Shown here: positions 1-64,000 of the stretch, piece by piece | How positions within the stretch are numbered: position 1 is the first letter of the stretch | Layout of the letters: every line of letters begins with the position of its first letter | From: Stackebrandtia albiflava | GTDB taxonomy: Bacteria; Actinomycetota; Actinomycetes; Mycobacteriales; Micromonosporaceae | NCBI RefSeq assembly: GCF_007994225.1 | Contig: NZ_VLLL01000006.1 | Span: 1,054,001 to 1,118,000 of the forward strand | DNA length: 64,000 nt | Direction: 5' to 3' | Translations under genes and position numbers: made by a program | The notes under the pieces: generated by a model | What the model was told of the DNA's origin: nothing | Seen by the model: only the letters and a program-made list of their open reading frames with translations | Database searches by the model: none

Positions 1-2
1 TC

Positions 3-386
3 GCCCTGCCCAAGGCGTTGCAGCGGGACCCGATCAAGGACACCATCGACCACGTCGACCTGCTGCTGGTGCGTCGCGGCGAGACGGTGACCGTCGAGGT
101 GAAGGTCACCCACACCGGTGAGCACGAGAAGGGTGGCCTGCTGGTCACCGAGAACGACTCGATCACCGTCGAGGCCGACGCCACCGCCATCCCCGAAGAG
201 GTCGAGCTGTCGATCGAGGGCCTGGCCGTCGGCGAGAACAAGACCGTCGCCGACCTGCGGCTGCCCAGCGGTGTCAAGCTGGTCACCGACCCCGAGACCG
301 TCCTGGTCACCCTGACCGTTCCGCGTGCCGAGGCCGCCGCGGACGCCGGTGAGGAGACCGAGGACGCCGCGGAAGCCGGCGAGTAG
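3..386 (+). CDS. rplY: Ribosomal protein L25 (CTC form), 3' part
   Basis: This is the C-terminal part of a CTC-type L25, the 50S protein that binds 5S rRNA. The gene runs in from the left edge, so its true start is outside the window. The visible start of the frame reads [20 protein letters not shown], the conserved join between the 5S-binding domain and the C-terminal TL5/CTC beta domain. The beta domain follows, and then an acidic Ala/Glu-rich tail of about 20 residues, as is common in actinobacteria. The stop lies 8 bp before pth, and rplY-pth is a common pairing, so the two are probably cotranscribed. The TTG at 18 is internal and is not the real start. Confidence 0.93.
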
Positions 387-394
387 CCGATCCC

Positions 395-1000
395 ATGGCC
401 GAGGCTGCTTTCCTGGTGGTCGGCCTGGGCAATCCCGGTCCCAAGTACGCGGGCAACCGCCACAACGTGGGTTTCATGGTCGTCGATCTGCTTGCGAGGC
501 GGATCGGCGACCTCGCCGGTTCCGGGGCGGTCAAGTGGAGTCGGCACTCCAAGGCCCGCGCCGAGGTGTACGAGGGCAGGGTCGCCCCGGGTGGCCCGCG
601 GTTGATCCTCGTGAAGCCGCTGACGTACATGAACCTCGCCGGGCAGGCGGTGGGGCCGCTCGCGGTGTTCTACAAGATCCCCAACGCGCAGGTGATCGCG
701 GTCCACGACGAGTTGGACCTGCCGTACGGGGTGCTCAGGCTCAAGTCCGGCGGCGGCGAAGGCGGCCACAATGGACTCAAGTCGATGACCCAGGCGCTCG
801 GCGGCCGTGACTACCTGCGGGTGCGATTCGGCATCGGCAGGCCCCCCGGACGTATGGACCCGGCGGCGTTCGTGCTGAGGGACTTCGACACCCCGGAACG
901 CGCCGAGCTGCCGCTGTTCACCGAACTCGCCGCCGACGCGGTCGAGGAAGTCGTCACGACCGGGCTCACCCCCGCCCAGAACCGCTTCCACGCGCGCTGA
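395..1000 (+). CDS. pth: Peptidyl-tRNA hydrolase
   Basis: Pth cleaves the ester bond of peptidyl-tRNAs released from stalled ribosomes and recycles the tRNA in the cytosol. The 201-residue length is normal. The N-terminal [18 protein letters not shown] motif is complete, with the catalytic His at residue 23 and the substrate-binding Asn at 13. The HDELDLPYG segment near residue 105 and the GGHNGLKSM motif, which holds a second conserved Asn, are also intact. It follows rplY by 8 bp. The family assignment is secure. Confidence 0.97.
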
Positions 1001-1040
1001 CCCGACGGCGCCCGCCCGTCCGCCGGGCGCGGTCGTGCGG

Positions 1041-1475
1041 TCAGGCCGGTCCCGTGATGGTGCCGGTGTCGCGGTGGTACCGGTAGATCTCGATCCCGTG
1101 TTCCCACTCGGGGGTCATCACGACGTCGCGGGCGAGCACGTCGCCCAGTTCCCGCATGAACCCGAGGACCCCCGAGACCCCGGCCGCGTCGGTCACCGCC
1201 GGGCTCGACGAGACGATCAGCTCGTCCTCGAAGTACCAGACGGTGAGCCCGCCGTGGGCGTCGCTCTCGGCGACGGCGTGATCCTCGCGGACGTCGACCT
1301 CGGAGTGGGTGGCGGGGACGACCCGCCGGCCGTGGGGCGGACGCCAGGCGGTGGGCCGTTCACGGAGGTGTGAGAGCAGGGCGTCCCAGTCGCCGGCCGC
1401 CATGTCCCCGACGACCATGTGAAGCGGCGTGTCGTCCTGAGCGAGCCAGGGATGCGCGTCGATGTCGTCCGGCAT
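1041..1475 (-). CDS. Conserved hypothetical protein, 144 aa
   Basis: I do not recognise a family. The product is a soluble, acidic, single-domain protein with no signal peptide or membrane segment. Its middle contains an alternating pattern of charged and hydrophobic residues and the phrase VWYFEDELIVSSSP, suggesting a beta-rich fold. It is convergent with pth, with 40 bp between the stops, and its upstream region is shared with the divergent glycosyltransferase gene. An AGGATGG stretch upstream of the ATG could serve as ribosome binding site. Codon use looks native. Confidence 0.6.
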   Translation of the reverse strand: MPDDIDAHPWLAQDDTPLHMVVGDMAAGDWDALLSHLRERPTAWRPPHGRRVVPATHSEVDVREDHAVAESDAHGGLTVWYFEDELIVSSSPAVTDAAGVSGVLGFMRELGDVLARDVVMTPEWEHGIEIYRYHRDTGTITGPA

Positions 1476-1716
1476 GTCGCCATCCTGCCGTGGCCGGCCC
1501 CGACCGCGACGTGCGGTCTCGCACCGTTCGCGATGGACGGTCCCGGCCGGCTGCCTCCGTCACGGTCCGGCATCGCCGGATTTCGGTTACCATCCCGTTA
1601 CACATGTCGTCCGTGTGCCGTTATATCGGTGGCGGCTCAATGCATCCGGTGACTGGGACGGTGCGGGTGGGGCCGCATCGGGGTGTGAGTGGACGGCGTC
1701 GTCGGGAGGGATTCTT

Positions 1717-3177
1717 GTGGAGGCAACACGGCTGCGTGGTGGGGTGGAGCCGGGACTCGCCAGGCACCGCGGTGGTCCGCCCGAATGGCAGTCCCGTTAC
1801 GTCGCCGGCCTGGTGGTCGCGGACGTCCTGGCCGCCGTGTTGGGGGCCGCGGCCGGTTTCCTCGCCCGGTTCGGCGAGGTCTCCGTCCACAATCAGGTCT
1901 ACGTGTACACGCTCGCGCTGCTTCCCGCGTGCTGGCTGCTCACCCTCGCGCTCAACGGCGGATACGAACCCAGGCACCTGTTCGTCGGCACCGCCGAGTA
2001 CCAGCGGGTCGTGCGGGCCGGCATCGCCGTGACCGCGACGGTCGCGTTGATCTCCTACGCCCTGCTGTTGCCGACCTCGCGCATCTACGTGCTGATCGCC
2101 CTGCCGGTCACCGTCGCCGCGACCGTGCTGCTGCGGTTCGGTCGCCGGCGGTGGCTCCACACCGTACGGGCGCGGGGCCGCTGCGTCCGGCGGGTCGTCC
2201 TGGTAGGACACGAGGGGCCGGTCGCGGCGCTGACCCATCAGTTGCGCAGGGAGCACTTCCACGGTCTCCACGTGGTGGGGGCGTGCCTGCCCGGTGGCCG
2301 CGCGACCGGGCCGTTGCTGGACTACCACGCCGACGTGTACGGCGACCTGGACTCGGTGGGGCACGCGGTGCGGGTCGCCCGGGCCGACACCGTCATCGTC
2401 CTGTCCTGCCCGGAGCTGGACGGCGCCGCGCTGCGCCGCATGGCCTGGCAGCTCGAACGCGGCGACATCGACCTCATCCTGGCCAGCGCGTTGGTGGACA
2501 TCGCCGGCGCCCGCACCTCGATCCGGCCCGTCGACGGCCTGCCCATGCTCCACCTCGAACACGCCCGGCTCTCCGGCACCCGCCGGCTCGTGAAGGAGGG
2601 CTTCGACAGGGCGGGAGCGGCGTTGCTGCTGACGGCGTTGGCGCCGGTGATGCTGGCGATCGGTTGGCTGGTGCGGCGGTCGTCGCCGGGGGGCGCACTG
2701 TTCTCGCAGGTACGGATCGGACGGGACGGACGGCCGTTCACGATCTGGAAGTTCCGCACGATGTACATCGATGCCGAGGCCAGGCGCGTCGAGTTGTCCC
2801 ACCTGAACGAGTCCGACTCGGTGTTGTTCAAGATCCGGGACGATCCGCGGGTGACGCCGATCGGTCGCCGGCTGAGGCGGCTCTCGCTCGACGAGCTCCC
2901 GCAACTGTGGAACGTGTTGCGGGGTGACATGTCCCTGGTGGGGCCGCGTCCGCCGTTGCCGTCGGAGGTCGCCGCGTACCCCGACGACGTGCGGCGACGG
3001 CTGGCGGTGAAGCCCGGCCTGACCGGCCTGTGGCAGATATCCGGCCGTTCCGACCTGCCGTGGGAGGAGGCGGTGCGCCTCGACCTGCGATACGTCGAGC
3101 ACTGGTCGCTCTCACTGGACCTGGTCATCCTCGCCCGCACCCTCACCGCCGTGTTGCGATCCTCTGGGGCGTACTGA
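1717..3177 (+). CDS. Polyprenyl glycosylphosphotransferase (bacterial sugar transferase)
   Basis: This WbaP/CpsE-type enzyme moves a hexose-1-phosphate from a nucleotide sugar to undecaprenyl phosphate, the first membrane step of exopolysaccharide or glycan assembly. The N-terminal half has about four hydrophobic segments and a Rossmann-like CoA-binding part (around residues 150 to 290). The last 190 residues are the catalytic bacterial sugar transferase domain, preceded by a membrane segment. That domain shows SQVRIGRDG, WKFRTM, LDELPQLWNVLRGDMSLVGP and KPGLTGLWQISGR. I chose the GTG at 1717 because GGGAGGG lies 6 bp upstream; the longer open frame has no such site and reads through non-coding-like sequence. 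No other glycan genes are adjacent, so the product is unknown. Confidence 0.9.
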   Translation: MEATRLRGGVEPGLARHRGGPPEWQSRYVAGLVVADVLAAVLGAAAGFLARFGEVSVHNQVYVYTLALLPACWLLTLALNGGYEPRHLFVGTAEYQRVVRAGIAVTATVALISYALLLPTSRIYVLIALPVTVAATVLLRFGRRRWLHTVRARGRCVRRVVLVGHEGPVAALTHQLRREHFHGLHVVGACLPGGRATGPLLDYHADVYGDLDSVGHAVRVARADTVIVLSCPELDGAALRRMAWQLERGDIDLILASALVDIAGARTSIRPVDGLPMLHLEHARLSGTRRLVKEGFDRAGAALLLTALAPVMLAIGWLVRRSSPGGALFSQVRIGRDGRPFTIWKFRTMYIDAEARRVELSHLNESDSVLFKIRDDPRVTPIGRRLRRLSLDELPQLWNVLRGDMSLVGPRPPLPSEVAAYPDDVRRRLAVKPGLTGLWQISGRSDLPWEEAVRLDLRYVEHWSLSLDLVILARTLTAVLRSSGAY

Positions 3178-3196
3178 TTCGGCTAGGTTGACGTCC

Positions 3197-3967
3197 ATGT
3201 GGAATCACACCGTCGCGGACGACGCCGGACTCGCCCGGCACCTGGCCGGGGAGACCGGGCGGGAACTGTTGGCACTGCGCGAGAAGCTGGGCTTCGGCGA
3301 CTCGGCGCAGCTGCGCCGCGAGGGGGACCTGCGCGGCAACGAGATCATCCTGGCGGCCCTCGCCGAGGCCCGGCCCGGCGACGCCGTCCTGTCCGAGGAG
3401 GGCGAGGGCGAGAACGGCCGCAGCGGTACGGCCCGGCTGGACGCCGCCCGGGTGTGGATCGTCGATCCGCTCGACGGCACCAGGGAATTCGGTGAATCGG
3501 GCCGTACCGACTGGGCGGTGCACGTGGCGTTGTGGGCCGACGGTGACCTCGCCGTGGGAGCCGTGGCGCTTCCCGCCCAGTCGGCCGTGCTGGTCAGCGA
3601 CCGGCCACCGGTACCGGCGCCGCGTTCCGGCCCGATCCGCATCGCGGTGAGCCGCAGCCGCCCGCCCGCGTTCCTCGACGCCCTCGCCGTGGAACTGGAC
3701 GCCGAACTGGTCCCGATCGGCTCCGCCGGAGCCAAGGTCTCGGCCGTGGTCTTGGGTAAGGTGGACGCTTACGTGCACGCCGGAGGCCAGTACGAATGGG
3801 ATTCGGCGGCGCCGGTGGCCGTCGCCCGGGCGAGCGGCCTGTTCACCTCGCGGATCAACGGCGATCCGCTCACCTACAACAACCCCGATCCCCGGCTGGA
3901 CGACCTGCTCGTGTGCCGAAGCGAACTGGCGCAGCCGATACTGGCCGCGATAGCCGATGCCCGGTGA
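3197..3967 (+). CDS. cysQ: 3'(2'),5'-bisphosphate nucleotidase CysQ
   Basis: A member of the inositol monophosphatase superfamily, predicted to dephosphorylate 3'-phosphoadenosine 5'-phosphate and so relieve inhibition of sulfate assimilation. The metal-binding residues are visible: a Glu pair at 67-68 (SEEGEG), then DPLDGT at 90-95, and the late WDSAAP motif that binds the third metal site. The length of 256 residues fits. A TTG nine bases earlier is open, but the ATG at 3197 is the more natural start. It lies 28 bp before cysD, which supports CysQ over a generic inositol monophosphatase. Confidence 0.9.
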   Translation: MWNHTVADDAGLARHLAGETGRELLALREKLGFGDSAQLRREGDLRGNEIILAALAEARPGDAVLSEEGEGENGRSGTARLDAARVWIVDPLDGTREFGESGRTDWAVHVALWADGDLAVGAVALPAQSAVLVSDRPPVPAPRSGPIRIAVSRSRPPAFLDALAVELDAELVPIGSAGAKVSAVVLGKVDAYVHAGGQYEWDSAAPVAVARASGLFTSRINGDPLTYNNPDPRLDDLLVCRSELAQPILAAIADAR

Positions 3968-3995
3968 GGATGTACGGCGACCGAAAGGAGTGACA

Positions 3996-4904
<909 letters not shown>

Positions 4905-4959
4905 TGTGCCGCGCGAGAACCCGCCACCACACCGTTCCGGCGACCCCTGAGAGGCATCG

Positions 4960-6225
4960 ATGAGCGACACCACCGAGCTGCTGCGGTTCGCGACCGCCGG
5001 AAGCGTCGACGACGGGAAGTCCACTCTGATCGGACGGCTCCTGTACGACACCAAGAGCCTGTTCGACGACCAGTGGGACGCGGTGGAGACCGTCAGCCGG
5101 GCACGCGGCGACGAGTACACCGACCTGGCGTTGCTGACCGACGGGCTGCGCGCCGAACGGGAACAGGGCATCACGATCGACGTGGCGTACCGCTACTTCG
5201 CGACGCCGCGCCGCAAGTTCATCATCGCCGACACGCCCGGCCACATCCAGTACACGCGGAACATGGTGACCGGCGCGTCGACCGCCGACCTGGCGCTGAT
5301 CCTGGTGGACGCCCGCAAGGGACTGGTCGAGCAGTCGCGGCGGCACGCCTTCCTGTGCTCGCTGCTGCGGGTGCCGCACCTGGTGCTGTGCGTCAACAAG
5401 ATGGACCTGGTGGACTACTCGCAGGAGGTGTTCGACCGGATCGCCGCCGAGTTCACCGCCTTCGCGACGAAGCTCGACATCCCGGACCTGACGATCATCC
5501 CGATCTCGGCGCTGGAGGGCGACAACGTCGTGTCCCGGTCACCGCGCATGGCCTGGTACGAGGGGACGTCACTGCTGCACCACCTGGAGAACGTCCACAT
5601 CGCGTCCGACCGGAACCTGGTCGACGTGCGTTTCCCGGTGCAGTACGTGATCCGGCCGCACTCCAACTCCAACCACGACTACCGGGGATACGCCGGGCAG
5701 GTCGCCTCGGGCGTCATGAAACCCGGCGACGAGGTGATGGTGCTGCCCAGCGGCTTCACCACCACGATCGCCTCCATCGAGACTGCGGACGGTCCGGTGG
5801 CCGAGGCGTTCCCGCCGATGTCGGTGACGGTGCGGCTCACCGACGAGCTCGACGTGTCCCGGGGTGACCTGATCTGCCGTCCCAACAACCGGCCGGAGGT
5901 CGCGCAGGACGTCGAGGCGATGATCTGCTGGATGGACGAGAAGCAGCCGTTGCAGCGCGGCCGCAAGTACGCCATCGCGCACACCACCAGGTCGGCGCGG
6001 ACCATGGTCAAGGAGTTGCACTACCGGCTCGACGTCAACACGCTCCACCGCGACGAGGGCGCCGACTCGCTCACACTCAACGAGATCGGGCGGGTCCGGT
6101 TGCGGACCACGCTGCCGTTGCTGTGCGACGAGTACCGCCGCAACCGCGCCACCGGCGGGTTCATCATCATCGACGAGGCCACCAACCGGACGGTCGGTGC
6201 GGGGATAGTCGTCGAGGCGGCGTGA
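4960..6225 (+). CDS. cysN: Sulfate adenylyltransferase subunit 1 (GTPase)
   Basis: CysN couples GTP hydrolysis to the CysD reaction. The translation-factor-type G domain is complete: GSVDDGKST at residues 14-22, the DTPGH motif, and NKMD. It is followed by EF-Tu-like beta-barrel domains. At 421 residues it is the stand-alone form; no CysC (APS kinase) domain is fused at the C-terminus, and no cysC or cysH is in the window. It lies 55 bp after cysD, and a GAGAGG sequence precedes the ATG. Two strong hairpins follow, so it is likely the last gene of the operon. Confidence 0.95.
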   Translation: MSDTTELLRFATAGSVDDGKSTLIGRLLYDTKSLFDDQWDAVETVSRARGDEYTDLALLTDGLRAEREQGITIDVAYRYFATPRRKFIIADTPGHIQYTRNMVTGASTADLALILVDARKGLVEQSRRHAFLCSLLRVPHLVLCVNKMDLVDYSQEVFDRIAAEFTAFATKLDIPDLTIIPISALEGDNVVSRSPRMAWYEGTSLLHHLENVHIASDRNLVDVRFPVQYVIRPHSNSNHDYRGYAGQVASGVMKPGDEVMVLPSGFTTTIASIETADGPVAEAFPPMSVTVRLTDELDVSRGDLICRPNNRPEVAQDVEAMICWMDEKQPLQRGRKYAIAHTTRSARTMVKELHYRLDVNTLHRDEGADSLTLNEIGRVRLRTTLPLLCDEYRRNRATGGFIIIDEATNRTVGAGIVVEAA

Positions 6226-6265
6226 CACCGGCCCCGCCTCGCGTGGCGCGCGGGCGGGGCCGGTG
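6226..6265 (+). terminator. Hairpin after cysN
   Basis: A perfect 13-bp stem (6226-6238 with 6253-6265) with a 14-nt loop starts directly after the cysN stop. There is no T tract, which is usual for actinobacterial hairpin terminators. Confidence 0.7.
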
Positions 6266-6314
6266 AATCCGTACCGGGCACGGTCCTCGGTGTCGGGTCG
6301 CGCGTCTCGGGGGG

Positions 6315-6354
6315 GCGGGCGCCCGGCCGGCGGGAGGTCCGGCCGGGCGCCCGC
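6315..6354. terminator. Second strong hairpin downstream of cysN
   Basis: A perfect 16-bp GC-only stem (6315-6330 with 6339-6354) closes an 8-nt loop. It lies 50 bp after the first hairpin and well before the next gene. It could be a back-up terminator or act in both directions. The rest of 6355-6607 holds no gene I can support, only a short TGTCG/CGACA hairpin near 6490. Confidence 0.55.
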
Positions 6355-6607
6355 GGGTGCGTCCGGCGGCGCGGCTCCGAGAGTCCGCGCCGACCGGTCA
6401 ACAGGAGAAGCGGAAAGCCGGTCCTCTAAGTGATACGGCAGACCGGGCCGGTCGGTGTCGCACCGGCTGTCCGTTTCGGGGTGTTCTGTCGCTGACCCGA
6501 CAGTCCGGGTGGTGATGGGGTTACCCGCCGAAACACCGGTGGCGCCGGTCGGGCGTTGTTACCGTCATCCCTGCGGGAGTGTGTCCGCAGTGGGGGGAGG
6601 GGTGGCG

Positions 6608-8596
6608 ATGTCACGGTTCGCCGCGGCGGTCGCCGCGACGGCGGCGGCAGGGGTGTTGTTGACACCGGTGTCCGCCGTCGCCGACGACCCGGTACGCCTC
6701 TCGCCCGGACAGGTCACCGACCGGGCCGGTGTTTTGGGGGAGCGGGAATCCGAGGTGGTCACCGCGCTCGACGACCTGAGCTCCGACCAGGGCGTGCAGT
6801 TGTTCGTCGTGTACGTGTCCGGGTTCTCCGGAACCCCGCCGCAGGAGTGGGCCGACCGGACCGCGATCGACAACGGACTCGGCCGCAGCGACGCGCTGCT
6901 GGCCGTCGCGGTCGCCGACCGGCAGTACGCGGTCTCCGTCGACGAGGGATTCCCGTTGTCGGACGCCGAACTCGACGAGGTGGCGCAGGTCGCGATCGAG
7001 CCGGCACTACGGGAGAACGACTGGGCGGGCGCGGCCGTGGGGGCCGCGCGGGGATACGACGCCGCGCTCTCGGGTGAACCGATCCCGGCGGTGTCGGTGC
7101 GTCCGGGCGAACCCGTGAGCGACTCCGGAGGCACCGCCGCCTGGTGGCTGCTCGGCGCGCTGCTCGTGGTCGCGGCCCTGCTGGCGTTGTGGTGGTGGCG
7201 CCGTCGCGGCCGCGCCCGCCGCGAGGCCCCGGCCGAACGGCCCGCGTTGGCACTCCCCGACCTCGACAAGGCCGCGAGCCGGATGCTGCTGGAGACCGAC
7301 GACGCGGTACGCACCAGCGAACAGGAACTCGGATTCGCCGTCGCCGAGTTCGGTGAGGAGTCCGCCGCGCGGTTCTCCGAGACCCTCACCGTCGCCAAAC
7401 GGGAACTCCACGACGCCTTCCTCATCCGGCAGCGGCTCGACGACTCCGAACCGGAGGACGAGCCGACGCGCCGCCGGATGCTGGACGAGATCATCGAACG
7501 CTGCAAGCGGGCGAACGCGCGCCTGGACGCCGTCGCCGCCGACTTCGACCGGCTGCGGGACGTGGTGGCCAGGGCACCGGAGGCGGTGGAGGCGTTGGAC
7601 GGCAACGTCACCCGGGTCGGGGAACGGCTGACGACCGCCCGCGCCACCGCCGAGCGGCTCGCCTCGGAGTACCCGGCCTCGGCGACCCAGGGCGTCGACG
7701 GCAACGTCGGTGCGGCGGCCGACCGGCTCGACTTCGCCGGGAAGCAGGCCACCGCCGCGCGCGCCTCCATCACCGAGGACGCGACGGGCCGCGCGGCGGT
7801 GCTGATCCGGGCGGGGGAGGAGGCGGTCGCCCAGGCGGAGCAGTTGCTCACCGCGATCGAACGACGCGACGGCGAACTCCGGCAGGCCGCCGCCGGACTG
7901 CCCGGCCTGCTCGCGGAGGTCGACAAGGACGTCGCGGAGGCCGAGGCCGCCGGGGAGTCCGCGAACCGGGAGGGCCTGGCACAGGCGGCGGCCGCCGCGC
8001 GCAGCACCGCCGAGTCGGTGCGGATGGAGCAGTCGAGCGGTCGCCTCGACCCGCTCGCGGCGACACGTCGCCTGGAGGAGGCCGACGAGGCGTTGGACAC
8101 GGCTCTGGCCGACCTGCGTGACGCCCGTGCCCGTCGTCGTCGCGCGGCGGCGCAACTGGACCAGGTGTCGTTGAGCGCGGCCAGCGCGGTCGAGGCCGCC
8201 GAGGACTTCGTCAACACCAACCGGGGAGGCGTCGCGACGGCCGCGCGCACCCGGCTCGCCGAGGCCAGGAACCTGCTGGACCGGTCCCGTGCCACCGCCG
8301 AGACGGACCCGGTGTCGGCGCTGGCGGACGCGCAGCGCGCCGCGCGACTCGCCGACGAGGCGGCCAGGTTGGCGCAACGCGACGTCGAGGGCTTCTACCG
8401 GACGACGCCGGGCGGTTTCACCGGGGGCGGTTTCGGGGGAGGCGGTGGTTCGGCGGGTGCGGTGCTGGGCGGGATCCTGATCGGCGGACTGCTGGGTGGC
8501 GGTCGTGGCGGCCGGATGGGCGGCGGGCCGATGGTGCCGGGCAGTTTCGGTGGTGGTGGCACCCGTGGCAGGCGCGGGGCGGGCGGCCGGTTCTGA
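6608..8596 (+). CDS. TPM-domain membrane protein with coiled-coil region
   Basis: A 662-residue envelope protein. It has a signal peptide (about residues 1-25), then a TPM domain (about 30-165) of the type once called a phosphatase and found in proteins involved in envelope or photosystem maintenance. One membrane helix follows (around 180-200, ending in WWWRRRGR), then some 350 residues of Ala/Glu/Arg-rich helical coiled coil. The tail is Gly-rich, with GGGFGGGGG repeats. The ATG at 6608 has GGGGAGGGG just upstream; the open frame before it looks non-coding. The pspA-like gene starts about 100 bp downstream, a pairing often seen, which suggests a role in membrane stress. The biochemical role is not known to me. 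Confidence 0.85.
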   Translation: MSRFAAAVAATAAAGVLLTPVSAVADDPVRLSPGQVTDRAGVLGERESEVVTALDDLSSDQGVQLFVVYVSGFSGTPPQEWADRTAIDNGLGRSDALLAVAVADRQYAVSVDEGFPLSDAELDEVAQVAIEPALRENDWAGAAVGAARGYDAALSGEPIPAVSVRPGEPVSDSGGTAAWWLLGALLVVAALLALWWWRRRGRARREAPAERPALALPDLDKAASRMLLETDDAVRTSEQELGFAVAEFGEESAARFSETLTVAKRELHDAFLIRQRLDDSEPEDEPTRRRMLDEIIERCKRANARLDAVAADFDRLRDVVARAPEAVEALDGNVTRVGERLTTARATAERLASEYPASATQGVDGNVGAAADRLDFAGKQATAARASITEDATGRAAVLIRAGEEAVAQAEQLLTAIERRDGELRQAAAGLPGLLAEVDKDVAEAEAAGESANREGLAQAAAAARSTAESVRMEQSSGRLDPLAATRRLEEADEALDTALADLRDARARRRRAAAQLDQVSLSAASAVEAAEDFVNTNRGGVATAARTRLAEARNLLDRSRATAETDPVSALADAQRAARLADEAARLAQRDVEGFYRTTPGGFTGGGFGGGGGSAGAVLGGILIGGLLGGGRGGRMGGGPMVPGSFGGGGTRGRRGAGGRF

Positions 8597-8694
8597 ACCC
8601 GGCGGACCCGCGATCGCCTACCGTGATTGTGCGCCGGTGGACGGCGGAACGGGACGACTCGGCGGGCGGCCGAGCTGACGGGGGAGGCAGTCGG

Positions 8695-9408
8695 ATGACC
8701 AAGCAATCGATCTTCGGCAGGGTGGCGCAGTTGGCGAGGGCCAACATCAACGCGATGCTGGACTCCGCCGAGGACCCCGGCAAGATGATCGACCAGCTCA
8801 TCCGCGACTACCGCGACAACATCGCCGAGGCGGAGCAGTCGATCGCGCAGACCATCGGCAACCTGCGGTTGATGGAGGACGACCACCGCGAGGACGTCGA
8901 GGCGGCGGGGGAGTGGGGGAACAAGGCCGCCGCCGCCAGCGACAAGGCGGAGGAGTTCAAGCGGGACGGCCGCACGGCCGACGCGGAGAAGTTCGACCGG
9001 CTGGCGCGGGTGGCGTTGGGCAAGCAGATCGACGCGGAGCAGCGCGCCGCGCAGACGGAGCCGGCGATCCGGTCGCAGCAGGAGATCGTGGACAGGCTGA
9101 AGGACGGTCTGGCCAAGATGAAGGACAAGCTCGGCGAGCTGCAGTCCAAACGCGACAGTCTGGTGGCGCGTCAGAAGACGGCGCAGGCGCAGACGCAGGT
9201 GCAGGAGGCGATGAAGAGCGTCAGCATCCTCGACCCGACGAGCGAGATCGGCCGGTTCGAGGAGAAGGTGCGACGCCAGGAGGCGCAGGTCCGCGGTGCG
9301 CAGGAGTTGGCGGACTCGTCGCTGGACGCCCAGTTCGAACAACTGGACGACATGTCCCAGGAGGCCGATGTGGAGGCCAGGCTCGCGGCCCTGAAGTCGG
9401 GCGGCTGA
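8695..9408 (+). CDS. pspA: PspA/IM30 family protein
   Basis: PspA proteins form helical membrane-bound scaffolds that stabilise the inner membrane under stress. The 237-residue product is almost wholly alpha-helical coiled coil and has the family opening (FGRVAQLARANINAMLD, then AEDPGKMIDQLIRDY). The ATG at 8695 follows GGGGGAGG by 8 bp, which sets the start. It lies downstream of the TPM protein in the same direction and is probably coexpressed with it. No pspC-type or HTH partner is beside it. Confidence 0.9.
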   Translation: MTKQSIFGRVAQLARANINAMLDSAEDPGKMIDQLIRDYRDNIAEAEQSIAQTIGNLRLMEDDHREDVEAAGEWGNKAAAASDKAEEFKRDGRTADAEKFDRLARVALGKQIDAEQRAAQTEPAIRSQQEIVDRLKDGLAKMKDKLGELQSKRDSLVARQKTAQAQTQVQEAMKSVSILDPTSEIGRFEEKVRRQEAQVRGAQELADSSLDAQFEQLDDMSQEADVEARLAALKSGG

Positions 9409-10117
9409 CCGACCGCGCACGATCGGCCCGTAGGAGGGCGAGTGCCGGGGCGGCGCGGTTCGGGGCCGTGGGCCGGGATCGGGTGCGACGGAGCGATTAA
9501 CGGTGTTTCGGTTTCGGTTTCGGCGTGGCCCGGTGCCCGGTTTCCGCCCTCTGTCGGCGCGTTGACGTGGGCGCCGGTGCCGATGCGGACGGCACCGCCC
9601 GGTTCGCCCGGCACCGCCCCGCGCCCCTGGTTCCGCCCCGTCGCCCGTCGTGTCTCGCCGCGACCTGAAGGCCCGCTGAATAACCACTTGACCACACCCG
9701 GTGACGCCGACATGCTTGACCTGCGTCAAGGGTGGCTTGTCCCCCGGTTCGGGGTGGGGTGGGTCCGGGGATCGTTTCCGGACGGGGCTTCCGGCGCTGG
9801 TGTGGTGACGCCGGTGCGGGTCCGAGACGTCTTCGGGGCGCGGTGGTGGTGACGCCGAGGTCGGGGAGCGGGTCCGGTGTTGTGGAGCCGTTCCGGGCGG
9901 TCTGCGGTGATCGGCGCGCCGGCCGGTTCGTCCGCCCGACGTTCCGGGGCCGGTGTGGTCGCGTCGCGTGGAGCCGGTGCCGACCGATCCACCGTGTGCC
10001 CGTCGCGCCGCCGCGAACGCGGCGTCGTTCACCCGTCGGCGAGCGCGGTGACTCGTGTCGGCGTTCGCCGCACGGTCGTCCGGCAGGACGTCCGCTCGGG
10101 CTGTTTGCCGCCGCCGT
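9409..10117. other. Long intergenic stretch without a supported gene
   Basis: About 700 bp with no reading frame that looks coding; the open frames are Pro/Arg/Gly-rich on both strands. Visible details are three head-to-tail GTTTCG units near 9505-9523 and a small hairpin CTTGAC-CTGC-GTCAAG at 9715-9730. The element upstream of the SPFH gene is listed separately. Confidence 0.5.
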
Positions 10118-10144
10118 ATATCTTGGTGATATCACTTCAATATC
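10118..10144 (+). promoter_or_regulatory. Phased ATATC repeats upstream of the SPFH gene
   Basis: ATATC occurs at 10118, 10129 and 10140, exactly 11 bp apart, in an otherwise GC-rich stretch. The middle copy lies in the perfect palindrome GTGATATCAC (10126-10135). Same-face spacing and the position 20-45 bp before the SPFH start suggest an operator. The ribbon-helix-helix protein encoded at 11023 is a candidate binder (inference). Confidence 0.5.
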
Positions 10145-10162
10145 CCCTCGAAAGGCGCTCCC

Positions 10163-11023
10163 ATGAACCGCCGAGCCCCCCGGATCTCCGGATTCGTCGT
10201 TCTGCTCGTCCTGGTCGTATGGCTGGTCGCGGCGTTCCTGCTCTTCATCAACCTCGACGGGACGGCCCGCAACATCGTGCTCGCCTCCGGTGTGGCCGGC
10301 GGCGTGCTGCTCATCCTGCCGTTCACCGGCATGATGGTCATCAACCCCAACGAGGCCAAGGTCGTCCAGTTCTTCGGCCGCTACGTCGGAACCGTGGACA
10401 GCCCCGGGTTCTGGTGCACGTGGCCCCTCACCGCCAGCCAGACCGTCAGCCTGCGCGTCCGCAACTTCGAGACCGCCGAGGCCAAGGTCAACGACGCCGA
10501 CGGCAATCCGGTCGAGATCGCCGCGGTGATCGTGTGGCGCGTCGTCGACTCGGCCCAGGCGGTGTTCTCGGTGGACAGTTACCAGTCCTACGTGGCGATC
10601 CAGTCGGAGTCGGCGCTGCGGCACATGGCCACCTGCTACCCCTACGACTCCCACGACACCGACCGGATGAGCCTCCGCGACGGCGCGCAGGTGGCCGAGG
10701 AACTGACCCAGGAACTGCGGGAACGGGTCAACACCGCCGGTATCGAGATCGTCGAGACCCGGATCACCCACCTCGCCTACGCCCCCGAGATCGCCCAGGC
10801 GATGCTGCGCCGCCAGCAGGCCAACGCGGTGGTCGCGGCGCGCCTGAAGATCGTCGAGGGCGCGGTCGGCATGGTGCAGCTCGCCCTGGACCAGCTCGCC
10901 GCCGCCGACGTCGTCCACCTCGACGAGGAACGGAAGGCGGCGATGGTCTCCAACCTGCTCGTGGTCCTGTGCTCCGACCAGTCGACGCAGCCGGTCGTCA
11001 ACACCGGTTCGCTCTACAACTGA
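10163..11023 (+). CDS. SPFH/band 7 domain protein
   Basis: A 286-residue member of the stomatin/prohibitin/flotillin family, which build oligomeric assemblies on membranes. Two hydrophobic segments (about residues 8-30 and 37-55) are followed by the band 7 domain with [29 protein letters not shown] and the helical region [25 protein letters not shown] precedes the ATG. The stop overlaps the next start as TGATG, so the small ribbon-helix-helix protein is translationally coupled to it. Confidence 0.9.
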
Positions 11024-11214
11024 TGCCCGACCGTAAACACGTCCTGCTCCGGCTCGATCCGGCGGTCCACGAGGCACTCGCCAAGTGGGCCGCCGACGAC
11101 CTGCGGTCCGTCAACGCGCAGATCGAATACGCGTTGCGGCTCGCGCTGAAACAGGCCGGACGTGACCCCAGGCGCCGGGATTCGGACGGCGCCGCCCCGC
11201 CCGGCGACGGATAG
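11023..11214 (+). CDS. Small ribbon-helix-helix (Arc-like) protein
   Basis: A 63-residue protein. Its first 45 residues have the Arc/MetJ pattern: a basic beta strand ([15 protein letters not shown]), then two helices including [14 protein letters not shown] polar tail follows. Such proteins bind DNA as dimers. The start codon overlaps the SPFH stop (TGATG), so the pair is one transcription unit. Acting on the ATATC repeats upstream of the SPFH gene is inference. There is no adjacent toxin gene, so I do not call it an antitoxin. Confidence 0.75.
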
Positions 11215-11284
11215 GATCGGAAGCCATGGATCCATTCGCCCGCCGCGACTCCCGCGCCGGGTGACGGGAACGAGGGACGGCGAC

Positions 11285-11917
11285 GTGACCCACCCGATCG
11301 ACGACTACCTGGCCGGTGTCGAACGCCGGCTCCCCGGCAGCCGCCGGATGCGCGCGGAGGTCGTCGCCGAGCTGCGGGACGGGCTGCTCACCGCCGTCGA
11401 GGAACGCGGCGAGGACGAGCTGCCCCGCATCCTCGACGAGTTCGGCAGTCCCGCCCGGGTCGCGGCGGGCTTCGGTCCCGAGCTGCGGCTCGGCCTGGTC
11501 CGGCGCGGCGCGGCGCAGATCCTCGCCGTGCTGTTCGCCACCGGCGTCGCCTGGCGGTGTTTCGAGACGGTGTGGGGCACTCCGGACAGTACGATCCCCA
11601 CCGGCTGGACCCGGCCGGTGTTCCTGGCCGCGACCGGCGTGATCGAGATCGCACCAGTGGTGGCGCAACTCGCCGCACTGGCGTGCCTGGGCGTCGTCCT
11701 GATCGCCGGGCCGGGCCGGTTGCTGCACGCCGCGGCGGTGGTCACATCGGTCGGCGTCGTGGGTTTCGGACTGGGCGCCCTGGCCATCTGCGTCACCGTG
11801 GCCGCACCGCACCGGCTGGAGACGATCGGCCTGGGGATCCCGTTGGCGCTGCTCACGGTCGGGTTGGCGCGCCGTGCCCATCGCCTCGCCGCCGACGCCC
11901 GTGCGGCACGTGGATGA
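11285..11917 (+). CDS. HAAS-like membrane protein, 210 aa
   Basis: The first 75 residues (IDDYLAGVERRLPGSRRMRAEVVAELRDGL, about 30 residues in from the start, then LPRILDEFGSPARVAAGF) match the HAAS/permease-prefix helical domain that often accompanies PadR regulators. Four hydrophobic segments follow. The GTG at 11285 has GAGGGA about 8 bp upstream. A 12-codon open frame at 11226 lies just before it and is probably incidental. No PadR gene is beside it. The function is unknown. Confidence 0.7.
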   Translation: MTHPIDDYLAGVERRLPGSRRMRAEVVAELRDGLLTAVEERGEDELPRILDEFGSPARVAAGFGPELRLGLVRRGAAQILAVLFATGVAWRCFETVWGTPDSTIPTGWTRPVFLAATGVIEIAPVVAQLAALACLGVVLIAGPGRLLHAAAVVTSVGVVGFGLGALAICVTVAAPHRLETIGLGIPLALLTVGLARRAHRLAADARAARG

Positions 11918-11971
11918 CGCGGTGCCGCGAGCGGTGTCCGGTCCGGGGCCGACGGGGGTAAGGTGACGCGC

Positions 11972-12841
11972 GTGACTCGCTTCGCGACCGAGCCGGTGAC
12001 CGTCCGGGTGCCCGCCACGTCGGCCAATCTCGGTGCCGGTTTCGACTGCCTGGGTCTCGCCCTGTCGATGTACGACGAGGTCACCGCCGAGGTCACCACG
12101 GGTGAGACCGTGGTGACTGTGGAGGGTGAGGGTTCGGGCCGTCTCGCGGTCGACGAGTCCCATCTCGTGGTGGCGAGTCTGCGCGCCGCGTGTGACGCCT
12201 TCGGTGTCGCCGCACCGAATGTCAGGCTTCGGTGTCGCAACGCGATCCCGCAGGCGCGGGGCCTCGGCTCCTCGTCGGCGGCCATAGTGGCGGGTGTGTC
12301 ACTCGCGGCGGAACTGCTCGCCGACGTCACTGTGGACCCGCGGGTGCTGCTGCGGGTCGCCGCGGAGTTGGAGGGCCACCCCGACAACGTGGCGCCGTGC
12401 CTGCTGGGCGGCTTCACCGTCGCCTGGACCGGAGACGACGGCGCCCACGCGGTACGGATGGACCCGGCCGCCGGGATCGCTCCGGTCGTGTACCTGCCCG
12501 CCGGGCAGGGCTTCACGTCCCAGGCGCGCGCCGCGCTGCCGGGCAGGGTGCCGCACACCGACGCGGTGTTCAACCTGTCCCGTGCCGCGCTGGCGGTACA
12601 CGCGTTCACGACCGACCCGTCGCTGTTGTTGGCCGCGACGGACGACCGGCTCCACCAGCGCTACCGCGGCGAGGTGATGCCGCGCACTCTGGAGCTCGTC
12701 GAACACCTGCGCGAAGCGGGGATCCCGGCGGCCGTCTCCGGCGCCGGCCCCAGTGTCCTGGCGTTCGGGCAGCTCACAGCCCCGCCGGACGGTTTCACCG
12801 TCGTCGAACTGGGTGTTTCGGAGGGGGTGACCCGGCTATGA
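11972..12841 (+). CDS. thrB: Homoserine kinase
   Basis: ThrB phosphorylates homoserine with ATP in threonine biosynthesis. It is a GHMP kinase with VPATSANLGAGFDCLGLAL near the start and the ATP-binding ARGLGSSSAA motif around residue 92. The length of 289 residues is normal. Two GTG codons are possible; that at 11972 has GGGGGTAAGG at the right distance, while for the GTG at 11963 this sequence is too close. It sits just before rho, a common actinobacterial arrangement, although thrA and thrC are not in the window. Confidence 0.93.
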   Translation: MTRFATEPVTVRVPATSANLGAGFDCLGLALSMYDEVTAEVTTGETVVTVEGEGSGRLAVDESHLVVASLRAACDAFGVAAPNVRLRCRNAIPQARGLGSSSAAIVAGVSLAAELLADVTVDPRVLLRVAAELEGHPDNVAPCLLGGFTVAWTGDDGAHAVRMDPAAGIAPVVYLPAGQGFTSQARAALPGRVPHTDAVFNLSRAALAVHAFTTDPSLLLAATDDRLHQRYRGEVMPRTLELVEHLREAGIPAAVSGAGPSVLAFGQLTAPPDGFTVVELGVSEGVTRL

Positions 12842-12857
12842 CACGCCACCCCAGGTG

Positions 12858-12886
12858 TTGCCGTCGTGGCGATCATTGATTATGCT
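12858..12886 (+). promoter_or_regulatory. Predicted rho promoter
   Basis: TTGCCG (12858-12863) and TATGCT (12881-12886) are spaced by exactly 17 bp, a good match to the vegetative sigma-70/HrdB consensus. It starts 17 bp past the thrB stop. A transcript from here would start near 12893. Confidence 0.6.
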
Positions 12887-12892
12887 GTGTAG

Positions 12893-13184
12893 CAATACAG
12901 CCGCGACGCAACCAGCGCGCGCCTGATCTCTTCCGGGGTTGACAGCTCCGATCCCTGTATTCACGCCAAGACTGTGGGAATGCACTTCAGGACCTCTTCT
13001 GGCGGGTTCGCCCGAGAATTTCCGGTCGAACGTCCGATCATGACACCGAGTACAGGGACACTGTCCTTCTTCAGTGATCACGTGTGCCGCACGCAGCTAC
13101 GAGACTCCAGCGATCTGCCGCCGGGGCCTCCAAAACCCGAAGCCGTGCCACGGAAAAGCACGGCAGGTCGAGGGAAGGAAACCA
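12893..13184 (+). other. Long 5' leader of rho
   Basis: From the predicted start site to the rho start codon is about 290 nt without a supported gene. The leader is less GC-rich than its surroundings. In other bacteria rho is autoregulated by termination in its leader; whether that occurs here is inference. I see no obvious riboswitch consensus. Confidence 0.45.
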
Positions 13185-15071
13185 TTGAGCGAGACCACCG
13201 ACATCGCGTCGGAGACCACCGGCATTCGGCGGCGGCGAAGCGGCAGCGGTCTGGCATCCATGCTGATGCCCGAATTGCAACAACTGGCCAATTCACTGGG
13301 AATCACCAGCATCGGCCGGATGCGCAAGAGTGAACTGATCACCGCCATTCAGGCACGCCAGGCCAGTGGCGCCTCTCAGTCGGCCGAGGCCGGCAAGAGC
13401 CAGGAGCCGGCCGCCCGGGACGAAAAACCCGCCACCCCCGTAGCGGAGCCCGAGGCCGAGACCACGAAGACCCGCCGGGCCACCCGCCCGGCCGGACCGC
13501 CGCAACCGCGTCGTTCCACGGTCGTCGCCGCCGAGTCCGACACCGGTGCCACCGCCACGGCGACCGTCGCCGTGGAGGACAGGGATTCCGGTGAGGCCAC
13601 GGCGGAGCGGACGGAACGCCGTCGCGAACGCACCCGCCGCACGGCCGACGCCGACACCGGCAAGGCCGAGCGCGGCGAACAGCAGCGCGACCGCCAGGCC
13701 GGCGACTCCCGCGACCGCCAGGCCGGCGATTCGCGTGACCGCCAGTCCGGTGGCCGTGAGCGGCGCGACAGCCGCAACGACAACCAGACCGACGAGGACG
13801 GTCGGCGTCGGAACCGCCGTCACCGCGACCGGGACCGCCGCGGCGGGAACCGCAGTGGCAGTGGCAGCGGCGGCGGAGGCGGCCGTGAGCGCAGCGAACC
13901 GCAGGTCGGCGACGACGACGTCCTGGTGCCCGTCGCCGGGATCGTCGACATCCTCGACAACTACGCGTTCCTGCGCACCACCGGCTACCTCGCCGGCCCG
14001 ACCGACGTGTACGTGTCGATGTCGCAGGTCCGCAAGTACGGCCTGCGCCGGGGCGACGCCGTCACCGGAATGGTGAAGGCGCCCAAGGACAACGAGGACG
14101 GCGGCGGAAGCGGTAAGCGGCGCGAGAAGTACAACCCGCTGATCCAGCTCGACACCGTCAACGGCACCGAGCCGGACCAGGCCCGCAAGCGCCCGGACTT
14201 CTACAAGCTGACCCCGCTGTACCCACAGCAGAGGCTCCGCCTGGAGACCGAGTCGCACCTGCTGACCACCCGGGTCATCGACCTGGTGGCGCCGATCGGC
14301 AAGGGGCAGCGCGCGTTGATCGTGTCGCCGCCCAAGGCCGGTAAGACGATGGTCATGCAGGCGATCGCCAACGCGATCACGACGAACAACCCCGAGTGCC
14401 ACCTGATGGTCGTGCTGGTGGACGAACGGCCCGAAGAGGTCACCGACATGCAGCGGTCGGTCAAGGGCGAGGTCATCTCCTCCACCTTCGACCGTCACCC
14501 GTCGGACCACACCACCGTCGCGGAACTCTCCATCGAGCGCGCCAAGCGCCTGGTGGAGCTGGGACACGACGTGGTGGTGCTGCTGGACGGCATCACCCGC
14601 CTGGGTCGGGCGTACAACAACGCCACGCCCGCCAGCGGACGCATCATGTCCGGTGGTATCGACGCGACGGCGCTCTACCCGCCCAAGCGTTTCCTGGGTG
14701 CCGCCCGCAACATCGAGAACGGCGGCTCGCTGACCATCATCGCCACGGCGCTGGTGGAGACCGGGTCGATGGGTGACACGGTCATCTTCGAGGAGTTCAA
14801 GGGCACCGGTAACTCGGAGCTCAAGCTGGACCGCAAGCTCGCGGACAAGCGGACGTACCCGGCGGTCGACGTGCACCAGTCGTCGACACGTCGTGACGAC
14901 CTCATGATGGGCGCCGACGAGGCCGCCATCATGTTGAAGCTGCGCCGCGTGCTGGGGTCGCTGGATCCGCAGCAGGCCATCGAGTTGCTGCTCGACCAGT
15001 TGAAGAAGAACAAGACCAACGCGGAGTTCCTGTTGCAGATCGCCAAGACCACCCCCGGTGGCAACGACTGA
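13185..15071 (+). CDS. rho: Transcription termination factor Rho
   Basis: Rho is the hexameric RNA helicase that ends transcription. The 628-residue product is about 200 longer than E. coli Rho, because of a low-complexity insertion (about residues 60-240) between the helix-bundle N-terminus and the cold-shock-like RNA-binding domain. The insertion is rich in Arg, Asp and Gly, with tandem RDRQAGDS units near 168-187 and an RNRRHRDRDRRGGNRSG stretch. The catalytic core is complete: SPPKAGKT (381-388), VVVLLDGITRLGRAYN and the ASGRIMSGG loop. The start is the TTG at 13185, 4 bp after AGGGAAGGAA. Confidence 0.96.
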   Translation: MSETTDIASETTGIRRRRSGSGLASMLMPELQQLANSLGITSIGRMRKSELITAIQARQASGASQSAEAGKSQEPAARDEKPATPVAEPEAETTKTRRATRPAGPPQPRRSTVVAAESDTGATATATVAVEDRDSGEATAERTERRRERTRRTADADTGKAERGEQQRDRQAGDSRDRQAGDSRDRQSGGRERRDSRNDNQTDEDGRRRNRRHRDRDRRGGNRSGSGSGGGGGRERSEPQVGDDDVLVPVAGIVDILDNYAFLRTTGYLAGPTDVYVSMSQVRKYGLRRGDAVTGMVKAPKDNEDGGGSGKRREKYNPLIQLDTVNGTEPDQARKRPDFYKLTPLYPQQRLRLETESHLLTTRVIDLVAPIGKGQRALIVSPPKAGKTMVMQAIANAITTNNPECHLMVVLVDERPEEVTDMQRSVKGEVISSTFDRHPSDHTTVAELSIERAKRLVELGHDVVVLLDGITRLGRAYNNATPASGRIMSGGIDATALYPPKRFLGAARNIENGGSLTIIATALVETGSMGDTVIFEEFKGTGNSELKLDRKLADKRTYPAVDVHQSSTRRDDLMMGADEAAIMLKLRRVLGSLDPQQAIELLLDQLKKNKTNAEFLLQIAKTTPGGND

Positions 15072-15093
15072 CGACACCGCGACACGTCGACGC

Positions 15094-15127
15094 GAAACGG
15101 GCGGCCCCCACCAGGGCCGCCCGTTTC
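15094..15127 (+). terminator. rho terminator
   Basis: A perfect 14-bp stem (15094-15107 with 15114-15127) with a 6-nt loop starts 22 bp after the rho stop. The stem ends in GTTTC on the 3' side. Confidence 0.8.
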
Positions 15128-15212
15128 ACGTCCGGGTCGGACAGCGGGTCAGTGTGCGCGAACACGTAGCGTGGCGGTGATTTCGCCCGGCCGACCGTGT
15201 CGGTCGCCACCG

Positions 15213-15686
15213 TCAGCCCGCCGGCGATCCTGCGGTGGCCGGTGGGACGGTGTCGGTGAGCATGTCCAGGTAGTGCCGGTTGTACATGACGCCCAGGACG
15301 TTGCCGAACGGGTCGATCACGGAGGCGGTCACGAATCCCTCGCCGTGTTCGGTGATCGGTCGGTGCGCGGTGGCGCCGTGCGCGAGCAGCCGGTCCAGGC
15401 TGCCGGGCAGGTCGTCCACGTGCCAGTGCATGACCGCGCCGCCGGGCTCCCGGCTCTCCCAGGGCGGGGCGTAGCGGCGGTCGATGACGCCCAGTTCGGC
15501 CTGGCGGTCGCCGATGCGGAACTCGGCGTAGACGAGCCGGTCGTCGGGGGCGCGGCGGGTGAAGTAGGCGGGGAATCCGAGCACCCGGGCGTACCAGCCG
15601 GCCGCCTCGGCGACGTCGTCGGCCCAGATGTTGAGTGTGGCGAAGCCGCGCAGTCGTACCGGCGCGGGCGTGGTCGGTTCGGTCAT
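15213..15686 (-). CDS. VOC/glyoxalase family protein
   Basis: A 157-residue protein of the vicinal-oxygen-chelate fold, with one pair of beta-alpha-beta-beta-beta modules: an opening with LNIWADDVAEAAGWYARVLG and an ending with ASVIDPFGNVLGVMYN. VOC members include glyoxalases, dioxygenases and antibiotic-binding proteins; the substrate cannot be read from the sequence. An alternative ATG seven codons upstream (15707) is open, but neither start has a strong binding site. It converges with rho and is divergent from the large secreted fusion protein gene. Confidence 0.8.
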   Translation of the reverse strand: MTEPTTPAPVRLRGFATLNIWADDVAEAAGWYARVLGFPAYFTRRAPDDRLVYAEFRIGDRQAELGVIDRRYAPPWESREPGGAVMHWHVDDLPGSLDRLLAHGATAHRPITEHGEGFVTASVIDPFGNVLGVMYNRHYLDMLTDTVPPATAGSPAG

Positions 15687-15921
15687 GTCCGTGACGTTAG
15701 CGGTCATCGAGGACGATTACGGTCCTCGATCGCGACGGTCGCGGGGCCGATCCGGAACGCCGGTGACAGCGGCGCCGGCGCGTCCGTGGAGGTGGCCGGG
15801 TGGGGCTCGTGGCAACCGTTTTCGCGGAGTTCGCCTTCAGTACTCCGCGAGCCCTTGTAGAAAACCTTTAGGTGCGGTTGAATACGGGCACTCCTGCCCA
15901 CGACTGCCCCAGGGAGCTCAG

Positions 15922-18900
15922 GTGTCACAACCCCGCCGCCCGTACGGCCGCGCCGGAGCCACCGTGCTCGCGGTGATCGCGCCCGTCCTACTGTGGCCGC
16001 CCGGCGCAGCCGCCGACAGCCAGGTCACCGAGGCCGTGGAGACCGACCGGACCACCACCCCGATCGCCACCGGCGTCACCCTCGACTCCTTCGACCGCTG
16101 GAGCGCCGACGGATGGCTGCGCGCCGACGCGCTCACCGTCGACCTGTCCACCGGCGCCACCGTCGACTACCTGTCACCCGGCACGGTCAGCGACACCGCA
16201 CCGATCTCCGAACAGGTCCAGGCGCGTCCCGAGGCCGTCGCCGCCGTCAACGGCGACTTCTTCGACATCAACGACACCGGAGCACCCAACGGCGTCGCCG
16301 TCTCCGACGGGGAACTGGTCAAGTCCGGCAACTCCGGACGCGGCAACGCCGTCGCCATCGACCCCGCCGGTTTCGGCGCGATCCTGCAGGTCGACTTCGA
16401 GGGCACCGTCACCCTCCCCGGCGGCGAACACGACCTCGCGGCCCTCAACACCAACACGCTCCCGAACGGCGCCATCGGTGAGTACACCTCGCTGTGGGGA
16501 TCGGCCGACCGGTCGCGAGTCGTGGACGGCGCCGCCGAGACCTTCGAGGTGACCGTCACCGACGGCGTGGTCACCGCCGTCTCCGAGACCCCGGGCAAGG
16601 GACCCATCGACGCCGACTCCTTCGTCCTCATAGGACGCGAGGCCGGCGCCGACACGCTGAGCACACTCCGGGTCGGCGACCCCGTGACCGCCGAGTACTC
16701 GCCCCGCACCTCGGACGACTCCGCACTGCGCACCGCCGTGGGGGGCAACCAACTTCTCGTCGTGGACGGCGAGATCCAGTCCCACCCCGACGACGGCCAG
16801 GCGGCCCGCGCGGCCGTCGGCTTCTCCGCCGACGGCACCGTCATGTACCTGATGACCGTGGACGGCAAGCAGGCGAACTCGGCGGGGATCACGGTGCCGC
16901 AGATGGCCGAACTGATGGCCGAACTGGGTGCCCACAACGCCCTGAACATCGACGGTGGTGGATCCGCCACCATGCTGGCCCGTAAACCGGGCGACTCGGA
17001 GCCGACCATTGTGAACAGCCCGTCCGACGGGAGCGAACGACCCGTCGCCAACGGCCTGGCCGTCAGTGTCCCTGCCGGCTCGGGAACCCCGACCGGGTAC
17101 CGGGTGGAACCGGCCATGCCCACCCCCGACGCCCCCACCGATGCGCCCCTCGCCGACGGCCGCACCGACCGGGTCTTCCCCGGCCTCACCCGGCAACTCA
17201 CCGCCACCGGATACGACGAGACCTACGCACCCGCCGACGGCGACCCGCGCTGGTCGACCACTCACCGCAAGACCGGCCGCGTCGACCACGACGGCACCTT
17301 CACCGGCGTCAGACCCGGCGTCACCACGGTGAAGGCGACCTCCGGCGACGCCCACGGCGACATCGACATGACCGTGCTCGGTGAACTGTGCCGCATCGAC
17401 TCCGCGACCGACCGGGTCGGACTTCCCGACGCCGGCGCGACCGGGCGGTTCGGGCTGGTCGGATACGACGCCGCCGGATACACCGCGCCCATCGACCCGG
17501 CGGACGTGACACTCGAATACGACACCGCGCTGCTCGACATCACCACGGGCCCCGCCGGATTCACGGTCACCGCCACCACCGACTCCGTCGCGACACTCGT
17601 GACCGCCAGGGCCGGCGGACAGGAGACCGTCATCCCCGTCACCGTCGGACTCGAACAACGCACCGTCGCCGAGTTCGAGGACGCCGCCGACTGGACCTTC
17701 TCGGCGGCCCGCGCCACCGGATCGCTCCAACCCGTGCCCGGCCGCACCGGCGACGCCCTCGGCATGAGCTACGACTTCACGCAGTCCACCGCGACCCGCG
17801 CCGCCTACGCCGCGCCCCCGCAGCTCGTCCCGGTCCCCGGCCAGCCCCAGTCGTTCAGCGTGTGGATCGAGGGCAGCGCCAACGGCGAATGGCCCACCCT
17901 GCACTTCATCGACGGAAACGGCGCGACACTGCTGCTGCGCAGCGACTACGTCACCTGGGAGGGCTGGCGGCAGGTCACCTTCACGGTGCCCTCCGGCACG
18001 GTGTTCCCCCTGTCGCTGCGGCGCATCTACTTCGCCGAGGTCGACCCGACCGCCTCCTACCACGGGCGGATCGCCTTCGACGACCTCGTCGCCAACGTCC
18101 CGCCGGACGTCGACGTACCCGCCGAACCCACCCCGACCGACTCGATCTACACCTCCTCGGTCGCCGGAAGCGACTGGCGGTTCGCCGTCATGTCCGACGC
18201 CCAGTTCGTCGCCGCCGACCCCGACAGCGACATCGTCGCCTCCGCCCGCCGCACCCTCGCCGAGATCAAGGCCGCCGAACCCGACTTCCTCATCGTCAAC
18301 GGCGACCTCGTCGACGAGGGCAGCCCCGCCGACCTCGCCTTCGCCCGGCAGCTCCTCACCGAGGAACTGGGCGACGACCTGCCCTGGTACTACGTGCCGG
18401 GCAACCACGAGGTGATGGGCGGGAAGATCGACAACTTCGTCGACGAGTTCGGGCCCGCCTACGCCACCTTCGACCACGAGGGCACCAGGTTCATCACCCT
18501 CGACACCAGCTCACTGAACCTGCGCGGCGGCGGCTACCCGCAGCTCGCCATGTTCCGCGAGCAGTTGGACGCCGCGGCCGCCGACGACGCCGTGGACTCG
18601 GTGGTCGTGGTGGCGCACGTCCCGCCGCGCGACCCGCTGCCGCAGGCCGGCAGCCAACTCGGTGACCGCAAGGACGCCCAGGTCGTGGAGGACTGGCTCG
18701 GCGAGTTCACCGCCACCACCGGGAAGGGCGCCGGCTTCGTCGGCAGCCACGTCGGGGTGTTCCACGCCTCCACCGTCGACGGCGTCCCGTACGTCATCAA
18801 CGGCAACTCGGGCAAGGGACCGGCGGCGGGACCCGAACTCGGCGGTTTCATCGGCTGGAGCGAGTTCGGCGTCGACCGGATCGGCGACCGCGAACAACGG

Positions 18901-19263
18901 CAGCGGCGGGACAACCCCTACGCCGCCGGGCCGCAGGACTGGCTGTCCGTCGCCACCCACGTGCAACTGGACTCGCTCGCGCTCGCCGCGCCGGAGACCG
19001 TCGCGGTCGGCGACACCGTCGCCGTCACACCGACACTCGTGCAGCAGGGCGAGACCATGCCGGTCGGGTACCCGATGAGCGCCGACTGGTCCGCCTCCGA
19101 GGGCGTCCACGTCGGCACCGACGCGCCACAGGGCAGGAGGTACCGTGCCTGGTTCAACCCGGACACGGGTGAGCTCACCGGCCTGCGCCACGGCGAGATC
19201 GTCCTCACCGTCACCGTGAACGGGGTCACCGAGACCGTGACCGTGGAGGTGACCCGGCGCTGA
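15922..19263 (+). CDS. Secreted phosphodiester glycosidase-metallophosphoesterase fusion
   Basis: A 1113-residue exported protein. A signal peptide (about 1-33, ending PPGAAADS) leads into a phosphodiester-glycosidase (NAGPA-like) domain whose hallmark NIDGGGSATM lies near residue 341. Then come Ig-like regions, a carbohydrate-binding-like jelly-roll segment (about 580-720) and a calcineurin-type phosphoesterase with DAQF, NGDLVDEG and GNHE (about 755-830) and a C-terminal Ig-like tail. NAGPA domains in bacteria act on sugar-phosphate diesters such as teichoic-acid-type polymers. Joining this to a phosphoesterase suggests stepwise breakdown of a phosphate-containing glycopolymer, perhaps to obtain phosphate (inference). 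The GTG start has GGGAG 5 bp upstream. Confidence 0.85.
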   Translation: MSQPRRPYGRAGATVLAVIAPVLLWPPGAAADSQVTEAVETDRTTTPIATGVTLDSFDRWSADGWLRADALTVDLSTGATVDYLSPGTVSDTAPISEQVQARPEAVAAVNGDFFDINDTGAPNGVAVSDGELVKSGNSGRGNAVAIDPAGFGAILQVDFEGTVTLPGGEHDLAALNTNTLPNGAIGEYTSLWGSADRSRVVDGAAETFEVTVTDGVVTAVSETPGKGPIDADSFVLIGREAGADTLSTLRVGDPVTAEYSPRTSDDSALRTAVGGNQLLVVDGEIQSHPDDGQAARAAVGFSADGTVMYLMTVDGKQANSAGITVPQMAELMAELGAHNALNIDGGGSATMLARKPGDSEPTIVNSPSDGSERPVANGLAVSVPAGSGTPTGYRVEPAMPTPDAPTDAPLADGRTDRVFPGLTRQLTATGYDETYAPADGDPRWSTTHRKTGRVDHDGTFTGVRPGVTTVKATSGDAHGDIDMTVLGELCRIDSATDRVGLPDAGATGRFGLVGYDAAGYTAPIDPADVTLEYDTALLDITTGPAGFTVTATTDSVATLVTARAGGQETVIPVTVGLEQRTVAEFEDAADWTFSAARATGSLQPVPGRTGDALGMSYDFTQSTATRAAYAAPPQLVPVPGQPQSFSVWIEGSANGEWPTLHFIDGNGATLLLRSDYVTWEGWRQVTFTVPSGTVFPLSLRRIYFAEVDPTASYHGRIAFDDLVANVPPDVDVPAEPTPTDSIYTSSVAGSDWRFAVMSDAQFVAADPDSDIVASARRTLAEIKAAEPDFLIVNGDLVDEGSPADLAFARQLLTEELGDDLPWYYVPGNHEVMGGKIDNFVDEFGPAYATFDHEGTRFITLDTSSLNLRGGGYPQLAMFREQLDAAAADDAVDSVVVVAHVPPRDPLPQAGSQLGDRKDAQVVEDWLGEFTATTGKGAGFVGSHVGVFHASTVDGVPYVINGNSGKGPAAGPELGGFIGWSEFGVDRIGDREQRQRRDNPYAAGPQDWLSVATHVQLDSLALAAPETVAVGDTVAVTPTLVQQGETMPVGYPMSADWSASEGVHVGTDAPQGRRYRAWFNPDTGELTGLRHGEIVLTVTVNGVTETVTVEVTRR

Positions 19264-19420
19264 TCGCCTCACCACCGGTGGCGGTGCTCACCACGCCTGA
19301 CGGCGGGGGGAATACCGCCACCGGTTAGGATGTTTCGTTGGCCGACCGGCCCACCTGCGACAACCGGTACCGGTTCACGCCCTGTGGGGGGCGACCCGGC
19401 GACCGAGAAACGAGGAGATC

Positions 19421-19645
19421 ATGAAAGCCGACATCCACCCGACCTACGTGCCCACCGAAGTGACCTGCTCGTGCGGCAACAGCTTCACGACCCGCAGCAC
19501 CGTCGAGAGCGGACGTATCCACGTGGAGACCTGCAACGTCTGCCACCCGTTCTACACGGGCAAGCAGCGCATCCTCGACACCGGTGGCCGCGTGGCGCGC
19601 TTCCAGAAGAAGTACGCCAAGGTGCAGGCCGACAAGGGCAAGTAG
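19421..19645 (+). CDS. rpmE: Ribosomal protein L31 (zinc-binding form)
   Basis: A 74-residue L31 of the large ribosomal subunit. It is the Cys-containing C+ form: CSCGNSF near residue 16 and [12 protein letters not shown] near 36 supply the four zinc ligands. Zinc-free paralogues replace it under zinc starvation in many actinobacteria; none is in this window. GAGGAG precedes the ATG. Confidence 0.97.
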
Positions 19646-19653
19646 CTCGCGTG

Positions 19654-19699
19654 GACGGCACCCGGCCCCGTACGGACACCGTGCGGGCCGGGTGCCGTC
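19654..19699 (+). terminator. rpmE terminator
   Basis: A perfect 15-bp stem (19654-19668 with 19685-19699) followed by CTTTC, 8 bp after the rpmE stop. It separates rpmE from prfA. Confidence 0.8.
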
Positions 19700-19751
19700 T
19701 TTCATTGTCCGAGTCCGTCCCGTGCCCGTCGTACCCGAAAGAAGCCCCACC

Positions 19752-20852
19752 ATGAGCAAAGCCACCGACTCGCACCGCCTGGTGGTTCTGTTGGCGGAAC
19801 ACTCCGAACTGGAGAAGCAACTCGCCGACCCGTCCATCCACGCCGACGCCGGGCTCGCCAAACGGGTGGGACGCCGGTACGCGGAACTGTCCCCGATCGC
19901 GGCCACCAACGCCGAACTCGCCCAGGTCCGGGAGGACCTGGACGCGGCGGCCGAACTCGCCGCCGACGACCCCGACTTCGCCGCCGAGGCCGAAGCTCTC
20001 CGTGCCCGCATCCCCGAACTGGAGGAGAAGCTCGCCGAACTGCTCCTGCCGCGCGACCCCGACGACTCCCGTGACGTGATCGTCGAGATCAAGGCCGGGG
20101 AGGGCGGCGAGGAGTCCGCGCTGTTCGCGGGCGACCTGCTGCGCATGTACCTGCGGTACGCCGAGAAGCACGGCTGGAACGCCGAGGTCATCGACTCCCA
20201 GGAGTCCGACATGGGCGGCGTCAAGGACGTGTCGTTGGCCGTCAAGACCAAGGGCGCGCCCGAGGGCGGGCACGGCGTGTGGTCCCGCATGAAGTTCGAG
20301 GGCGGCGTCCACCGCGTGCAGCGGGTACCGGCGACCGAGTCACAGGGACGGATCCACACCTCCGCGGCGGGCGTGCTGGTACTGCCCGAGGCCGAGGAGG
20401 TCGACGTCGAGATCAACACGAACGACCTGCGCATCGACGTGTACCGCTCGTCGGGGCCCGGCGGCCAGTCCGTCAACACGACCGACTCGGCGGTCCGGAT
20501 CACCCACATCCCCACCGGGATCGTGGCCTCCTGCCAGAACGAGAAGTCCCAGTTGCAGAACAAGGAGCAGGCGCTGCGGATCCTGCGCGCCCGGCTGCTC
20601 GCCGTCAAACAGGAGGAGGCGGACGCCGCCGCCGGTGCCGCCCGCAAGTCACAGGTCAGGACGGTCGACAGGTCGGAGCGGGTACGCACGTACAACTACC
20701 CGCAGAACCGGGTCACCGATCACCGCATCGGCTACACCGCGCACAACCTCGACCAGGTGATGCAGGGCGACATGGACGGTGTGCTCGACGCGCTGGCGGC
20801 CGCCGAACGGCAGGCCCGACTGGAGGGCAACACCGAGGGCCTGTCCCGCTGA
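19752..20852 (+). CDS. prfA: Peptide chain release factor 1
   Basis: RF1 recognises UAA and UAG stop codons and triggers release of the peptide. The 366-residue product has the codon-reading PAT tripeptide at 193-195 and the GGQ motif at 237-239 ([10 protein letters not shown]). The Gln of GGQ is the target of PrmC, encoded nearby. The ATG at 19752 is preceded by the weak site AAGAAG. Just downstream is the nested inverted repeat at a convergent junction with the diguanylate cyclase gene. Confidence 0.97.
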
Positions 20853-20872
20853 CGTCCCACTCCTCCTCTTCT

Positions 20873-20999
20873 CCGCTTGGTCCCCGCCGGGTGGCGCTTG
20901 GTCCCGGCCGGGTGGCCGCAATGTGCCCGTTTCGTGCTCACCTGAGGTGAATGTCCGGATCTGGCCGGGACCAGGCGCGCAACCGCGGGGACCAAGCGG
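20873..20999. repeat. Nested inverted repeat built on TTGGTCCCCGC
   Basis: Two head-to-tail copies of CGCTTGGTCCC(C/G)GCCGGGTGG (20873-20894 and 20895-20915) are followed, after about 45 bp, by two inverted copies (20961-20978 and 20983-20999). The outer and inner copies can pair to give two nested stems. The element lies between the convergent genes prfA and the diguanylate cyclase. A second element of the same design is at 45556-45703. Confidence 0.75.
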
Positions 21000-21032
21000 A
21001 ATCAGTGAGTCGGTGAGGGGAGCGGCGTCGGG

Positions 21033-22556
21033 TCAGGTGGTGGCGCGGCGGGCCTGTTTGGCCTTGCGCATCGCCTCGTCGGCGATGCTGAACGCGCCCG
21101 TCACGCCCTGCGGTCCCGAACCGGCGGCGACCTCCGCCCAACCGATAGACGCCGTCAGGTCCGTGCCCGGCACCAGTGAATCCCAGTCCTCGTTGTGCAG
21201 TGCCTCGGTGATGCGCCGTCCGATCTCGGGTGTGTCGGCCAACGGCGTCCCCTGCAACACCAGGACGAACTCGTCACCGCCGTAACGGGCGACGAAGTCA
21301 CCCCGGCGCATCACCCGCATCAACGCGCCCGCCGTCCGCTGCAACACGGTGTCGCCCGACAGGTGCCCGTGCATCGTGTTGATCCGCGTGAACCCGTCCA
21401 GGCCGAGCACCGCCAGCACCGCCGGTTCGCCCCGCGCCGCGAGGTCGTCGACGTAATCCTGGAGATGCCTGCGGTTGGGCAGCCCGGTCAACGGGTCGGT
21501 GAGCGAGTGGTCGGCGTAGGTCGCGACCCGCCGCCGCAGGTCCTCGTGGTCCAACCGGGTCGCGACACCGTCCACGAACAGCCGCCTGACCTGGTCGTTC
21601 ACCCTGCCGTGAATCGCGAACGCCTCCCGGTCGGCCTGATACGCCGCCGTGAAGTCGCCCTCGGCGACGTGGCTCAACGCCCGCAACCGGGGGGCCTCCG
21701 CCGCGCCCAGTACCGCCGCCGTGGACGTCGCCTGGCCGAGCCGACGACGCGCCTGTTCCGCGTCCCCGGCGGCGATGGCCTGGCAGATCCGGCCGAAATG
21801 CCGCAGGTCCGCCGACCACGCGTCGTTGCTGCCCGCCGCCAGGCACCGTCGTGTGTGGACCGGAGCGGTCTGCCCCAGCAGTTCCAGCCGGGCGGCCGCG
21901 TAACCGATCCACGGAAGATCCATCCGTGCCACACCCGGCAGCCCGTCCTCGTGCGGCGCGAGCCGGTTCGCGTTCGACAACAACGCGCGAAGCACCCGGA
22001 CGCACCCGTCGGTGTCGCCCCGATGGTCGAGGGACAGGCCGTGCCGCACCTGCACCTCCGGCGCCGACATCTGCCAGCCCAGTCCGGCCGCATTGGCGAC
22101 CTCCCTGGTCTGGGCGGCGGCGTGCGCGGCGTGGTCGTGGAAACCGATGTAGGAGAACACCACGGCGAGGTTGTGCCAGGCGATCGCGGCCTGCATGTCC
22201 GGCCGCTCCACCTTCGCCAACGCGCGGGTGCTCCGCACCAGGTGCGTCACGCAGCGGTCGAGTGACCCGTCGGCGTGCGCCGTGAACGCCGCGAGGGCGT
22301 GGAAGCCACCCAGCGCCGTCGGGTCGCCGAACGCCCGAACCGCGGCGAACGCCTGGTCGACGGTCGCGGCGTACTCGGTGGAACGTTCGAGGTTGATGAC
22401 GGCCGCCAACCGCAGCAGCAGCGCCCACGCCCGCTCGCCCGAGCTCACCGAGTCGGCGGCTATCGCGTCGGCGGCGACGATGGCGGCACGGGGATTCCCC
22501 GAGGAGAGCAGCAGCCGCGCGTCGGTGAGCCGGTCGGTCACTGTGTTGGTGGACAC
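21033..22556 (-). CDS. Diguanylate cyclase with helical-repeat sensor
   Basis: A soluble 507-residue protein predicted to make cyclic di-GMP. The first 330 residues are TPR-like helical repeats without membrane segments. The C-terminal GGDEF domain is intact: LTDPLTGLPNRRHL opens it, and RYGGDEFVLVL holds the active site. The inhibitory-site RxxD (RRGD) lies five residues before GGDEF, so feedback inhibition is expected. There is no EAL domain. The GTG start has GAGGTGAGG just upstream. It is convergent with prfA and divergent from prmC. Confidence 0.92.
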   Translation of the reverse strand: MSTNTVTDRLTDARLLLSSGNPRAAIVAADAIAADSVSSGERAWALLLRLAAVINLERSTEYAATVDQAFAAVRAFGDPTALGGFHALAAFTAHADGSLDRCVTHLVRSTRALAKVERPDMQAAIAWHNLAVVFSYIGFHDHAAHAAAQTREVANAAGLGWQMSAPEVQVRHGLSLDHRGDTDGCVRVLRALLSNANRLAPHEDGLPGVARMDLPWIGYAAARLELLGQTAPVHTRRCLAAGSNDAWSADLRHFGRICQAIAAGDAEQARRRLGQATSTAAVLGAAEAPRLRALSHVAEGDFTAAYQADREAFAIHGRVNDQVRRLFVDGVATRLDHEDLRRRVATYADHSLTDPLTGLPNRRHLQDYVDDLAARGEPAVLAVLGLDGFTRINTMHGHLSGDTVLQRTAGALMRVMRRGDFVARYGGDEFVLVLQGTPLADTPEIGRRITEALHNEDWDSLVPGTDLTASIGWAEVAAGSGPQGVTGAFSIADEAMRKAKQARRATT

Positions 22557-22635
22557 GCCTCACCTCGCTGGTTCTGTTGTCGCCGCTCGTGACAGGGTGG
22601 CATGCCGACGCCAGTCGGCGTACCTGACGTCGCAA

Positions 22636-22653
22636 GATAAAGCATGCCTTATC
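22636..22653. promoter_or_regulatory. Palindrome upstream of prmC
   Basis: GATAAAGCATGCCTTATC is an 18-bp palindrome with one mismatched pair, in the 146-bp gap between the divergent diguanylate cyclase and prmC genes. It could be an operator. A GCCGAC-GTCGGC hairpin lies just before it. Confidence 0.35.
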
Positions 22654-22702
22654 GGATGCCGATCCGGCCATGTGGGACGAGGCGTCGTACGGGGAGGAAG
22701 TG

Positions 22703-23578
22703 ATGCGGGTGGACGAGAAGGACTGGCGGGAACTGGTGCGTGAGGCCGCCGACCGGCTCACCGCGGCCGGGGTCGACTCCGCCCGGGTCGACGCCGAATG
22801 GCTGGCCTGCGAGGTCGCCGGGGTCGACCGCGCCCGGTTGGCGTTCGCGCCGCCGCCCGGCCCCGACGCGGTCCGGCGGTTCCGCGACATGGTGGCCGCG
22901 CGCGCCGCCCGCCGGCCGCTGCAACACGTCATCGGCACCGCGCCGTTCTGGCGCCGGGACCTGGCGGTCGGGCAGGGCGTGTTCATTCCCCGTCCCGAGA
23001 CCGAACTCCTCGTCGAATGGGCACTGCCCCGGCTCGCGGGCACGAGACGACCCGTCGTGGTGGACCTGTGCGCCGGGTCGGGGGCGTTGGCGTCGGCGGT
23101 CATGACGGAACGGTCCGACGCACGGGTGTTCGCCGTCGAGGCCGAACCCGCCGCGCTCCACTGGCTGCGCCGCAACCTGGCCGTCGGCGCCGAGGTGGTC
23201 GAGGGCGACGCGACCTCCCCGGAGACGCTGCGGGAACTCGACGGGCGCGTCGACCTGGTACTGACGAACCCGCCCTACGTCCCCGAGGGGACGCCGGTGT
23301 CACCGGAGGTCGCCGCCGACCCGGCCACGGCGGTCTTCGGCGGTCCCGACGGACTCGACGTCATCCGGCCGCTGGTGCACCGCGTGGCCGCACTGCTGCG
23401 CCCCGGCGGGAACGTCGCGATCGAACACGACGACACCCACGGCGAGGCGGTGCCCGCACTGCTGGTCGCGGCGGGCCTCGACGACGTGGTCGCGCACCGC
23501 GACCTGTCCGGCCGCCCCCGGTTCGCCACCGCCCGCCGCGCAGGGGACCCCGGCGGACCGGCCGGTCCCACCGCGTGA
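22703..23578 (+). CDS. prmC: Release factor glutamine N5-methyltransferase
   Basis: PrmC methylates the Gln of the GGQ motif in RF1 and RF2 using S-adenosylmethionine. The 291-residue product has an N-terminal helical domain, then a Rossmann methyltransferase fold with DLCAGSG at 121-127 and the catalytic NPPY at 189-192, plus IPRPETELLVEW near 95. The ATG at 22703 follows GGGGAGG; an in-frame ATG 33 bases earlier has no clear site. In most actinobacteria prmC directly follows prfA; here a minus-strand gene lies between. Confidence 0.93.
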   Translation: MRVDEKDWRELVREAADRLTAAGVDSARVDAEWLACEVAGVDRARLAFAPPPGPDAVRRFRDMVAARAARRPLQHVIGTAPFWRRDLAVGQGVFIPRPETELLVEWALPRLAGTRRPVVVDLCAGSGALASAVMTERSDARVFAVEAEPAALHWLRRNLAVGAEVVEGDATSPETLRELDGRVDLVLTNPPYVPEGTPVSPEVAADPATAVFGGPDGLDVIRPLVHRVAALLRPGGNVAIEHDDTHGEAVPALLVAAGLDDVVAHRDLSGRPRFATARRAGDPGGPAGPTA

Positions 23579-23647
23579 TCCCGCCGCCGACGGCACCGGC
23601 CACGCCGGGGACGTGGGCCGTCGCGGCGGGGGATAGCCTTGTGTGCC

Positions 23648-24301
23648 GTGAGGCTCTATGACTGCCGTAAGACCAGCGAACGCGACACCGGCCTGAAGGC
23701 CGCCGTGTCGGCGGTGCGGGCCGGCGACCTCGTGGTTCTCCCCACCGACACGGTGTACGGCCTGGGCGCCGACGCCTTCAAGTCCTGGTCGGTGGAGGCG
23801 CTGCTGCGGACGAAGAACCGAGGCCGGGACATGGCGCCGCCGGTGCTGGTGGGTTCCCGCAAGATGCTCGACGGCCTGACCATCTCGGTGCCCGACATGG
23901 TCCAGGACCTGGTGGCCGCGTTCTGGCCGGGACCGCTTACCGTGGTGATGGACTACTCGCCGACCCTCCAGTGGGACCTCGGCGACACCGACGGGACCGT
24001 GGCGGTCAGGATGCCGCTGCACCCGGTCGCGATCGAGCTGTTGAACGAGACCGGTCCCATGGCGGTGTCCTCCGCGAACAAGACCGGCCGCCCCCCGGCC
24101 GCCACCGCCGCCGACGCCAAGGAGCAACTCGGCTACGCCGTCAGCGTCTACCTGGAGGCCGGGCCGTCCCCCGACACCGCCCCCAGCACGATCGTCGACT
24201 GCACCGGGGACGTTCCGGTGGTGCTGCGCGAGGGCGCGCTGTCACTGGAGCGGCTCCGGCACGTCATCCCCGCGACCGTCGGCGCCCGGGACGAGGTGTG
24301 A
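23648..24301 (+). CDS. Threonylcarbamoyl-AMP synthase (Sua5/YrdC family)
   Basis: Makes threonylcarbamoyl-AMP from threonine, bicarbonate and ATP, the first step of the t6A modification of tRNAs that read ANN codons. The 217-residue product is the YrdC domain alone, without the C-terminal Sua5 extension. It shows VVLPTDTVYGLGADAF, the KNRGRD basic patch, FWPGPLTVV and SSANKTGRPP. The GTG at 23648 is the likely start. Its stop overlaps the next start as TGATG. Confidence 0.92.
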   Translation: MRLYDCRKTSERDTGLKAAVSAVRAGDLVVLPTDTVYGLGADAFKSWSVEALLRTKNRGRDMAPPVLVGSRKMLDGLTISVPDMVQDLVAAFWPGPLTVVMDYSPTLQWDLGDTDGTVAVRMPLHPVAIELLNETGPMAVSSANKTGRPPAATAADAKEQLGYAVSVYLEAGPSPDTAPSTIVDCTGDVPVVLREGALSLERLRHVIPATVGARDEV

Positions 24302-24885
24302 TGCCGCCGTTCTCGGTCCTGCACGTGTGCCTGGGCAACATCTGCCGTTCTCCGATGGCGGAGCGGTTGCTGGCGTTGCGGGTCTCCGAACGCGCCGGTG
24401 AGGACGCCGCCGACCTGATCCTCAGCCAGTCGTGCGGCATCGGGACGTGGCACACCGGGCAGCGGATGAACGGTCCCGCCGCACGGGAGTTGCGCGGCCG
24501 GGGCGGCTCGGACTCCGGGTTCCGCGCGCGTCACATGTCACGCGAGCACGTCGAGACCGCCGACGTCATCCTCACCGCGACCGGCGAACAGGTCGAGTAC
24601 GTCGCCGCCGAGTTCCCCGACGCGCTGGCGCGCACCTTCCTGGTCCGCCACTTCGGACGGTTGGCCGAGGCGATGACCGACGACGAACTGCCCGACAGCG
24701 ACGGCTCCCCGGAGGCCGTGTACGCCCGGGGCCTCGCGATGGTCGCGTTGGCCGACGCCCGCCGCGACACCGTGGAGGCCCTGGAACTGGACGACCCGTG
24801 GGGAGAGTCACCCGAGGTGTTCCGCCGGATCGGCGACGAGATCGACGAGGCACTGCGGCCGTTCGTCGTGCGGTTGCTGTCGTGA
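24301..24885 (+). CDS. Low-molecular-weight protein-tyrosine phosphatase
   Basis: The active-site loop VCLGNICRSP near residue 9 gives the C-X5-R signature of this family, and a late DDPWG motif near residue 164 supplies the general-acid Asp. The length of 194 residues is a little more than the usual 150-165. Enzymes of this family dephosphorylate protein tyrosine, or arginine in some firmicutes; the target here is unknown. It is translationally coupled to the Sua5/YrdC gene. Confidence 0.88.
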   Translation: MPPFSVLHVCLGNICRSPMAERLLALRVSERAGEDAADLILSQSCGIGTWHTGQRMNGPAARELRGRGGSDSGFRARHMSREHVETADVILTATGEQVEYVAAEFPDALARTFLVRHFGRLAEAMTDDELPDSDGSPEAVYARGLAMVALADARRDTVEALELDDPWGESPEVFRRIGDEIDEALRPFVVRLLS

Positions 24886-24919
24886 CGGCACCCTCCCGCA
24901 CACGGCGTGGTGTGTCACG

Positions 24920-25333
24920 ATGGTCGGCGTGAAGACGTCCAAGCTGACCCTCATCCGGCCCGCGTTGCTGGCATGCGCGGCGGCCGTGGTGCCGGTCGGG
25001 ATCGCCGGAGCCGTCTGGCAGGGGGTCGCGGGCGCGCTCGGTGCCGTCGCCGGTGTGGCCCTGGTCGCCGTCGGATTCGTCGGTTCCTGGATGTTCACCG
25101 CCTGGGCCGAACAACTGGGGTTGCGCCTGGTGTTCGCGGCCGGAGTCATGGGATACATCGGGAAGATCGGTCTCGTGGCGGCGGCGTTCCTGGTGGCGTC
25201 GCGCACCGGTTGGAGCGGCATGATGCCTATGGCGATGGCCACGATCGTCGGCATTGTGGCGGTGCTTACGGTATTGATGATCTGGGCCGCGCGGATGCGA
25301 CTTCCCCTACTGCGACCGGAAGATAGCCTATAG
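24920..25333 (+). CDS. atpI: Membrane protein preceding ATP synthase, AtpI-like
   Basis: A 137-residue protein with four predicted membrane helices, placed just before the ATP synthase genes in the same direction. Both features fit the AtpI/UncI family, whose members help assemble the c-ring. Sequence motifs are weak in this family, so the call rests on topology and position. An alternative GTG lies three codons inside the start. A TATAGT at 25329-25334 overlaps the stop codon, but I find no matching -35. Confidence 0.6.
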   Translation: MVGVKTSKLTLIRPALLACAAAVVPVGIAGAVWQGVAGALGAVAGVALVAVGFVGSWMFTAWAEQLGLRLVFAAGVMGYIGKIGLVAAAFLVASRTGWSGMMPMAMATIVGIVAVLTVLMIWAARMRLPLLRPEDSL

Positions 25334-25423
25334 TCACAATTGGGGCATTCCGTCACCCCGTGCCTGGAAGATCGCAGGGCCGTTTTGGTCGCCGCCCCTC
25401 TGGCTGATATTGTCCGTCCCGAA

Positions 25424-25684
25424 ATGACAGGTAACCGGAAGCCCCAGCCCAGAGGTGCTTCTGGTGCTGATCAAGGCTGGGCCGTCATCGGTTACCTCCT
25501 CGCGGGAATGCTCGTGTGGGGTGGTCTCGGATGGCTGCTCGACGAATGGCTAGGTATCCCCAAGCACCTCGGCACCTTTGTCGGCGTCGTCATCGGCGCC
25601 GCCGCGGGCCTGTACCTGGTGATCAAGAGATTCGGCCAAATCGAGAACCCAAACGACAACCAAGGTGAAGGGCGAAAACGGTGA
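25424..25684 (+). CDS. AtpZ/AtpI-family small membrane protein
   Basis: An 86-residue protein with two membrane helices in the pattern WAVIGYLLAGMLVWGGLGWL then LDEWLGIPK and GVVIGAAAGLYLVIKRF. This matches AtpZ-type proteins encoded ahead of F-type ATP synthases. The open frame extends to 25340, but the ATG at 25424 gives the normal length. Its stop overlaps the atpB GTG start (GTGA), so the two are coupled. Confidence 0.75.
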   Translation: MTGNRKPQPRGASGADQGWAVIGYLLAGMLVWGGLGWLLDEWLGIPKHLGTFVGVVIGAAAGLYLVIKRFGQIENPNDNQGEGRKR

Positions 25685-26466
25685 CCGGAGCTCCCGTAAT
25701 ACGCGCGGAGGGATTTCCCCCGGGTATCGAGAACTTCAATTACCGCGACTGGATCCCGGCGCTGCCCGATCATTTCCTGACCACGATCACCTTCTCGGTG
25801 TTCCTCGCGGTCGGTATCCTGATCTGCTTTTTCCTGGTCTCCTACCGCAACCCCCAGTTGGTGCCGACCAAGAAGCAGTGGATCGCCGAGTCGATCTACG
25901 GGTTCGTCCGCGACGGCATCGCCCGTGACATCGTGGGACCCGAGGGGATCAGGTTCGCCCCCTACTTCACCACGCTGTTCTGCTTCATCGCGCTGACCAA
26001 CGTCTTCGCGATCGTGCCGTTCATCCAGATTTCACCGAACGCGCACATCGCGTTCCCCGCCGTGCTGGGCATCCTGTCCTGGCTGATCTACAACGTCGTC
26101 GGCATCCGCAAGCACGGCCTGTGGGGCTACGTCAAGATGAACTCCGTGCCCTCGGGTACGCCCATCGCGCTGTACCCGATCATCATCCCGATCGAGTTCG
26201 TGTCGAACCTCATCCTGCGGCCGATCACCCTCTCGGTGCGGTTGTTCGCCAACATGTTCGCCGGCCACATGATCCTGCTGGTGTTCATCCTCGGCGGTGT
26301 GGCGCTCATCGAAGCCGGTGGCTGGTTCATGGCCGCCTCCCCGCTGGCGTTCATCATGGCGATCGTCATGACCTTCTTCGAGTTCTTCATCCAGTTGCTG
26401 CAGGCGTACGTGTTCGTCCTGCTGACGGCCGTGTACGTCCAGGGATCACTGGCCGAAGAACACTAA
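25681..26466 (+). CDS. atpB: ATP synthase F0 subunit a
   Basis: Subunit a forms the proton half-channels next to the c-ring. The 261-residue product has five to six membrane helices. LRPITLSVRLFANMFAGH carries the essential Arg facing the c-ring, and the last helix contains FIQLLQAYVFVLLTAVY. The GTG start overlaps the preceding stop. Confidence 0.96.
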   Translation: MTGAPVIRAEGFPPGIENFNYRDWIPALPDHFLTTITFSVFLAVGILICFFLVSYRNPQLVPTKKQWIAESIYGFVRDGIARDIVGPEGIRFAPYFTTLFCFIALTNVFAIVPFIQISPNAHIAFPAVLGILSWLIYNVVGIRKHGLWGYVKMNSVPSGTPIALYPIIIPIEFVSNLILRPITLSVRLFANMFAGHMILLVFILGGVALIEAGGWFMAASPLAFIMAIVMTFFEFFIQLLQAYVFVLLTAVYVQGSLAEEH

Positions 26467-26550
26467 GACCCCTGGTCGGGCTCGGCTCGGCCATGGACGA
26501 CCGTGCGCGTGACGGACACGCCACGCAATCAATGAGGAGATAGAAACAAC

Positions 26551-26763
26551 ATGACTGGAAGCCTGAGCGTCATCGGCTTCGGCCTCTCCGCCATCGGCGG
26601 CGCCATCGGTGTGGGTCTGATCTTCGCCGCGTGGATCAGCGCCACCGCCCGCCAGCCGGAGTCGGCCGGTCTGACCCGCCCGATGATGTTCGTCGGTGCC
26701 GCCCTCGCCGAGGCCCTCGCGCTGTTCGGCCTGCTGCTCGCCTTCATCTACAGCGGCGGCTGA
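26551..26763 (+). CDS. atpE: ATP synthase F0 subunit c
   Basis: A 70-residue two-helix protein that forms the rotor ring. The first helix has the Gly-rich GLSAIGGAIGVGL pattern, the polar loop is RQPESAG, and the ion-binding carboxylate is Glu54 in GAALAEALALFG. GAGGAGATAG lies upstream of the ATG. Confidence 0.96.
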   Translation: MTGSLSVIGFGLSAIGGAIGVGLIFAAWISATARQPESAGLTRPMMFVGAALAEALALFGLLLAFIYSGG

Positions 26764-26805
26764 AAGCGGCCATGCCGGTTCGCTTGACACTCTTAGGGAG
26801 CACCC

Positions 26806-27351
26806 ATGTACATGGCAGCAGGAGATGGCACCGGGATCATCATCCCGGTCTGGCAGGAACTCGTCGTCGGAATCATCGCCTTCGGGCTGCTGTGCTTCGT
26901 GCTGATGAAGTTCGTCTTCCCCCGCATGGAGGAGATGTACCAGAAGCGCGTGGACGCCATCGAAGGTGGACTGCGCCGCGCCGAGGAAGCACAGAACGAG
27001 GCCAACGCGCTGCTGGAGCAGTACCGCCAGCAGCTGGCCGAGGCCCGTACCGAGGCCGCCGGCATCCGTGACGAGGCCCGTGCCGAGGCGATCGCCATCA
27101 AGGACGACATCCTCACCGAGGCACGCACCGAATCCGACCGGATCATCGCCGCCGGCCGGGACTCGCTGGCCGCGTCGCGGCAGCAGCTCCTCACCGAGCT
27201 GCGTGGTGAGGTCGGCAGCATCGCCGTCGACCTGGCCGGCCGTATCGTGGGCGAGTCGCTGGCAGACGAGGCCCGCCGCGCGGGCACCGTCGACCGGTTC
27301 CTGGCCGAACTCGACGAGGGTCGCAGCGCCGACGCGGCGGGAGCACGCTGA
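26806..27351 (+). CDS. atpF: ATP synthase F0 subunit b
   Basis: The peripheral stalk subunit: one N-terminal membrane helix (about residues 14-36, VVGIIAFGLLCFVLMKFVFP) followed by a long Ala/Glu/Arg-rich helix that reaches up to F1. The length of 181 residues is normal. The stop overlaps the atpH start (TGATG). Confidence 0.95.
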   Translation: MYMAAGDGTGIIIPVWQELVVGIIAFGLLCFVLMKFVFPRMEEMYQKRVDAIEGGLRRAEEAQNEANALLEQYRQQLAEARTEAAGIRDEARAEAIAIKDDILTEARTESDRIIAAGRDSLAASRQQLLTELRGEVGSIAVDLAGRIVGESLADEARRAGTVDRFLAELDEGRSADAAGAR

Positions 27352-28175
27352 TGGCGTTCGCCGGACAGGAATCGTTGCAGGCCGGTCAGGACGCGCTCGC
27401 CGCCTACGCGAAGCGCGTGAAGACCGACACCCTGTTGAAGGTCGCCGGTGAGATCCTCTCCGTCCGCGACGTGTTCGCCTCCGAACCCCGGCTGCGCCGG
27501 GCGTTGACCGACCCCGGCCGGGAGGGCGCCGACCGCGCCTCCCTGGCCGAGCAGGTGTTGACGGGCAAGGTGACACCCGGGACGTTGAAGATCGTGCTGG
27601 CACTGGTCAAGGGCCGGTGGGGCACTCCGGGCGAGTTGCTCGACGGGCTCGAGACGGTCGGCGTGGACGCCATGCTGACCGCGGGTTCCGCCGACGACGT
27701 CCTGTCCGACGTGGAGGACGAGCTCTTCCGCTTCCGGCGCCTCGTCGACGGTGACTTCGAGTTGGCGGGTGTGATCGGCAACACCAGCGCGGATCCCGCC
27801 GGCCGGGCCGAACTGGTGAACTCGCTGCTGTCCGGCAGGGCCAACCCCATCACGGTGCGACTGGCGGAACTGGCGGTGCGCGGATACGGCGGGCGCGGGT
27901 TCGACGCCGGCCTCGCCGCGTTGATCGACCGCACGGCCGCCAAGCGCGACCTTCAGGTCGCCTACATCACGGTGGCGGCCCCGCTACCGCAGGACCAGGA
28001 GAACCAGCTGGTAGAACGGCTGTCCCGGATTCAGGGACGCCGGCTGTCGGCGAAGGTGACCGTGGATCCGGAGATCGTGGGCGGCATTCGTGTCCAGATC
28101 GGACACGACCTCTACGACGGCACCGTTGCCCGGCGCCTGACCGAAGCCCGAAAGGCGCTGGCCGGCGGTCGCTGA
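27351..28175 (+). CDS. atpH: ATP synthase F1 subunit delta
   Basis: The delta subunit links the peripheral stalk to the top of F1. At 274 residues it is longer than the E. coli form (about 177), as is usual in actinobacteria. The C-terminal part shows the family motif [20 protein letters not shown]. It is coupled to atpF by a 1-bp overlap. Confidence 0.95.
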
Positions 28176-28225
28176 CCCGACCGGTACCAGCTGATCCAAC
28201 GAGAAACCGAGGGACTGAACTTAAG

Positions 28226-29863
<1,638 letters not shown>

Positions 29864-29866
29864 TTC

Positions 29867-32228
<2,362 letters not shown>

Positions 32229-32243
32229 TCGGCACGTACGTCA

Positions 32244-32277
32244 GATGCCCCCGCCCGGATTCCCGGACGGGGGCATC
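32244..32277 (+). terminator. atp operon terminator
   Basis: A 10-bp GATGCCCCCG/CGGGGGCATC stem, which can extend past one mismatch, starts 15 bp after the atpD stop. It closes the operon where atpC would be expected. Confidence 0.75.
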
Positions 32278-32298
32278 GCCGTGTCCGGGGTGGGGACG

Positions 32299-32317
32299 AT
32301 GCTACCGGTGGTAGCAT
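32299..32317. promoter_or_regulatory. Operator palindrome of the toxin-antitoxin pair
   Basis: ATGCTACC-GGT-GGTAGCAT is a perfect inverted repeat with 8-bp arms. It ends 6 bp before the antitoxin start, the position expected for autoregulation by a VapB-type antitoxin. Confidence 0.7.
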
Positions 32318-32323
32318 GATCTC

Positions 32324-32632
32324 ATGGCACCTCATGATGATTCCGACGCGATCTCCGTCGTTCGTAGTCGGCTCGGGCTCGCCGAGAACTCCCCGTTGCT
32401 CGGTAAGAACTCTGAGAAGTTGAGCATCTCGCTGCCCGCGGCGTTGGCGGAGTCGCTGCGCGACGAGCTGGACAAGGGCGAGATCAGCTCCTTCGTCGCT
32501 GAGGCGGTGGCTCTGCGGCTGGAGTGGAAACTCCTGGAGGACCTCGATCGCGAGATCGATGCACGCAGGGGCACTCCGATTCCTTCGGAGTACCTCGAGG
32601 AGGCGGAGACGGCATGGCCGGACGTCGACTGA
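32324..32632 (+). CDS. VapB-like antitoxin
   Basis: A 102-residue protein. Its N-terminal half has a short ribbon-helix-helix-like section (LSISLPAALAESLRDELD then ISSFVAEAVALRL). The C-terminal part, which would bind toxin, is acidic. It overlaps the following PIN-domain gene by 19 bp, the standard antitoxin-first layout. The palindrome just upstream is the likely operator. The pair sits directly after the atp operon, where atpC is absent. Confidence 0.75.
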   Translation: MAPHDDSDAISVVRSRLGLAENSPLLGKNSEKLSISLPAALAESLRDELDKGEISSFVAEAVALRLEWKLLEDLDREIDARRGTPIPSEYLEEAETAWPDVD

Positions 32633-33048
32633 ACGCCGGCGGCACATTGTTCCTCGACTCTGAGGGCCTGGTGAAACTCGCGCGCGACGACGCGCGTGCG
32701 CAGGCGTACCTGCGTCGGGCACGAGCGCGGGCCGCTTCCGTGTGTCTCAGTGCCGTCACGTTGACCGAGACCCTGCGCGGACATCCTCGCGATGCCGAAC
32801 TGCATCGAGTGCTACGCCGGATCAACGTCCTGTCGGTTAGTCCGGCGATCGCACGTGCCGCAGGGGAGCTTCTGGGGCACACCGGCTTGTCGGGGCACCG
32901 TTGTGCGATCGACGCGATCGTCGCCGCGACCGCCATGGCTTGTCTACGCCCGGTCGTCATACTCACCAGTGATCATGGTGATCTGGCCAAATTGGTTCAG
33001 GAGCCATCGGTGGCACGGGCGGAGGCCGTGGTGGTGCAGCGGATCTGA
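32614..33048 (+). CDS. PIN-domain (VapC-like) toxin
   Basis: A 144-residue PIN-domain protein, predicted to be a metal-dependent ribonuclease. The four acidic positions are present: the Asp in LFLDSEGLV, the Glu in AVTLTETLRG, the Asp in CAIDAIVAAT and the Asp pair in TSDHGDLAKL. VapC enzymes cut tRNA or rRNA; the target here is unknown. The start was set at the ATG at 32614 inside the antitoxin gene. Confidence 0.8.
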   Translation: MAGRRLNAGGTLFLDSEGLVKLARDDARAQAYLRRARARAASVCLSAVTLTETLRGHPRDAELHRVLRRINVLSVSPAIARAAGELLGHTGLSGHRCAIDAIVAATAMACLRPVVILTSDHGDLAKLVQEPSVARAEAVVVQRI

Positions 33049-33129
33049 ACTGCGCGTGGTGTGCGTTGTGGACGGTGGTGCTGTTCCCGGGAGGCGCGGC
33101 CGTTCGGCCGGTGACGGAAGGGACTCTCC

Positions 33130-33308
33130 GAGGCCGTCTTCGATCCTGCTGTTCTGCTGCGCGTCGCCCGGTCGGCGCCTCGCGGCGTTGTCGAAGGCAA
33201 TGCTGCTGAGGCGTCCTGCGTACAACACCGGTACGCAGGACGCCCTTCGCCTTGCGAAGGCACTCGACCGGACACCGCTCGCGACGAATGAGGACCGAAG
33301 ACGGCCTC
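33130..33308. mobile_element. Short non-coding element with terminal inverted repeats, copy 1
   Basis: A 179-bp element bounded by inverted repeats (GAGGCCGTCTTCGATCC at the left, its complement with one mismatch at the right). It is strongly similar to 57261-57427. Internally it has a hairpin of about 14 bp (33210-33223 with 33231-33244) with loop AACACCG. It carries an insertion of about 15 bp near 33200 that the other copy lacks. It contains no gene. Size and ends suggest a MITE-like element mobilised by an unknown transposase; a structured RNA is the alternative. Confidence 0.7.
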
Positions 33309-33340
33309 TAAGGTGGAGTCCCACCGGCGAGGAGGTCCAG

Positions 33341-33895
33341 ATGGCATCGGGTAACGACAGGGGCGACGACACCGACGATCTGGTCAGGCGCTGGGCGTCG
33401 GTGGTTCCCGGGATCGATCCGCGCGTGGAGGGCGTGGTGGACCGGCTGTTGATCTGCGCGCGTTACCTGGACCGGCTCGCCGCTACCCTGGCGGCGGAAC
33501 ACGACATCCAGTTCTCCGACTACGAGATCCTGGCGCGGCTGTTCTGGGTGGGGGAGCCGCACCGGTTGCGGCCCAGCCAGTTGGCGGCCGGGACCATGAC
33601 GGCGGCGACCACGATCACCAGCCGCCTGGACCGGTTGCAGCGGCGGGGGTTGATCAGCCGGGTACCCGATCCCACCGACCGGCGGGCGATGGCCGCCGAG
33701 TTGACCGACGAGGGCGGGGAACTGTTCACGCGCATCGTGGAACGGCAGGCGGAGGCGGAGCGGCGGATCTTCGGGGACGTGAGCCCGGCCCGCCTGGACC
33801 GGTTGGCGGGCCTGCTCAGTGAGACGTTGACGGTTCTGGAACGCCACCTCGGACCGCCACCGCGTCGCGTCCGGCTGGCGTTGTCCGAGGACTGA
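33341..33895 (+). CDS. MarR family transcriptional regulator
   Basis: A 184-residue winged-helix regulator. The recognition region reads LRPSQLAAGTMTAATTITSRLDRLQRRGLI, and the wing has the family signature RVPDPTDRRAMAAELT. The ATG at 33341 has GGAGG 7 bp upstream. It starts just after the mobile element. The downstream gene is the frameshifted Old Yellow Enzyme on the opposite strand, so its target is not obvious. Confidence 0.88.
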   Translation: MASGNDRGDDTDDLVRRWASVVPGIDPRVEGVVDRLLICARYLDRLAATLAAEHDIQFSDYEILARLFWVGEPHRLRPSQLAAGTMTAATTITSRLDRLQRRGLISRVPDPTDRRAMAAELTDEGGELFTRIVERQAEAERRIFGDVSPARLDRLAGLLSETLTVLERHLGPPPRRVRLALSED

Positions 33896-33956
33896 CGGCG
33901 ACACCGGGACGTCACCGAGTGCGGATACGCCGGGCATCGGAGGGGCGGCGTGCCGG

Positions 33957-35046
33957 CTATGTGAGCGACGGGTAGTCGGTGTAACCGGTGGCGTCGCCCC
34001 CGTACATGGACACGTCCCGTCTGACCGGATTCAGTGGGGCGCCGGTCCGCAGCCGCGCGACCAGATCGGGGTTGGCCAGGAACGGACGCCCGAAGGAGAT
34101 CAGGTCGGCGCCCGCCGCCAGCAGCTCCGCGGCGGCGCTCGTTCCACCATCGGCGGGAAGCGGCAGTCGGCGGCCGAGCACGGGATTGGCGATGAGGGGT
34201 GCGGGCCAGCGCCGCCGGAGTTCCCCGAACAGCGGTGCCGCCGGGTCGGCGTAGCCGACGTGGAGGTACGCCGGGCCGACGGGCGCGAGCGCGTCGAGCA
34301 ACGCGGGGAAGAGCCGGTCGGCGTCGTCCATGGCGATCCCGTTGATGAGGTTGTCCGGTGAGATGCGCAGGCCGGTCCGGCCCGATCGCATCGGCCACCG
34401 CCTCGACCACTTCGACGACGAACCTGATGCGGCGCGGGACCGATCCGCCGTAGGCGTCGGTGCGGTGGTTGGTACTCGTGGCGAGGAACTGGTTGAGCAG
34501 GTATCCGTTGGCGGAGTGGACCTCGACCCCGGCGGCTCCCGCCCGGACGGCGAGCCGCGCCGCGGCGGCGAAGTCCGCCACCGTCTCGCGGATGTCGTCG
34601 GTGGTCATCTCGCGTGGCACCGGGGCGTCGCGTTGCCCACTCGGCGTCTGGACGGTGCCCGGCAGTGCGATCGGAGAGGGCGCCACCGGCACGAGCCCGC
34701 TGTTGTCGGGATGGCCGATGCGGCCCCCGTGTTCCATCTGCAGAAAGATCCGGCCGCCGGCGGCGGTGACCGCCTCGGCGACGTGACGCCACCCGGCGGT
34801 CTGGGCCTCGGTGAACAGGCCGGGGATGCCGGGATAGGTGTATCCGACCTGGTTCGGGGTACTCGCCTCGGCGATGATGAGCCCGGCGGTGGCGCGCTGC
34901 GCGTAGTACTCCGCCATGATCGGTGTGGGTACCCCGTCGGCGGTGGCACGGTGGCGGCTCATCGGTGCCATGACCAGCCGGTTCGGCAGGTCGAGTGAAC
35001 CGAGGCGTGTGGGTGCGAAGAGGGGCGCTGTGGTGGAGGTGTCCGT
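33957..35046 (-). pseudogene. Old Yellow Enzyme-type flavin oxidoreductase, frameshifted
   Basis: An NADH:flavin oxidoreductase/alkene reductase of the OYE family. The first part has LVMAPMSRHRATADGVPT, HGGRIGHPDNSG and EVHSANGYLLNQFL, and ends near VVEAVADAIGPDR. The rest continues in another frame as TGLRISPDNLINGIAM to ADLISFGRPFLANPDLV. The break is near 34380 in the sequence CCGGACCGG. Adding one CCGGA unit would restore a family-like reading, so the defect looks like loss of a 5-bp tandem unit, or a sequencing error. The likely start is the GTG at 35046. It is divergent from the MerR gene, its probable regulator. Confidence 0.85.
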
Positions 35047-35061
35047 CACGCGACTACCGTA

Positions 35062-35085
35062 GAACTTCACATCGGCGTCAGGTTC
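35062..35085. promoter_or_regulatory. Possible MerR operator between divergent genes
   Basis: GAACTT, 12 bp, AGGTTC is an imperfect dyad in the 59-bp gap between the OYE and MerR genes. MerR proteins often bind dyads within the promoter of a divergent target gene. Confidence 0.35.
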
Positions 35086-35105
35086 AAGGAAATGTGAGGC
35101 AGCCC

Positions 35106-35480
35106 ATGCGTATCGGTGAGCTCGCTCGGCGGACCGGAGTGAGCACCCGTTCGTTGCGCTATTACGAGCAGCGTGGGCTGCTGGAATCCGCGCGCACGCC
35201 CGGCGGGCACCGCCAGTACGCGGAGTGGACGGTGGACCGGGTGATCCGCATTCAGACGTTGTTCGCGGCGGGGCTCCACAGCGACGTCATCGCCGGCCTC
35301 CTGCCGTGCATGCACGACCACGACGGCACTCCGAACGAACGGGCCACCCACACCCTGGCCGAGGAGCTGTCCGCCGAAGCCGAACGCATCGACCGTGCGA
35401 TTGCCGACCTGACCCGTAGCCGGGCCGTCCTGGACGAGGTCATGACGACCGCCCGGCTCGGTCGCGACGACGGATCGTGA
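35106..35480 (+). CDS. MerR family transcriptional regulator
   Basis: A 124-residue regulator. The N-terminal winged helix (MRIGELARRTGVSTRSLRYY then EQRGLLESARTPGGHRQY) is clear, followed by a coiled-coil dimerisation helix. One Cys is present (LLPCMHDHD), which is not enough to call a metal sensor. The layout with the divergent OYE gene suggests control of that enzyme in response to an electrophile or redox signal (inference). Confidence 0.9.
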   Translation: MRIGELARRTGVSTRSLRYYEQRGLLESARTPGGHRQYAEWTVDRVIRIQTLFAAGLHSDVIAGLLPCMHDHDGTPNERATHTLAEELSAEAERIDRAIADLTRSRAVLDEVMTTARLGRDDGS

Positions 35481-35652
35481 GGGCGGGACCTTGAGCGACG
35501 GCCGCACCTCCCGCCGGGACCCGGCGGCGGTGTTCCTCAAGTGGCCTTGCGGTTCGGCGCCCGGTGTCGCCGGTGTGGACGCCCGGTGCATCGCCGGCGA
35601 GTACATGGACGTGGACCGCCGGTTCGCCACCCACATGCCGCAGGTCACGGGG

Positions 35653-35679
35653 TTATCCACAATCCCCACGTCATCCACA
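35653..35679. promoter_or_regulatory. Two DnaA-box-like sites
   Basis: TTATCCACA (35653-35661) matches the E. coli DnaA-box consensus exactly, and TCATCCACA (35671-35679) follows in the same orientation. No dnaA, dnaN or AT-rich unwinding region is near, so this is not an origin on present evidence. Confidence 0.4.
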
Positions 35680-35987
35680 GGCGTGCGGCTACGGGGATGA
35701 CACCACCCTGGATCCGGTTCTACGCTCGAAGTATGGGGCGGAGGTTGGAGGCCCCCTGAGTCCAGCGGAGTTGCGGGGCGGGGACGGTGTGGGCGCTCGC
35801 TCCTACGGCCTTCTGATCGGGTCGGTGCCGATCGCCTGCCGCCTGCCCGTGCCGCCGCTTCGGCTGTCTGGTGCACCGGTGATGGTGACGGCGAACGGTC
35901 TTCTGTGACGTGTCGGCCGTCCGTCTCTGTCGGTGTGAACGCGGTGTTCCTTTGTCGTGCAACGAGAGCGCGTCGTCGGCCGCTCCA

Positions 35988-36022
35988 TTACTACGATTTC
36001 GGATAGTACGAAATCGTGGTAA
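35988..36022. promoter_or_regulatory. Long inverted repeat upstream of the C39-like gene
   Basis: TTACTACGATTTCG and CGAAATCGTGGTAA (one mismatch in 14 bp) flank a 7-nt spacer. The AT-rich dyad ends 100 bp before the gene start and looks like an operator for a dimeric regulator. Confidence 0.5.
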
Positions 36023-36122
36023 CTTAATCCACGTTCGTCAATATATGGCTTCGTGCGCCCGGCCCACCCGAGTCGGGGCCGGCGATCCGGTAGCCCACCG
36101 ACCGAGCCGACAAGGAGCGAGA

Positions 36123-37022
36123 ATGACACGCACCCGAATACTGCGGCGGATCACCGCCGTCCCGATCATCCTGGCCGCGTTGTTCGCCGGCCTACTCGTA
36201 TCGGCCTCCCCGGCACACGCCGACGCATACGCGACGGTGGGTAACACCGACGGCGACGGCCTGAACGTCCGGCAGGGTCCGAACACCTCCAGTGCGGTGG
36301 TGGGTTCGGTGGACACCGGTGACGCGGTGTGGATCGCCTGCCAGGCGTACGGCGAGTACGTGACGAACACGTACGGTTTCACCTCCAACATCTGGGACTA
36401 CTCGACCGCGCTGGGCGGCTACCTCGCCGACGCGTACATGGCGACCGGCCACGACGGCCGCATCCCCGGCGTCCCACTCTGCGACGACGATCCGCCCTCC
36501 GACGGTGACATCGTTCCGATCCGGCAGAACCAGGGACAGTGGACCCAGTGGGAGGACTGCGGGCCGACCAGTGTGGTCACCGCGCTGCTCGCGATCGGCG
36601 TGACCCCGCACGGGTACAGCGCCGGGTACCCCGTCGAGGCGATCCACCGCGCCCGCGAGGACATGGGCCTGCAACGCGACGTCCGCACCGGCGGTACCAA
36701 CGAGAACCAGGTCAACACGGCCTTCGCCTCCTACGGGCTCAGCAGCTACACGAGTTGGAACTTCGACAACTCCCTGGCGCACGTGCGAAACGGCGGTGCG
36801 GCCGTGATGGCCGGTAACACCCGTGGCCTGAACTGGCCGGTGAACGTCGCCGACCCGAACGGGGTGCCGCACTTCCTGACCGTCGCCGGATACGACTCCG
36901 GTTCGGGCTTGTACATCGTGCTCGACCCGATCGCGGTCAACAACACCGTCAAGTACGCCAGCGCGGCGACCCTGTGGGCGTACTGGGACAACTACCTGGG
37001 ACGCGCGGCCGTCCTGGTCTGA
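36123..37022 (+). CDS. Secreted C39-like cysteine peptidase with SH3-like domain
   Basis: A 299-residue exported protein. The signal peptide ends near residue 33 (SPAHADAYA). A bacterial SH3-like region (about 36-115, including LNVRQGPNTSSAVVGSV) is followed by a C39_2-type papain-fold domain with DCGPTSVV (Cys146) and PHFLTVAGYD (His250); LDP near 268 may supply the third residue. SH3-like domains in such proteins often bind peptidoglycan. C39-like proteins cleave leader peptides or cell-wall peptides; the substrate is unknown. AAGGAGCGAGA precedes the ATG. Confidence 0.82.
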   Translation: MTRTRILRRITAVPIILAALFAGLLVSASPAHADAYATVGNTDGDGLNVRQGPNTSSAVVGSVDTGDAVWIACQAYGEYVTNTYGFTSNIWDYSTALGGYLADAYMATGHDGRIPGVPLCDDDPPSDGDIVPIRQNQGQWTQWEDCGPTSVVTALLAIGVTPHGYSAGYPVEAIHRAREDMGLQRDVRTGGTNENQVNTAFASYGLSSYTSWNFDNSLAHVRNGGAAVMAGNTRGLNWPVNVADPNGVPHFLTVAGYDSGSGLYIVLDPIAVNNTVKYASAATLWAYWDNYLGRAAVLV

Positions 37023-37159
37023 CCTTCCCCCTCGCCGGCGGCGCACCGTGCCGGGTGCGCCGCCGCCCCTGTCCCTTCGCGCCTGCGATCTCCGGCGGCC
37101 CGAGACCTTCCCGCGACGTCCCGGGACGAATAGCATCGGGTGGGCAAGGAGATCGCATC

Positions 37160-39841
37160 ATGACCTCGATTGACCCCCTGGTGCCCCGAGTCGGGCTCAT
37201 GCGCCGGATCCGCCGGATCCTCGCCGAGCGCCACCGCGTGGTGGTGTGCGGTCCCGCGGGCGTCGGCAAGTCGGTGATCCTGGAACAGACCGTGCCGCCG
37301 GGCGAGACCGCGCTGCGGGCGTTCCCCTCCGCGGACTCCGTACCGCTGGCGGGACTGGCGGAGCTGTTCGCCACCGTCGCCCCCGAACGGATCGCGGCCC
37401 TTCCGCCGCCTCGCAGGAACGCCGTAGAGGTGCTGCTGCGGACGCGCGACGGCGACTCGGATCCGACGGCGCTGCGGCTGGGCCTGCGTGACCTGTTGAC
37501 CGGTCTGAGCGCCGACCGTCCCGTGTGGCTGGTCGTCGATGCGGCGGACCACTGCGACCCCGGGACGGTGGACTCGCTGTCGCAGCTACTCAGGCACCTG
37601 CCGCCGGAACGGGTCCGGGCGGTGTTCGCCGGTCGTGAACCCGGTCTGGCGCACCGCTTCGGCCTCCCCGCCGACCAGGAGGTCACCGTGCCGTTCTGGT
37701 CGCTGGCCGAGACCAGTGAACTGCTGGCCCGGTTCCGCCTTCCGAGCCGGATCGTCGCCGAGACACACCGCGCCAGCGGTGGGCTGCCGGGTTCGGCCCT
37801 GCGGATGACGACCGCCTCGACCGGGAACGTCGAGGCCGCCCCGCCGGCGTACCTCGCGGAGGAACAGTTGGCGACCCTGTCGCAACGCACCCGGTACACG
37901 CTGCTGACCGCCGCGTCGGCCCTCGATCCGACCGTGGAGTTGTTGCAGCGCGCCGGACGCACGCACGCACGCCGGGATCTGGTGGCCGCCGAACGTCTCG
38001 GGCTCGTCCACGTCGACGCGGCCGGCCGGATCGTCTTCCACGCCGAGGCCACGGTGGAGACGCTGCGCGACGGCGCGTCGACGCGCACGGCGTCGCGCGC
38101 GCATCGGGCGCTCGCGGGCGTCGTCGCCGACTCGGTGGCGGCGGTCCGGCATCTGGCCCTGGCGGGCGACGACGCGGTGTCGGCGGCCCGCCTGGACGAG
38201 GCCGCGTCGGAGGCGATCGGGCGGGGCGACCCGCTGCTGGCGGCCGAGTTGGCCTTGTTGGCGGCGGACCGTACCCCGGCCTCCGAGGACGCAGCGGTGG
38301 TCGCGCGGTTGTTGGTCGCGGCGCGGCACGCCAGTGCGGCCGGGCGACTGGGACTGGTGGAGCGGGCCGCGAAGTCGGTGTGCCGCAGGGCCACCGTCCC
38401 CGCGCAGCGGATGGAGGCGCTGCTGGCGATGATCAACGCCGTGGGTCAGCACTTCGACGGTGCGCAGTGGGCGTTCGCCGCGGCGGCGTTGGAGACCGAG
38501 ACGGAACCGGCGTTGCGGGCCGAACTGCTGATGTGGCAGTGCTGGCGTGCGTACATAAGGGACGGTGACGTGGCGGGCGCGCTCGCCCTCGCCGAGCAGG
38601 CGTCGCGCGTGTGCGGTGACGCGGGAGAACCGCAGCAGCGCATGCAGATCCTTACCATGAAGGGCAGGATGCAGCGGTCGCTGGGGGACGTCGCCGCCGC
38701 CGAGTCGACCCTTTCGGAGGCACTGGAGGCGTCGGACGGCCCCGGTACCGAGATCGCGGCCTCGGCGCAGTTCGCGATCGCGCGGCACCGGTTGTTCGAC
38801 GACCGGCTGACCGAGGCCCGCGATGACTTCACCGTGTTGCTGTCGGAGGCGCGGCGGGCGGGCGAGTTCAAGGGCCGCATCGAGGTGCTGCGCGGCCTCG
38901 CCGAGGTGGAGGCGCGACTCGGTGACTGCCGGGACGCGCGGGCGCACCTCGACGAGGCGTTGACCCTGCTGGCCGACGGCGACCTGTCGCCCGCGCCGGT
39001 GTGGTACCTGTCGGCCCTGGTGGACGTCGCGGCGGGCGACTTCGAGTCGGCGGTACGCGCCGCCGGGCGGGGGCTGCGGTCCGCCCGTGAGGAGCGGGAC
39101 GTGCTGTTCACCGCGCGCGGGCTGTTCGCCACGGGAGTGGCGTTGTCGCGAGGCGGCGACCCGGCCGCGGCGGTGCCGCCGCTGCGGGAGGCGGGGGAGA
39201 TCGAGACCGGAACCGGGACCGTCGATCCGTCGATCCTGTTGTGGCGGCCGGAACTGGTGGAGGCGTTGGCCGGCAGCGGTGAGGTGGAGCAGGCGCGGCG
39301 GGAGCTGTCGCGGGTCCGGGAGCTGGTGGCCCGGATGGGGCTGTCCAATGTGATACCGCGACTCGACGTGGCGGAGGCGGCGTGTCTGGCCGCCTCCGGT
39401 GAGACGGTGTCGGCCGTCGACCGGCTCGCCGTCGCCACGGAGGGTTTCGCCCGGTACGGCCTGCGGATCGACGTGGGCCGGTCCCTGTTGGCCGCCGCCC
39501 GGTTGGAGCGGCGCCGGCGCCGCAGGGCCGTGGCGCGCCGGCTGCTGGCCGAGGCGCGTCGGGCGTTCGAGGAGTGCGGCGCCGAGGGCTGGGCGGCGGT
39601 CGTCGACTCGGAACGGGACCGGGTGGATGCGGTATCCGGTGACCGGGTGGACGGGTTGACGCCGGGGGAGGCGCGGCTGGCGGAGCTGGTCGCCGACGGG
39701 GCGTCGAACCAACAGGCGGCCACGGCCCTGGGAGTGAGCGTGAAGACGGTGGAGGCGACGCTGACCAGGATCTACCGGAAGTTGGGCGTGCAGGCGCGGG
39801 TCCAGTTGGCGGGTCTGCGCGGCCGGCGCACCCGGGTGTAG
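37160..39841 (+). CDS. LuxR-type regulator with N-terminal ATPase domain
   Basis: An 893-residue regulator of the LAL/STAND type. It has a P-loop GPAGVGKS at 31-38, LWLVVDAAD-like Walker B sequence near 130 (VWLVVDAADHC), a long TPR-like helical region and a C-terminal LuxR helix-turn-helix (LTPGEARLAELVADGASNQQ, then VKTVEATLTRIYRKLGV). Such proteins are large signal-responsive activators of secondary metabolism or catabolic genes. AAGGAG precedes the ATG. The target is unknown; the secreted protease downstream is one candidate. Confidence 0.9.
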   Translation: MTSIDPLVPRVGLMRRIRRILAERHRVVVCGPAGVGKSVILEQTVPPGETALRAFPSADSVPLAGLAELFATVAPERIAALPPPRRNAVEVLLRTRDGDSDPTALRLGLRDLLTGLSADRPVWLVVDAADHCDPGTVDSLSQLLRHLPPERVRAVFAGREPGLAHRFGLPADQEVTVPFWSLAETSELLARFRLPSRIVAETHRASGGLPGSALRMTTASTGNVEAAPPAYLAEEQLATLSQRTRYTLLTAASALDPTVELLQRAGRTHARRDLVAAERLGLVHVDAAGRIVFHAEATVETLRDGASTRTASRAHRALAGVVADSVAAVRHLALAGDDAVSAARLDEAASEAIGRGDPLLAAELALLAADRTPASEDAAVVARLLVAARHASAAGRLGLVERAAKSVCRRATVPAQRMEALLAMINAVGQHFDGAQWAFAAAALETETEPALRAELLMWQCWRAYIRDGDVAGALALAEQASRVCGDAGEPQQRMQILTMKGRMQRSLGDVAAAESTLSEALEASDGPGTEIAASAQFAIARHRLFDDRLTEARDDFTVLLSEARRAGEFKGRIEVLRGLAEVEARLGDCRDARAHLDEALTLLADGDLSPAPVWYLSALVDVAAGDFESAVRAAGRGLRSAREERDVLFTARGLFATGVALSRGGDPAAAVPPLREAGEIETGTGTVDPSILLWRPELVEALAGSGEVEQARRELSRVRELVARMGLSNVIPRLDVAEAACLAASGETVSAVDRLAVATEGFARYGLRIDVGRSLLAAARLERRRRRRAVARRLLAEARRAFEECGAEGWAAVVDSERDRVDAVSGDRVDGLTPGEARLAELVADGASNQQAATALGVSVKTVEATLTRIYRKLGVQARVQLAGLRGRRTRV

Positions 39842-39979
39842 GCGGCGGCCGTGGGGGGTGGCGCAAGGGTTTTCCCCACTAGCAGGCGTACACGGCGTTC
39901 TCGTAGCGTCGCGGCCACCAACCAGTTAACTGAGGCATTCAGATGTCTGACTGTCTCGGTCTTCGCCCGGAAGGTACCG

Positions 39980-41758
39980 ATGACACCTCTACGCCCCCTC
40001 GCCGCGCTCGGCGCGCTGGCGGTCGGCACGGCACTGGCCGTGGCCACCGCCCCGGCGGCACACGCCGAACCCGCCACCGGCCCGATCCTCATGGCCGACG
40101 CCCCCGACCGCATCCCCGACGTGTACCTCGTCGACCTCGCCGACGACGCCGCCGTCGCCACCCGCGCATCCGTCACCGCGACCGCCGACCGGTTGACCGA
40201 CGCCTACGGCGGGCAGCTGCGCTTCACCTACCACGCGGCGATGACCGGTTTCTCGCTGGAACTCGACGAGGCCGCCGCGAAACGGCTCGCCGCCGACCCG
40301 GCCGTGGAGTCGGTCGAGGCGGTCGGCATGGCCACGCTCGACGGCACCCAGACCGACGCGCCCTGGGGCCTCGACCGCGTCGACCAACGCGACCTGCCCC
40401 TGAACCAGACCTACGAGTACCCCGACAGCGCCGGAGAGGGCGTCACCGTCTACGTGCTGGACACCGGCAACCGGTTCAGCCACCGCGACTTCGGTGGCCG
40501 CGCCTCCGCCGGCCCCGACTTCATCACACCGGGCGGCGGTTCGACCGACTGCCACGGCCACGGCACCCACGTCGCCTCCACGGCGGTCGGCACCACGTAC
40601 GGCGTCGCCAAGCGCGCCGAGACGGTGGCGCTGCGGGTCCTCGACTGTGGCGGCTCCGGCCCCTGGGACGGCATCATCGGGGCGGTCGACTGGGTGACCG
40701 ACAACGGCGTCACACCGTCGGTGGTCAACATGAGCCTGGGCGGCAACGGACAGCAGCCCGCCCTGGAGCAGGCCGTCCGCAACTCCATCGCCGCCGGTTA
40801 CCAGTACTCGCTGGCCGCCGGGAACGACAACGCCAACGCCTGCAACTTCACCCCGGCCAGGGTCGGGGAGGCGATCACCGTCGGCGCCACCTCCAGCAAC
40901 GACGGCCGCGCGAGCTTCAGCAACTACGGCAGTTGCCTGGACGTCTTCGCGCCCGGCAACCAGATCACCGCGGCCTCTCACCGCGGTGACACCCTGACGA
41001 CGACCATGAGCGGCACGTCGATGGCGGCGCCGCACGTCGCCGGGATCGCCGCGCTGTACCTGGCGGAGAACCCGTCGGCCTCGCCCGCGCAGGTCCGCAA
41101 CGCCCTGGTGAACAACGGCAGCACCGGCAAGGTCGGCAATCCCGGATCCGGTTCCCCGAACGTGCTGGGCTACACCGGTTTCATCGACGGCGGCCCGCCG
41201 CCCACCGACGACTTCTCGGTCTCGTTGTCGCCCGCCTCGGGCGAGGTGGCACCGGGCGGCTCGGTCGGTGCGGACGTGTCGATGTCGGTGACCTCCGGTG
41301 CCGTACAGGACGTGACCCTGTCGGCGTCCGGCCTGCCTTCGGGAGCCACCGCCACCTTCGACCCCGCCGAGACCACCAGCGACGGCGACGCCCGGCTGAC
41401 CATCGCGACCTCGACGGGCACGCCCGAGGGCGCCTACACCGTGACGGTGACCGCCACCGGCACCGAGGCCACCCGCACCGCGACCTTCCGGCTCCAGGTG
41501 GGCGACGGCGGCGGTGACGGCCCGACGGCCGCGTTCACGGTGAACTGCTTCCAGGGCATCGCGATCTGCATGTTCGACGCCGCAGGCTCGCAGGGCGACA
41601 TCGCCTCCTACCGCTGGGCGTTCGGTGACGGGGCCACCGGCCAGGGCGTCTTCACGCACCACTGGTACGGGGCCGCCGGAACCTACCGGGTGACGTTGAC
41701 CGTCACCGACACCTCCGGTGCCACACACACCACCACCCGCACCGTCACCGCCGGTTGA
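39980..41758 (+). CDS. Secreted subtilisin-family serine protease with PKD domain
   Basis: A 592-residue extracellular protease. It has a signal peptide (about 1-29, ending AAHAE) and an inhibitor I9 propeptide (about 45-122). The S8 catalytic domain has Asp161 (VYVLDTGNRF), His194 (CHGHGTHVAS) and Ser347 (MSGTSMAAPHVAG). An Ig-like linker and a C-terminal PKD-like domain (YRWAFGDGATGQG) follow. It has no C-terminal membrane anchor, so it is not a mycosin of the nearby ESX locus. GGAAGG precedes the ATG. Confidence 0.93.
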   Translation: MTPLRPLAALGALAVGTALAVATAPAAHAEPATGPILMADAPDRIPDVYLVDLADDAAVATRASVTATADRLTDAYGGQLRFTYHAAMTGFSLELDEAAAKRLAADPAVESVEAVGMATLDGTQTDAPWGLDRVDQRDLPLNQTYEYPDSAGEGVTVYVLDTGNRFSHRDFGGRASAGPDFITPGGGSTDCHGHGTHVASTAVGTTYGVAKRAETVALRVLDCGGSGPWDGIIGAVDWVTDNGVTPSVVNMSLGGNGQQPALEQAVRNSIAAGYQYSLAAGNDNANACNFTPARVGEAITVGATSSNDGRASFSNYGSCLDVFAPGNQITAASHRGDTLTTTMSGTSMAAPHVAGIAALYLAENPSASPAQVRNALVNNGSTGKVGNPGSGSPNVLGYTGFIDGGPPPTDDFSVSLSPASGEVAPGGSVGADVSMSVTSGAVQDVTLSASGLPSGATATFDPAETTSDGDARLTIATSTGTPEGAYTVTVTATGTEATRTATFRLQVGDGGGDGPTAAFTVNCFQGIAICMFDAAGSQGDIASYRWAFGDGATGQGVFTHHWYGAAGTYRVTLTVTDTSGATHTTTRTVTAG

Positions 41759-41768
41759 CGGGGCGAAG

Positions 41769-41801
41769 GTGGCGGCCCCGGCTCCGTGCCGGGGCCGCCA
41801 C
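41769..41801 (+). terminator. Terminator after the subtilisin gene
   Basis: A perfect 14-bp stem (41769-41782 with 41788-41801) with a 5-nt loop, 10 bp after the stop. Confidence 0.8.
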
Positions 41802-41831
41802 GTGTTCGTGGACACTGGTTATCCTTTGAGA

Positions 41832-42476
41832 ATGGCTGAATCCACCCCCATCGACCCGACGAGGCTGCGGGTCTCCGACGCCGACCGGGAGGCCGTCGTG
41901 GCCCGGCTGCAGGCCGCCGCGTCGGAGGGCAGGCTGACCCTGGGAGAGTTCAGCGAACGCGCCGACCAGGTCTACCAGTCCCGTACCCGGGGCGAGCTCG
42001 ACCGGCTCACCGTGGACCTTCCCTCGGCCGCCGGTCCGGTGGCCGAGACCCACACCGGGTTCGGCCGTGGTGCCGAGGTGGCCCGCTCCGAGGAGAGCCG
42101 GGTGGTCCGCGCCATCATGGGCGACAACGAGGACCGGCTCGTCGGGCGGATCCCGGAACGGCTCCGCGTGCTGGCCGTCATGGGTGACGTGACCCTGGAC
42201 CTGCGCGAGGCGGTGTTGACCGGCGGCGAGGTCGAGGTGACCGGGCACGTCGTCATGGGCAGTGTGCGGGTCATCGTCCCGAACGGGATCGAGGTCCGGC
42301 AGCACGGGTCCAATGTGATGGGTGACGTCCGGACCCGCCTGAGCCACAACGGAGGCGGCGCCGCGCCGGTGGTGCGCATCAAGCTGGTCAACGTGATGGG
42401 CGAGGTCAAGATCGTCGACGACGCGCACCACAAGCCGCTGCGGCGGCGACTGTCCCAGTGGTGGGGCCACGACTAG
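41832..42476 (+). CDS. DUF1707 and LiaF-like domain protein
   Basis: A 214-residue cytosolic protein. DUF1707 (about residues 10-62) has the actinobacterial signature LRVSDADREAVVARL and RLTLGEFSERADQVY. The C-terminal half resembles the LiaF/DUF2154 beta helix, with repeated phrases VMGDVTLDLREA, VMGSVRVIVPNG and VMGDVRTRL. LiaF-type domains are linked to cell-envelope stress sensing; the function in this combination is not established. Confidence 0.85.
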   Translation: MAESTPIDPTRLRVSDADREAVVARLQAAASEGRLTLGEFSERADQVYQSRTRGELDRLTVDLPSAAGPVAETHTGFGRGAEVARSEESRVVRAIMGDNEDRLVGRIPERLRVLAVMGDVTLDLREAVLTGGEVEVTGHVVMGSVRVIVPNGIEVRQHGSNVMGDVRTRLSHNGGGAAPVVRIKLVNVMGEVKIVDDAHHKPLRRRLSQWWGHD

Positions 42477-42530
42477 TTCCGAGGCGGATATCGCGTGGTC
42501 ACCCGCCCGCCCGCCTGACACGATCTGACG

Positions 42531-43055
42531 ATGGCCACGTTGTTCCTCATGGTCGGCCTGCCCGGTGCGGGCAAGACCACGCGCGCCCGGCGGATCGCCG
42601 CCGAGCACGGTGCGCTCCGCCTGACGCCCGACGATTGGATGATCCCGCTGTTCGGTGTACCCGAGCCGGAGGGGAGGCGGGACGTGCTGGAGGGGCGGAT
42701 GCTGTGGCTCGCCCTGGAGGCCGTCCGGCTGGGTACCGACGTGGTGGTCGACTACGGCTGCTGGTCCCGCGACGAGCGGTCCGCCGTCCGGTGGCTCGCC
42801 GAGGCCGAGGGCGCGCGGTTCCACATGGTGTATCTGCCGGTGGACGCCGCCACCCAGCGTGCCCGGATCGCGCATCGCCAGGCGACGACCCCCGAGGAGA
42901 CCCTGCCGATGACCGAGGCCGACATCCTGTCCGGGCGGGCGTCGTTCGAGGAGCCGGCCGGCGCGGAACTCGACGGGCTGCCGGTGGGCGGTCCGCCTGC
43001 CGGGTGGCCGGACTGGCGGGCCTGGGCGGCCGACCGGTGGCCGTCGTTCGGGTGA
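42531..43055 (+). CDS. P-loop kinase-like ATPase
   Basis: A 174-residue AAA_33-type P-loop protein with GLPGAGKTT near the N-terminus, DDWM, a VVDYG strand and an Arg-rich lid (RARIAHRQ). Such proteins are small-molecule or nucleoside kinases of unknown substrate, some conferring antibiotic resistance by phosphorylation. It stands alone, followed by the convergent TetR gene. Confidence 0.75.
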   Translation: MATLFLMVGLPGAGKTTRARRIAAEHGALRLTPDDWMIPLFGVPEPEGRRDVLEGRMLWLALEAVRLGTDVVVDYGCWSRDERSAVRWLAEAEGARFHMVYLPVDAATQRARIAHRQATTPEETLPMTEADILSGRASFEEPAGAELDGLPVGGPPAGWPDWRAWAADRWPSFG

Positions 43056-43091
43056 CCGACTCGCCCGGTTCAGGGCGAGCGGCCGCGCCGG

Positions 43092-43649
43092 TCAGGGGGA
43101 GATGGCCTTTCGCAGGCTCGCCAGGCACTGGGTCAGCGCCTCGTGGCTGGAGGCGCCGTGCGACCTGCGGTACTCCCACCCGGCGTACAACATCGACCAC
43201 AGTAGATTCGAGACCCATTCGGCCGTCATCGATCCGTCGATCTCGCCGTCCCGGATGCCGCGCCGGATCAGTTCCAGGATCTTCAGGTCGGACTCGGTGT
43301 CCTCGCTCCACGCGGGGTCGTTGATCAGTTCCGGATTGTTGAACAGCAGCATGAAGCCGTCGCTGAGCGCGAACCACTCCTGGCACACCCGGCCCAGTGC
43401 CTCCACGGCGGAACCCTCGTCGATGCGGGCCCGGTCCACGGCGTTGTGGACCTTCTCCAGCAGGTCGGCCGCGATGGCGTTGATCAGGTCGGAGCGCTCG
43501 GCGAAGTACCGGTGAACCGTCGTGCGCCCCACGCCGGCGGCCACGGCGATGTCGCCGACGGACGCGGTGGAGTCCCTGGCCAGGACCGCCACGGCGGCGT
43601 CGAGGATGGCGCGACGGGTACGGGAGCGGGTGTTCGATTCGGCGGGCAC
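43092..43649 (-). CDS. TetR family transcriptional regulator
   Basis: A 185-residue regulator. The N-terminal helix-turn-helix reads RRAILDAAVAVLARD and VGDIAVAAGVGRTTVHRYF; the rest is the ligand-binding helical domain. The frame is open further upstream, but GGGAG lies 7 bp before the GTG at 43649. A TACAAT sequence close upstream could be its -10. It is divergent from the ABC exporter gene, the typical TetR-efflux layout. Confidence 0.88.
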   Translation of the reverse strand: MPAESNTRSRTRRAILDAAVAVLARDSTASVGDIAVAAGVGRTTVHRYFAERSDLINAIAADLLEKVHNAVDRARIDEGSAVEALGRVCQEWFALSDGFMLLFNNPELINDPAWSEDTESDLKILELIRRGIRDGEIDGSMTAEWVSNLLWSMLYAGWEYRRSHGASSHEALTQCLASLRKAISP

Positions 43650-43696
43650 GGTCACGCTCCCATTGTACTGTGACTCGACCCATAACGGTATATCGC

Positions 43697-43714
43697 TTGT
43701 TAAAAATGGAACAA
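43697..43714. promoter_or_regulatory. Dyad between TetR and ABC exporter genes
   Basis: TTGTT, 8 bp, AACAA lies in the middle of the 105-bp AT-rich divergent gap and is a candidate TetR operator. Confidence 0.4.
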
Positions 43715-43754
43715 TGATGTTCACTTGCGGAATAGCCGAGTTTCAGGAGGAATC

Positions 43755-45542
43755 ATGACGGCACCGCAAGAGTCCCGAGAGAAGTCGCCCATCACATGGG
43801 AACGGTTGAGACTGCTGTGGACTTTCGCCAGACCCTTCAAGGGCAGCCTCGTGCTCGGCCTGGTCCTGGCGCTCGCCGGTTCCGCGATGAGCCTGGCGAC
43901 CCCGATGGTCACCAAGTGGGTACTCGACTCGCTCGGGGCGTCGGCATCGCTGACCGGTCCGGTCATCGCCCTGGTGGTCCTGCTGGTGTTCGGGGCACTC
44001 ATCTGGACGTGGCAGTGGATCCTGCTGGGGTCGGTGGGGGAGAAGGTGGTCCTGTCGGCCCGCACCTCGATGGTGCGCAGGCTGTTCGGCGCGAAGATCC
44101 CCGCCGTGACCGGCCGCTCCACCGGTGAACTCGTCGCACGGGTCACCTCCGACACCGTGCTGCTCCGAGAGGCCGCCGCCGCCAGCATCATCGGACTGCT
44201 CAACGGTGCGGTGATGCTAGTCGGCACCCTCGTGCTCATGGCGGTGCTGGACCTCGTCCTGCTCGCCACCACCGTCGCCGCCGTCGTGCTGGTCGGCGTG
44301 GCGTTCGCGATCCTCATGCCGCCGATCGCCAAGGCACAGGAACAGGCGCAGGAGCACGTCGGGCGGCTCGCGGGCGCCCTCGAATCGGCGATGCGGGCGA
44401 TCCGCACCATCAAGGTCAGCCGTGCCGAGCGGCGGCAGGGCGACCGGATCATCGCCGAGGCGCGGGAGTCCACCCGCTACAGCATTGCCGCGGTGCGCCG
44501 TGAGGCGCTGGCCTGGACGATCTCCTGGTCGGGCATCCAACTGGCCATCATCATGATCCTCGGCATCGGCGCGTGGCGGGTCGGTGAGGGATGGCTCGCC
44601 GTGTCGAGCCTCATCGCGTTCCTGTTGTACGCGTTCCAGCTCATGGAACCGATCATGGAGTTGAGCCAGAACCTGACCGCCCTGCAGTCGGGGGTCGCCG
44701 CGGCGGGTCGCATCCGCGACGTGGAACGGATCCCGGTGGAGGACGACACGACCGCGCGGCGCGGGCGCGTCACACCGCCCGCGCCCGAGTCGCCGGTGCT
44801 GCGGTTGCGTGACGTCACCGCCTCGTACGGACCCGGACTGGAACCGGCGGTCCGGGAGGTGAACCTGGACGTCCCCCGGCGCGGGCACCTGGCGGTCGTG
44901 GGGCCGTCGGGCGCCGGGAAGACCACGCTGTTCTCACTGATCCTGCGGTTCCTCGAACCGCAGTCCGGGACCCTGGAACTGGACGGTCGTGAGTACCGCG
45001 ATTACCGGCACGGCGAGGTGCGCGAACGGCTGGCCTATGTGGAGCAGGAGACGCCGGTGGTGCCCGGGACCATCCGGGAGAACCTGCTGCTGACCCATCC
45101 CGACGCCACCCCCGAGGAGATCGCGGTGGCACTGGAGGAGGTCAAGCTCACCGAGCTGGTCGCCGGGCTGCCCGACGGACTCGACACCTCGCTGACCTCC
45201 ACGTCGGTGTCGGGCGGGCAGCGGCAGCGGATCGCGCTGGCCCGCGCCGTCCTGCGCACCCCGGAGGTGTTGCTGCTCGACGAGGCGACCGCGCAGGTCG
45301 ACGGCATCACCGAGGCGGCCATCGCCGACTGCATCGCACGCCGATCCCGGCAGGGCGCGGTCGTGACGATCGCCCACCGGCTGTCCACCGTCATCGACGC
45401 CGACAGCATCGTCGTCATGGAGAACGGCCGGATCCGCCGCCAGGGCGACCACCACACCCTGCTGCGCCAGGACTCGCTGTACCGGGAACTGGTGGAGGCG
45501 TTGCGCATCGCCGAATCCGAACCGGTCACCGCCGAGCCCTGA
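43755..45542 (+). CDS. ABC transporter, fused permease and ATPase
   Basis: A 595-residue half-transporter of the exporter type. Six membrane helices lie in the first 330 residues. The nucleotide-binding domain has GPSGAGKTT, the Q-loop VEQETPVVPG, a signature with Val in place of the usual Leu (SVSGGQRQR), Walker B VLLLDEATAQVD and the H-loop IAHRLS. Such proteins work as dimers to export drugs or lipids. AGGAGGAAT gives a strong start. Control by the divergent TetR regulator is likely; the substrate is unknown. Confidence 0.92.
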   Translation: MTAPQESREKSPITWERLRLLWTFARPFKGSLVLGLVLALAGSAMSLATPMVTKWVLDSLGASASLTGPVIALVVLLVFGALIWTWQWILLGSVGEKVVLSARTSMVRRLFGAKIPAVTGRSTGELVARVTSDTVLLREAAAASIIGLLNGAVMLVGTLVLMAVLDLVLLATTVAAVVLVGVAFAILMPPIAKAQEQAQEHVGRLAGALESAMRAIRTIKVSRAERRQGDRIIAEARESTRYSIAAVRREALAWTISWSGIQLAIIMILGIGAWRVGEGWLAVSSLIAFLLYAFQLMEPIMELSQNLTALQSGVAAAGRIRDVERIPVEDDTTARRGRVTPPAPESPVLRLRDVTASYGPGLEPAVREVNLDVPRRGHLAVVGPSGAGKTTLFSLILRFLEPQSGTLELDGREYRDYRHGEVRERLAYVEQETPVVPGTIRENLLLTHPDATPEEIAVALEEVKLTELVAGLPDGLDTSLTSTSVSGGQRQRIALARAVLRTPEVLLLDEATAQVDGITEAAIADCIARRSRQGAVVTIAHRLSTVIDADSIVVMENGRIRRQGDHHTLLRQDSLYRELVEALRIAESEPVTAEP

Positions 45543-45555
45543 TCCGTTCCCTTCC

Positions 45556-45703
45556 CCGCTTGGTCCCCGCCCCGTTCCGCTTGGTCCCCGCAAGATTAAG
45601 ACGAACGGCGCAGAAAGGCATATATCAGGCAAGTTCCGCCCCGGGGGGGCCACCGGGCGGGGACCAAGTGGTGGAGAGTGGTCACCGGGCGGGGACCAGG
45701 CGG
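45556..45703. repeat. Second nested inverted repeat built on TTGGTCCCCGC
   Basis: Two direct copies of CCGCTTGGTCCCCGC (45556-45570 and 45577-45591) and two inverted copies (45655-45671 and 45685-45703) flank a centre of about 60 bp that is more AT-rich. Design and core sequence match 20873-20999. It again separates convergent genes, the ABC exporter and the nucleotidyltransferase. Confidence 0.75.
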
Positions 45704-45724
45704 CCGAACGTGGCGGCCGCAGTA

Positions 45725-46324
45725 TCACCCGGTGGGCCACGGCATCACGGTGAGGCTCGGCCATTCCCGCCGCCACCGGGCCGCCTTGGTCCGGTAGACC
45801 TCCTCGGTCGCCAGTACCGGGTTGGGACGCACCACGAGGTTGAACACGTCGGACAGCCCGTGTGGGGCGTAGACCCGCCACGACCCGTCCGCCCTCAACC
45901 GCACCCCGAGGCAGCAGGTCGTCGCGGCGAAGCTGTCGATGGCGGCCTCGCTGGAGGTGTAGGGGGCCGCCGGAACGCCGAACCTCTCCTCGTACCAGAG
46001 GTGGACGCGCGCCTCGTTGCGGATCTCCACGGTCAGCCCCAGGTCGGCGCAGGCGGACTCGCCGGCCTTGATCACGCGGTCCTCCGCCTCCCACGACAGG
46101 TCGGTGTCGTCGAAGTAGAACACGTCGTAGTCGCGGATCCCGGCGGCGGGTTCCCGTCCCGTCGCGACGTTCCAGACGGTCTGGAACAGGCAGCCGGCCG
46201 TGAGGTACCAGCCCGGCAGATCCATTCCGGCCAGTCGGTCGAGTAGCGCGGGGATCGCGGGGTTGCGGCACAGTGTCTCGCGCAGCGCCGGCAGTTGCTC
46301 GTCGAGCGGAAGTCGTCCGATCAC
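45725..46324 (-). CDS. Nucleotidyltransferase-like protein (DUF925 type)
   Basis: A 199-residue protein of the nucleotidyltransferase superfamily. The core motif is YLTAGCLFQTVWN followed by IRDYDVFYFDDTDLSWEAED, where the paired Asp residues would bind metal. The middle and end (VHLWYEERFG, YAPHGLSDVFNLVVRPNP) match a family of uncharacterised bacterial homologues. The substrate is unknown. It is convergent with the ABC exporter gene across the nested repeat. Confidence 0.75.
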   Translation of the reverse strand: MIGRLPLDEQLPALRETLCRNPAIPALLDRLAGMDLPGWYLTAGCLFQTVWNVATGREPAAGIRDYDVFYFDDTDLSWEAEDRVIKAGESACADLGLTVEIRNEARVHLWYEERFGVPAAPYTSSEAAIDSFAATTCCLGVRLRADGSWRVYAPHGLSDVFNLVVRPNPVLATEEVYRTKAARWRREWPSLTVMPWPTG

Positions 46325-46392
46325 CTCGACTGCCTACCACGCGGACGCCGCCGGTGCGCCACGACCTCGGCAGCCGGCCGGCGGCGGGCACG

Positions 46393-46449
46393 CATACGGC
46401 TCCGCCCCCACTCGGGTGCCAGGGCCAGTAGTGGGGGCGGAGCCGTATG
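46393..46449 (-). terminator. 20-bp perfect hairpin after the WXG100 genes
   Basis: 46393-46412 pairs perfectly with 46430-46449 around a 17-nt loop. It lies 14 bp past the stop of the second WXG100 gene and would end that minus-strand unit; the symmetric stem could work in both directions. Confidence 0.8.
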
Positions 46450-46463
46450 GGGAGCCGTGCGAC

Positions 46464-46748
46464 TCAGGTCATGAACATCTTGGCGTTGGCGCTCTCGGTG
46501 GACACGTAGTCCTGCTTGGCGAGCCCCACGGTCTGGCCGATCTTGTTCAGCAGCATGTTGAGGTCGCGAACCGCGGTGTCCCACTCGGTGCGCTGCTGGA
46601 AGTAGGCGGCCTGGTCGCCACCGGTCCACTGCATGGCGTCGAGGCGCGCACGCAGGGTGTCGAGGATGGAGTCGAGTTCGGCCGAGGAGGACTGGATCTT
46701 GCCGGAGAACGCCTCGAGCTCGGCGGGCGACACCTTCAGTACGTCCAT
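46464..46748 (-). CDS. WXG100 family protein (ESX substrate), second of pair
   Basis: A 94-residue helical-hairpin protein with the central W-x-G turn (MQWTGGDQAAYF) and the flanking amphipathic helices expected of EsxA/EsxB-type substrates. It lies 43 bp after the other WXG100 gene, so the pair probably forms a heterodimer exported by the nearby EccC. A C-terminal YxxxD/E signal may be QDYVSTES, with Tyr and Glu four residues apart. Confidence 0.88.
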   Translation of the reverse strand: MDVLKVSPAELEAFSGKIQSSSAELDSILDTLRARLDAMQWTGGDQAAYFQQRTEWDTAVRDLNMLLNKIGQTVGLAKQDYVSTESANAKMFMT

Positions 46749-46791
46749 GAATTCACCTTCTTGATAAACGATGGGGAGGGGCGGATGTCGG

Positions 46792-47115
46792 TCAGGCGCT
46801 GCCGGTCAGCATGCCCATGAGGCTGTTCATGTTGCGGCCCTGCATCTCCTCGTTGTTCACGTGGTTGGCGGACGACTTGTCCACCAGCAGGGCGATGGTG
46901 TCCAGGACACCCTGGAGCTTGTTGGCCTTGGTGTCGTACTCGGTCATGAGGGTTCCGAAGGACGCGGCGGCCGAGCCGGACCAGAAGGCTGAAGACGCGG
47001 CGACCTCGCCCCGGATCTTGCTGAGCTGCGACCGGACCTGCTCGATCGAGTCGCGCATGTCGGCGGTCCCTTTGGCAAGGGACGCTTGATCGACGTGAAG
47101 GGGCACAACGGACAT
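46792..47115 (-). CDS. WXG100 family protein (ESX substrate), first of pair
   Basis: A 107-residue WXG100 protein with the turn AFWSGSAAASF and long flanking helices. AAGAAAGG precedes the ATG. It follows eccC after a gap of about 207 bp, which has its own regulatory-looking sequence, so the substrate genes may be transcribed separately at a higher level. Confidence 0.88.
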   Translation of the reverse strand: MSVVPLHVDQASLAKGTADMRDSIEQVRSQLSKIRGEVAASSAFWSGSAAASFGTLMTEYDTKANKLQGVLDTIALLVDKSSANHVNNEEMQGRNMNSLMGMLTGSA

Positions 47116-47260
47116 GTGTCGACCTTTCTTCTGCGAAAGATAGGAATACCCCTATATCCACATGCTCAGATACAGTAGAACCGGGTATACCTACTGTGGT
47201 AGTGCCGACACTAGCAAACCGTTTTGCAACTATCAATACCCCAGCACACGGATTATTTCC
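47116..47260 (-). promoter_or_regulatory. AT-rich control region ahead of the WXG100 pair
   Basis: The gap is much more AT-rich than its surroundings. It contains a perfect 7-bp inverted repeat ACAGTAG (47172-47178)/CTACTGT (47191-47197) and the nested palindrome GGTATACC. I cannot assign -35 and -10 boxes with confidence. It probably holds the promoter and operator of the WXG100 operon. Confidence 0.5.
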
Positions 47261-47321
47261 CGCCTCCCGGAACGCGAACGCGCCGCCCCCGACGGGGACG
47301 GCGCGTCACGGCGGCCGGGTA

Positions 47322-50300
47322 TCACACCAACGGCGGCGCCCACGCGGTCTGGACCAACTCGTTTCCGCTGCGCCGCACCAGCATCCCCCGGCCCGGCGGG
47401 CGCGGGGTGGCGCGGACGTCGCCCAGCAGCAGGCCCTCCTCCTTGTTGCCCGACATCAACAGACCCGGCGACTGCAACTCACGCAACCGCTGGATCACCG
47501 GCTCGTACATCGCCCGCGACGCCCCACCCATCCTGCGGGTCAGGATCAGGTGCAGACCGACGTCCCGCGCCTGCGCCAGCAGGTCCAGGATCTCGCTGAC
47601 CGGGTTGACCGAACCACCCGACACGATGTCGTAGTCGTCGACCAGGACGTACAGTTCCGGTCCCTGCCACCAACTCCGGGCCCGAAGCTGCTCCGGTGTG
47701 ACCTCGGAACCGGGCAGCCGGGTGCGGATCGCCTCGTCGGCGTCCTTCAGCAGCTTCCGGCCGTCGGCCGCTCCGGCCGCGTACCCGGCCAGGTGGGATT
47801 CGGGGATCTCGCCCAGCAGACTGCGCCGGTAGTCCACCACCAGCAGCCTCGCCTGGTCGGGCGTGTAACGCCGCGCGATCTGCCGCGCGATCATCCGCAG
47901 CAGGTTCGACTTGCCGGACTCCACGTCACCGAAAGCCAGGAAGTGCGGTTCGGCCGTGAAGTCCAGGCCCACCGGCGCCAGGTGGCTCTCGTTCAGGCCG
48001 ATCGGCACCACGTGCGAGGTCGGCTGCGGCGGCACCTGCGCGAGTTCCACGTTGTCGGGCAGCAGCCGCACCGGTGGCGCCACCGGGCCGCGCCAGGACT
48101 CGGCGACGGCCCCGACCAGCCGGGTCACGCCCTCGGTCAGGTCGTCCACGGTGCTGCGGTCGTCGATGCGGGGCAACGCGACCAGCATCTGCATGGCGTC
48201 GGGGGAGATGCCCCGTCCCGGTGCCCGTTCGGGGACGTTCTTGGCGGCCCGCCGGTTGATCTCCGACTCCGACGGGTCACCCAGCCGCAGCTCCAACCTG
48301 GTTCCCATGAGGTCCCGCAGCGCCGCCCGCATGTCCGTCCACCGGTTCGTGGCCAGCATCAGGTGCACGCCGAAGGCGAGTCCACGTTGCGCGATCGCCT
48401 GGATGTCGTCTTCGAGGTCCTCGAACTCGTTGCGGATCGTGGGCCAGCCGTCGATGACCAGGAACGCGTCACCGAACGGGTCGTCGGCGAACTCGCCGGC
48501 CGCCTTCCGACGCCGGTAACTGGCCATGTTGTCGATGCCGGCGGCGGCGAACCTGGCCTCGCGCTCGTCGAGCAGCGTCGACATCTCCGCGACCGTCCGC
48601 CGCACCTCGTCGACCTGCTTACGGCCGACGACGCCGCCCACGTGGGGCAGACCGGCGAGACCTCGCAGGCTGCCGCCTCCGAAGTCCAGGCAGTACATCT
48701 GGACCTCCACGGGCGTGTGGCTGATCGCCAGCGAACACATCACGGTCCGCAGCGTGTTGCTCTTGCCGGACTGGGTGCCGCCGACGACCAGGACGTTGCC
48801 GCCCGCGCCCGACAGGTCCAGTTCCAGCGAGTCGCGTCGCTGCTCGTAGGGCTTGTCGACGATGCCGGCCCGGACCTTCAACTTCCCGGGGCCGTTCCAG
48901 CCCATGGGGCGCAGGCCCCACTGGGCGTCGGCCAGCAGTCCCGGGTACAGGGTGGACAGAGCCGGGGAGTCCCCCAGCGGCGGCAGCCACACCTGGTGTG
49001 CCGGCGGTCCCTGGTTCTCCAGTCTGCGGGTCAGCACCGCCATCAGCGAGTTGTTGATGTCGTCGAGGGTCTCGGCCTCGCTCGACTGCTTCACCGGGGC
49101 GGCCGGGCGCGCCGGCGCGGGAAGGTACCCGGCCTGGAACGGCAGCATCCGGTCCCGCTGCACGACCTGGCCGTCGGCGTTGGTGCGCTGCCGGTACGGC
49201 CCCGACACGTAGGCGCTGCGGAACCGCAGCATCGTGGTCGTGTCGATCTTCAGGTACGCGTGGCCGGGCGAGTTGGGCAGTTCGTACGCGTCCGGAACAC
49301 CCAGCACGACCCGGCTCTCCATGGCGGAGAACGTCCGCAGACCGATGCGGTACGACAGGTGGGTGTCGAGGCCGCGCAGCTTGCCCTCCTCCAGGCGTTG
49401 CGAGGCCAGCAGCAGGTGGACGCCCAGTGACCGGCCGAGCCGTCCGATCATGACGAACAACTCGATGAACTCCGGTTGCGCGCTGAGCAGTTCGGAGAAC
49501 TCGTCGCAGATCACCAGGAGACTCGGCAGCGGATTCAACTCCGCCCCGGCGCGGCGCGCCTTCTCGTAGTCGCGCTGGGACACGAAGTTCCCCGACGCGC
49601 GCAGCAGTTCCTGCCGCCGCGTCATCTCGCCGCTGATGGCGTCCGCCATCCGGTCCACCAGGTGGAGCTCGTCCTCCAGGTTGGTGATGACGGCGCTGGT
49701 GTGGGGGAGGCGGTCGAGGGTGGCGAAGGTGGCGCCGCCCTTGAAGTCGACGAGGACGAAGTTCAACTCCTCCGAGGAGTGGGTGATGGCGAGACCCGTG
49801 ACGATGGTGCGCAGCAGTTCGGACTTGCCGGAGCCGGTGGCGCCGATGATGAGGCCGTGCGGCCCCATCCCGCCCTGCGCGGACTCCTTGATGTCCAGGA
49901 TGATCTTGCCGCCCTGCGGATCCAGGCCCAACGGGATGCTCAGCTTGTCGGCGGTGGGCCGGTTCGGCCGCCACACGTCGTGCGGGTTGAAGTGGGCGAC
50001 GTCGCCGATCGCCAGCAGGTCCGGCAGTTCCGCGGACACAGCCATGGGTTCGCTGGCGCTGGTGACGGTCGCCGGCCGGTACCGGGCCATGCGGCGGGCG
50101 AACGAGGCGGCCTCCTCGGTGGAGAGCCGGTCGGGCGTTCCCAGCGGCGACCGGCGACCGCTCAACGTCATCGTGAGGGTGTCCTCCAGCGGGTCGGTCT
50201 CCAGTTGCAGCAGCCATTCCCGGGGGTAACGCGGCACGGTCCCGGACAGATCCAGGACGGTGACACCGGACAGGCCGGAACCGGCCAGGTCGCAGTCGGC

Positions 50301-51278
50301 GTCCACGTCTCCACCGTCCACTATCACCAGCACGTGCGGGCGGTCGTTGAACATGCCCTGTTCGTCGATGTTGCGGGACCGCTTCGCCAACTCGTCCGAC
50401 AGCAGTCCCTCCAGCTCCGTCATGTCGGACAGGACGAGCCGCCGCGCGCCCAGGGCGTCGGTGTGCCGGTCGTGGCTGGCGTGCGGCAGCCACTTCAGCC
50501 AGTCCCAGTGCGGGAGCGTGTGATCGGCGACGACGGCCGCGACCAGCAGGTCGTCGGGGGAGTGGAAGGCCGCCGCCTGGCACAGCATCGCCCGGGCGAG
50601 CGCGCGGTTGGCGTCCTCGTCACCGGTGAACACCAGGCGCCGGAAGCCCCGCAGTTGCAGGGCCATCGGCATGTTCGGCAGGTTGGAGTGGGCGCGGACG
50701 AACCGGCGCAACGCCAGGGCGCTCATCGGTTCCAGGTCCTCGACGGGCTTGGTCTCGGGCGTGACCATCTTGACGGCGAGGCGCTGCCGTCCGACCGACA
50801 CCCGGATCTCGCAGAAGTCCCGGTCGGTGTACCGGCGTTCCCACAACCTGGTGGAGCCGACTAGCGTCCACAGTGTCGCGGGCGCCGGGTGACGCCACTG
50901 CATCGCGGAACGCTGCTGACCGGCGGCGCGGCGCACCTGCCGCCGGGTCTGCGACAGGTAACGCATGTAGTCGCGGCGGGCGATGGTCTGTTCGCCCTTC
51001 TGGTCGCTGCCGCTGCTGGCGAACGTGCCGATGAACATTCCCAGCATCGCGACGCCGAACAGACCGCCGATGACCATGGTCATGACACCGCCGCCGCGAC
51101 CGGCGTACATGAACACCATCGCGCCGACCATCGCGAGCATCGGCAGCATCATCAGAAGCTGCGCCATGCTGCGCTGACCGGGGATCGGCAGGTCGGGGGG
51201 CGGTTCGAGCATCAGGTCGCCGCCGGGCATCGACGGGCCCTTTCGGCGTGGTGGCCGGGTGAAGATGATCCTGCTCAT
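47322..51278 (-). CDS. eccC: Type VII secretion ATPase EccC
   Basis: The FtsK/SpoIIIE-type motor of an ESX secretion system. The 1318-residue product has two membrane helices (about 39-58 and 66-86) and then three ATPase domains. Their P-loops are GATGSGKS (479-486), GGTQSGKS (833-840) and GDVESGKS (1117-1124). Walker B is best in the first domain (LLVICDEF, about 588-595), while the second reads VIDGW without the catalytic acidic pair, as often seen in the degenerate later domains. It is a single chain, not split into EccCa and EccCb. The start MSRIIFTRPPRR is typical and has AGGAACC upstream. It is divergent from eccD. Confidence 0.96.
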   Translation of the reverse strand: MSRIIFTRPPRRKGPSMPGGDLMLEPPPDLPIPGQRSMAQLLMMLPMLAMVGAMVFMYAGRGGGVMTMVIGGLFGVAMLGMFIGTFASSGSDQKGEQTIARRDYMRYLSQTRRQVRRAAGQQRSAMQWRHPAPATLWTLVGSTRLWERRYTDRDFCEIRVSVGRQRLAVKMVTPETKPVEDLEPMSALALRRFVRAHSNLPNMPMALQLRGFRRLVFTGDEDANRALARAMLCQAAAFHSPDDLLVAAVVADHTLPHWDWLKWLPHASHDRHTDALGARRLVLSDMTELEGLLSDELAKRSRNIDEQGMFNDRPHVLVIVDGGDVDADCDLAGSGLSGVTVLDLSGTVPRYPREWLLQLETDPLEDTLTMTLSGRRSPLGTPDRLSTEEAASFARRMARYRPATVTSASEPMAVSAELPDLLAIGDVAHFNPHDVWRPNRPTADKLSIPLGLDPQGGKIILDIKESAQGGMGPHGLIIGATGSGKSELLRTIVTGLAITHSSEELNFVLVDFKGGATFATLDRLPHTSAVITNLEDELHLVDRMADAISGEMTRRQELLRASGNFVSQRDYEKARRAGAELNPLPSLLVICDEFSELLSAQPEFIELFVMIGRLGRSLGVHLLLASQRLEEGKLRGLDTHLSYRIGLRTFSAMESRVVLGVPDAYELPNSPGHAYLKIDTTTMLRFRSAYVSGPYRQRTNADGQVVQRDRMLPFQAGYLPAPARPAAPVKQSSEAETLDDINNSLMAVLTRRLENQGPPAHQVWLPPLGDSPALSTLYPGLLADAQWGLRPMGWNGPGKLKVRAGIVDKPYEQRRDSLELDLSGAGGNVLVVGGTQSGKSNTLRTVMCSLAISHTPVEVQMYCLDFGGGSLRGLAGLPHVGGVVGRKQVDEVRRTVAEMSTLLDEREARFAAAGIDNMASYRRRKAAGEFADDPFGDAFLVIDGWPTIRNEFEDLEDDIQAIAQRGLAFGVHLMLATNRWTDMRAALRDLMGTRLELRLGDPSESEINRRAAKNVPERAPGRGISPDAMQMLVALPRIDDRSTVDDLTEGVTRLVGAVAESWRGPVAPPVRLLPDNVELAQVPPQPTSHVVPIGLNESHLAPVGLDFTAEPHFLAFGDVESGKSNLLRMIARQIARRYTPDQARLLVVDYRRSLLGEIPESHLAGYAAGAADGRKLLKDADEAIRTRLPGSEVTPEQLRARSWWQGPELYVLVDDYDIVSGGSVNPVSEILDLLAQARDVGLHLILTRRMGGASRAMYEPVIQRLRELQSPGLLMSGNKEEGLLLGDVRATPRPPGRGMLVRRSGNELVQTAWAPPLV

Positions 51279-51409
51279 GAGAGGGGTTCCTAGCGTGAGG
51301 GCCGACCGCTGCATCATATGCAAGACGATTTGGTACTAGATTGTCTGCAACGAAGAAATTTCGATTCGTCGTTGTCGTGATCGCGCCGGCCCGAGGAGAA
51401 CCCACCCCC

Positions 51410-52807
51410 ATGAGCGTCACCGACAGACTGTGCCGGGTCACGGTCGTGGCCCCCAACACCAGGATGGACGTCGCGCTGCCCGACCACGTCCGGCTGTGTG
51501 AACTCCAATCCGACCTGCTGCAGCACGCCGCCGACGGACCCGGCGGCGAAGACGTCGTCGAGGACGGCGCCAGCAACGGCGGCTGGGTCCTCACCCGGCT
51601 CGGCGGCGCGCCCCTGGACCCGAACCTCACCCCGGCGCAACACCACATCATGGACGGCGAGGAACTGTACTTCTCGCCCGTCGCCCAGGTGGGGCCGGAG
51701 GCGGTGTTCGACGACGTCATCGACGCCATGGCCACCGCCAGCGGCGATCGGGGCGGCAAGTGGCAGACCGCCACCAGCCAGGTTTTCGGCACCGTCGTCG
51801 GTACCGTCCTGCTGCTCGGCGCCGCCGCCGCGATCCTGTTCACCGGGACCGAGGCGGCCATGTGGACCGGGTACGGGATCGCCGCCGCGCTGCTGGCGGC
51901 CTCGGTCGTGTTCGCCCGGGCACTCGGCCGGATCGGTGAGGCCACCGTCGTCGGCCTGCTGTCGGTCGTGTACGGCTGGGTCGGCGGGGCGTTGTCGCTC
52001 GGGGAACTCCCGGCGATGGCGGACCTCAACGCGCCCCGGCTGATGGTGGCGGGGGCCGCCGCGGCGGTGTTCGCGGTCGTCGCCGGAATCGGCATCCCCA
52101 TCTCGGCGCCGGTGTTCTCCTCCGCCGCGCTCGCGGCCGCCGGACTCACCGGGGCGGCCGCGTTGTGCACCTTCGTGGGCGCGACCCCCGCCGAGTCGGG
52201 CGCGGTGGTCTCCACCGTGTTCGTCGGACTCATCCCCGCGATGCCGATGTTGTCGTTCCGGGTGGCGCGGCTTCCCATGCCCACGATCCCCCGGTCACCG
52301 CAGCAACTCCGCTCCGACACGCTCAAAGTGGACAGTGAACTGGCGTTGCGGCGCAGCGAACGCGCCGACCAGCACCTCACCGGGATGCTCGCGGCGGCGG
52401 CGATCGTGACCGCCGGTTCCCTGGTGTTCCTGGCGATGGCGCCGAGCTGGCCGACCGTGCTCATGACGATCCTGTTGACCCTGCTGGTGCTGATGCGGGC
52501 CAGGATCTTCCTGACCGTGCGACAGCGGATGCCGTTCCTGCTGGCCGGTGTCGTCGGTATCGCCTCGCTCGCGACGTCGATGTGGGTGCACGCCGATCCC
52601 GCCGACCGGTTCCTGTACGTGGTAGCGGTGCTGGTGGGCCTGGCGGTGATCGCGCTCAGCTTCGTCCTGGGCATCGCCGGGAAGCGGGTCTCGCCGATCT
52701 GGGCGCGGATGGTGGACATCGTGGAGGTCATCCTGTTCATCACGATCGTGCCGCTGACCCTGTGGGTCTGGAACGCCTACTGGTGGGTCCGCACTGTCAA
52801 CGGCTGA
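51410..52807 (+). CDS. eccD: Type VII secretion integral membrane protein EccD
   Basis: A 465-residue protein with an N-terminal ubiquitin-like domain (about residues 5-90: RVTVVAPNTRMDVALPDHV, then GGAPLDPNLTPAQHHIMDGEEL in two parts) and eleven predicted membrane helices. EccD dimers line the ESX membrane complex. GAGGAG precedes the ATG at 51410; the open frame before it is unlikely to be translated. The divergent gap to eccC is 131 bp and should contain both promoters. Confidence 0.93.
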   Translation: MSVTDRLCRVTVVAPNTRMDVALPDHVRLCELQSDLLQHAADGPGGEDVVEDGASNGGWVLTRLGGAPLDPNLTPAQHHIMDGEELYFSPVAQVGPEAVFDDVIDAMATASGDRGGKWQTATSQVFGTVVGTVLLLGAAAAILFTGTEAAMWTGYGIAAALLAASVVFARALGRIGEATVVGLLSVVYGWVGGALSLGELPAMADLNAPRLMVAGAAAAVFAVVAGIGIPISAPVFSSAALAAAGLTGAAALCTFVGATPAESGAVVSTVFVGLIPAMPMLSFRVARLPMPTIPRSPQQLRSDTLKVDSELALRRSERADQHLTGMLAAAAIVTAGSLVFLAMAPSWPTVLMTILLTLLVLMRARIFLTVRQRMPFLLAGVVGIASLATSMWVHADPADRFLYVVAVLVGLAVIALSFVLGIAGKRVSPIWARMVDIVEVILFITIVPLTLWVWNAYWWVRTVNG

Positions 52808-52825
52808 CCCGGCCCCTCTGTTTCG

Positions 52826-52931
52826 CGGCTTGGTTGGCCGTACGACGATCGACATACCTCGAATAGGCCCGGATGTCCGATTTTTCACCGTCATATGACC
52901 AACCAAGCCGGCATTCTGACCAACCAAGCCG
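52826..52931. repeat. CGGCTTGGTTGG repeat, one forward and two inverted copies
   Basis: CGGCTTGGTTGG at 52826-52837 is followed about 60 bp later by two copies of its complement (near 52899-52910 and 52920-52931). The first copy could pair with either inverted copy, giving two alternative stems. It lies after eccD and before the next lipoprotein gene and may end eccD transcription or regulate the downstream gene. Confidence 0.6.
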
Positions 52932-53002
52932 ACAGGGGGATACCGCCCACCTCGATCCGGTGCGATGCTCGGCCTCCCGTTCACCGTCCGAAGGGGTACG
53001 TG

Positions 53003-53974
53003 GTGGAACACTCCACGCCGACGCGCCGAATCGGTGCGGCCCTGGCCGCCTGCCTCGCCGCAGTGTCGCTGACCGCCTGTGGCGCGGATCCGTCGGAGTC
53101 CGTACACGCACTGTCCTGGGCGTCGGAGGACACGTACTACTACCTGGACCGGCCCATCCTATGGGAACCCGGGTACCGGACGATCGAGGCCACGCCGGAG
53201 CTGTACCTCGCCTCGCCCGACGATCCCCGGCAGCCCGTGGACGACACCCTCGGCATACCGTGTGGACCGTCCAGTACGGTCCAGGTGTTGTCCGGTGACA
53301 CGGTGTTCGTCTCCGGCTGGTGCTCATACCTGGAGAGCGACCGTTTCATCACCGCGCGCCTGGATGTGACGACCGGCCGCGCGGTACCGGTGTTCGACTG
53401 GGAGTACCGATACCGGGTGGTCACGACGTGGACCGGCGGCGACGGCGACGGCTGGGTGTCGTACGGCGAGGAGGACGGCTGCGCCGGTGTCGCCCGCGTC
53501 GAGGACGGCCGACTCGTCCCCTGGCACTGGGCCGGCGACCCGGACATGGTGGTCGCGGAGGAGCCCGGCACCGGTGAGTACGGCTGCTGGTACGGCGTCC
53601 GCGTCGGAGACGTCGCGGCCTCACACGACGGCACGGATGTCGTGTTCCTGGCCGAATCCGGGCTGTTGCACGCCGATGGAGCGCCCGACTCGGACGAGTG
53701 GTCGCTGTACCTCATAAGCGGAGACCTGGCCACGATCGAGTGGCCGCTCGGTGCGGTGTCCCCGTACGATCCGATGTGGTGCGACGACGTGGTGTTCATG
53801 ATCGTTCGAGACGACACGGGGGAGTCCGCGCTGTGGCGACTGGACCCGGCCACCGGTGCGTTCGCGCGGTTCCGGGACGATGTCGGCTCGGCCGCGTGTT
53901 CCCCCTCCGGTGAACGGATCGCCGTGCAACCGGAGTCCGGTTCCATCGAGATCTTGTCGCTCACCGGCGAGTGA
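53003..53974 (+). CDS. Putative lipoprotein, 323 aa
   Basis: The N-terminus is a lipoprotein signal (TRRIGAALAACLAAVSLTAC) with the lipidated Cys near residue 26. The rest is a soluble, Trp- and Asp-rich domain with recurring strand-turn phrases, suggestive of a beta propeller (LYLISGDLATIEWPLG, ALWRLDPATGAFARF). I do not recognise a family. The adjacent GTGs at 53000 and 53003 are preceded by GAAGGGG; the in-frame ATG at 52895 lies in the repeat and is unlikely. Confidence 0.7.
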   Translation: MEHSTPTRRIGAALAACLAAVSLTACGADPSESVHALSWASEDTYYYLDRPILWEPGYRTIEATPELYLASPDDPRQPVDDTLGIPCGPSSTVQVLSGDTVFVSGWCSYLESDRFITARLDVTTGRAVPVFDWEYRYRVVTTWTGGDGDGWVSYGEEDGCAGVARVEDGRLVPWHWAGDPDMVVAEEPGTGEYGCWYGVRVGDVAASHDGTDVVFLAESGLLHADGAPDSDEWSLYLISGDLATIEWPLGAVSPYDPMWCDDVVFMIVRDDTGESALWRLDPATGAFARFRDDVGSAACSPSGERIAVQPESGSIEILSLTGE

Positions 53975-54020
53975 ACGTGTCCGCCGACGTGCCCGCCCGT
54001 CCGAGTACCGGGAGACGACC

Positions 54021-54428
54021 TTGACCCGTCTCGTCCTGCCGTCGATCTGGTTCCTCGCCTCGTTCATCGTGCTCGTGCTTCAGGTATCGGTGTGGCTGCC
54101 TCGGCATTGGAACGGTGAACGGCGCGGTATGGACCTGCGGTTCCACCGCTACGATCGCGGGCCCGACGTCTTCGCCGCGGTGCGACGCCTCATGCCGTGC
54201 TCGGTACTGTCGGTCGTCGCGTCCCTGTCGTGGTCTGCGGCGGCGGTGTGGTCGGCCGCGCGCGGTGCGGGGGCCGGTGTCGACGTGGTGTCCGTCGCGC
54301 TGTGGATGGCCGGTTTCCTGGTGTTCATCGTGTTCTCCCTGTCCGCCTTGGCGGTGTTCTGTTTCAACCAGCCGAAATGGATGGTCGCTCCGAGTCATCG
54401 AGGGGATCGCGGTGTCCTCCAGGGTTGA
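54021..54428 (+). CDS. Small membrane protein, shorter paralogue of the gene at 57495
   Basis: A 135-residue protein with three hydrophobic segments and no known family. It starts at a TTG after GGGAGA. It is clearly paralogous to the protein encoded at 57495: both have PRHW(N/D)G, a middle helix with a Trp-Ser pair, and FxNxPK(W/L)(M/V)VAPxxR near the end. It stops where the paralogue continues for about 50 more residues with a further helix, so it may be truncated. It overlaps the next gene by 17 bp. Confidence 0.6.
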   Translation: MTRLVLPSIWFLASFIVLVLQVSVWLPRHWNGERRGMDLRFHRYDRGPDVFAAVRRLMPCSVLSVVASLSWSAAAVWSAARGAGAGVDVVSVALWMAGFLVFIVFSLSALAVFCFNQPKWMVAPSHRGDRGVLQG

Positions 54429-54933
54429 GACCGGCGGTGGAGACGTCGACGGGACGCTCCGCCGGGCCGTCACCGTCCTCGCGGCCCGGCCGGGTGTCCG
54501 CCACCACCGGGACGTCATCGCCCCGGACGGGTTCCGGGACACGTTCTCGGGCGGCGGCTTGGAGGCGATCGTGATCTGGCAGCCCGGCCGGTGGCTGGGC
54601 CTGGACCTGTCGATACGGCTGCCCGGTGAACCGGTCGCGTACTACTGGATCGACACCGACCTGTACGACGTGTCCAAGCCCGAACAGGCCGACTTCCTGC
54701 GGGAGGTGGCAGCTGACATCGTGGCCCTGTTGGGGATGATCGCGCGCCGCACGCTGCCGGTCGGCCGGTGGCGGGGAAGACCCGCGTTCGTCGTACCCGA
54801 CGGGGAGCGTTTCCGCCGGGTGGTGCGAGGCCGTATCGGTTGTGCGGCGGCCGGTTTCGACACCATGGCGGACGCCCTCGCCGGAGGGGACTGGTTCTGC
54901 CCCGACCTGTCGTCCCGAGGAGTGCGCCGATGA
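54412..54933 (+). CDS. Hypothetical protein, 173 aa
   Basis: A soluble protein without a recognised family. Features include WQPGRWLGLDLSIRLPGEP and a C-terminal Arg-rich end. The GTG at 54412 has GAGGGGA upstream and overlaps the previous gene; its stop overlaps the next start as ATGA. The three genes form one coupled unit. The copy of this module at 57495 lacks this middle gene. Confidence 0.6.
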   Translation: MSSRVETGGGDVDGTLRRAVTVLAARPGVRHHRDVIAPDGFRDTFSGGGLEAIVIWQPGRWLGLDLSIRLPGEPVAYYWIDTDLYDVSKPEQADFLREVAADIVALLGMIARRTLPVGRWRGRPAFVVPDGERFRRVVRGRIGCAAAGFDTMADALAGGDWFCPDLSSRGVRR

Positions 54934-55388
54934 CCCGCCGAGACGACATGAGGCGAGGGATCCCGGTGTTCCTGGCCGCGACCGGAACCGTCGTGGGCCT
55001 CAACCTCCTGGTCCTGTGCGCACTCGCACCCGGGCACGTCGCCTGGAACATCGTGCTGACCGCAGCGGTTCTGTTCGCGTTCCTTCCGGGCCGGCCGTTC
55101 GAGTCGTGGTGGGTGTCGCTGTGCCGACTGTCCGCGGTGGCGGGAGCGGCGATCGTCGCCACGAGCCTCATGAACGGCGCCACCACGTTCTACGGGGAAC
55201 TCTTCGCGGGGCTCATGCTGAGTCCGTGTCTCGCGGTGGCGTGCCGGGAGATCAGGGCGATCCTCGAACGATCCGGCCGGCCCCGGGGCGGCGTCCTGCA
55301 CTCGCTGCTTCGTCCGTCGCGCGAACCGAGATCCGGTGGCGGGAAAGGATTCGTCCGAAGGGTGTCGGCGCATCCCGACGACGAATGA
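54930..55388 (+). CDS. Membrane protein, paralogue of the gene at 58046
   Basis: A 152-residue protein with about four membrane helices and no known family. It shares the layout and phrases of the 58046 product: ANLN-type first helix (VGLNLLVLCALAPG), then FLPGRPFESWWVSLCR and a final ACREIRAILERS before a basic tail. The tail here is about 40 residues longer. It is coupled to the upstream gene by ATGA. Confidence 0.6.
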   Translation: MTRRDDMRRGIPVFLAATGTVVGLNLLVLCALAPGHVAWNIVLTAAVLFAFLPGRPFESWWVSLCRLSAVAGAAIVATSLMNGATTFYGELFAGLMLSPCLAVACREIRAILERSGRPRGGVLHSLLRPSREPRSGGGKGFVRRVSAHPDDE

Positions 55389-55493
55389 GGCGGCCGGTCC
55401 TTCCACATCCCGTCCACAGGCGGGCGCGACACCGTATGGCGTGCTTATGGCCGTCGCCCAGACCATGAGGCCCCCGAATGAGGAAGGCCCGAC

Positions 55494-56321
55494 ATGAACC
55501 CGATGAGCAGGAGACGCGCCCTGGCGTTGGCCGGTGGTGCCGTACTCGGAGCCGCCGGACTCGCCGGAACCGCGGCGGCGACCGACTGGAAACGCCTCGT
55601 CGTGATAACCGCCAACATCGGCCGGAACAACCCAGGCCAACGGGAACGCGCGATCCGCGACGTCCGCCACGCCGTCAAGATCGACGGCAGGCTCACCAAG
55701 CCGCTCGTCGGGTGGCAGGAGATCCAGGGCGCCGACCCCGACGCGATGGAACCCCGCTGGATCAACCAGTACTTCGGTTCCTCCTACCGGAACATCTTCG
55801 AACATCACGACTCGCCCGCCCGGCAGATCCCCATATCGGTGCCGAAGGACTACGACGTCCTGGAGACCCGGGTGACGTTCTGCCACGGCGGGAAGGCGAA
55901 GGTGTCGCCGTCCCGGTACATCACACAGGCCTTGCTGGCCCACGCGAACGACCCGCGTCTGCGGTTCGTGTTCGCCAACACCCACTACGTCTCGGGCGCC
56001 TGGAACGGAAAGCAGGACTCGTACGAGCAGTGGCGGGTGGACAGTTGGCGCACCCACTTCCGCAAGCACCGTGACAACGTCCTCGCGTACTGGCGGGGCC
56101 GTGGCCTGCCGGTGATCTGGACCGGCGACGTCAACCGCAACCCGATGCCGCTGCTACTGCCGAACCACGAGAAGCGGGCGTTCGCACGGGGAATCGACCA
56201 GATCGGGTGGGTGCCCGGCAGCAACGGGACGCAGATCCGGTTGCGGTGGACCAAGACGGTGCCCATGTACGTCGACGGCCACGACGCCCGGGTCGCCGTC
56301 CTCCAGGTGCGCCGCGTCTGA
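55494..56321 (+). CDS. Exported endonuclease/exonuclease/phosphatase-family protein
   Basis: A 275-residue protein with a twin-arginine-like signal (SRRRALALAGGAVLGAAGLA). The fold of the EEP superfamily (DNase I, sphingomyelinase) is supported by an ordered set of motifs: TANIGRNN, WQEIQGAD with the metal-binding Glu, FANTHYVSG, TGDVNRNPMP and a late VDGHDARVAV with the terminal His. The substrate could be nucleic acid or a phospholipid. AGGAAGGCCC precedes the ATG. Confidence 0.75.
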   Translation: MNPMSRRRALALAGGAVLGAAGLAGTAAATDWKRLVVITANIGRNNPGQRERAIRDVRHAVKIDGRLTKPLVGWQEIQGADPDAMEPRWINQYFGSSYRNIFEHHDSPARQIPISVPKDYDVLETRVTFCHGGKAKVSPSRYITQALLAHANDPRLRFVFANTHYVSGAWNGKQDSYEQWRVDSWRTHFRKHRDNVLAYWRGRGLPVIWTGDVNRNPMPLLLPNHEKRAFARGIDQIGWVPGSNGTQIRLRWTKTVPMYVDGHDARVAVLQVRRV

Positions 56322-56411
56322 CCGGCCCGGCGGCGCCGGGGATCGCACCGGCGCCGCCCCGGGGTTCCGGTGGTCGCGTATTCCGGCGGGCCGTCGGCTG
56401 CGCGGGGACCG

Positions 56412-56440
56412 TTGCCGCTTCGGGGCGGGTCGGGTACCTT
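56412..56440 (+). promoter_or_regulatory. Predicted promoter of the lipoprotein gene at 56517
   Basis: TTGCCG (56412-56417), 17 bp, TACCTT (56435-56440). The -10 region and about 35 bp after it are nearly identical to those before the LamG gene (58491-58532), which supports both as real. Confidence 0.6.
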
Positions 56441-56516
56441 TCGAAAGCCAATGATCATCCCGGCACGGTGATCGCCGTGTGGAGTCCACCGTGTGTGGAC
56501 TCGGTCGCTTCCGGGA

Positions 56517-57134
56517 ATGACGATGTGCCCACCTCATGCCCCGCCAGTGCGTGGAGCCACGGCCCGATGTGCGATCGCGCGACCGGTCGTGCGGGCCACG
56601 GTGGCGCTACTCGCGGCATTGCTGGTCCTCACAGGCTGCCTCATCCCGGGTGAGAAGTTCTATCCCGTGGGTCTGGCGAAGGTGGGTGGCGTGTATGTGC
56701 TGTTCGCACCCATGTGCGAGGGCGAATCCCTGACCGAGATCGTCATCTCCTCGAACGTGGGGAACCCGGAGAATCCTTCCGAACCACGCGAGATCGACTG
56801 GTGGTCCGGCAACCGCCCCGCCGACGAGTCCACAGAGCGCGGCTGGGTGGTTCTGGGGGACGACAGCCGGTTCCTCGAAAGCGGCGGAAACGACGACGTG
56901 TCCGAATGGCCACGCGACCTGCGTGTGGAACTGGGGCACGACAGCCCGGGAGGCGGATTCCGGTCGATCACGGGCGCGATCCGAATCGACGACACCGTAC
57001 CCGGATACGCCCCGGACGCCGACATCGAGGAGATCGAATACCTGTTCGGTGATCCAAGGACGGACGACCCGCTCGAACTGTGGACCCCGAACCGGATGCG
57101 CCTCGAAACCGGGTGCGCCGGCCAGTACCTGTGA
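56517..57134 (+). CDS. Putative lipoprotein, 205 aa
   Basis: A signal with lipobox LVLTGC (Cys near residue 41) is followed by an acidic, Trp-containing soluble domain with no known family. The start MTMCPPHAPP is chosen because GGGAATGACGATG and the following bases match the start of the LamG gene at 58610, so the two genes share a common 5' region. Downstream lie the membrane-protein remnant and the mobile element. Confidence 0.65.
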   Translation: MTMCPPHAPPVRGATARCAIARPVVRATVALLAALLVLTGCLIPGEKFYPVGLAKVGGVYVLFAPMCEGESLTEIVISSNVGNPENPSEPREIDWWSGNRPADESTERGWVVLGDDSRFLESGGNDDVSEWPRDLRVELGHDSPGGGFRSITGAIRIDDTVPGYAPDADIEEIEYLFGDPRTDDPLELWTPNRMRLETGCAGQYL

Positions 57135-57166
57135 GGAGGAACGGCGGTGGACGTATCGACATGCCG

Positions 57167-57476
57167 GCGCGGTTCGAGGCGATGCGCTCCGCGCCGACCC
57201 CGATCCGGACGCGCAGGTGGTGACCCGTCCGAGCTGGTTCGCGATCCTGTTCCCCACCTGAGAGGTTGTTTTTGATCCTGCTGTTCTGCTGCGCGTCGCC
57301 CGGTCGGCGCCTCGCGGCGTTGTCGAAGGGTCCTGCATACAACACCGGTATGCAGGACCTCCTCCGCCTTGCGAATGCACTCGACCGGAACACCGCTCGC
57401 GACGAACGAGGATCAAAGGCAGCCTCTTACGCTCCTGACGTTCGTCGCCGTCATCGTCATCATCGAGAACCGTTGA
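57167..57476 (+). pseudogene. Decayed 3' remnant of the repeated membrane-protein family
   Basis: The stretch encodes the end of the family found complete at 62065 and 62847: ARFEAMR, then in another frame ADPDPDAQVV and SWFAILFPT, then, beyond the mobile element, TLLTFVAVIVIIENR and a stop. If bases 57261-57427 are removed, the reading continues in frame as FAILFPTCTLLTFV, which aligns without gaps to FAILLPIATLLTFV in the 62065 protein. The 5' three quarters of the gene are missing. Confidence 0.8.
57261..57427. mobile_element. Short non-coding element with terminal inverted repeats, copy 2
   Basis: A 167-bp element with ends AGAGGTTGTTTTTGATCC and GGATCAAAGGCAGCCTCT, which pair throughout if G-T wobble is allowed. 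It contains the hairpin TCCTGCATAC/GTATGCAGGA (57331-57340 with 57348-57357) with loop AACACCG. Most of its length is near-identical to 33130-33308. It interrupts the membrane-protein remnant. I see no target-site duplication and no coding capacity. Confidence 0.75.
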
Positions 57477-57494
57477 CGGGCAACGCCAAGGCGG

Positions 57495-58049
57495 GTGTTC
57501 GGCGTGACTGAGAGCCCCCTTGCGGACTTGATCCTCAGTGCGTTCTGCTTCGTCGCGGGCTTCGTCGGCCTGGTCCTACTCATTTGTATTGTGGTCCCTC
57601 GGCACTGGGATGGCCGTGGGAAACACCACGACGACCATTGGGATGATCCTGACCGCTCCGTCGAGGTGGCTAACGCCATCAAGCGGCTCGTGCCGTTGTG
57701 GATTCCGGCGACCGTGTCGTTCGAGTTCCTCGCGACGGCCATGGTGTGGAGCAGTACTCGGGGCATCGACCTCGGCGAGGACGACGTGTCCGGCTTCCTC
57801 ATGTTCCTGTCTCTCACGTTCCTGGCGCTGTTCACCGGCTTCGCCTGGCCGGTCTTCTATCTGAACCGGCCGAAGTTGGTCGTGGCGCCGCATTACCGGG
57901 AGCAACCCGGCGTCTTCCAGGCCCGGTGGCGGGAACGCCGCTTCTTCAAGTTCTTCGAGACCTTGGAATGGTTGGGCTGGACGGTGCTGTCGCTCGCGCT
58001 CGTCGGCATTCCCTTTCTGTATCTCGCGAAAGTGCTGGAGCTCCTATGA
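57495..58049 (+). CDS. Membrane protein, 184 aa, paralogue of the gene at 54021
   Basis: Four hydrophobic segments with a charged loop (PRHWDGRGKHHDDHWDD) after the first. The central part matches the 54021 product; a C-terminal part with WRERRFFKFFETLEWLGW and a last helix is extra. No family is recognised. A GTG three codons inside (57504) is an alternative start. Its stop overlaps the next start as ATGA. Confidence 0.65.
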   Translation: MFGVTESPLADLILSAFCFVAGFVGLVLLICIVVPRHWDGRGKHHDDHWDDPDRSVEVANAIKRLVPLWIPATVSFEFLATAMVWSSTRGIDLGEDDVSGFLMFLSLTFLALFTGFAWPVFYLNRPKLVVAPHYREQPGVFQARWRERRFFKFFETLEWLGWTVLSLALVGIPFLYLAKVLELL

Positions 58050-58414
58050 CCACGAAGCAGGCGGAACGAGGCCGAAGACGCCGATCGATTCCGGTCGGTC
58101 TGGTGTGCGCCGTAGTCGCCGTGGTGCTGGCCCTCAATCTGGTCCTCGAGACGGTGTCGGGGCCGGAACCGGTCTTTCAGGCGGCGATCTCGGTCGGGTT
58201 GCTCACCCTGGTGTTTCCGGTGCGGGGCTTCACGTCTTGGCCGGTATCCGTGGTGCGTTGCGGTGCGGTGCTGGGATTGGCCGTCGTCGCGGTGGACCTG
58301 ACTCTGGCGGCGGTGAGTCTCGGGGAAGGACTGTGCGCCGGCGCCGTCACAGGACTCGCCTGCGGCGCGGCATGGCGTGAGTTCACCGCCATTCGCGACC
58401 GATCCACGGCATGA
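58046..58414 (+). CDS. Membrane protein, 122 aa, paralogue of the gene at 54930
   Basis: About four membrane helices, with the shared phrases LVFPVRGFTSWPVSVVRCG and AAWREFTAIRDRS. With the preceding gene it repeats the two-membrane-protein module of 54021-55388, here without the middle gene. The function is unknown. Confidence 0.6.
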   Translation: MTTKQAERGRRRRSIPVGLVCAVVAVVLALNLVLETVSGPEPVFQAAISVGLLTLVFPVRGFTSWPVSVVRCGAVLGLAVVAVDLTLAAVSLGEGLCAGAVTGLACGAAWREFTAIRDRSTA

Positions 58415-58471
58415 CGTCGACGGCCCGCATTCGTAGCGAACTACGCGATACGGACTCAGGGCGACGGAGTG

Positions 58472-58500
58472 TTGACGCCGTGAAACCGATCGGGTACCTT
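58472..58500 (+). promoter_or_regulatory. Predicted promoter of the LamG gene
   Basis: TTGACG (58472-58477), 17 bp, TACCTT (58495-58500). The -10 and following bases match the promoter at 56412, while the -35 regions differ by one base in the hexamer and the spacers are unrelated. Confidence 0.65.
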
Positions 58501-58609
58501 TCAGAGCCCATGATCATTCCGGCACGGTGATCACCACACGGGAGTGTCCACAGAAGTAGGACGCCGCCGTGTCCTGCCCACCGAGCTTCGGCTCCCCTCG
58601 CCCACGGGA

Positions 58610-60361
58610 ATGACCATGCCCTCACCTCATGCGCCGCCCCCGACCCCCCGTCTCGCCCGCCGGACCACGGGCGTGCTGACGAGCCTGCTGCTGTCCGCCG
58701 GGCTCGTACTGACGCCGACGAGTGCGGTACACGCCGACCCGCTGGAACGGCCGAACCCGCCCGTCATCTCCTCCACCGACTACCCCGAGTGCACGACCGA
58801 GTCCTGTGAGGCAGCGGGCGGGACCGGCGTAGCCGGCACGTTCGTTCTCCAGGCGATGGACGACGACGTCGTCGCCTTCGACCACGGCTGGTCGGGGCCG
58901 CCGATCAACCGCGTCCCGGCGGTGAACGGGACCGCCACCCTCGAACTCACGCCACCTGGCTACGGTGGCTGGAGTCTGTACGCCCGCGCCGTCGATGCGG
59001 ACGGGAATGTCAGCAGTACCGTCTACTACTCATTCGTCGTGGACCGCCTGTCGCCGCCTGTCGCCGGCTGGGATCTGGAATCCGGACCACACTCCGTGCC
59101 GCTTGCGAACATCGTGCCGAACGGCCCGGCACTGGTCCCCGGTGGTGAGACCGGCTGGGCGGCGGACGCCCGGCTGATCGGCGTGGACACCGCGGACCTC
59201 GACGGTGCGGGGCACTTCACCGCCGGTACCGGAGTGGTGGACACGACACGCTCGTTCAGCGTCGCCGCATGGGTGAACCTGTCGGACAAGAGCACGGACG
59301 GCAACGTCATCGGGGTCGACGGCGAGAACATGAGCGCCCTGTACGTCGGCTACCTCGCCGCACTCGACCGGTGGGTGCTGGGTGTTCCCCACACTGACAC
59401 GCAACGGCACAGGTGGTCGTACGCCATCGCGCCGGAGGCGGTGACGGTCGGCCAATGGACCCACCTGACGGCATCGGTCGATCGGGAGACGGACACGGCC
59501 TCCCTCTACGTGAACGGCGAACTGTCCGCCCAGACGGCACTTCCCGAGGCGTGGGCCGCGACCGGCGAGTTCAGGGTCGGCAACGCGCTCTACCGTGGTG
59601 AACTCACCGCTCATTGGAACGGACGACTCGCCGCGGTGCGGGTCTACGACCGCGCTCTGATCGCGGAAGACATCGTGCGAGGCCGCGATGACAACAGGCC
59701 GCTCATGTGGCCCGCCTTGACGGGTCATTGGAACTTCGACAACGACTGTTGCGGCGAAGCCATCGACCTCAGTGGTTGGGACCGATGGCTCGCACTGCAC
59801 AACGGCACATCCTTCGACGTGGGCCACGACTGGTCGGGCTACGGAATGGTCTTCGACGGAGTCGACGACTACGCGGCCACCGCCGGGCAGGTGCTCCGCA
59901 CCGACAACTCGTTCACACTGTCGGCGTGGGCGCGCGTCGACGCGGACACCGACTTCGGTGTACTCGGCATCGAGGGGGCCGAACAATCGGCGATCTCAGT
60001 GGATTACGACGCCTAGACACGGCAATGGCGTGCCGTGATGTCGAGCGTCGACGGCGCCGAGCAGGTCGCGGCAGCGGCGACGGCACCGGTCGTCGGGGAG
60101 TGGTACCACCTGGCCGTCGTGTATGACGCACCGCAGAACACGCTTCGGCTCTACGTCGGCGGGAGTGCCGCCGCGACGGTCACGGGGCCACAGCAGCCGT
60201 GGCACGCGGACGGCCGACTCCTGGTGGGAGTGACCGGTGCCGACGCGCAGAACCGGACGTATGGACCCGGCGGCGTGGACGACGTCTTCGTGTACCACGG
60301 CGCGTTCGGACAGGAGCAGATCACCGACCTCGCGAGCGGAGTACTGCCGCATCCCCGGTGA
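58610..60361 (+). pseudogene. Secreted LamG-domain protein interrupted by an in-frame TAG
   Basis: The start MTMPSPHAPP leads into a signal peptide (ending about TSAVHADP). An Ig/fibronectin-like region follows, then two LamG jelly-roll domains; the first shows FSVAAWVNLSDKS and LYVNGELSAQT. The second begins FTLSAWARVDADTDF. After VDYDA comes TAG at 60014-60016. The same frame then continues TRQWRAVMSSVDGAEQV and WYHLAVVYDAPQNTLRLYVG to a stop at 60361, completing the second domain. The gene is either a recent nonsense mutant making a 468-residue product, or the TAG is read through. LamG regions of this kind occur in RHS-type surface proteins, which fits the RHS fragment nearby. Confidence 0.8.
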
Positions 60362-60370
60362 GTCTCACTG

Positions 60371-60413
60371 ACCGGTATGGCCGGGACCGCACCGTCGTCC
60401 CGGCCATACCGGT
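60371..60413 (+). terminator. Terminator after the LamG gene
   Basis: A perfect 17-bp stem (60371-60387 with 60397-60413) with a 9-nt loop, 10 bp after the final stop of the full-length frame rather than after the TAG. This supports the longer frame as the original gene. Confidence 0.8.
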
Positions 60414-60428
60414 GCCCCTTCGTCAGAG

Positions 60429-60542
60429 ATGAGGATCGTCGTGGACACGAGGAACCGAGTCGTCATCGACTTCGCCCGCCCGCCCGTCCTAGGCATCGCG
60501 GTGAAGGTCTTGGTCGCACTCGGCCTCTTCACGGTCGGTTGA
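60429..60542 (+). CDS. Possible small membrane peptide, 37 aa
   Basis: An ATG-to-TGA frame with a polar, basic first half and a hydrophobic end (VLGIAVKVLVALGLFTVG) that could span the membrane. It ends 14 bp before the next gene. There is no strong ribosome binding site, so it could also be untranslated leader. Confidence 0.35.
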   Translation: MRIVVDTRNRVVIDFARPPVLGIAVKVLVALGLFTVG

Positions 60543-60556
60543 GGGAGGAGGTGGTC

Positions 60557-60988
60557 ATGTCCTCGGTGAAGAGAAGCAGATCGGGTGCCATCGGCATGGC
60601 GATCGGTCTGGTGACGTTCCTGTTGCTGACTTCGGCGTGCGGACGGTACTTCCCGACTCGGCACGTGCCGCCGGAGAGCCTCGGTGCGGAATCGGTCTGG
60701 GGTGTGTGGAGCGGGCCGGCCGGAGAACGCATGGAGTTCGAGCGGGACGGCACCTTCACCACGAACGGTTTCGACGACGACACCGGTGACCTCGTGGACG
60801 GCACTGGAACCTGGGACGTCTTCTATTCGACCGCTCCCAGCGGAGACCACATCCGGCTCCACTATGGCGATGAGCAGGCTCGTGACGACTTCGAGAAGCT
60901 CAATGTGGGAACCGATGACGAGGGTCTGTATCTCAATCTCATTGACGACCCCGACGCCGATGGCCTAGTGATTCTGCGGCAGGCGTGA
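60557..60988 (+). CDS. Putative lipoprotein, 143 aa
   Basis: A lipoprotein signal (VTFLLLTSACG, Cys near residue 28) is followed by a small soluble domain with WGVWSGPAGERMEFERDGTF, like a lipocalin or META-type barrel, though I cannot assign a family. GGGAGGAGG precedes the ATG. The next gene starts in the overlap GTGA, so it heads a run of four coupled genes. Confidence 0.7.
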   Translation: MSSVKRSRSGAIGMAIGLVTFLLLTSACGRYFPTRHVPPESLGAESVWGVWSGPAGERMEFERDGTFTTNGFDDDTGDLVDGTGTWDVFYSTAPSGDHIRLHYGDEQARDDFEKLNVGTDDEGLYLNLIDDPDADGLVILRQA

Positions 60989-61395
60989 CGATGGCCCGGA
61001 ACACCGAACCGACGCGATCGAGAGGGCGGCGCTCCGTCGAGGACCCCAGCCTGGACGCATTGCGCCGCCATCGCGGGTATCGGTTGATGTTGATCGGGGC
61101 GCGCATGGCCTTCGTGTCCATCGGATCGGTGATGACGACGGTGGCGATCTTCGGTGAGCCGTCGGCGCAGTACTTGTGGGTGCTGCGCATGACCGTGATG
61201 CTCCCGGCCGCCGGCGGCGTATTGATGCTGTACGGGGGATACATCGCGCACGATCTTTTCATGCGCCAGATCGGGGCACTCAGCGATCTCTATGTCGGGA
61301 GTCAGGAAGGGTCTCGCTTCTACGGCTTCATCGCCCAGTTCTGGAAGGACTTCCTGACATACCGGTGGAAGAAGGAAGGGCGGTGGGGCGAATGA
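60985..61395 (+). CDS. Membrane protein, 136 aa
   Basis: Two membrane helices (about residues 38-58 and 66-90) between a basic N-terminus and a charged C-terminal part (FWKDFLTYRWKKEGRWGE). No family is recognised. The GTG start overlaps the lipoprotein stop, with an ATG two codons on as alternative. The stop overlaps the next ATG. Confidence 0.6.
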   Translation: MTMARNTEPTRSRGRRSVEDPSLDALRRHRGYRLMLIGARMAFVSIGSVMTTVAIFGEPSAQYLWVLRMTVMLPAAGGVLMLYGGYIAHDLFMRQIGALSDLYVGSQEGSRFYGFIAQFWKDFLTYRWKKEGRWGE

Positions 61396-61652
61396 AGAGT
61401 GAAGGAATCGCCGTGCGGCGTATCCGGGCGGCGTGGCGGGAAATCACCGATTCGTTCCTGTATCGATTCAGGGTGGCGCTGAGCATAGGATCATGCATCG
61501 CCTTGCTGGCGTTCGTGTCGCTTCCCTGGTGGGCATGTCTACTCGTATGGAACGGTGCCGCAGTCCTGCTCGTGCTGCTGCGTGTGATTCGCATCCTGTT
61601 CACGGCTCTGGTGCTGGGACAGGAGATGGAGATATCCGATGAAGCAACGTAG
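61392..61652 (+). CDS. Small membrane protein, 86 aa
   Basis: Two closely spaced membrane helices (about 27-45 and 47-70). It is coupled to its neighbours by ATGA upstream and a 14-bp overlap downstream. No family is recognised. Confidence 0.55.
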   Translation: MKSEGIAVRRIRAAWREITDSFLYRFRVALSIGSCIALLAFVSLPWWACLLVWNGAAVLLVLLRVIRILFTALVLGQEMEISDEAT

Positions 61653-62025
61653 CGCGTCGAATGAACGTTTCACGGAATCGTATGGATGGCCGCACATTCT
61701 CTGGGCGGTTCGCTCATTCGTGTTCTTCCCGGTGTTGTACTGGGCGGGATTCGAGTATGTGGTGCCCACCGAACTCGATGGCGGACCTGCCGTCTTCGTC
61801 GGCGTCAACCTTCTCAACGTGTTGTGCGGATCGATCTCCGCAGTCCTGGGCGTCCGGCAATCGGGGCGCGATATACGTGACGGCTTCCGCCGGCGGGTCG
61901 GTCAATCCAGTCGCGGGAAGGCGGTCTGGTGGCTCATCGGCCTTCTTCTGAAAGGCGCGATCTTCGACTGGAGGCCGCCGACCGAGCCGGGCGAACCACT
62001 GTGGAAGCGACGTGATCACCGATGA
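61639..62025 (+). CDS. Membrane protein, 128 aa
   Basis: Three hydrophobic segments, a central Arg-rich loop (RQSGRDIRDGFRRRVG) and a charged end. GGAGATATCCG precedes the ATG, which lies inside the previous gene. Probably the last of the coupled run. No family is recognised. Confidence 0.55.
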   Translation: MKQRSASNERFTESYGWPHILWAVRSFVFFPVLYWAGFEYVVPTELDGGPAVFVGVNLLNVLCGSISAVLGVRQSGRDIRDGFRRRVGQSSRGKAVWWLIGLLLKGAIFDWRPPTEPGEPLWKRRDHR

Positions 62026-62064
62026 TCCGATCGTTCTGTATCACGCGGAAAGGGATGCGGCGAC

Positions 62065-62637
62065 GTGGGAAGTAAACCGTTCTCGCCGGGAACCAAGCGC
62101 AAAGCGACCTTTCGCCGGTGGATGAACGTTGTTGCAGTCGTACCAGCCGGGCTGTTCGGAATGATGTTCGTCGCGGCTGGCATCGGCACTGCCAGCACAC
62201 ATGGAGTCGGCCCAGACGAAGTCGCCTTTTCACTGCTTGGGCTCATGGTCTTGCAGATTGCGTGGTTGGCGTTGTGGCGGCCCTCGTTCGTGGTGGCGCG
62301 TGAGGGGGTGGTGCTTCGGTGGTCGTTCGGCCGGGTGGAGATTCCGTATGCGCGGGTTCGGCGCTTGGTGTTGCCGCCTGAGTCCGCCGGACTGGAGATC
62401 GAATCGAACGACGGAGACCAGTCGCGGGTCTCGGGCTTCGGTTCTTCCATGATCTCGCGGTGGTTGGGTAGCCGGCAGGAGAAGCGCATCTTGGCGAGGT
62501 TCGAGGCGATGCGGGCAGAGGCCGATTCGTCGTCTAGTGCGCCGGTGGTCAAGCGTTTGAACTGGTTCGCGATCCTGCTCCCGATCGCCACATTGCTCAC
62601 GTTCGTCGTGTGCGTAGTGATAGTGGAGAACCGGTGA
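62065..62637 (+). CDS. Membrane-anchored protein of the repeated family, copy 1
   Basis: A 190-residue protein: two N-terminal membrane helices (about 22-45 and 52-70), a cytosolic domain resembling bacterial PH-like folds, and a C-terminal helix. The domain core has VVLRWSFGRVEIPYARVRRL, VLPPESAGLEIE and SRVSGFGSSMISRWLG. The core is almost identical in the other copies, while the helices differ. PH-like membrane proteins of this size are mostly uncharacterised. Immunity to a toxin is a guess from the RHS fragment 33 bp downstream. Confidence 0.65.
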   Translation: MGSKPFSPGTKRKATFRRWMNVVAVVPAGLFGMMFVAAGIGTASTHGVGPDEVAFSLLGLMVLQIAWLALWRPSFVVAREGVVLRWSFGRVEIPYARVRRLVLPPESAGLEIESNDGDQSRVSGFGSSMISRWLGSRQEKRILARFEAMRAEADSSSSAPVVKRLNWFAILLPIATLLTFVVCVVIVENR

Positions 62638-62669
62638 CGGGCCGGGGCGTGAAATGCCGGGCTGCGCCG

Positions 62670-62837
62670 GTGTACCGCTACCAGGACCCGTTCGGGAACC
62701 GGCGTGGCGGCACGGTGGCGTGCCCGGGTGAGCGTGGGTTCGTCGGTGGGACGAGTGATCCGACCGGTGTGACGCACCTGGGTGCGCGGGAGTACGACCC
62801 GAGCCTGGGCGTCTCTCGCGCAGTACAGGTCCATTAG
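62670..62837 (+). pseudogene. RHS-repeat protein fragment (end of the RHS core)
   Basis: The frame reads VYRYQDPFGNRRGG, then GERGFVGGTSDPTGVTHLG and AREYDPSLGV before drifting to a stop. This is the conserved last stretch of an RHS core, just before the variable toxin tip, and it breaks off within the DPxxGR motif. No RHS gene body is attached. Displaced RHS ends like this arise when toxin tips recombine. Confidence 0.75.
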
Positions 62838-62846
62838 GGAATGGTG

Positions 62847-63371
62847 ATGAAGCAGCGAACCTATAGACGTCCAGCTAATGTCGGAGCCACAGTCTTCTCT
62901 GTGGGGTTCGGCCTATTGTTGGCGATGCCCACAGTCAGCACCTTTGGACAGGGCTTCGGTGTTGACCAGCTTTTCGGCCTCACCCTGGTCTTGATGGTTT
63001 TTCAGGTTGGCTGGTTGGCCGCCTGGCGGCCCGCGCTCGTCTTGAAGTCGGATGGGGTTATTCTGCGTTGGTCATTTGGAACGGTGAGCATCCCGTACGG
63101 GAAGATAAGACGGCTTGTGCTTCCGCCGGAGTCTCCGGGTTTGGAGATAGAACTGGATGACGGTGCTCAATCTCGTGTCTCTGGGTTCGGCTCTTCGATG
63201 ATTTCGCGGTGGCTGGGTAACCGGCAGGAGAAGCGCATATCGGCGCGGTTCGATGAGATACGTGCTCGTGCCGACCCGTCGCGGGAGGGCGAGGTGGTGA
63301 AGCGGTTGAATTGGTTCGCCATCATATTCCCCATTGTGACGGTAACGGCGTTCTTCATATCTTTTGCTTAA
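62847..63371 (+). CDS. Membrane-anchored protein of the repeated family, copy 2
   Basis: A 174-residue paralogue of the 62065 protein, with the same two helices, domain and final helix. The core VSGFGSSMISRWLGNRQEKR is nearly the same; the ends differ. AGGGA lies 6 bp before the ATG at 62847, while the ATG at 62841 is too close to it. Base composition is clearly lower in GC than in core genes of the window. Confidence 0.65.
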   Translation: MKQRTYRRPANVGATVFSVGFGLLLAMPTVSTFGQGFGVDQLFGLTLVLMVFQVGWLAAWRPALVLKSDGVILRWSFGTVSIPYGKIRRLVLPPESPGLEIELDDGAQSRVSGFGSSMISRWLGNRQEKRISARFDEIRARADPSREGEVVKRLNWFAIIFPIVTVTAFFISFA

Positions 63372-63462
63372 AGTTTCAAATGGGACTGTGGCTGCGGTCT
63401 AGGTGACCGGCGCCCTCAGTCCTTGGCAGGATAGCGACAGTGCTGGGCCTAATAAGGAATTG

Positions 63463-64000
63463 GTGAGCGTGAACGTAACTTATCGTCGATGGATGAATCT
63501 AGTTGGCGTGCTCCCAGCTTTGGCTTTCGGGTTGTTTATCGTTCTGCTCGGGTTCGCAGCGAGCCACAAAGGTTTCGGTGTCAATGAGCTCTGGGCTGTA
63601 CTTTTGGGCATTCTGGTAATGCAATTGGGCTGGTTGGTGATGTGGCGCCCGGCTTTCGTGGTGGGTCGCGAACGAGTGGTGCTTCAGTGGGCATTCGGAA
63701 GGGTAGACATCCCATACGCACGGGTGCGTCGACTGGTGTTGCCTCCAGAGACCGCTGGCTTGGAAATAGAGTTGGACGATGGTAAGCAGTCGCGCGTATC
63801 GGGATTCGGTTCTTCGATGATCTCGCGTTGGCGGGGAAACCGGCAGGAGCATCGGATCCTAGTCAGGTTCGAGGCGATGCGGGCCAAGGCTGACCTGTCG
63901 GCCGAGGATCAAGTCGAGAAGCGATTGAACTGGTTTGCCATCATCTTTCCGGCAAGTACGTTTCTAGCGTTTGTAGCTTGCACGGTTATAGCTCAATACG
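63463..64000 (+). CDS. Membrane-anchored protein of the repeated family, copy 3, partial
   Basis: The frame starts at a GTG after AAGGAAT and stays open to the window edge, so the end is missing; about 179 residues are visible. It follows the family plan: WMNLVGVLPALAFGLF, WAFGRVDIPYARVRRLVLPP, SRVSGFGSSMISRWRG and a final helix after RLNWFAIIFP. GC is low here too. Three complete or near-complete copies within 2 kb, all in one direction, form a tandem array. Confidence 0.65.
   Translation, partial: MSVNVTYRRWMNLVGVLPALAFGLFIVLLGFAASHKGFGVNELWAVLLGILVMQLGWLVMWRPAFVVGRERVVLQWAFGRVDIPYARVRRLVLPPETAGLEIELDDGKQSRVSGFGSSMISRWRGNRQEHRILVRFEAMRAKADLSAEDQVEKRLNWFAIIFPASTFLAFVACTVIAQY

Follow-up and report, generated by a model that had tools for sequence, protein, structure and literature searches.

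A MITE-like family of actinobacterial elements with variable ends and a conserved, covarying hairpin core

MITEs are usually pictured as elements with conserved ends and a dispensable interior. The actinobacterial element described here resembles several known systems. The ERIC/IRU sequences of enterobacteria, as set out in the available portions of the sources, are likewise intergenic imperfect palindromes, there of ~127 bp, with TA ends and many copies (PMC2229807, PMC10969869), and REPINs, according to the part of the source available, are likewise palindromic non-autonomous elements that carry compensatory changes (PMC3116915). IS5-family insertion sequences of the NF033580 type occur in the same phylum and have ends such as AGGGCCTGTCTGACAAAT, which in several of them adjoin CTAG or TTA.

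Two copies of the element lie in the window, a term used here for the whole stretch of 64,000 nucleotides that was analysed, C2:1054001-1118000 of the source genome. The preliminary description of this DNA had reported two elements that share sequence, and both are present where it placed them; their ends have been set by a covariance model, R1, which was built from 34 aligned full elements of the family.

33129-33309, + strand: copy 1 of the element, 181 bp; R1 match of 121.5 bits, E 2.9e-23
33224-33230, + strand: apical loop AACACCG of copy 1, from the sequence and the predicted fold
57261-57427, + strand: copy 2 of the element, 167 bp; R1 match of 164.4 bits, E 8.2e-33
57261-57279, + strand: left terminal inverted repeat of copy 2, pairing with 57409-57427 in the predicted fold
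57409-57427, + strand: right terminal inverted repeat of copy 2, pairing with 57261-57279 in the predicted fold
57311-57375, + strand: core of copy 2, conserved across 104 elements, with covariation in its stems
57341-57347, + strand: apical loop AACACCG of copy 2; 59 of 104 elements have this loop together with its closing pairs (TACAACACCGGTA)
57337/57351: two-sided change, A-T in copy 2 to G-C in copy 1
57273/57415 and 57267/57421: two-sided changes, T-A in copy 2 to C-G in copy 1
19364-19404, + strand: L31-Actinobacteria ribosomal protein leader, scoring 50.3 bits (cut-off 35)

The core of copy 2 comprises the stem CTCGCGGCG / CGCC-TT-GCGA, a conserved TTGTCG that faces CCTC, and the apical hairpin on top. 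Copy 1 carries 15 extra bases in the left arm of the central hairpin. It is flanked by a PIN-domain gene (end at 33048) and a MarR-type gene (start at 33341), both named by their Pfam matches. The DNA folds of both copies are far better than those of dinucleotide shuffles (z -7.84 for copy 1 and -5.20 for copy 2; none of 200 shuffles per copy did as well). Of the 65 pairs in the fold predicted for copy 2, 53 are identical in copy 1. In three, both partners are altered with pairing kept; in six, a single partner is altered and pairing persists if G-T is accepted as a pair; two are broken and one is unmappable. The three two-sided changes are those originally reported, namely two terminal-stem pairs and one pair of the central hairpin, and the loop AACACCG is indeed identical in the two copies. 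A second reported central-hairpin change, from C-G to G-C, corresponds to one of the two “broken” pairs, and its outcome is set by the placement of the 15-base gap. The statement that changes are often matched on both sides describes a real pattern in strong words, as it holds for three, or at most four, of the 11 changed pairs; the two copies alone make a modest case for compensation.

The wider family provides a larger sample. BLAST places the element at ~40 sites in the source genome. R1 finds 53 matches there with E ≤ 0.1, of which 48 reach E ≤ 0.001; truncated copies and copies with internal deletions are among them. The 34 full elements behind R1, taken from this and other genomes, are 162-168 bp long and align end to end with a paired end helix; like bacterial MITEs they are short, non-coding and bounded by terminal inverted repeats, and for 32 of their 39 predicted pairs one or more sequences carry a two-sided change. 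The element is typically ~165 bp long (up to 199 bp in the source genome, where the central arms are longer) and consists of terminal inverted repeats of ~20-25 bp, imperfect arms and a core hairpin, in which the unpaired letters conserved across 104 elements are the TTGTCG opposite CCTC, a TT bulge and the 7-base loop. Of the genomes sampled, R1 matches 72 of 150 from the GTDB family and 12 of 296 from the phylum, the source genome being included in both counts, and among the matches listed all span the whole model. Presence among the 150 genomes is patchy within genera, as expected for a mobile element. Streptomyces plasmids carry copies as well. Among plasmids in general, four queries matched 12, 10, 62 and 16 records, the 16 at a threshold of E ≤ 1 and probably including chance hits. 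Three annotated plasmid regions (L168, L170 and L171) show no transposase, and a further region, L169, bears no annotation. Copy 2 as a query found no match among phage records, viral contigs held no exact match to one core pattern, and no description of the family was recognised in the open-licence literature.

Two kinds of variant were also observed. Elements adjoin directly at L163 (1503-1662 and 1664-1825; G458) and at L051 (1479-1638 and 1639-1787; G002), and four loci hold very short hairpins of 47-61 bp that lack the core and contain little beyond the two element ends.

C2:1605464-1605524, source genome: short coreless hairpin (L076)
C5:208263-208323, source genome: short coreless hairpin (L078)
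C2:689680-689740, source genome: short coreless hairpin (L079)
C52:2823-2869, genome G015: short coreless hairpin (L176)

The dispersal of the element resembles that of bacterial MITEs. In two Micromonospora genomes the copies are near-identical within subfamilies and have different flanks, and sister genomes provide clean empty sites, without just the element, for two Micromonospora insertions (L183 and L181). The empty site of L202 is less clean, comparisons for L185, L187, L190 and L196 had no clean outcome either way, and the source genome has no alignable empty site among its sister genomes. Insertion sites have the form CT-AG, or CTN-NAG in the source genome. The target duplication is TA or none in Micromonospora, and in the source genome the bases due to match under a 3-bp duplication do so in 10 of 29 copies, where 7.9 are expected. 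At one orthologous site, L017 (C1:1016139-1016337 of the source genome) and L295 (G002, C63 near 8407-8495) lie in the same place before the same gene and share the right boundary, with opposite orientations and ~64% likeness once one is flipped.

Covariation was assessed with an in-house script in the manner of R-scape, using a tree-preserving null. The family-wide alignment holds 150 of 156 matches, or 104 elements in 103 distinct rows once antisense duplicates are dropped, and 22 of its 13,203 column pairs are significant; 19 of these belong to the 39-pair structure and the other three lie within one column of it. With 13 copies of the source genome removed, the number of significant column pairs is 27, of which 19 belong to the structure and four more fall within one column of it; the remaining ones share the same palindromic register. 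Since the model alignment leans towards its own structure, structure-blind MAFFT controls were added, in which nine of 12 significant column pairs fall in the structure; the 34-row alignment gives seven, all in the structure. Covariation above a tree-preserving null indicates that at some stage in the element's life its paired form plays a part or is restored, and the earlier proposal that folding is under selection is partly borne out at this family-wide scale, through the search of this genome and related actinomycetes, the alignment and the covariation run that had been suggested with it (48 matches in the source genome, 22 significant column pairs across the family). Significant covariation, as expected of a structured RNA family, is thus present across the family and absent within the source genome, where none of the 39 structure pairs is significant among 35 aligned copies, and no pair is significant among 24 distinct Micromonospora copies.

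The timing of compensation has been traced by Fitch parsimony on one tree, with G-T counted as broken. Among the 35 copies of the source genome, terminal branches carry nine double, compensated changes and 53 by which Watson-Crick pairing is lost (19 of them to G-T), whereas internal branches carry 12 compensated changes against 14 that are not (Fisher p 0.003). The 24 Micromonospora copies behave similarly, with ratios of compensated to uncompensated changes of 1:8 on terminal and 9:1 on internal branches (Fisher p 0.001). A subset of 13 copies from the source genome shows no contrast (internal 1:4, terminal 5:17), and the whole set, with its long terminal branches, shows a weak one (internal 106:66, terminal 136:132). 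Paired and unpaired sites change about equally on the terminal branches of the source genome (1.29 and 1.34 changes per site), and paired sites change less on those of Micromonospora (0.14 vs 0.27). Compensation is weak in recent changes, and the claim that the copies are more constrained than a decaying MITE is not supported for the source genome, given the lack of significant pairs and the mostly uncompensated terminal changes. Many copies with non-compensatory stem differences, which the preliminary description regarded as evidence against its view, are found for recent changes but not for older ones. We read these counts as resident copies that mostly decay as MITEs do and lineages that stayed paired as they went on spreading. 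In G115, the next-to-terminal pair is A-T instead of G-C in three of 12 near-identical copies (L305, L309 and L311), both of its bases having changed.

A host RNA or terminator, in which a transcribed hairpin would act as an mRNA end or processing site and be selected location by location, is an improbable explanation. The very stable predicted folds of copies 1 and 2 agree with it, as does placement in Micromonospora, where, in gene calls based on third-position GC rather than a gene finder, convergent genes flank 14 of 25 copies and a called stop codon contains an end of 18 of 25. A count by orientation gave 14 right and five left ends at stop codons, and no bias is claimed. However, copies in the source genome lack such placement (7 of 30 between convergent genes), and the stop-codon positions may be no more than a consequence of the CTAG target, which is scarce elsewhere, with four sites in 43,293 flanking bases, two of the four at stops. 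The predominance of uncompensated recent stem changes argues against per-location selection as well. A helix selected as one RNA strand is expected to show a clear G-T excess, and no strong excess is seen: non-Watson-Crick cells are G-T or A-C at 148:116 (p 0.06) and 188:160 (p 0.15) in two alignments, a near balance that does not point to one RNA strand, and the less even 34-row alignment (66:42, p 0.03) is the sole comparison leaning to G-T. Rfam holds no match for copy 2 at E ≤ 1 and gave, for ten other loci, a single weak miRNA match (24 bits; cut-off 105). Host RNA function was dropped as the leading idea on the Rfam results, the G-T balance and the uncompensated recent changes; the folding signal at family scale is real, and it is no evidence of a host role for copies 1 and 2.

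The main rival explanation is mutational, and compensation can also arise in this way. Template switching in an imperfect palindrome would copy one arm onto the other and sometimes invert the loop; it is described, in the available portions of two sources, as homogenising arms, inverting spacers and yielding compensatory changes (PMC8604942, PMC8794818). This account is tentative, as is its corollary that the elements are ordinary MITEs whose arms homogenise each other and need no functional folded form. It gains from L202 (G170, C6:3297-3461), the one element of 104 whose apical loop is inverted relative to its arms, reading ATACCGGTGTTGTAT instead of ATACAACACCGGTAT, which would be a footprint of the arm-copying process outlined in the abstract of PMC8604942. 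Pair-restoring single changes are common in the source-genome set (27 internal and 20 terminal), and the orthologous site L017/L295 holds the element in opposite orientations, both of which fit template switching. Across distant genomes, nevertheless, the conserved mismatches persist, as do the TT bulge and the TTGTCG and CCTC that face each other, which argues against unchecked arm copying, as such copying should erase these features, and recent copies mostly retain their broken pairs.

Similar cores occur with unrelated ends. Cores at least 85% identical are combined with ends at most 50% identical in 107 of 5,356 element pairs (not independent of one another), as in L063 and L068 (core 96%, ends 39%) and L192 and L182 (core 92%, ends 34%); chance identity for ends is 26%, and end identity is counted ungapped by column, so that a shift lowers the value. 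The source genome itself holds a second subfamily of five copies with a related core and unrelated ends, AGAGCTCCTGAATC. The variable ends may reflect either exchange or fast evolution with arms copied from each other. In a bolder reading, which we consider rather unlikely, the inner hairpin would be the real unit of persistence, a DNA module that spreads through the phylum by way of new terminal repeats and successive transposases and needs its folded form at each spread.

The ends of the family are shared with some IS5-type elements. DDE_Tnp_1 genes have been found in six of eight carriers searched, and several carriers contain IS5-type elements of about 880-1046 bp with ends of the same style, for four of which the transposase fragments match NF033580 (NCBIfam) below the cut-off because the fragments are partial. 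When seven of nine delimited insertion sequences (14 ends) were compared with the family, four of the seven (six of the 14 ends) matched element ends at 16-18 of 18 bases, a level that 0 of 420 shuffles reached in each of two null modes (maximum 15). All of these matches are between genomes and none within a genome, and the delimited insertion sequences contain no R1 match. The family shares ends with IS5-family elements, as an IS5-derived MITE should. An interior derived from a parent is not seen, and a parent insertion sequence with matching ends was recognised neither in the source genome nor, for one end type, in G015; the full-length transposon that the preliminary description considered as a source of the interior is not seen in these IS5-type elements, which share ends without it. 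Several findings weigh against this reading: no insertion sequence was found to bear the ends of a subfamily of its own genome, the carriers G004 (a sister genome) and G170 have no DDE_Tnp_1 match, and the family has no clean target duplication whereas three insertion sequences show TTA on both sides. The single DDE_Tnp_1 place in the source genome is a decayed IS5-type element with other ends (L080, C7, 868-1794; ~920 bp). Its end GGGCCTGTCTGACAAAT, with the preceding A, is identical over 18 bases to the end of copy L152 from another genome.

Candidates for a full-length parent were sought among 427 end-like sites with ≤2 mismatches in the source genome, of which the best ~100 of the 427 were seen and the perfect ones inspected. 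The perfect sites outside recognised elements comprise one truncated copy, one degenerate copy and two ~60 bp hairpins, and no parent; in G015, all 10 exact sites of one end type lie in elements or in the 47-bp hairpin. Single-strand transposition by a Y1/RAYT-type transposase, as in REPINs, is highly improbable. The absence of a clean target duplication, the conserved bulges, the palindromic, compensated character of REPINs noted at the outset and one partial Y1 match in the source genome would fit such a mechanism, but Y1_Tnp occurs in three of the 14 genomes searched, is missing from the other 11, and is absent from seven carriers with at least 15 copies among the matches listed; RAYT mobilisation was rejected on this distribution. 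The partial Y1 match (C1:1757367-1757528) lies ~3 kb from L107 (C1:1754240-1754405), an element of the second subfamily, a proximity that can be chance with ~50 elements in the genome.

Taken together, the family is on balance probably a non-autonomous, IS5-type MITE family of actinobacteria, with a conserved hairpin core kept paired in spreading lineages. Its elements would insert at CT-AG-like sites, which in Micromonospora often fall within stop codons, and would most likely be moved in trans by IS5-family transposases that recognise their ends, which may themselves be exchanged. The core, which is not part of those insertion sequences that share the ends, would stay base-paired in the lineages that keep spreading, and its folded form, as single-stranded DNA or a cruciform, would most likely aid some step of movement. 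The element thus combines the ordinary way of life of a MITE with an unusual design, a conserved structured core within variable ends.

Should selection maintain the pairing, forming a hairpin would be a step in the life cycle of a widespread element; should templated repair do so, the family cautions against taking significant covariation in palindromic DNA as proof of a functional RNA. The comparison of terminal with internal branches offers a cheap separation of host function from selection during spread. To our knowledge, ERIC/IRU are unrelated in sequence to the actinobacterial element. They belong to another phylum, and variable ends around a conserved core are not described for them in the available portions of the sources (PMC2229807, PMC10969869). 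REPINs are associated with RAYT genes and have conserved ends (REPs), whereas here Y1 is mostly absent and the interior is conserved, and IS5-family insertion sequences differ in their length of about 880-1046 bp, their transposase genes and their lack of the core hairpin. The actinobacterial element reverses the usual picture of a MITE, as its ends change and its inner hairpin is conserved.
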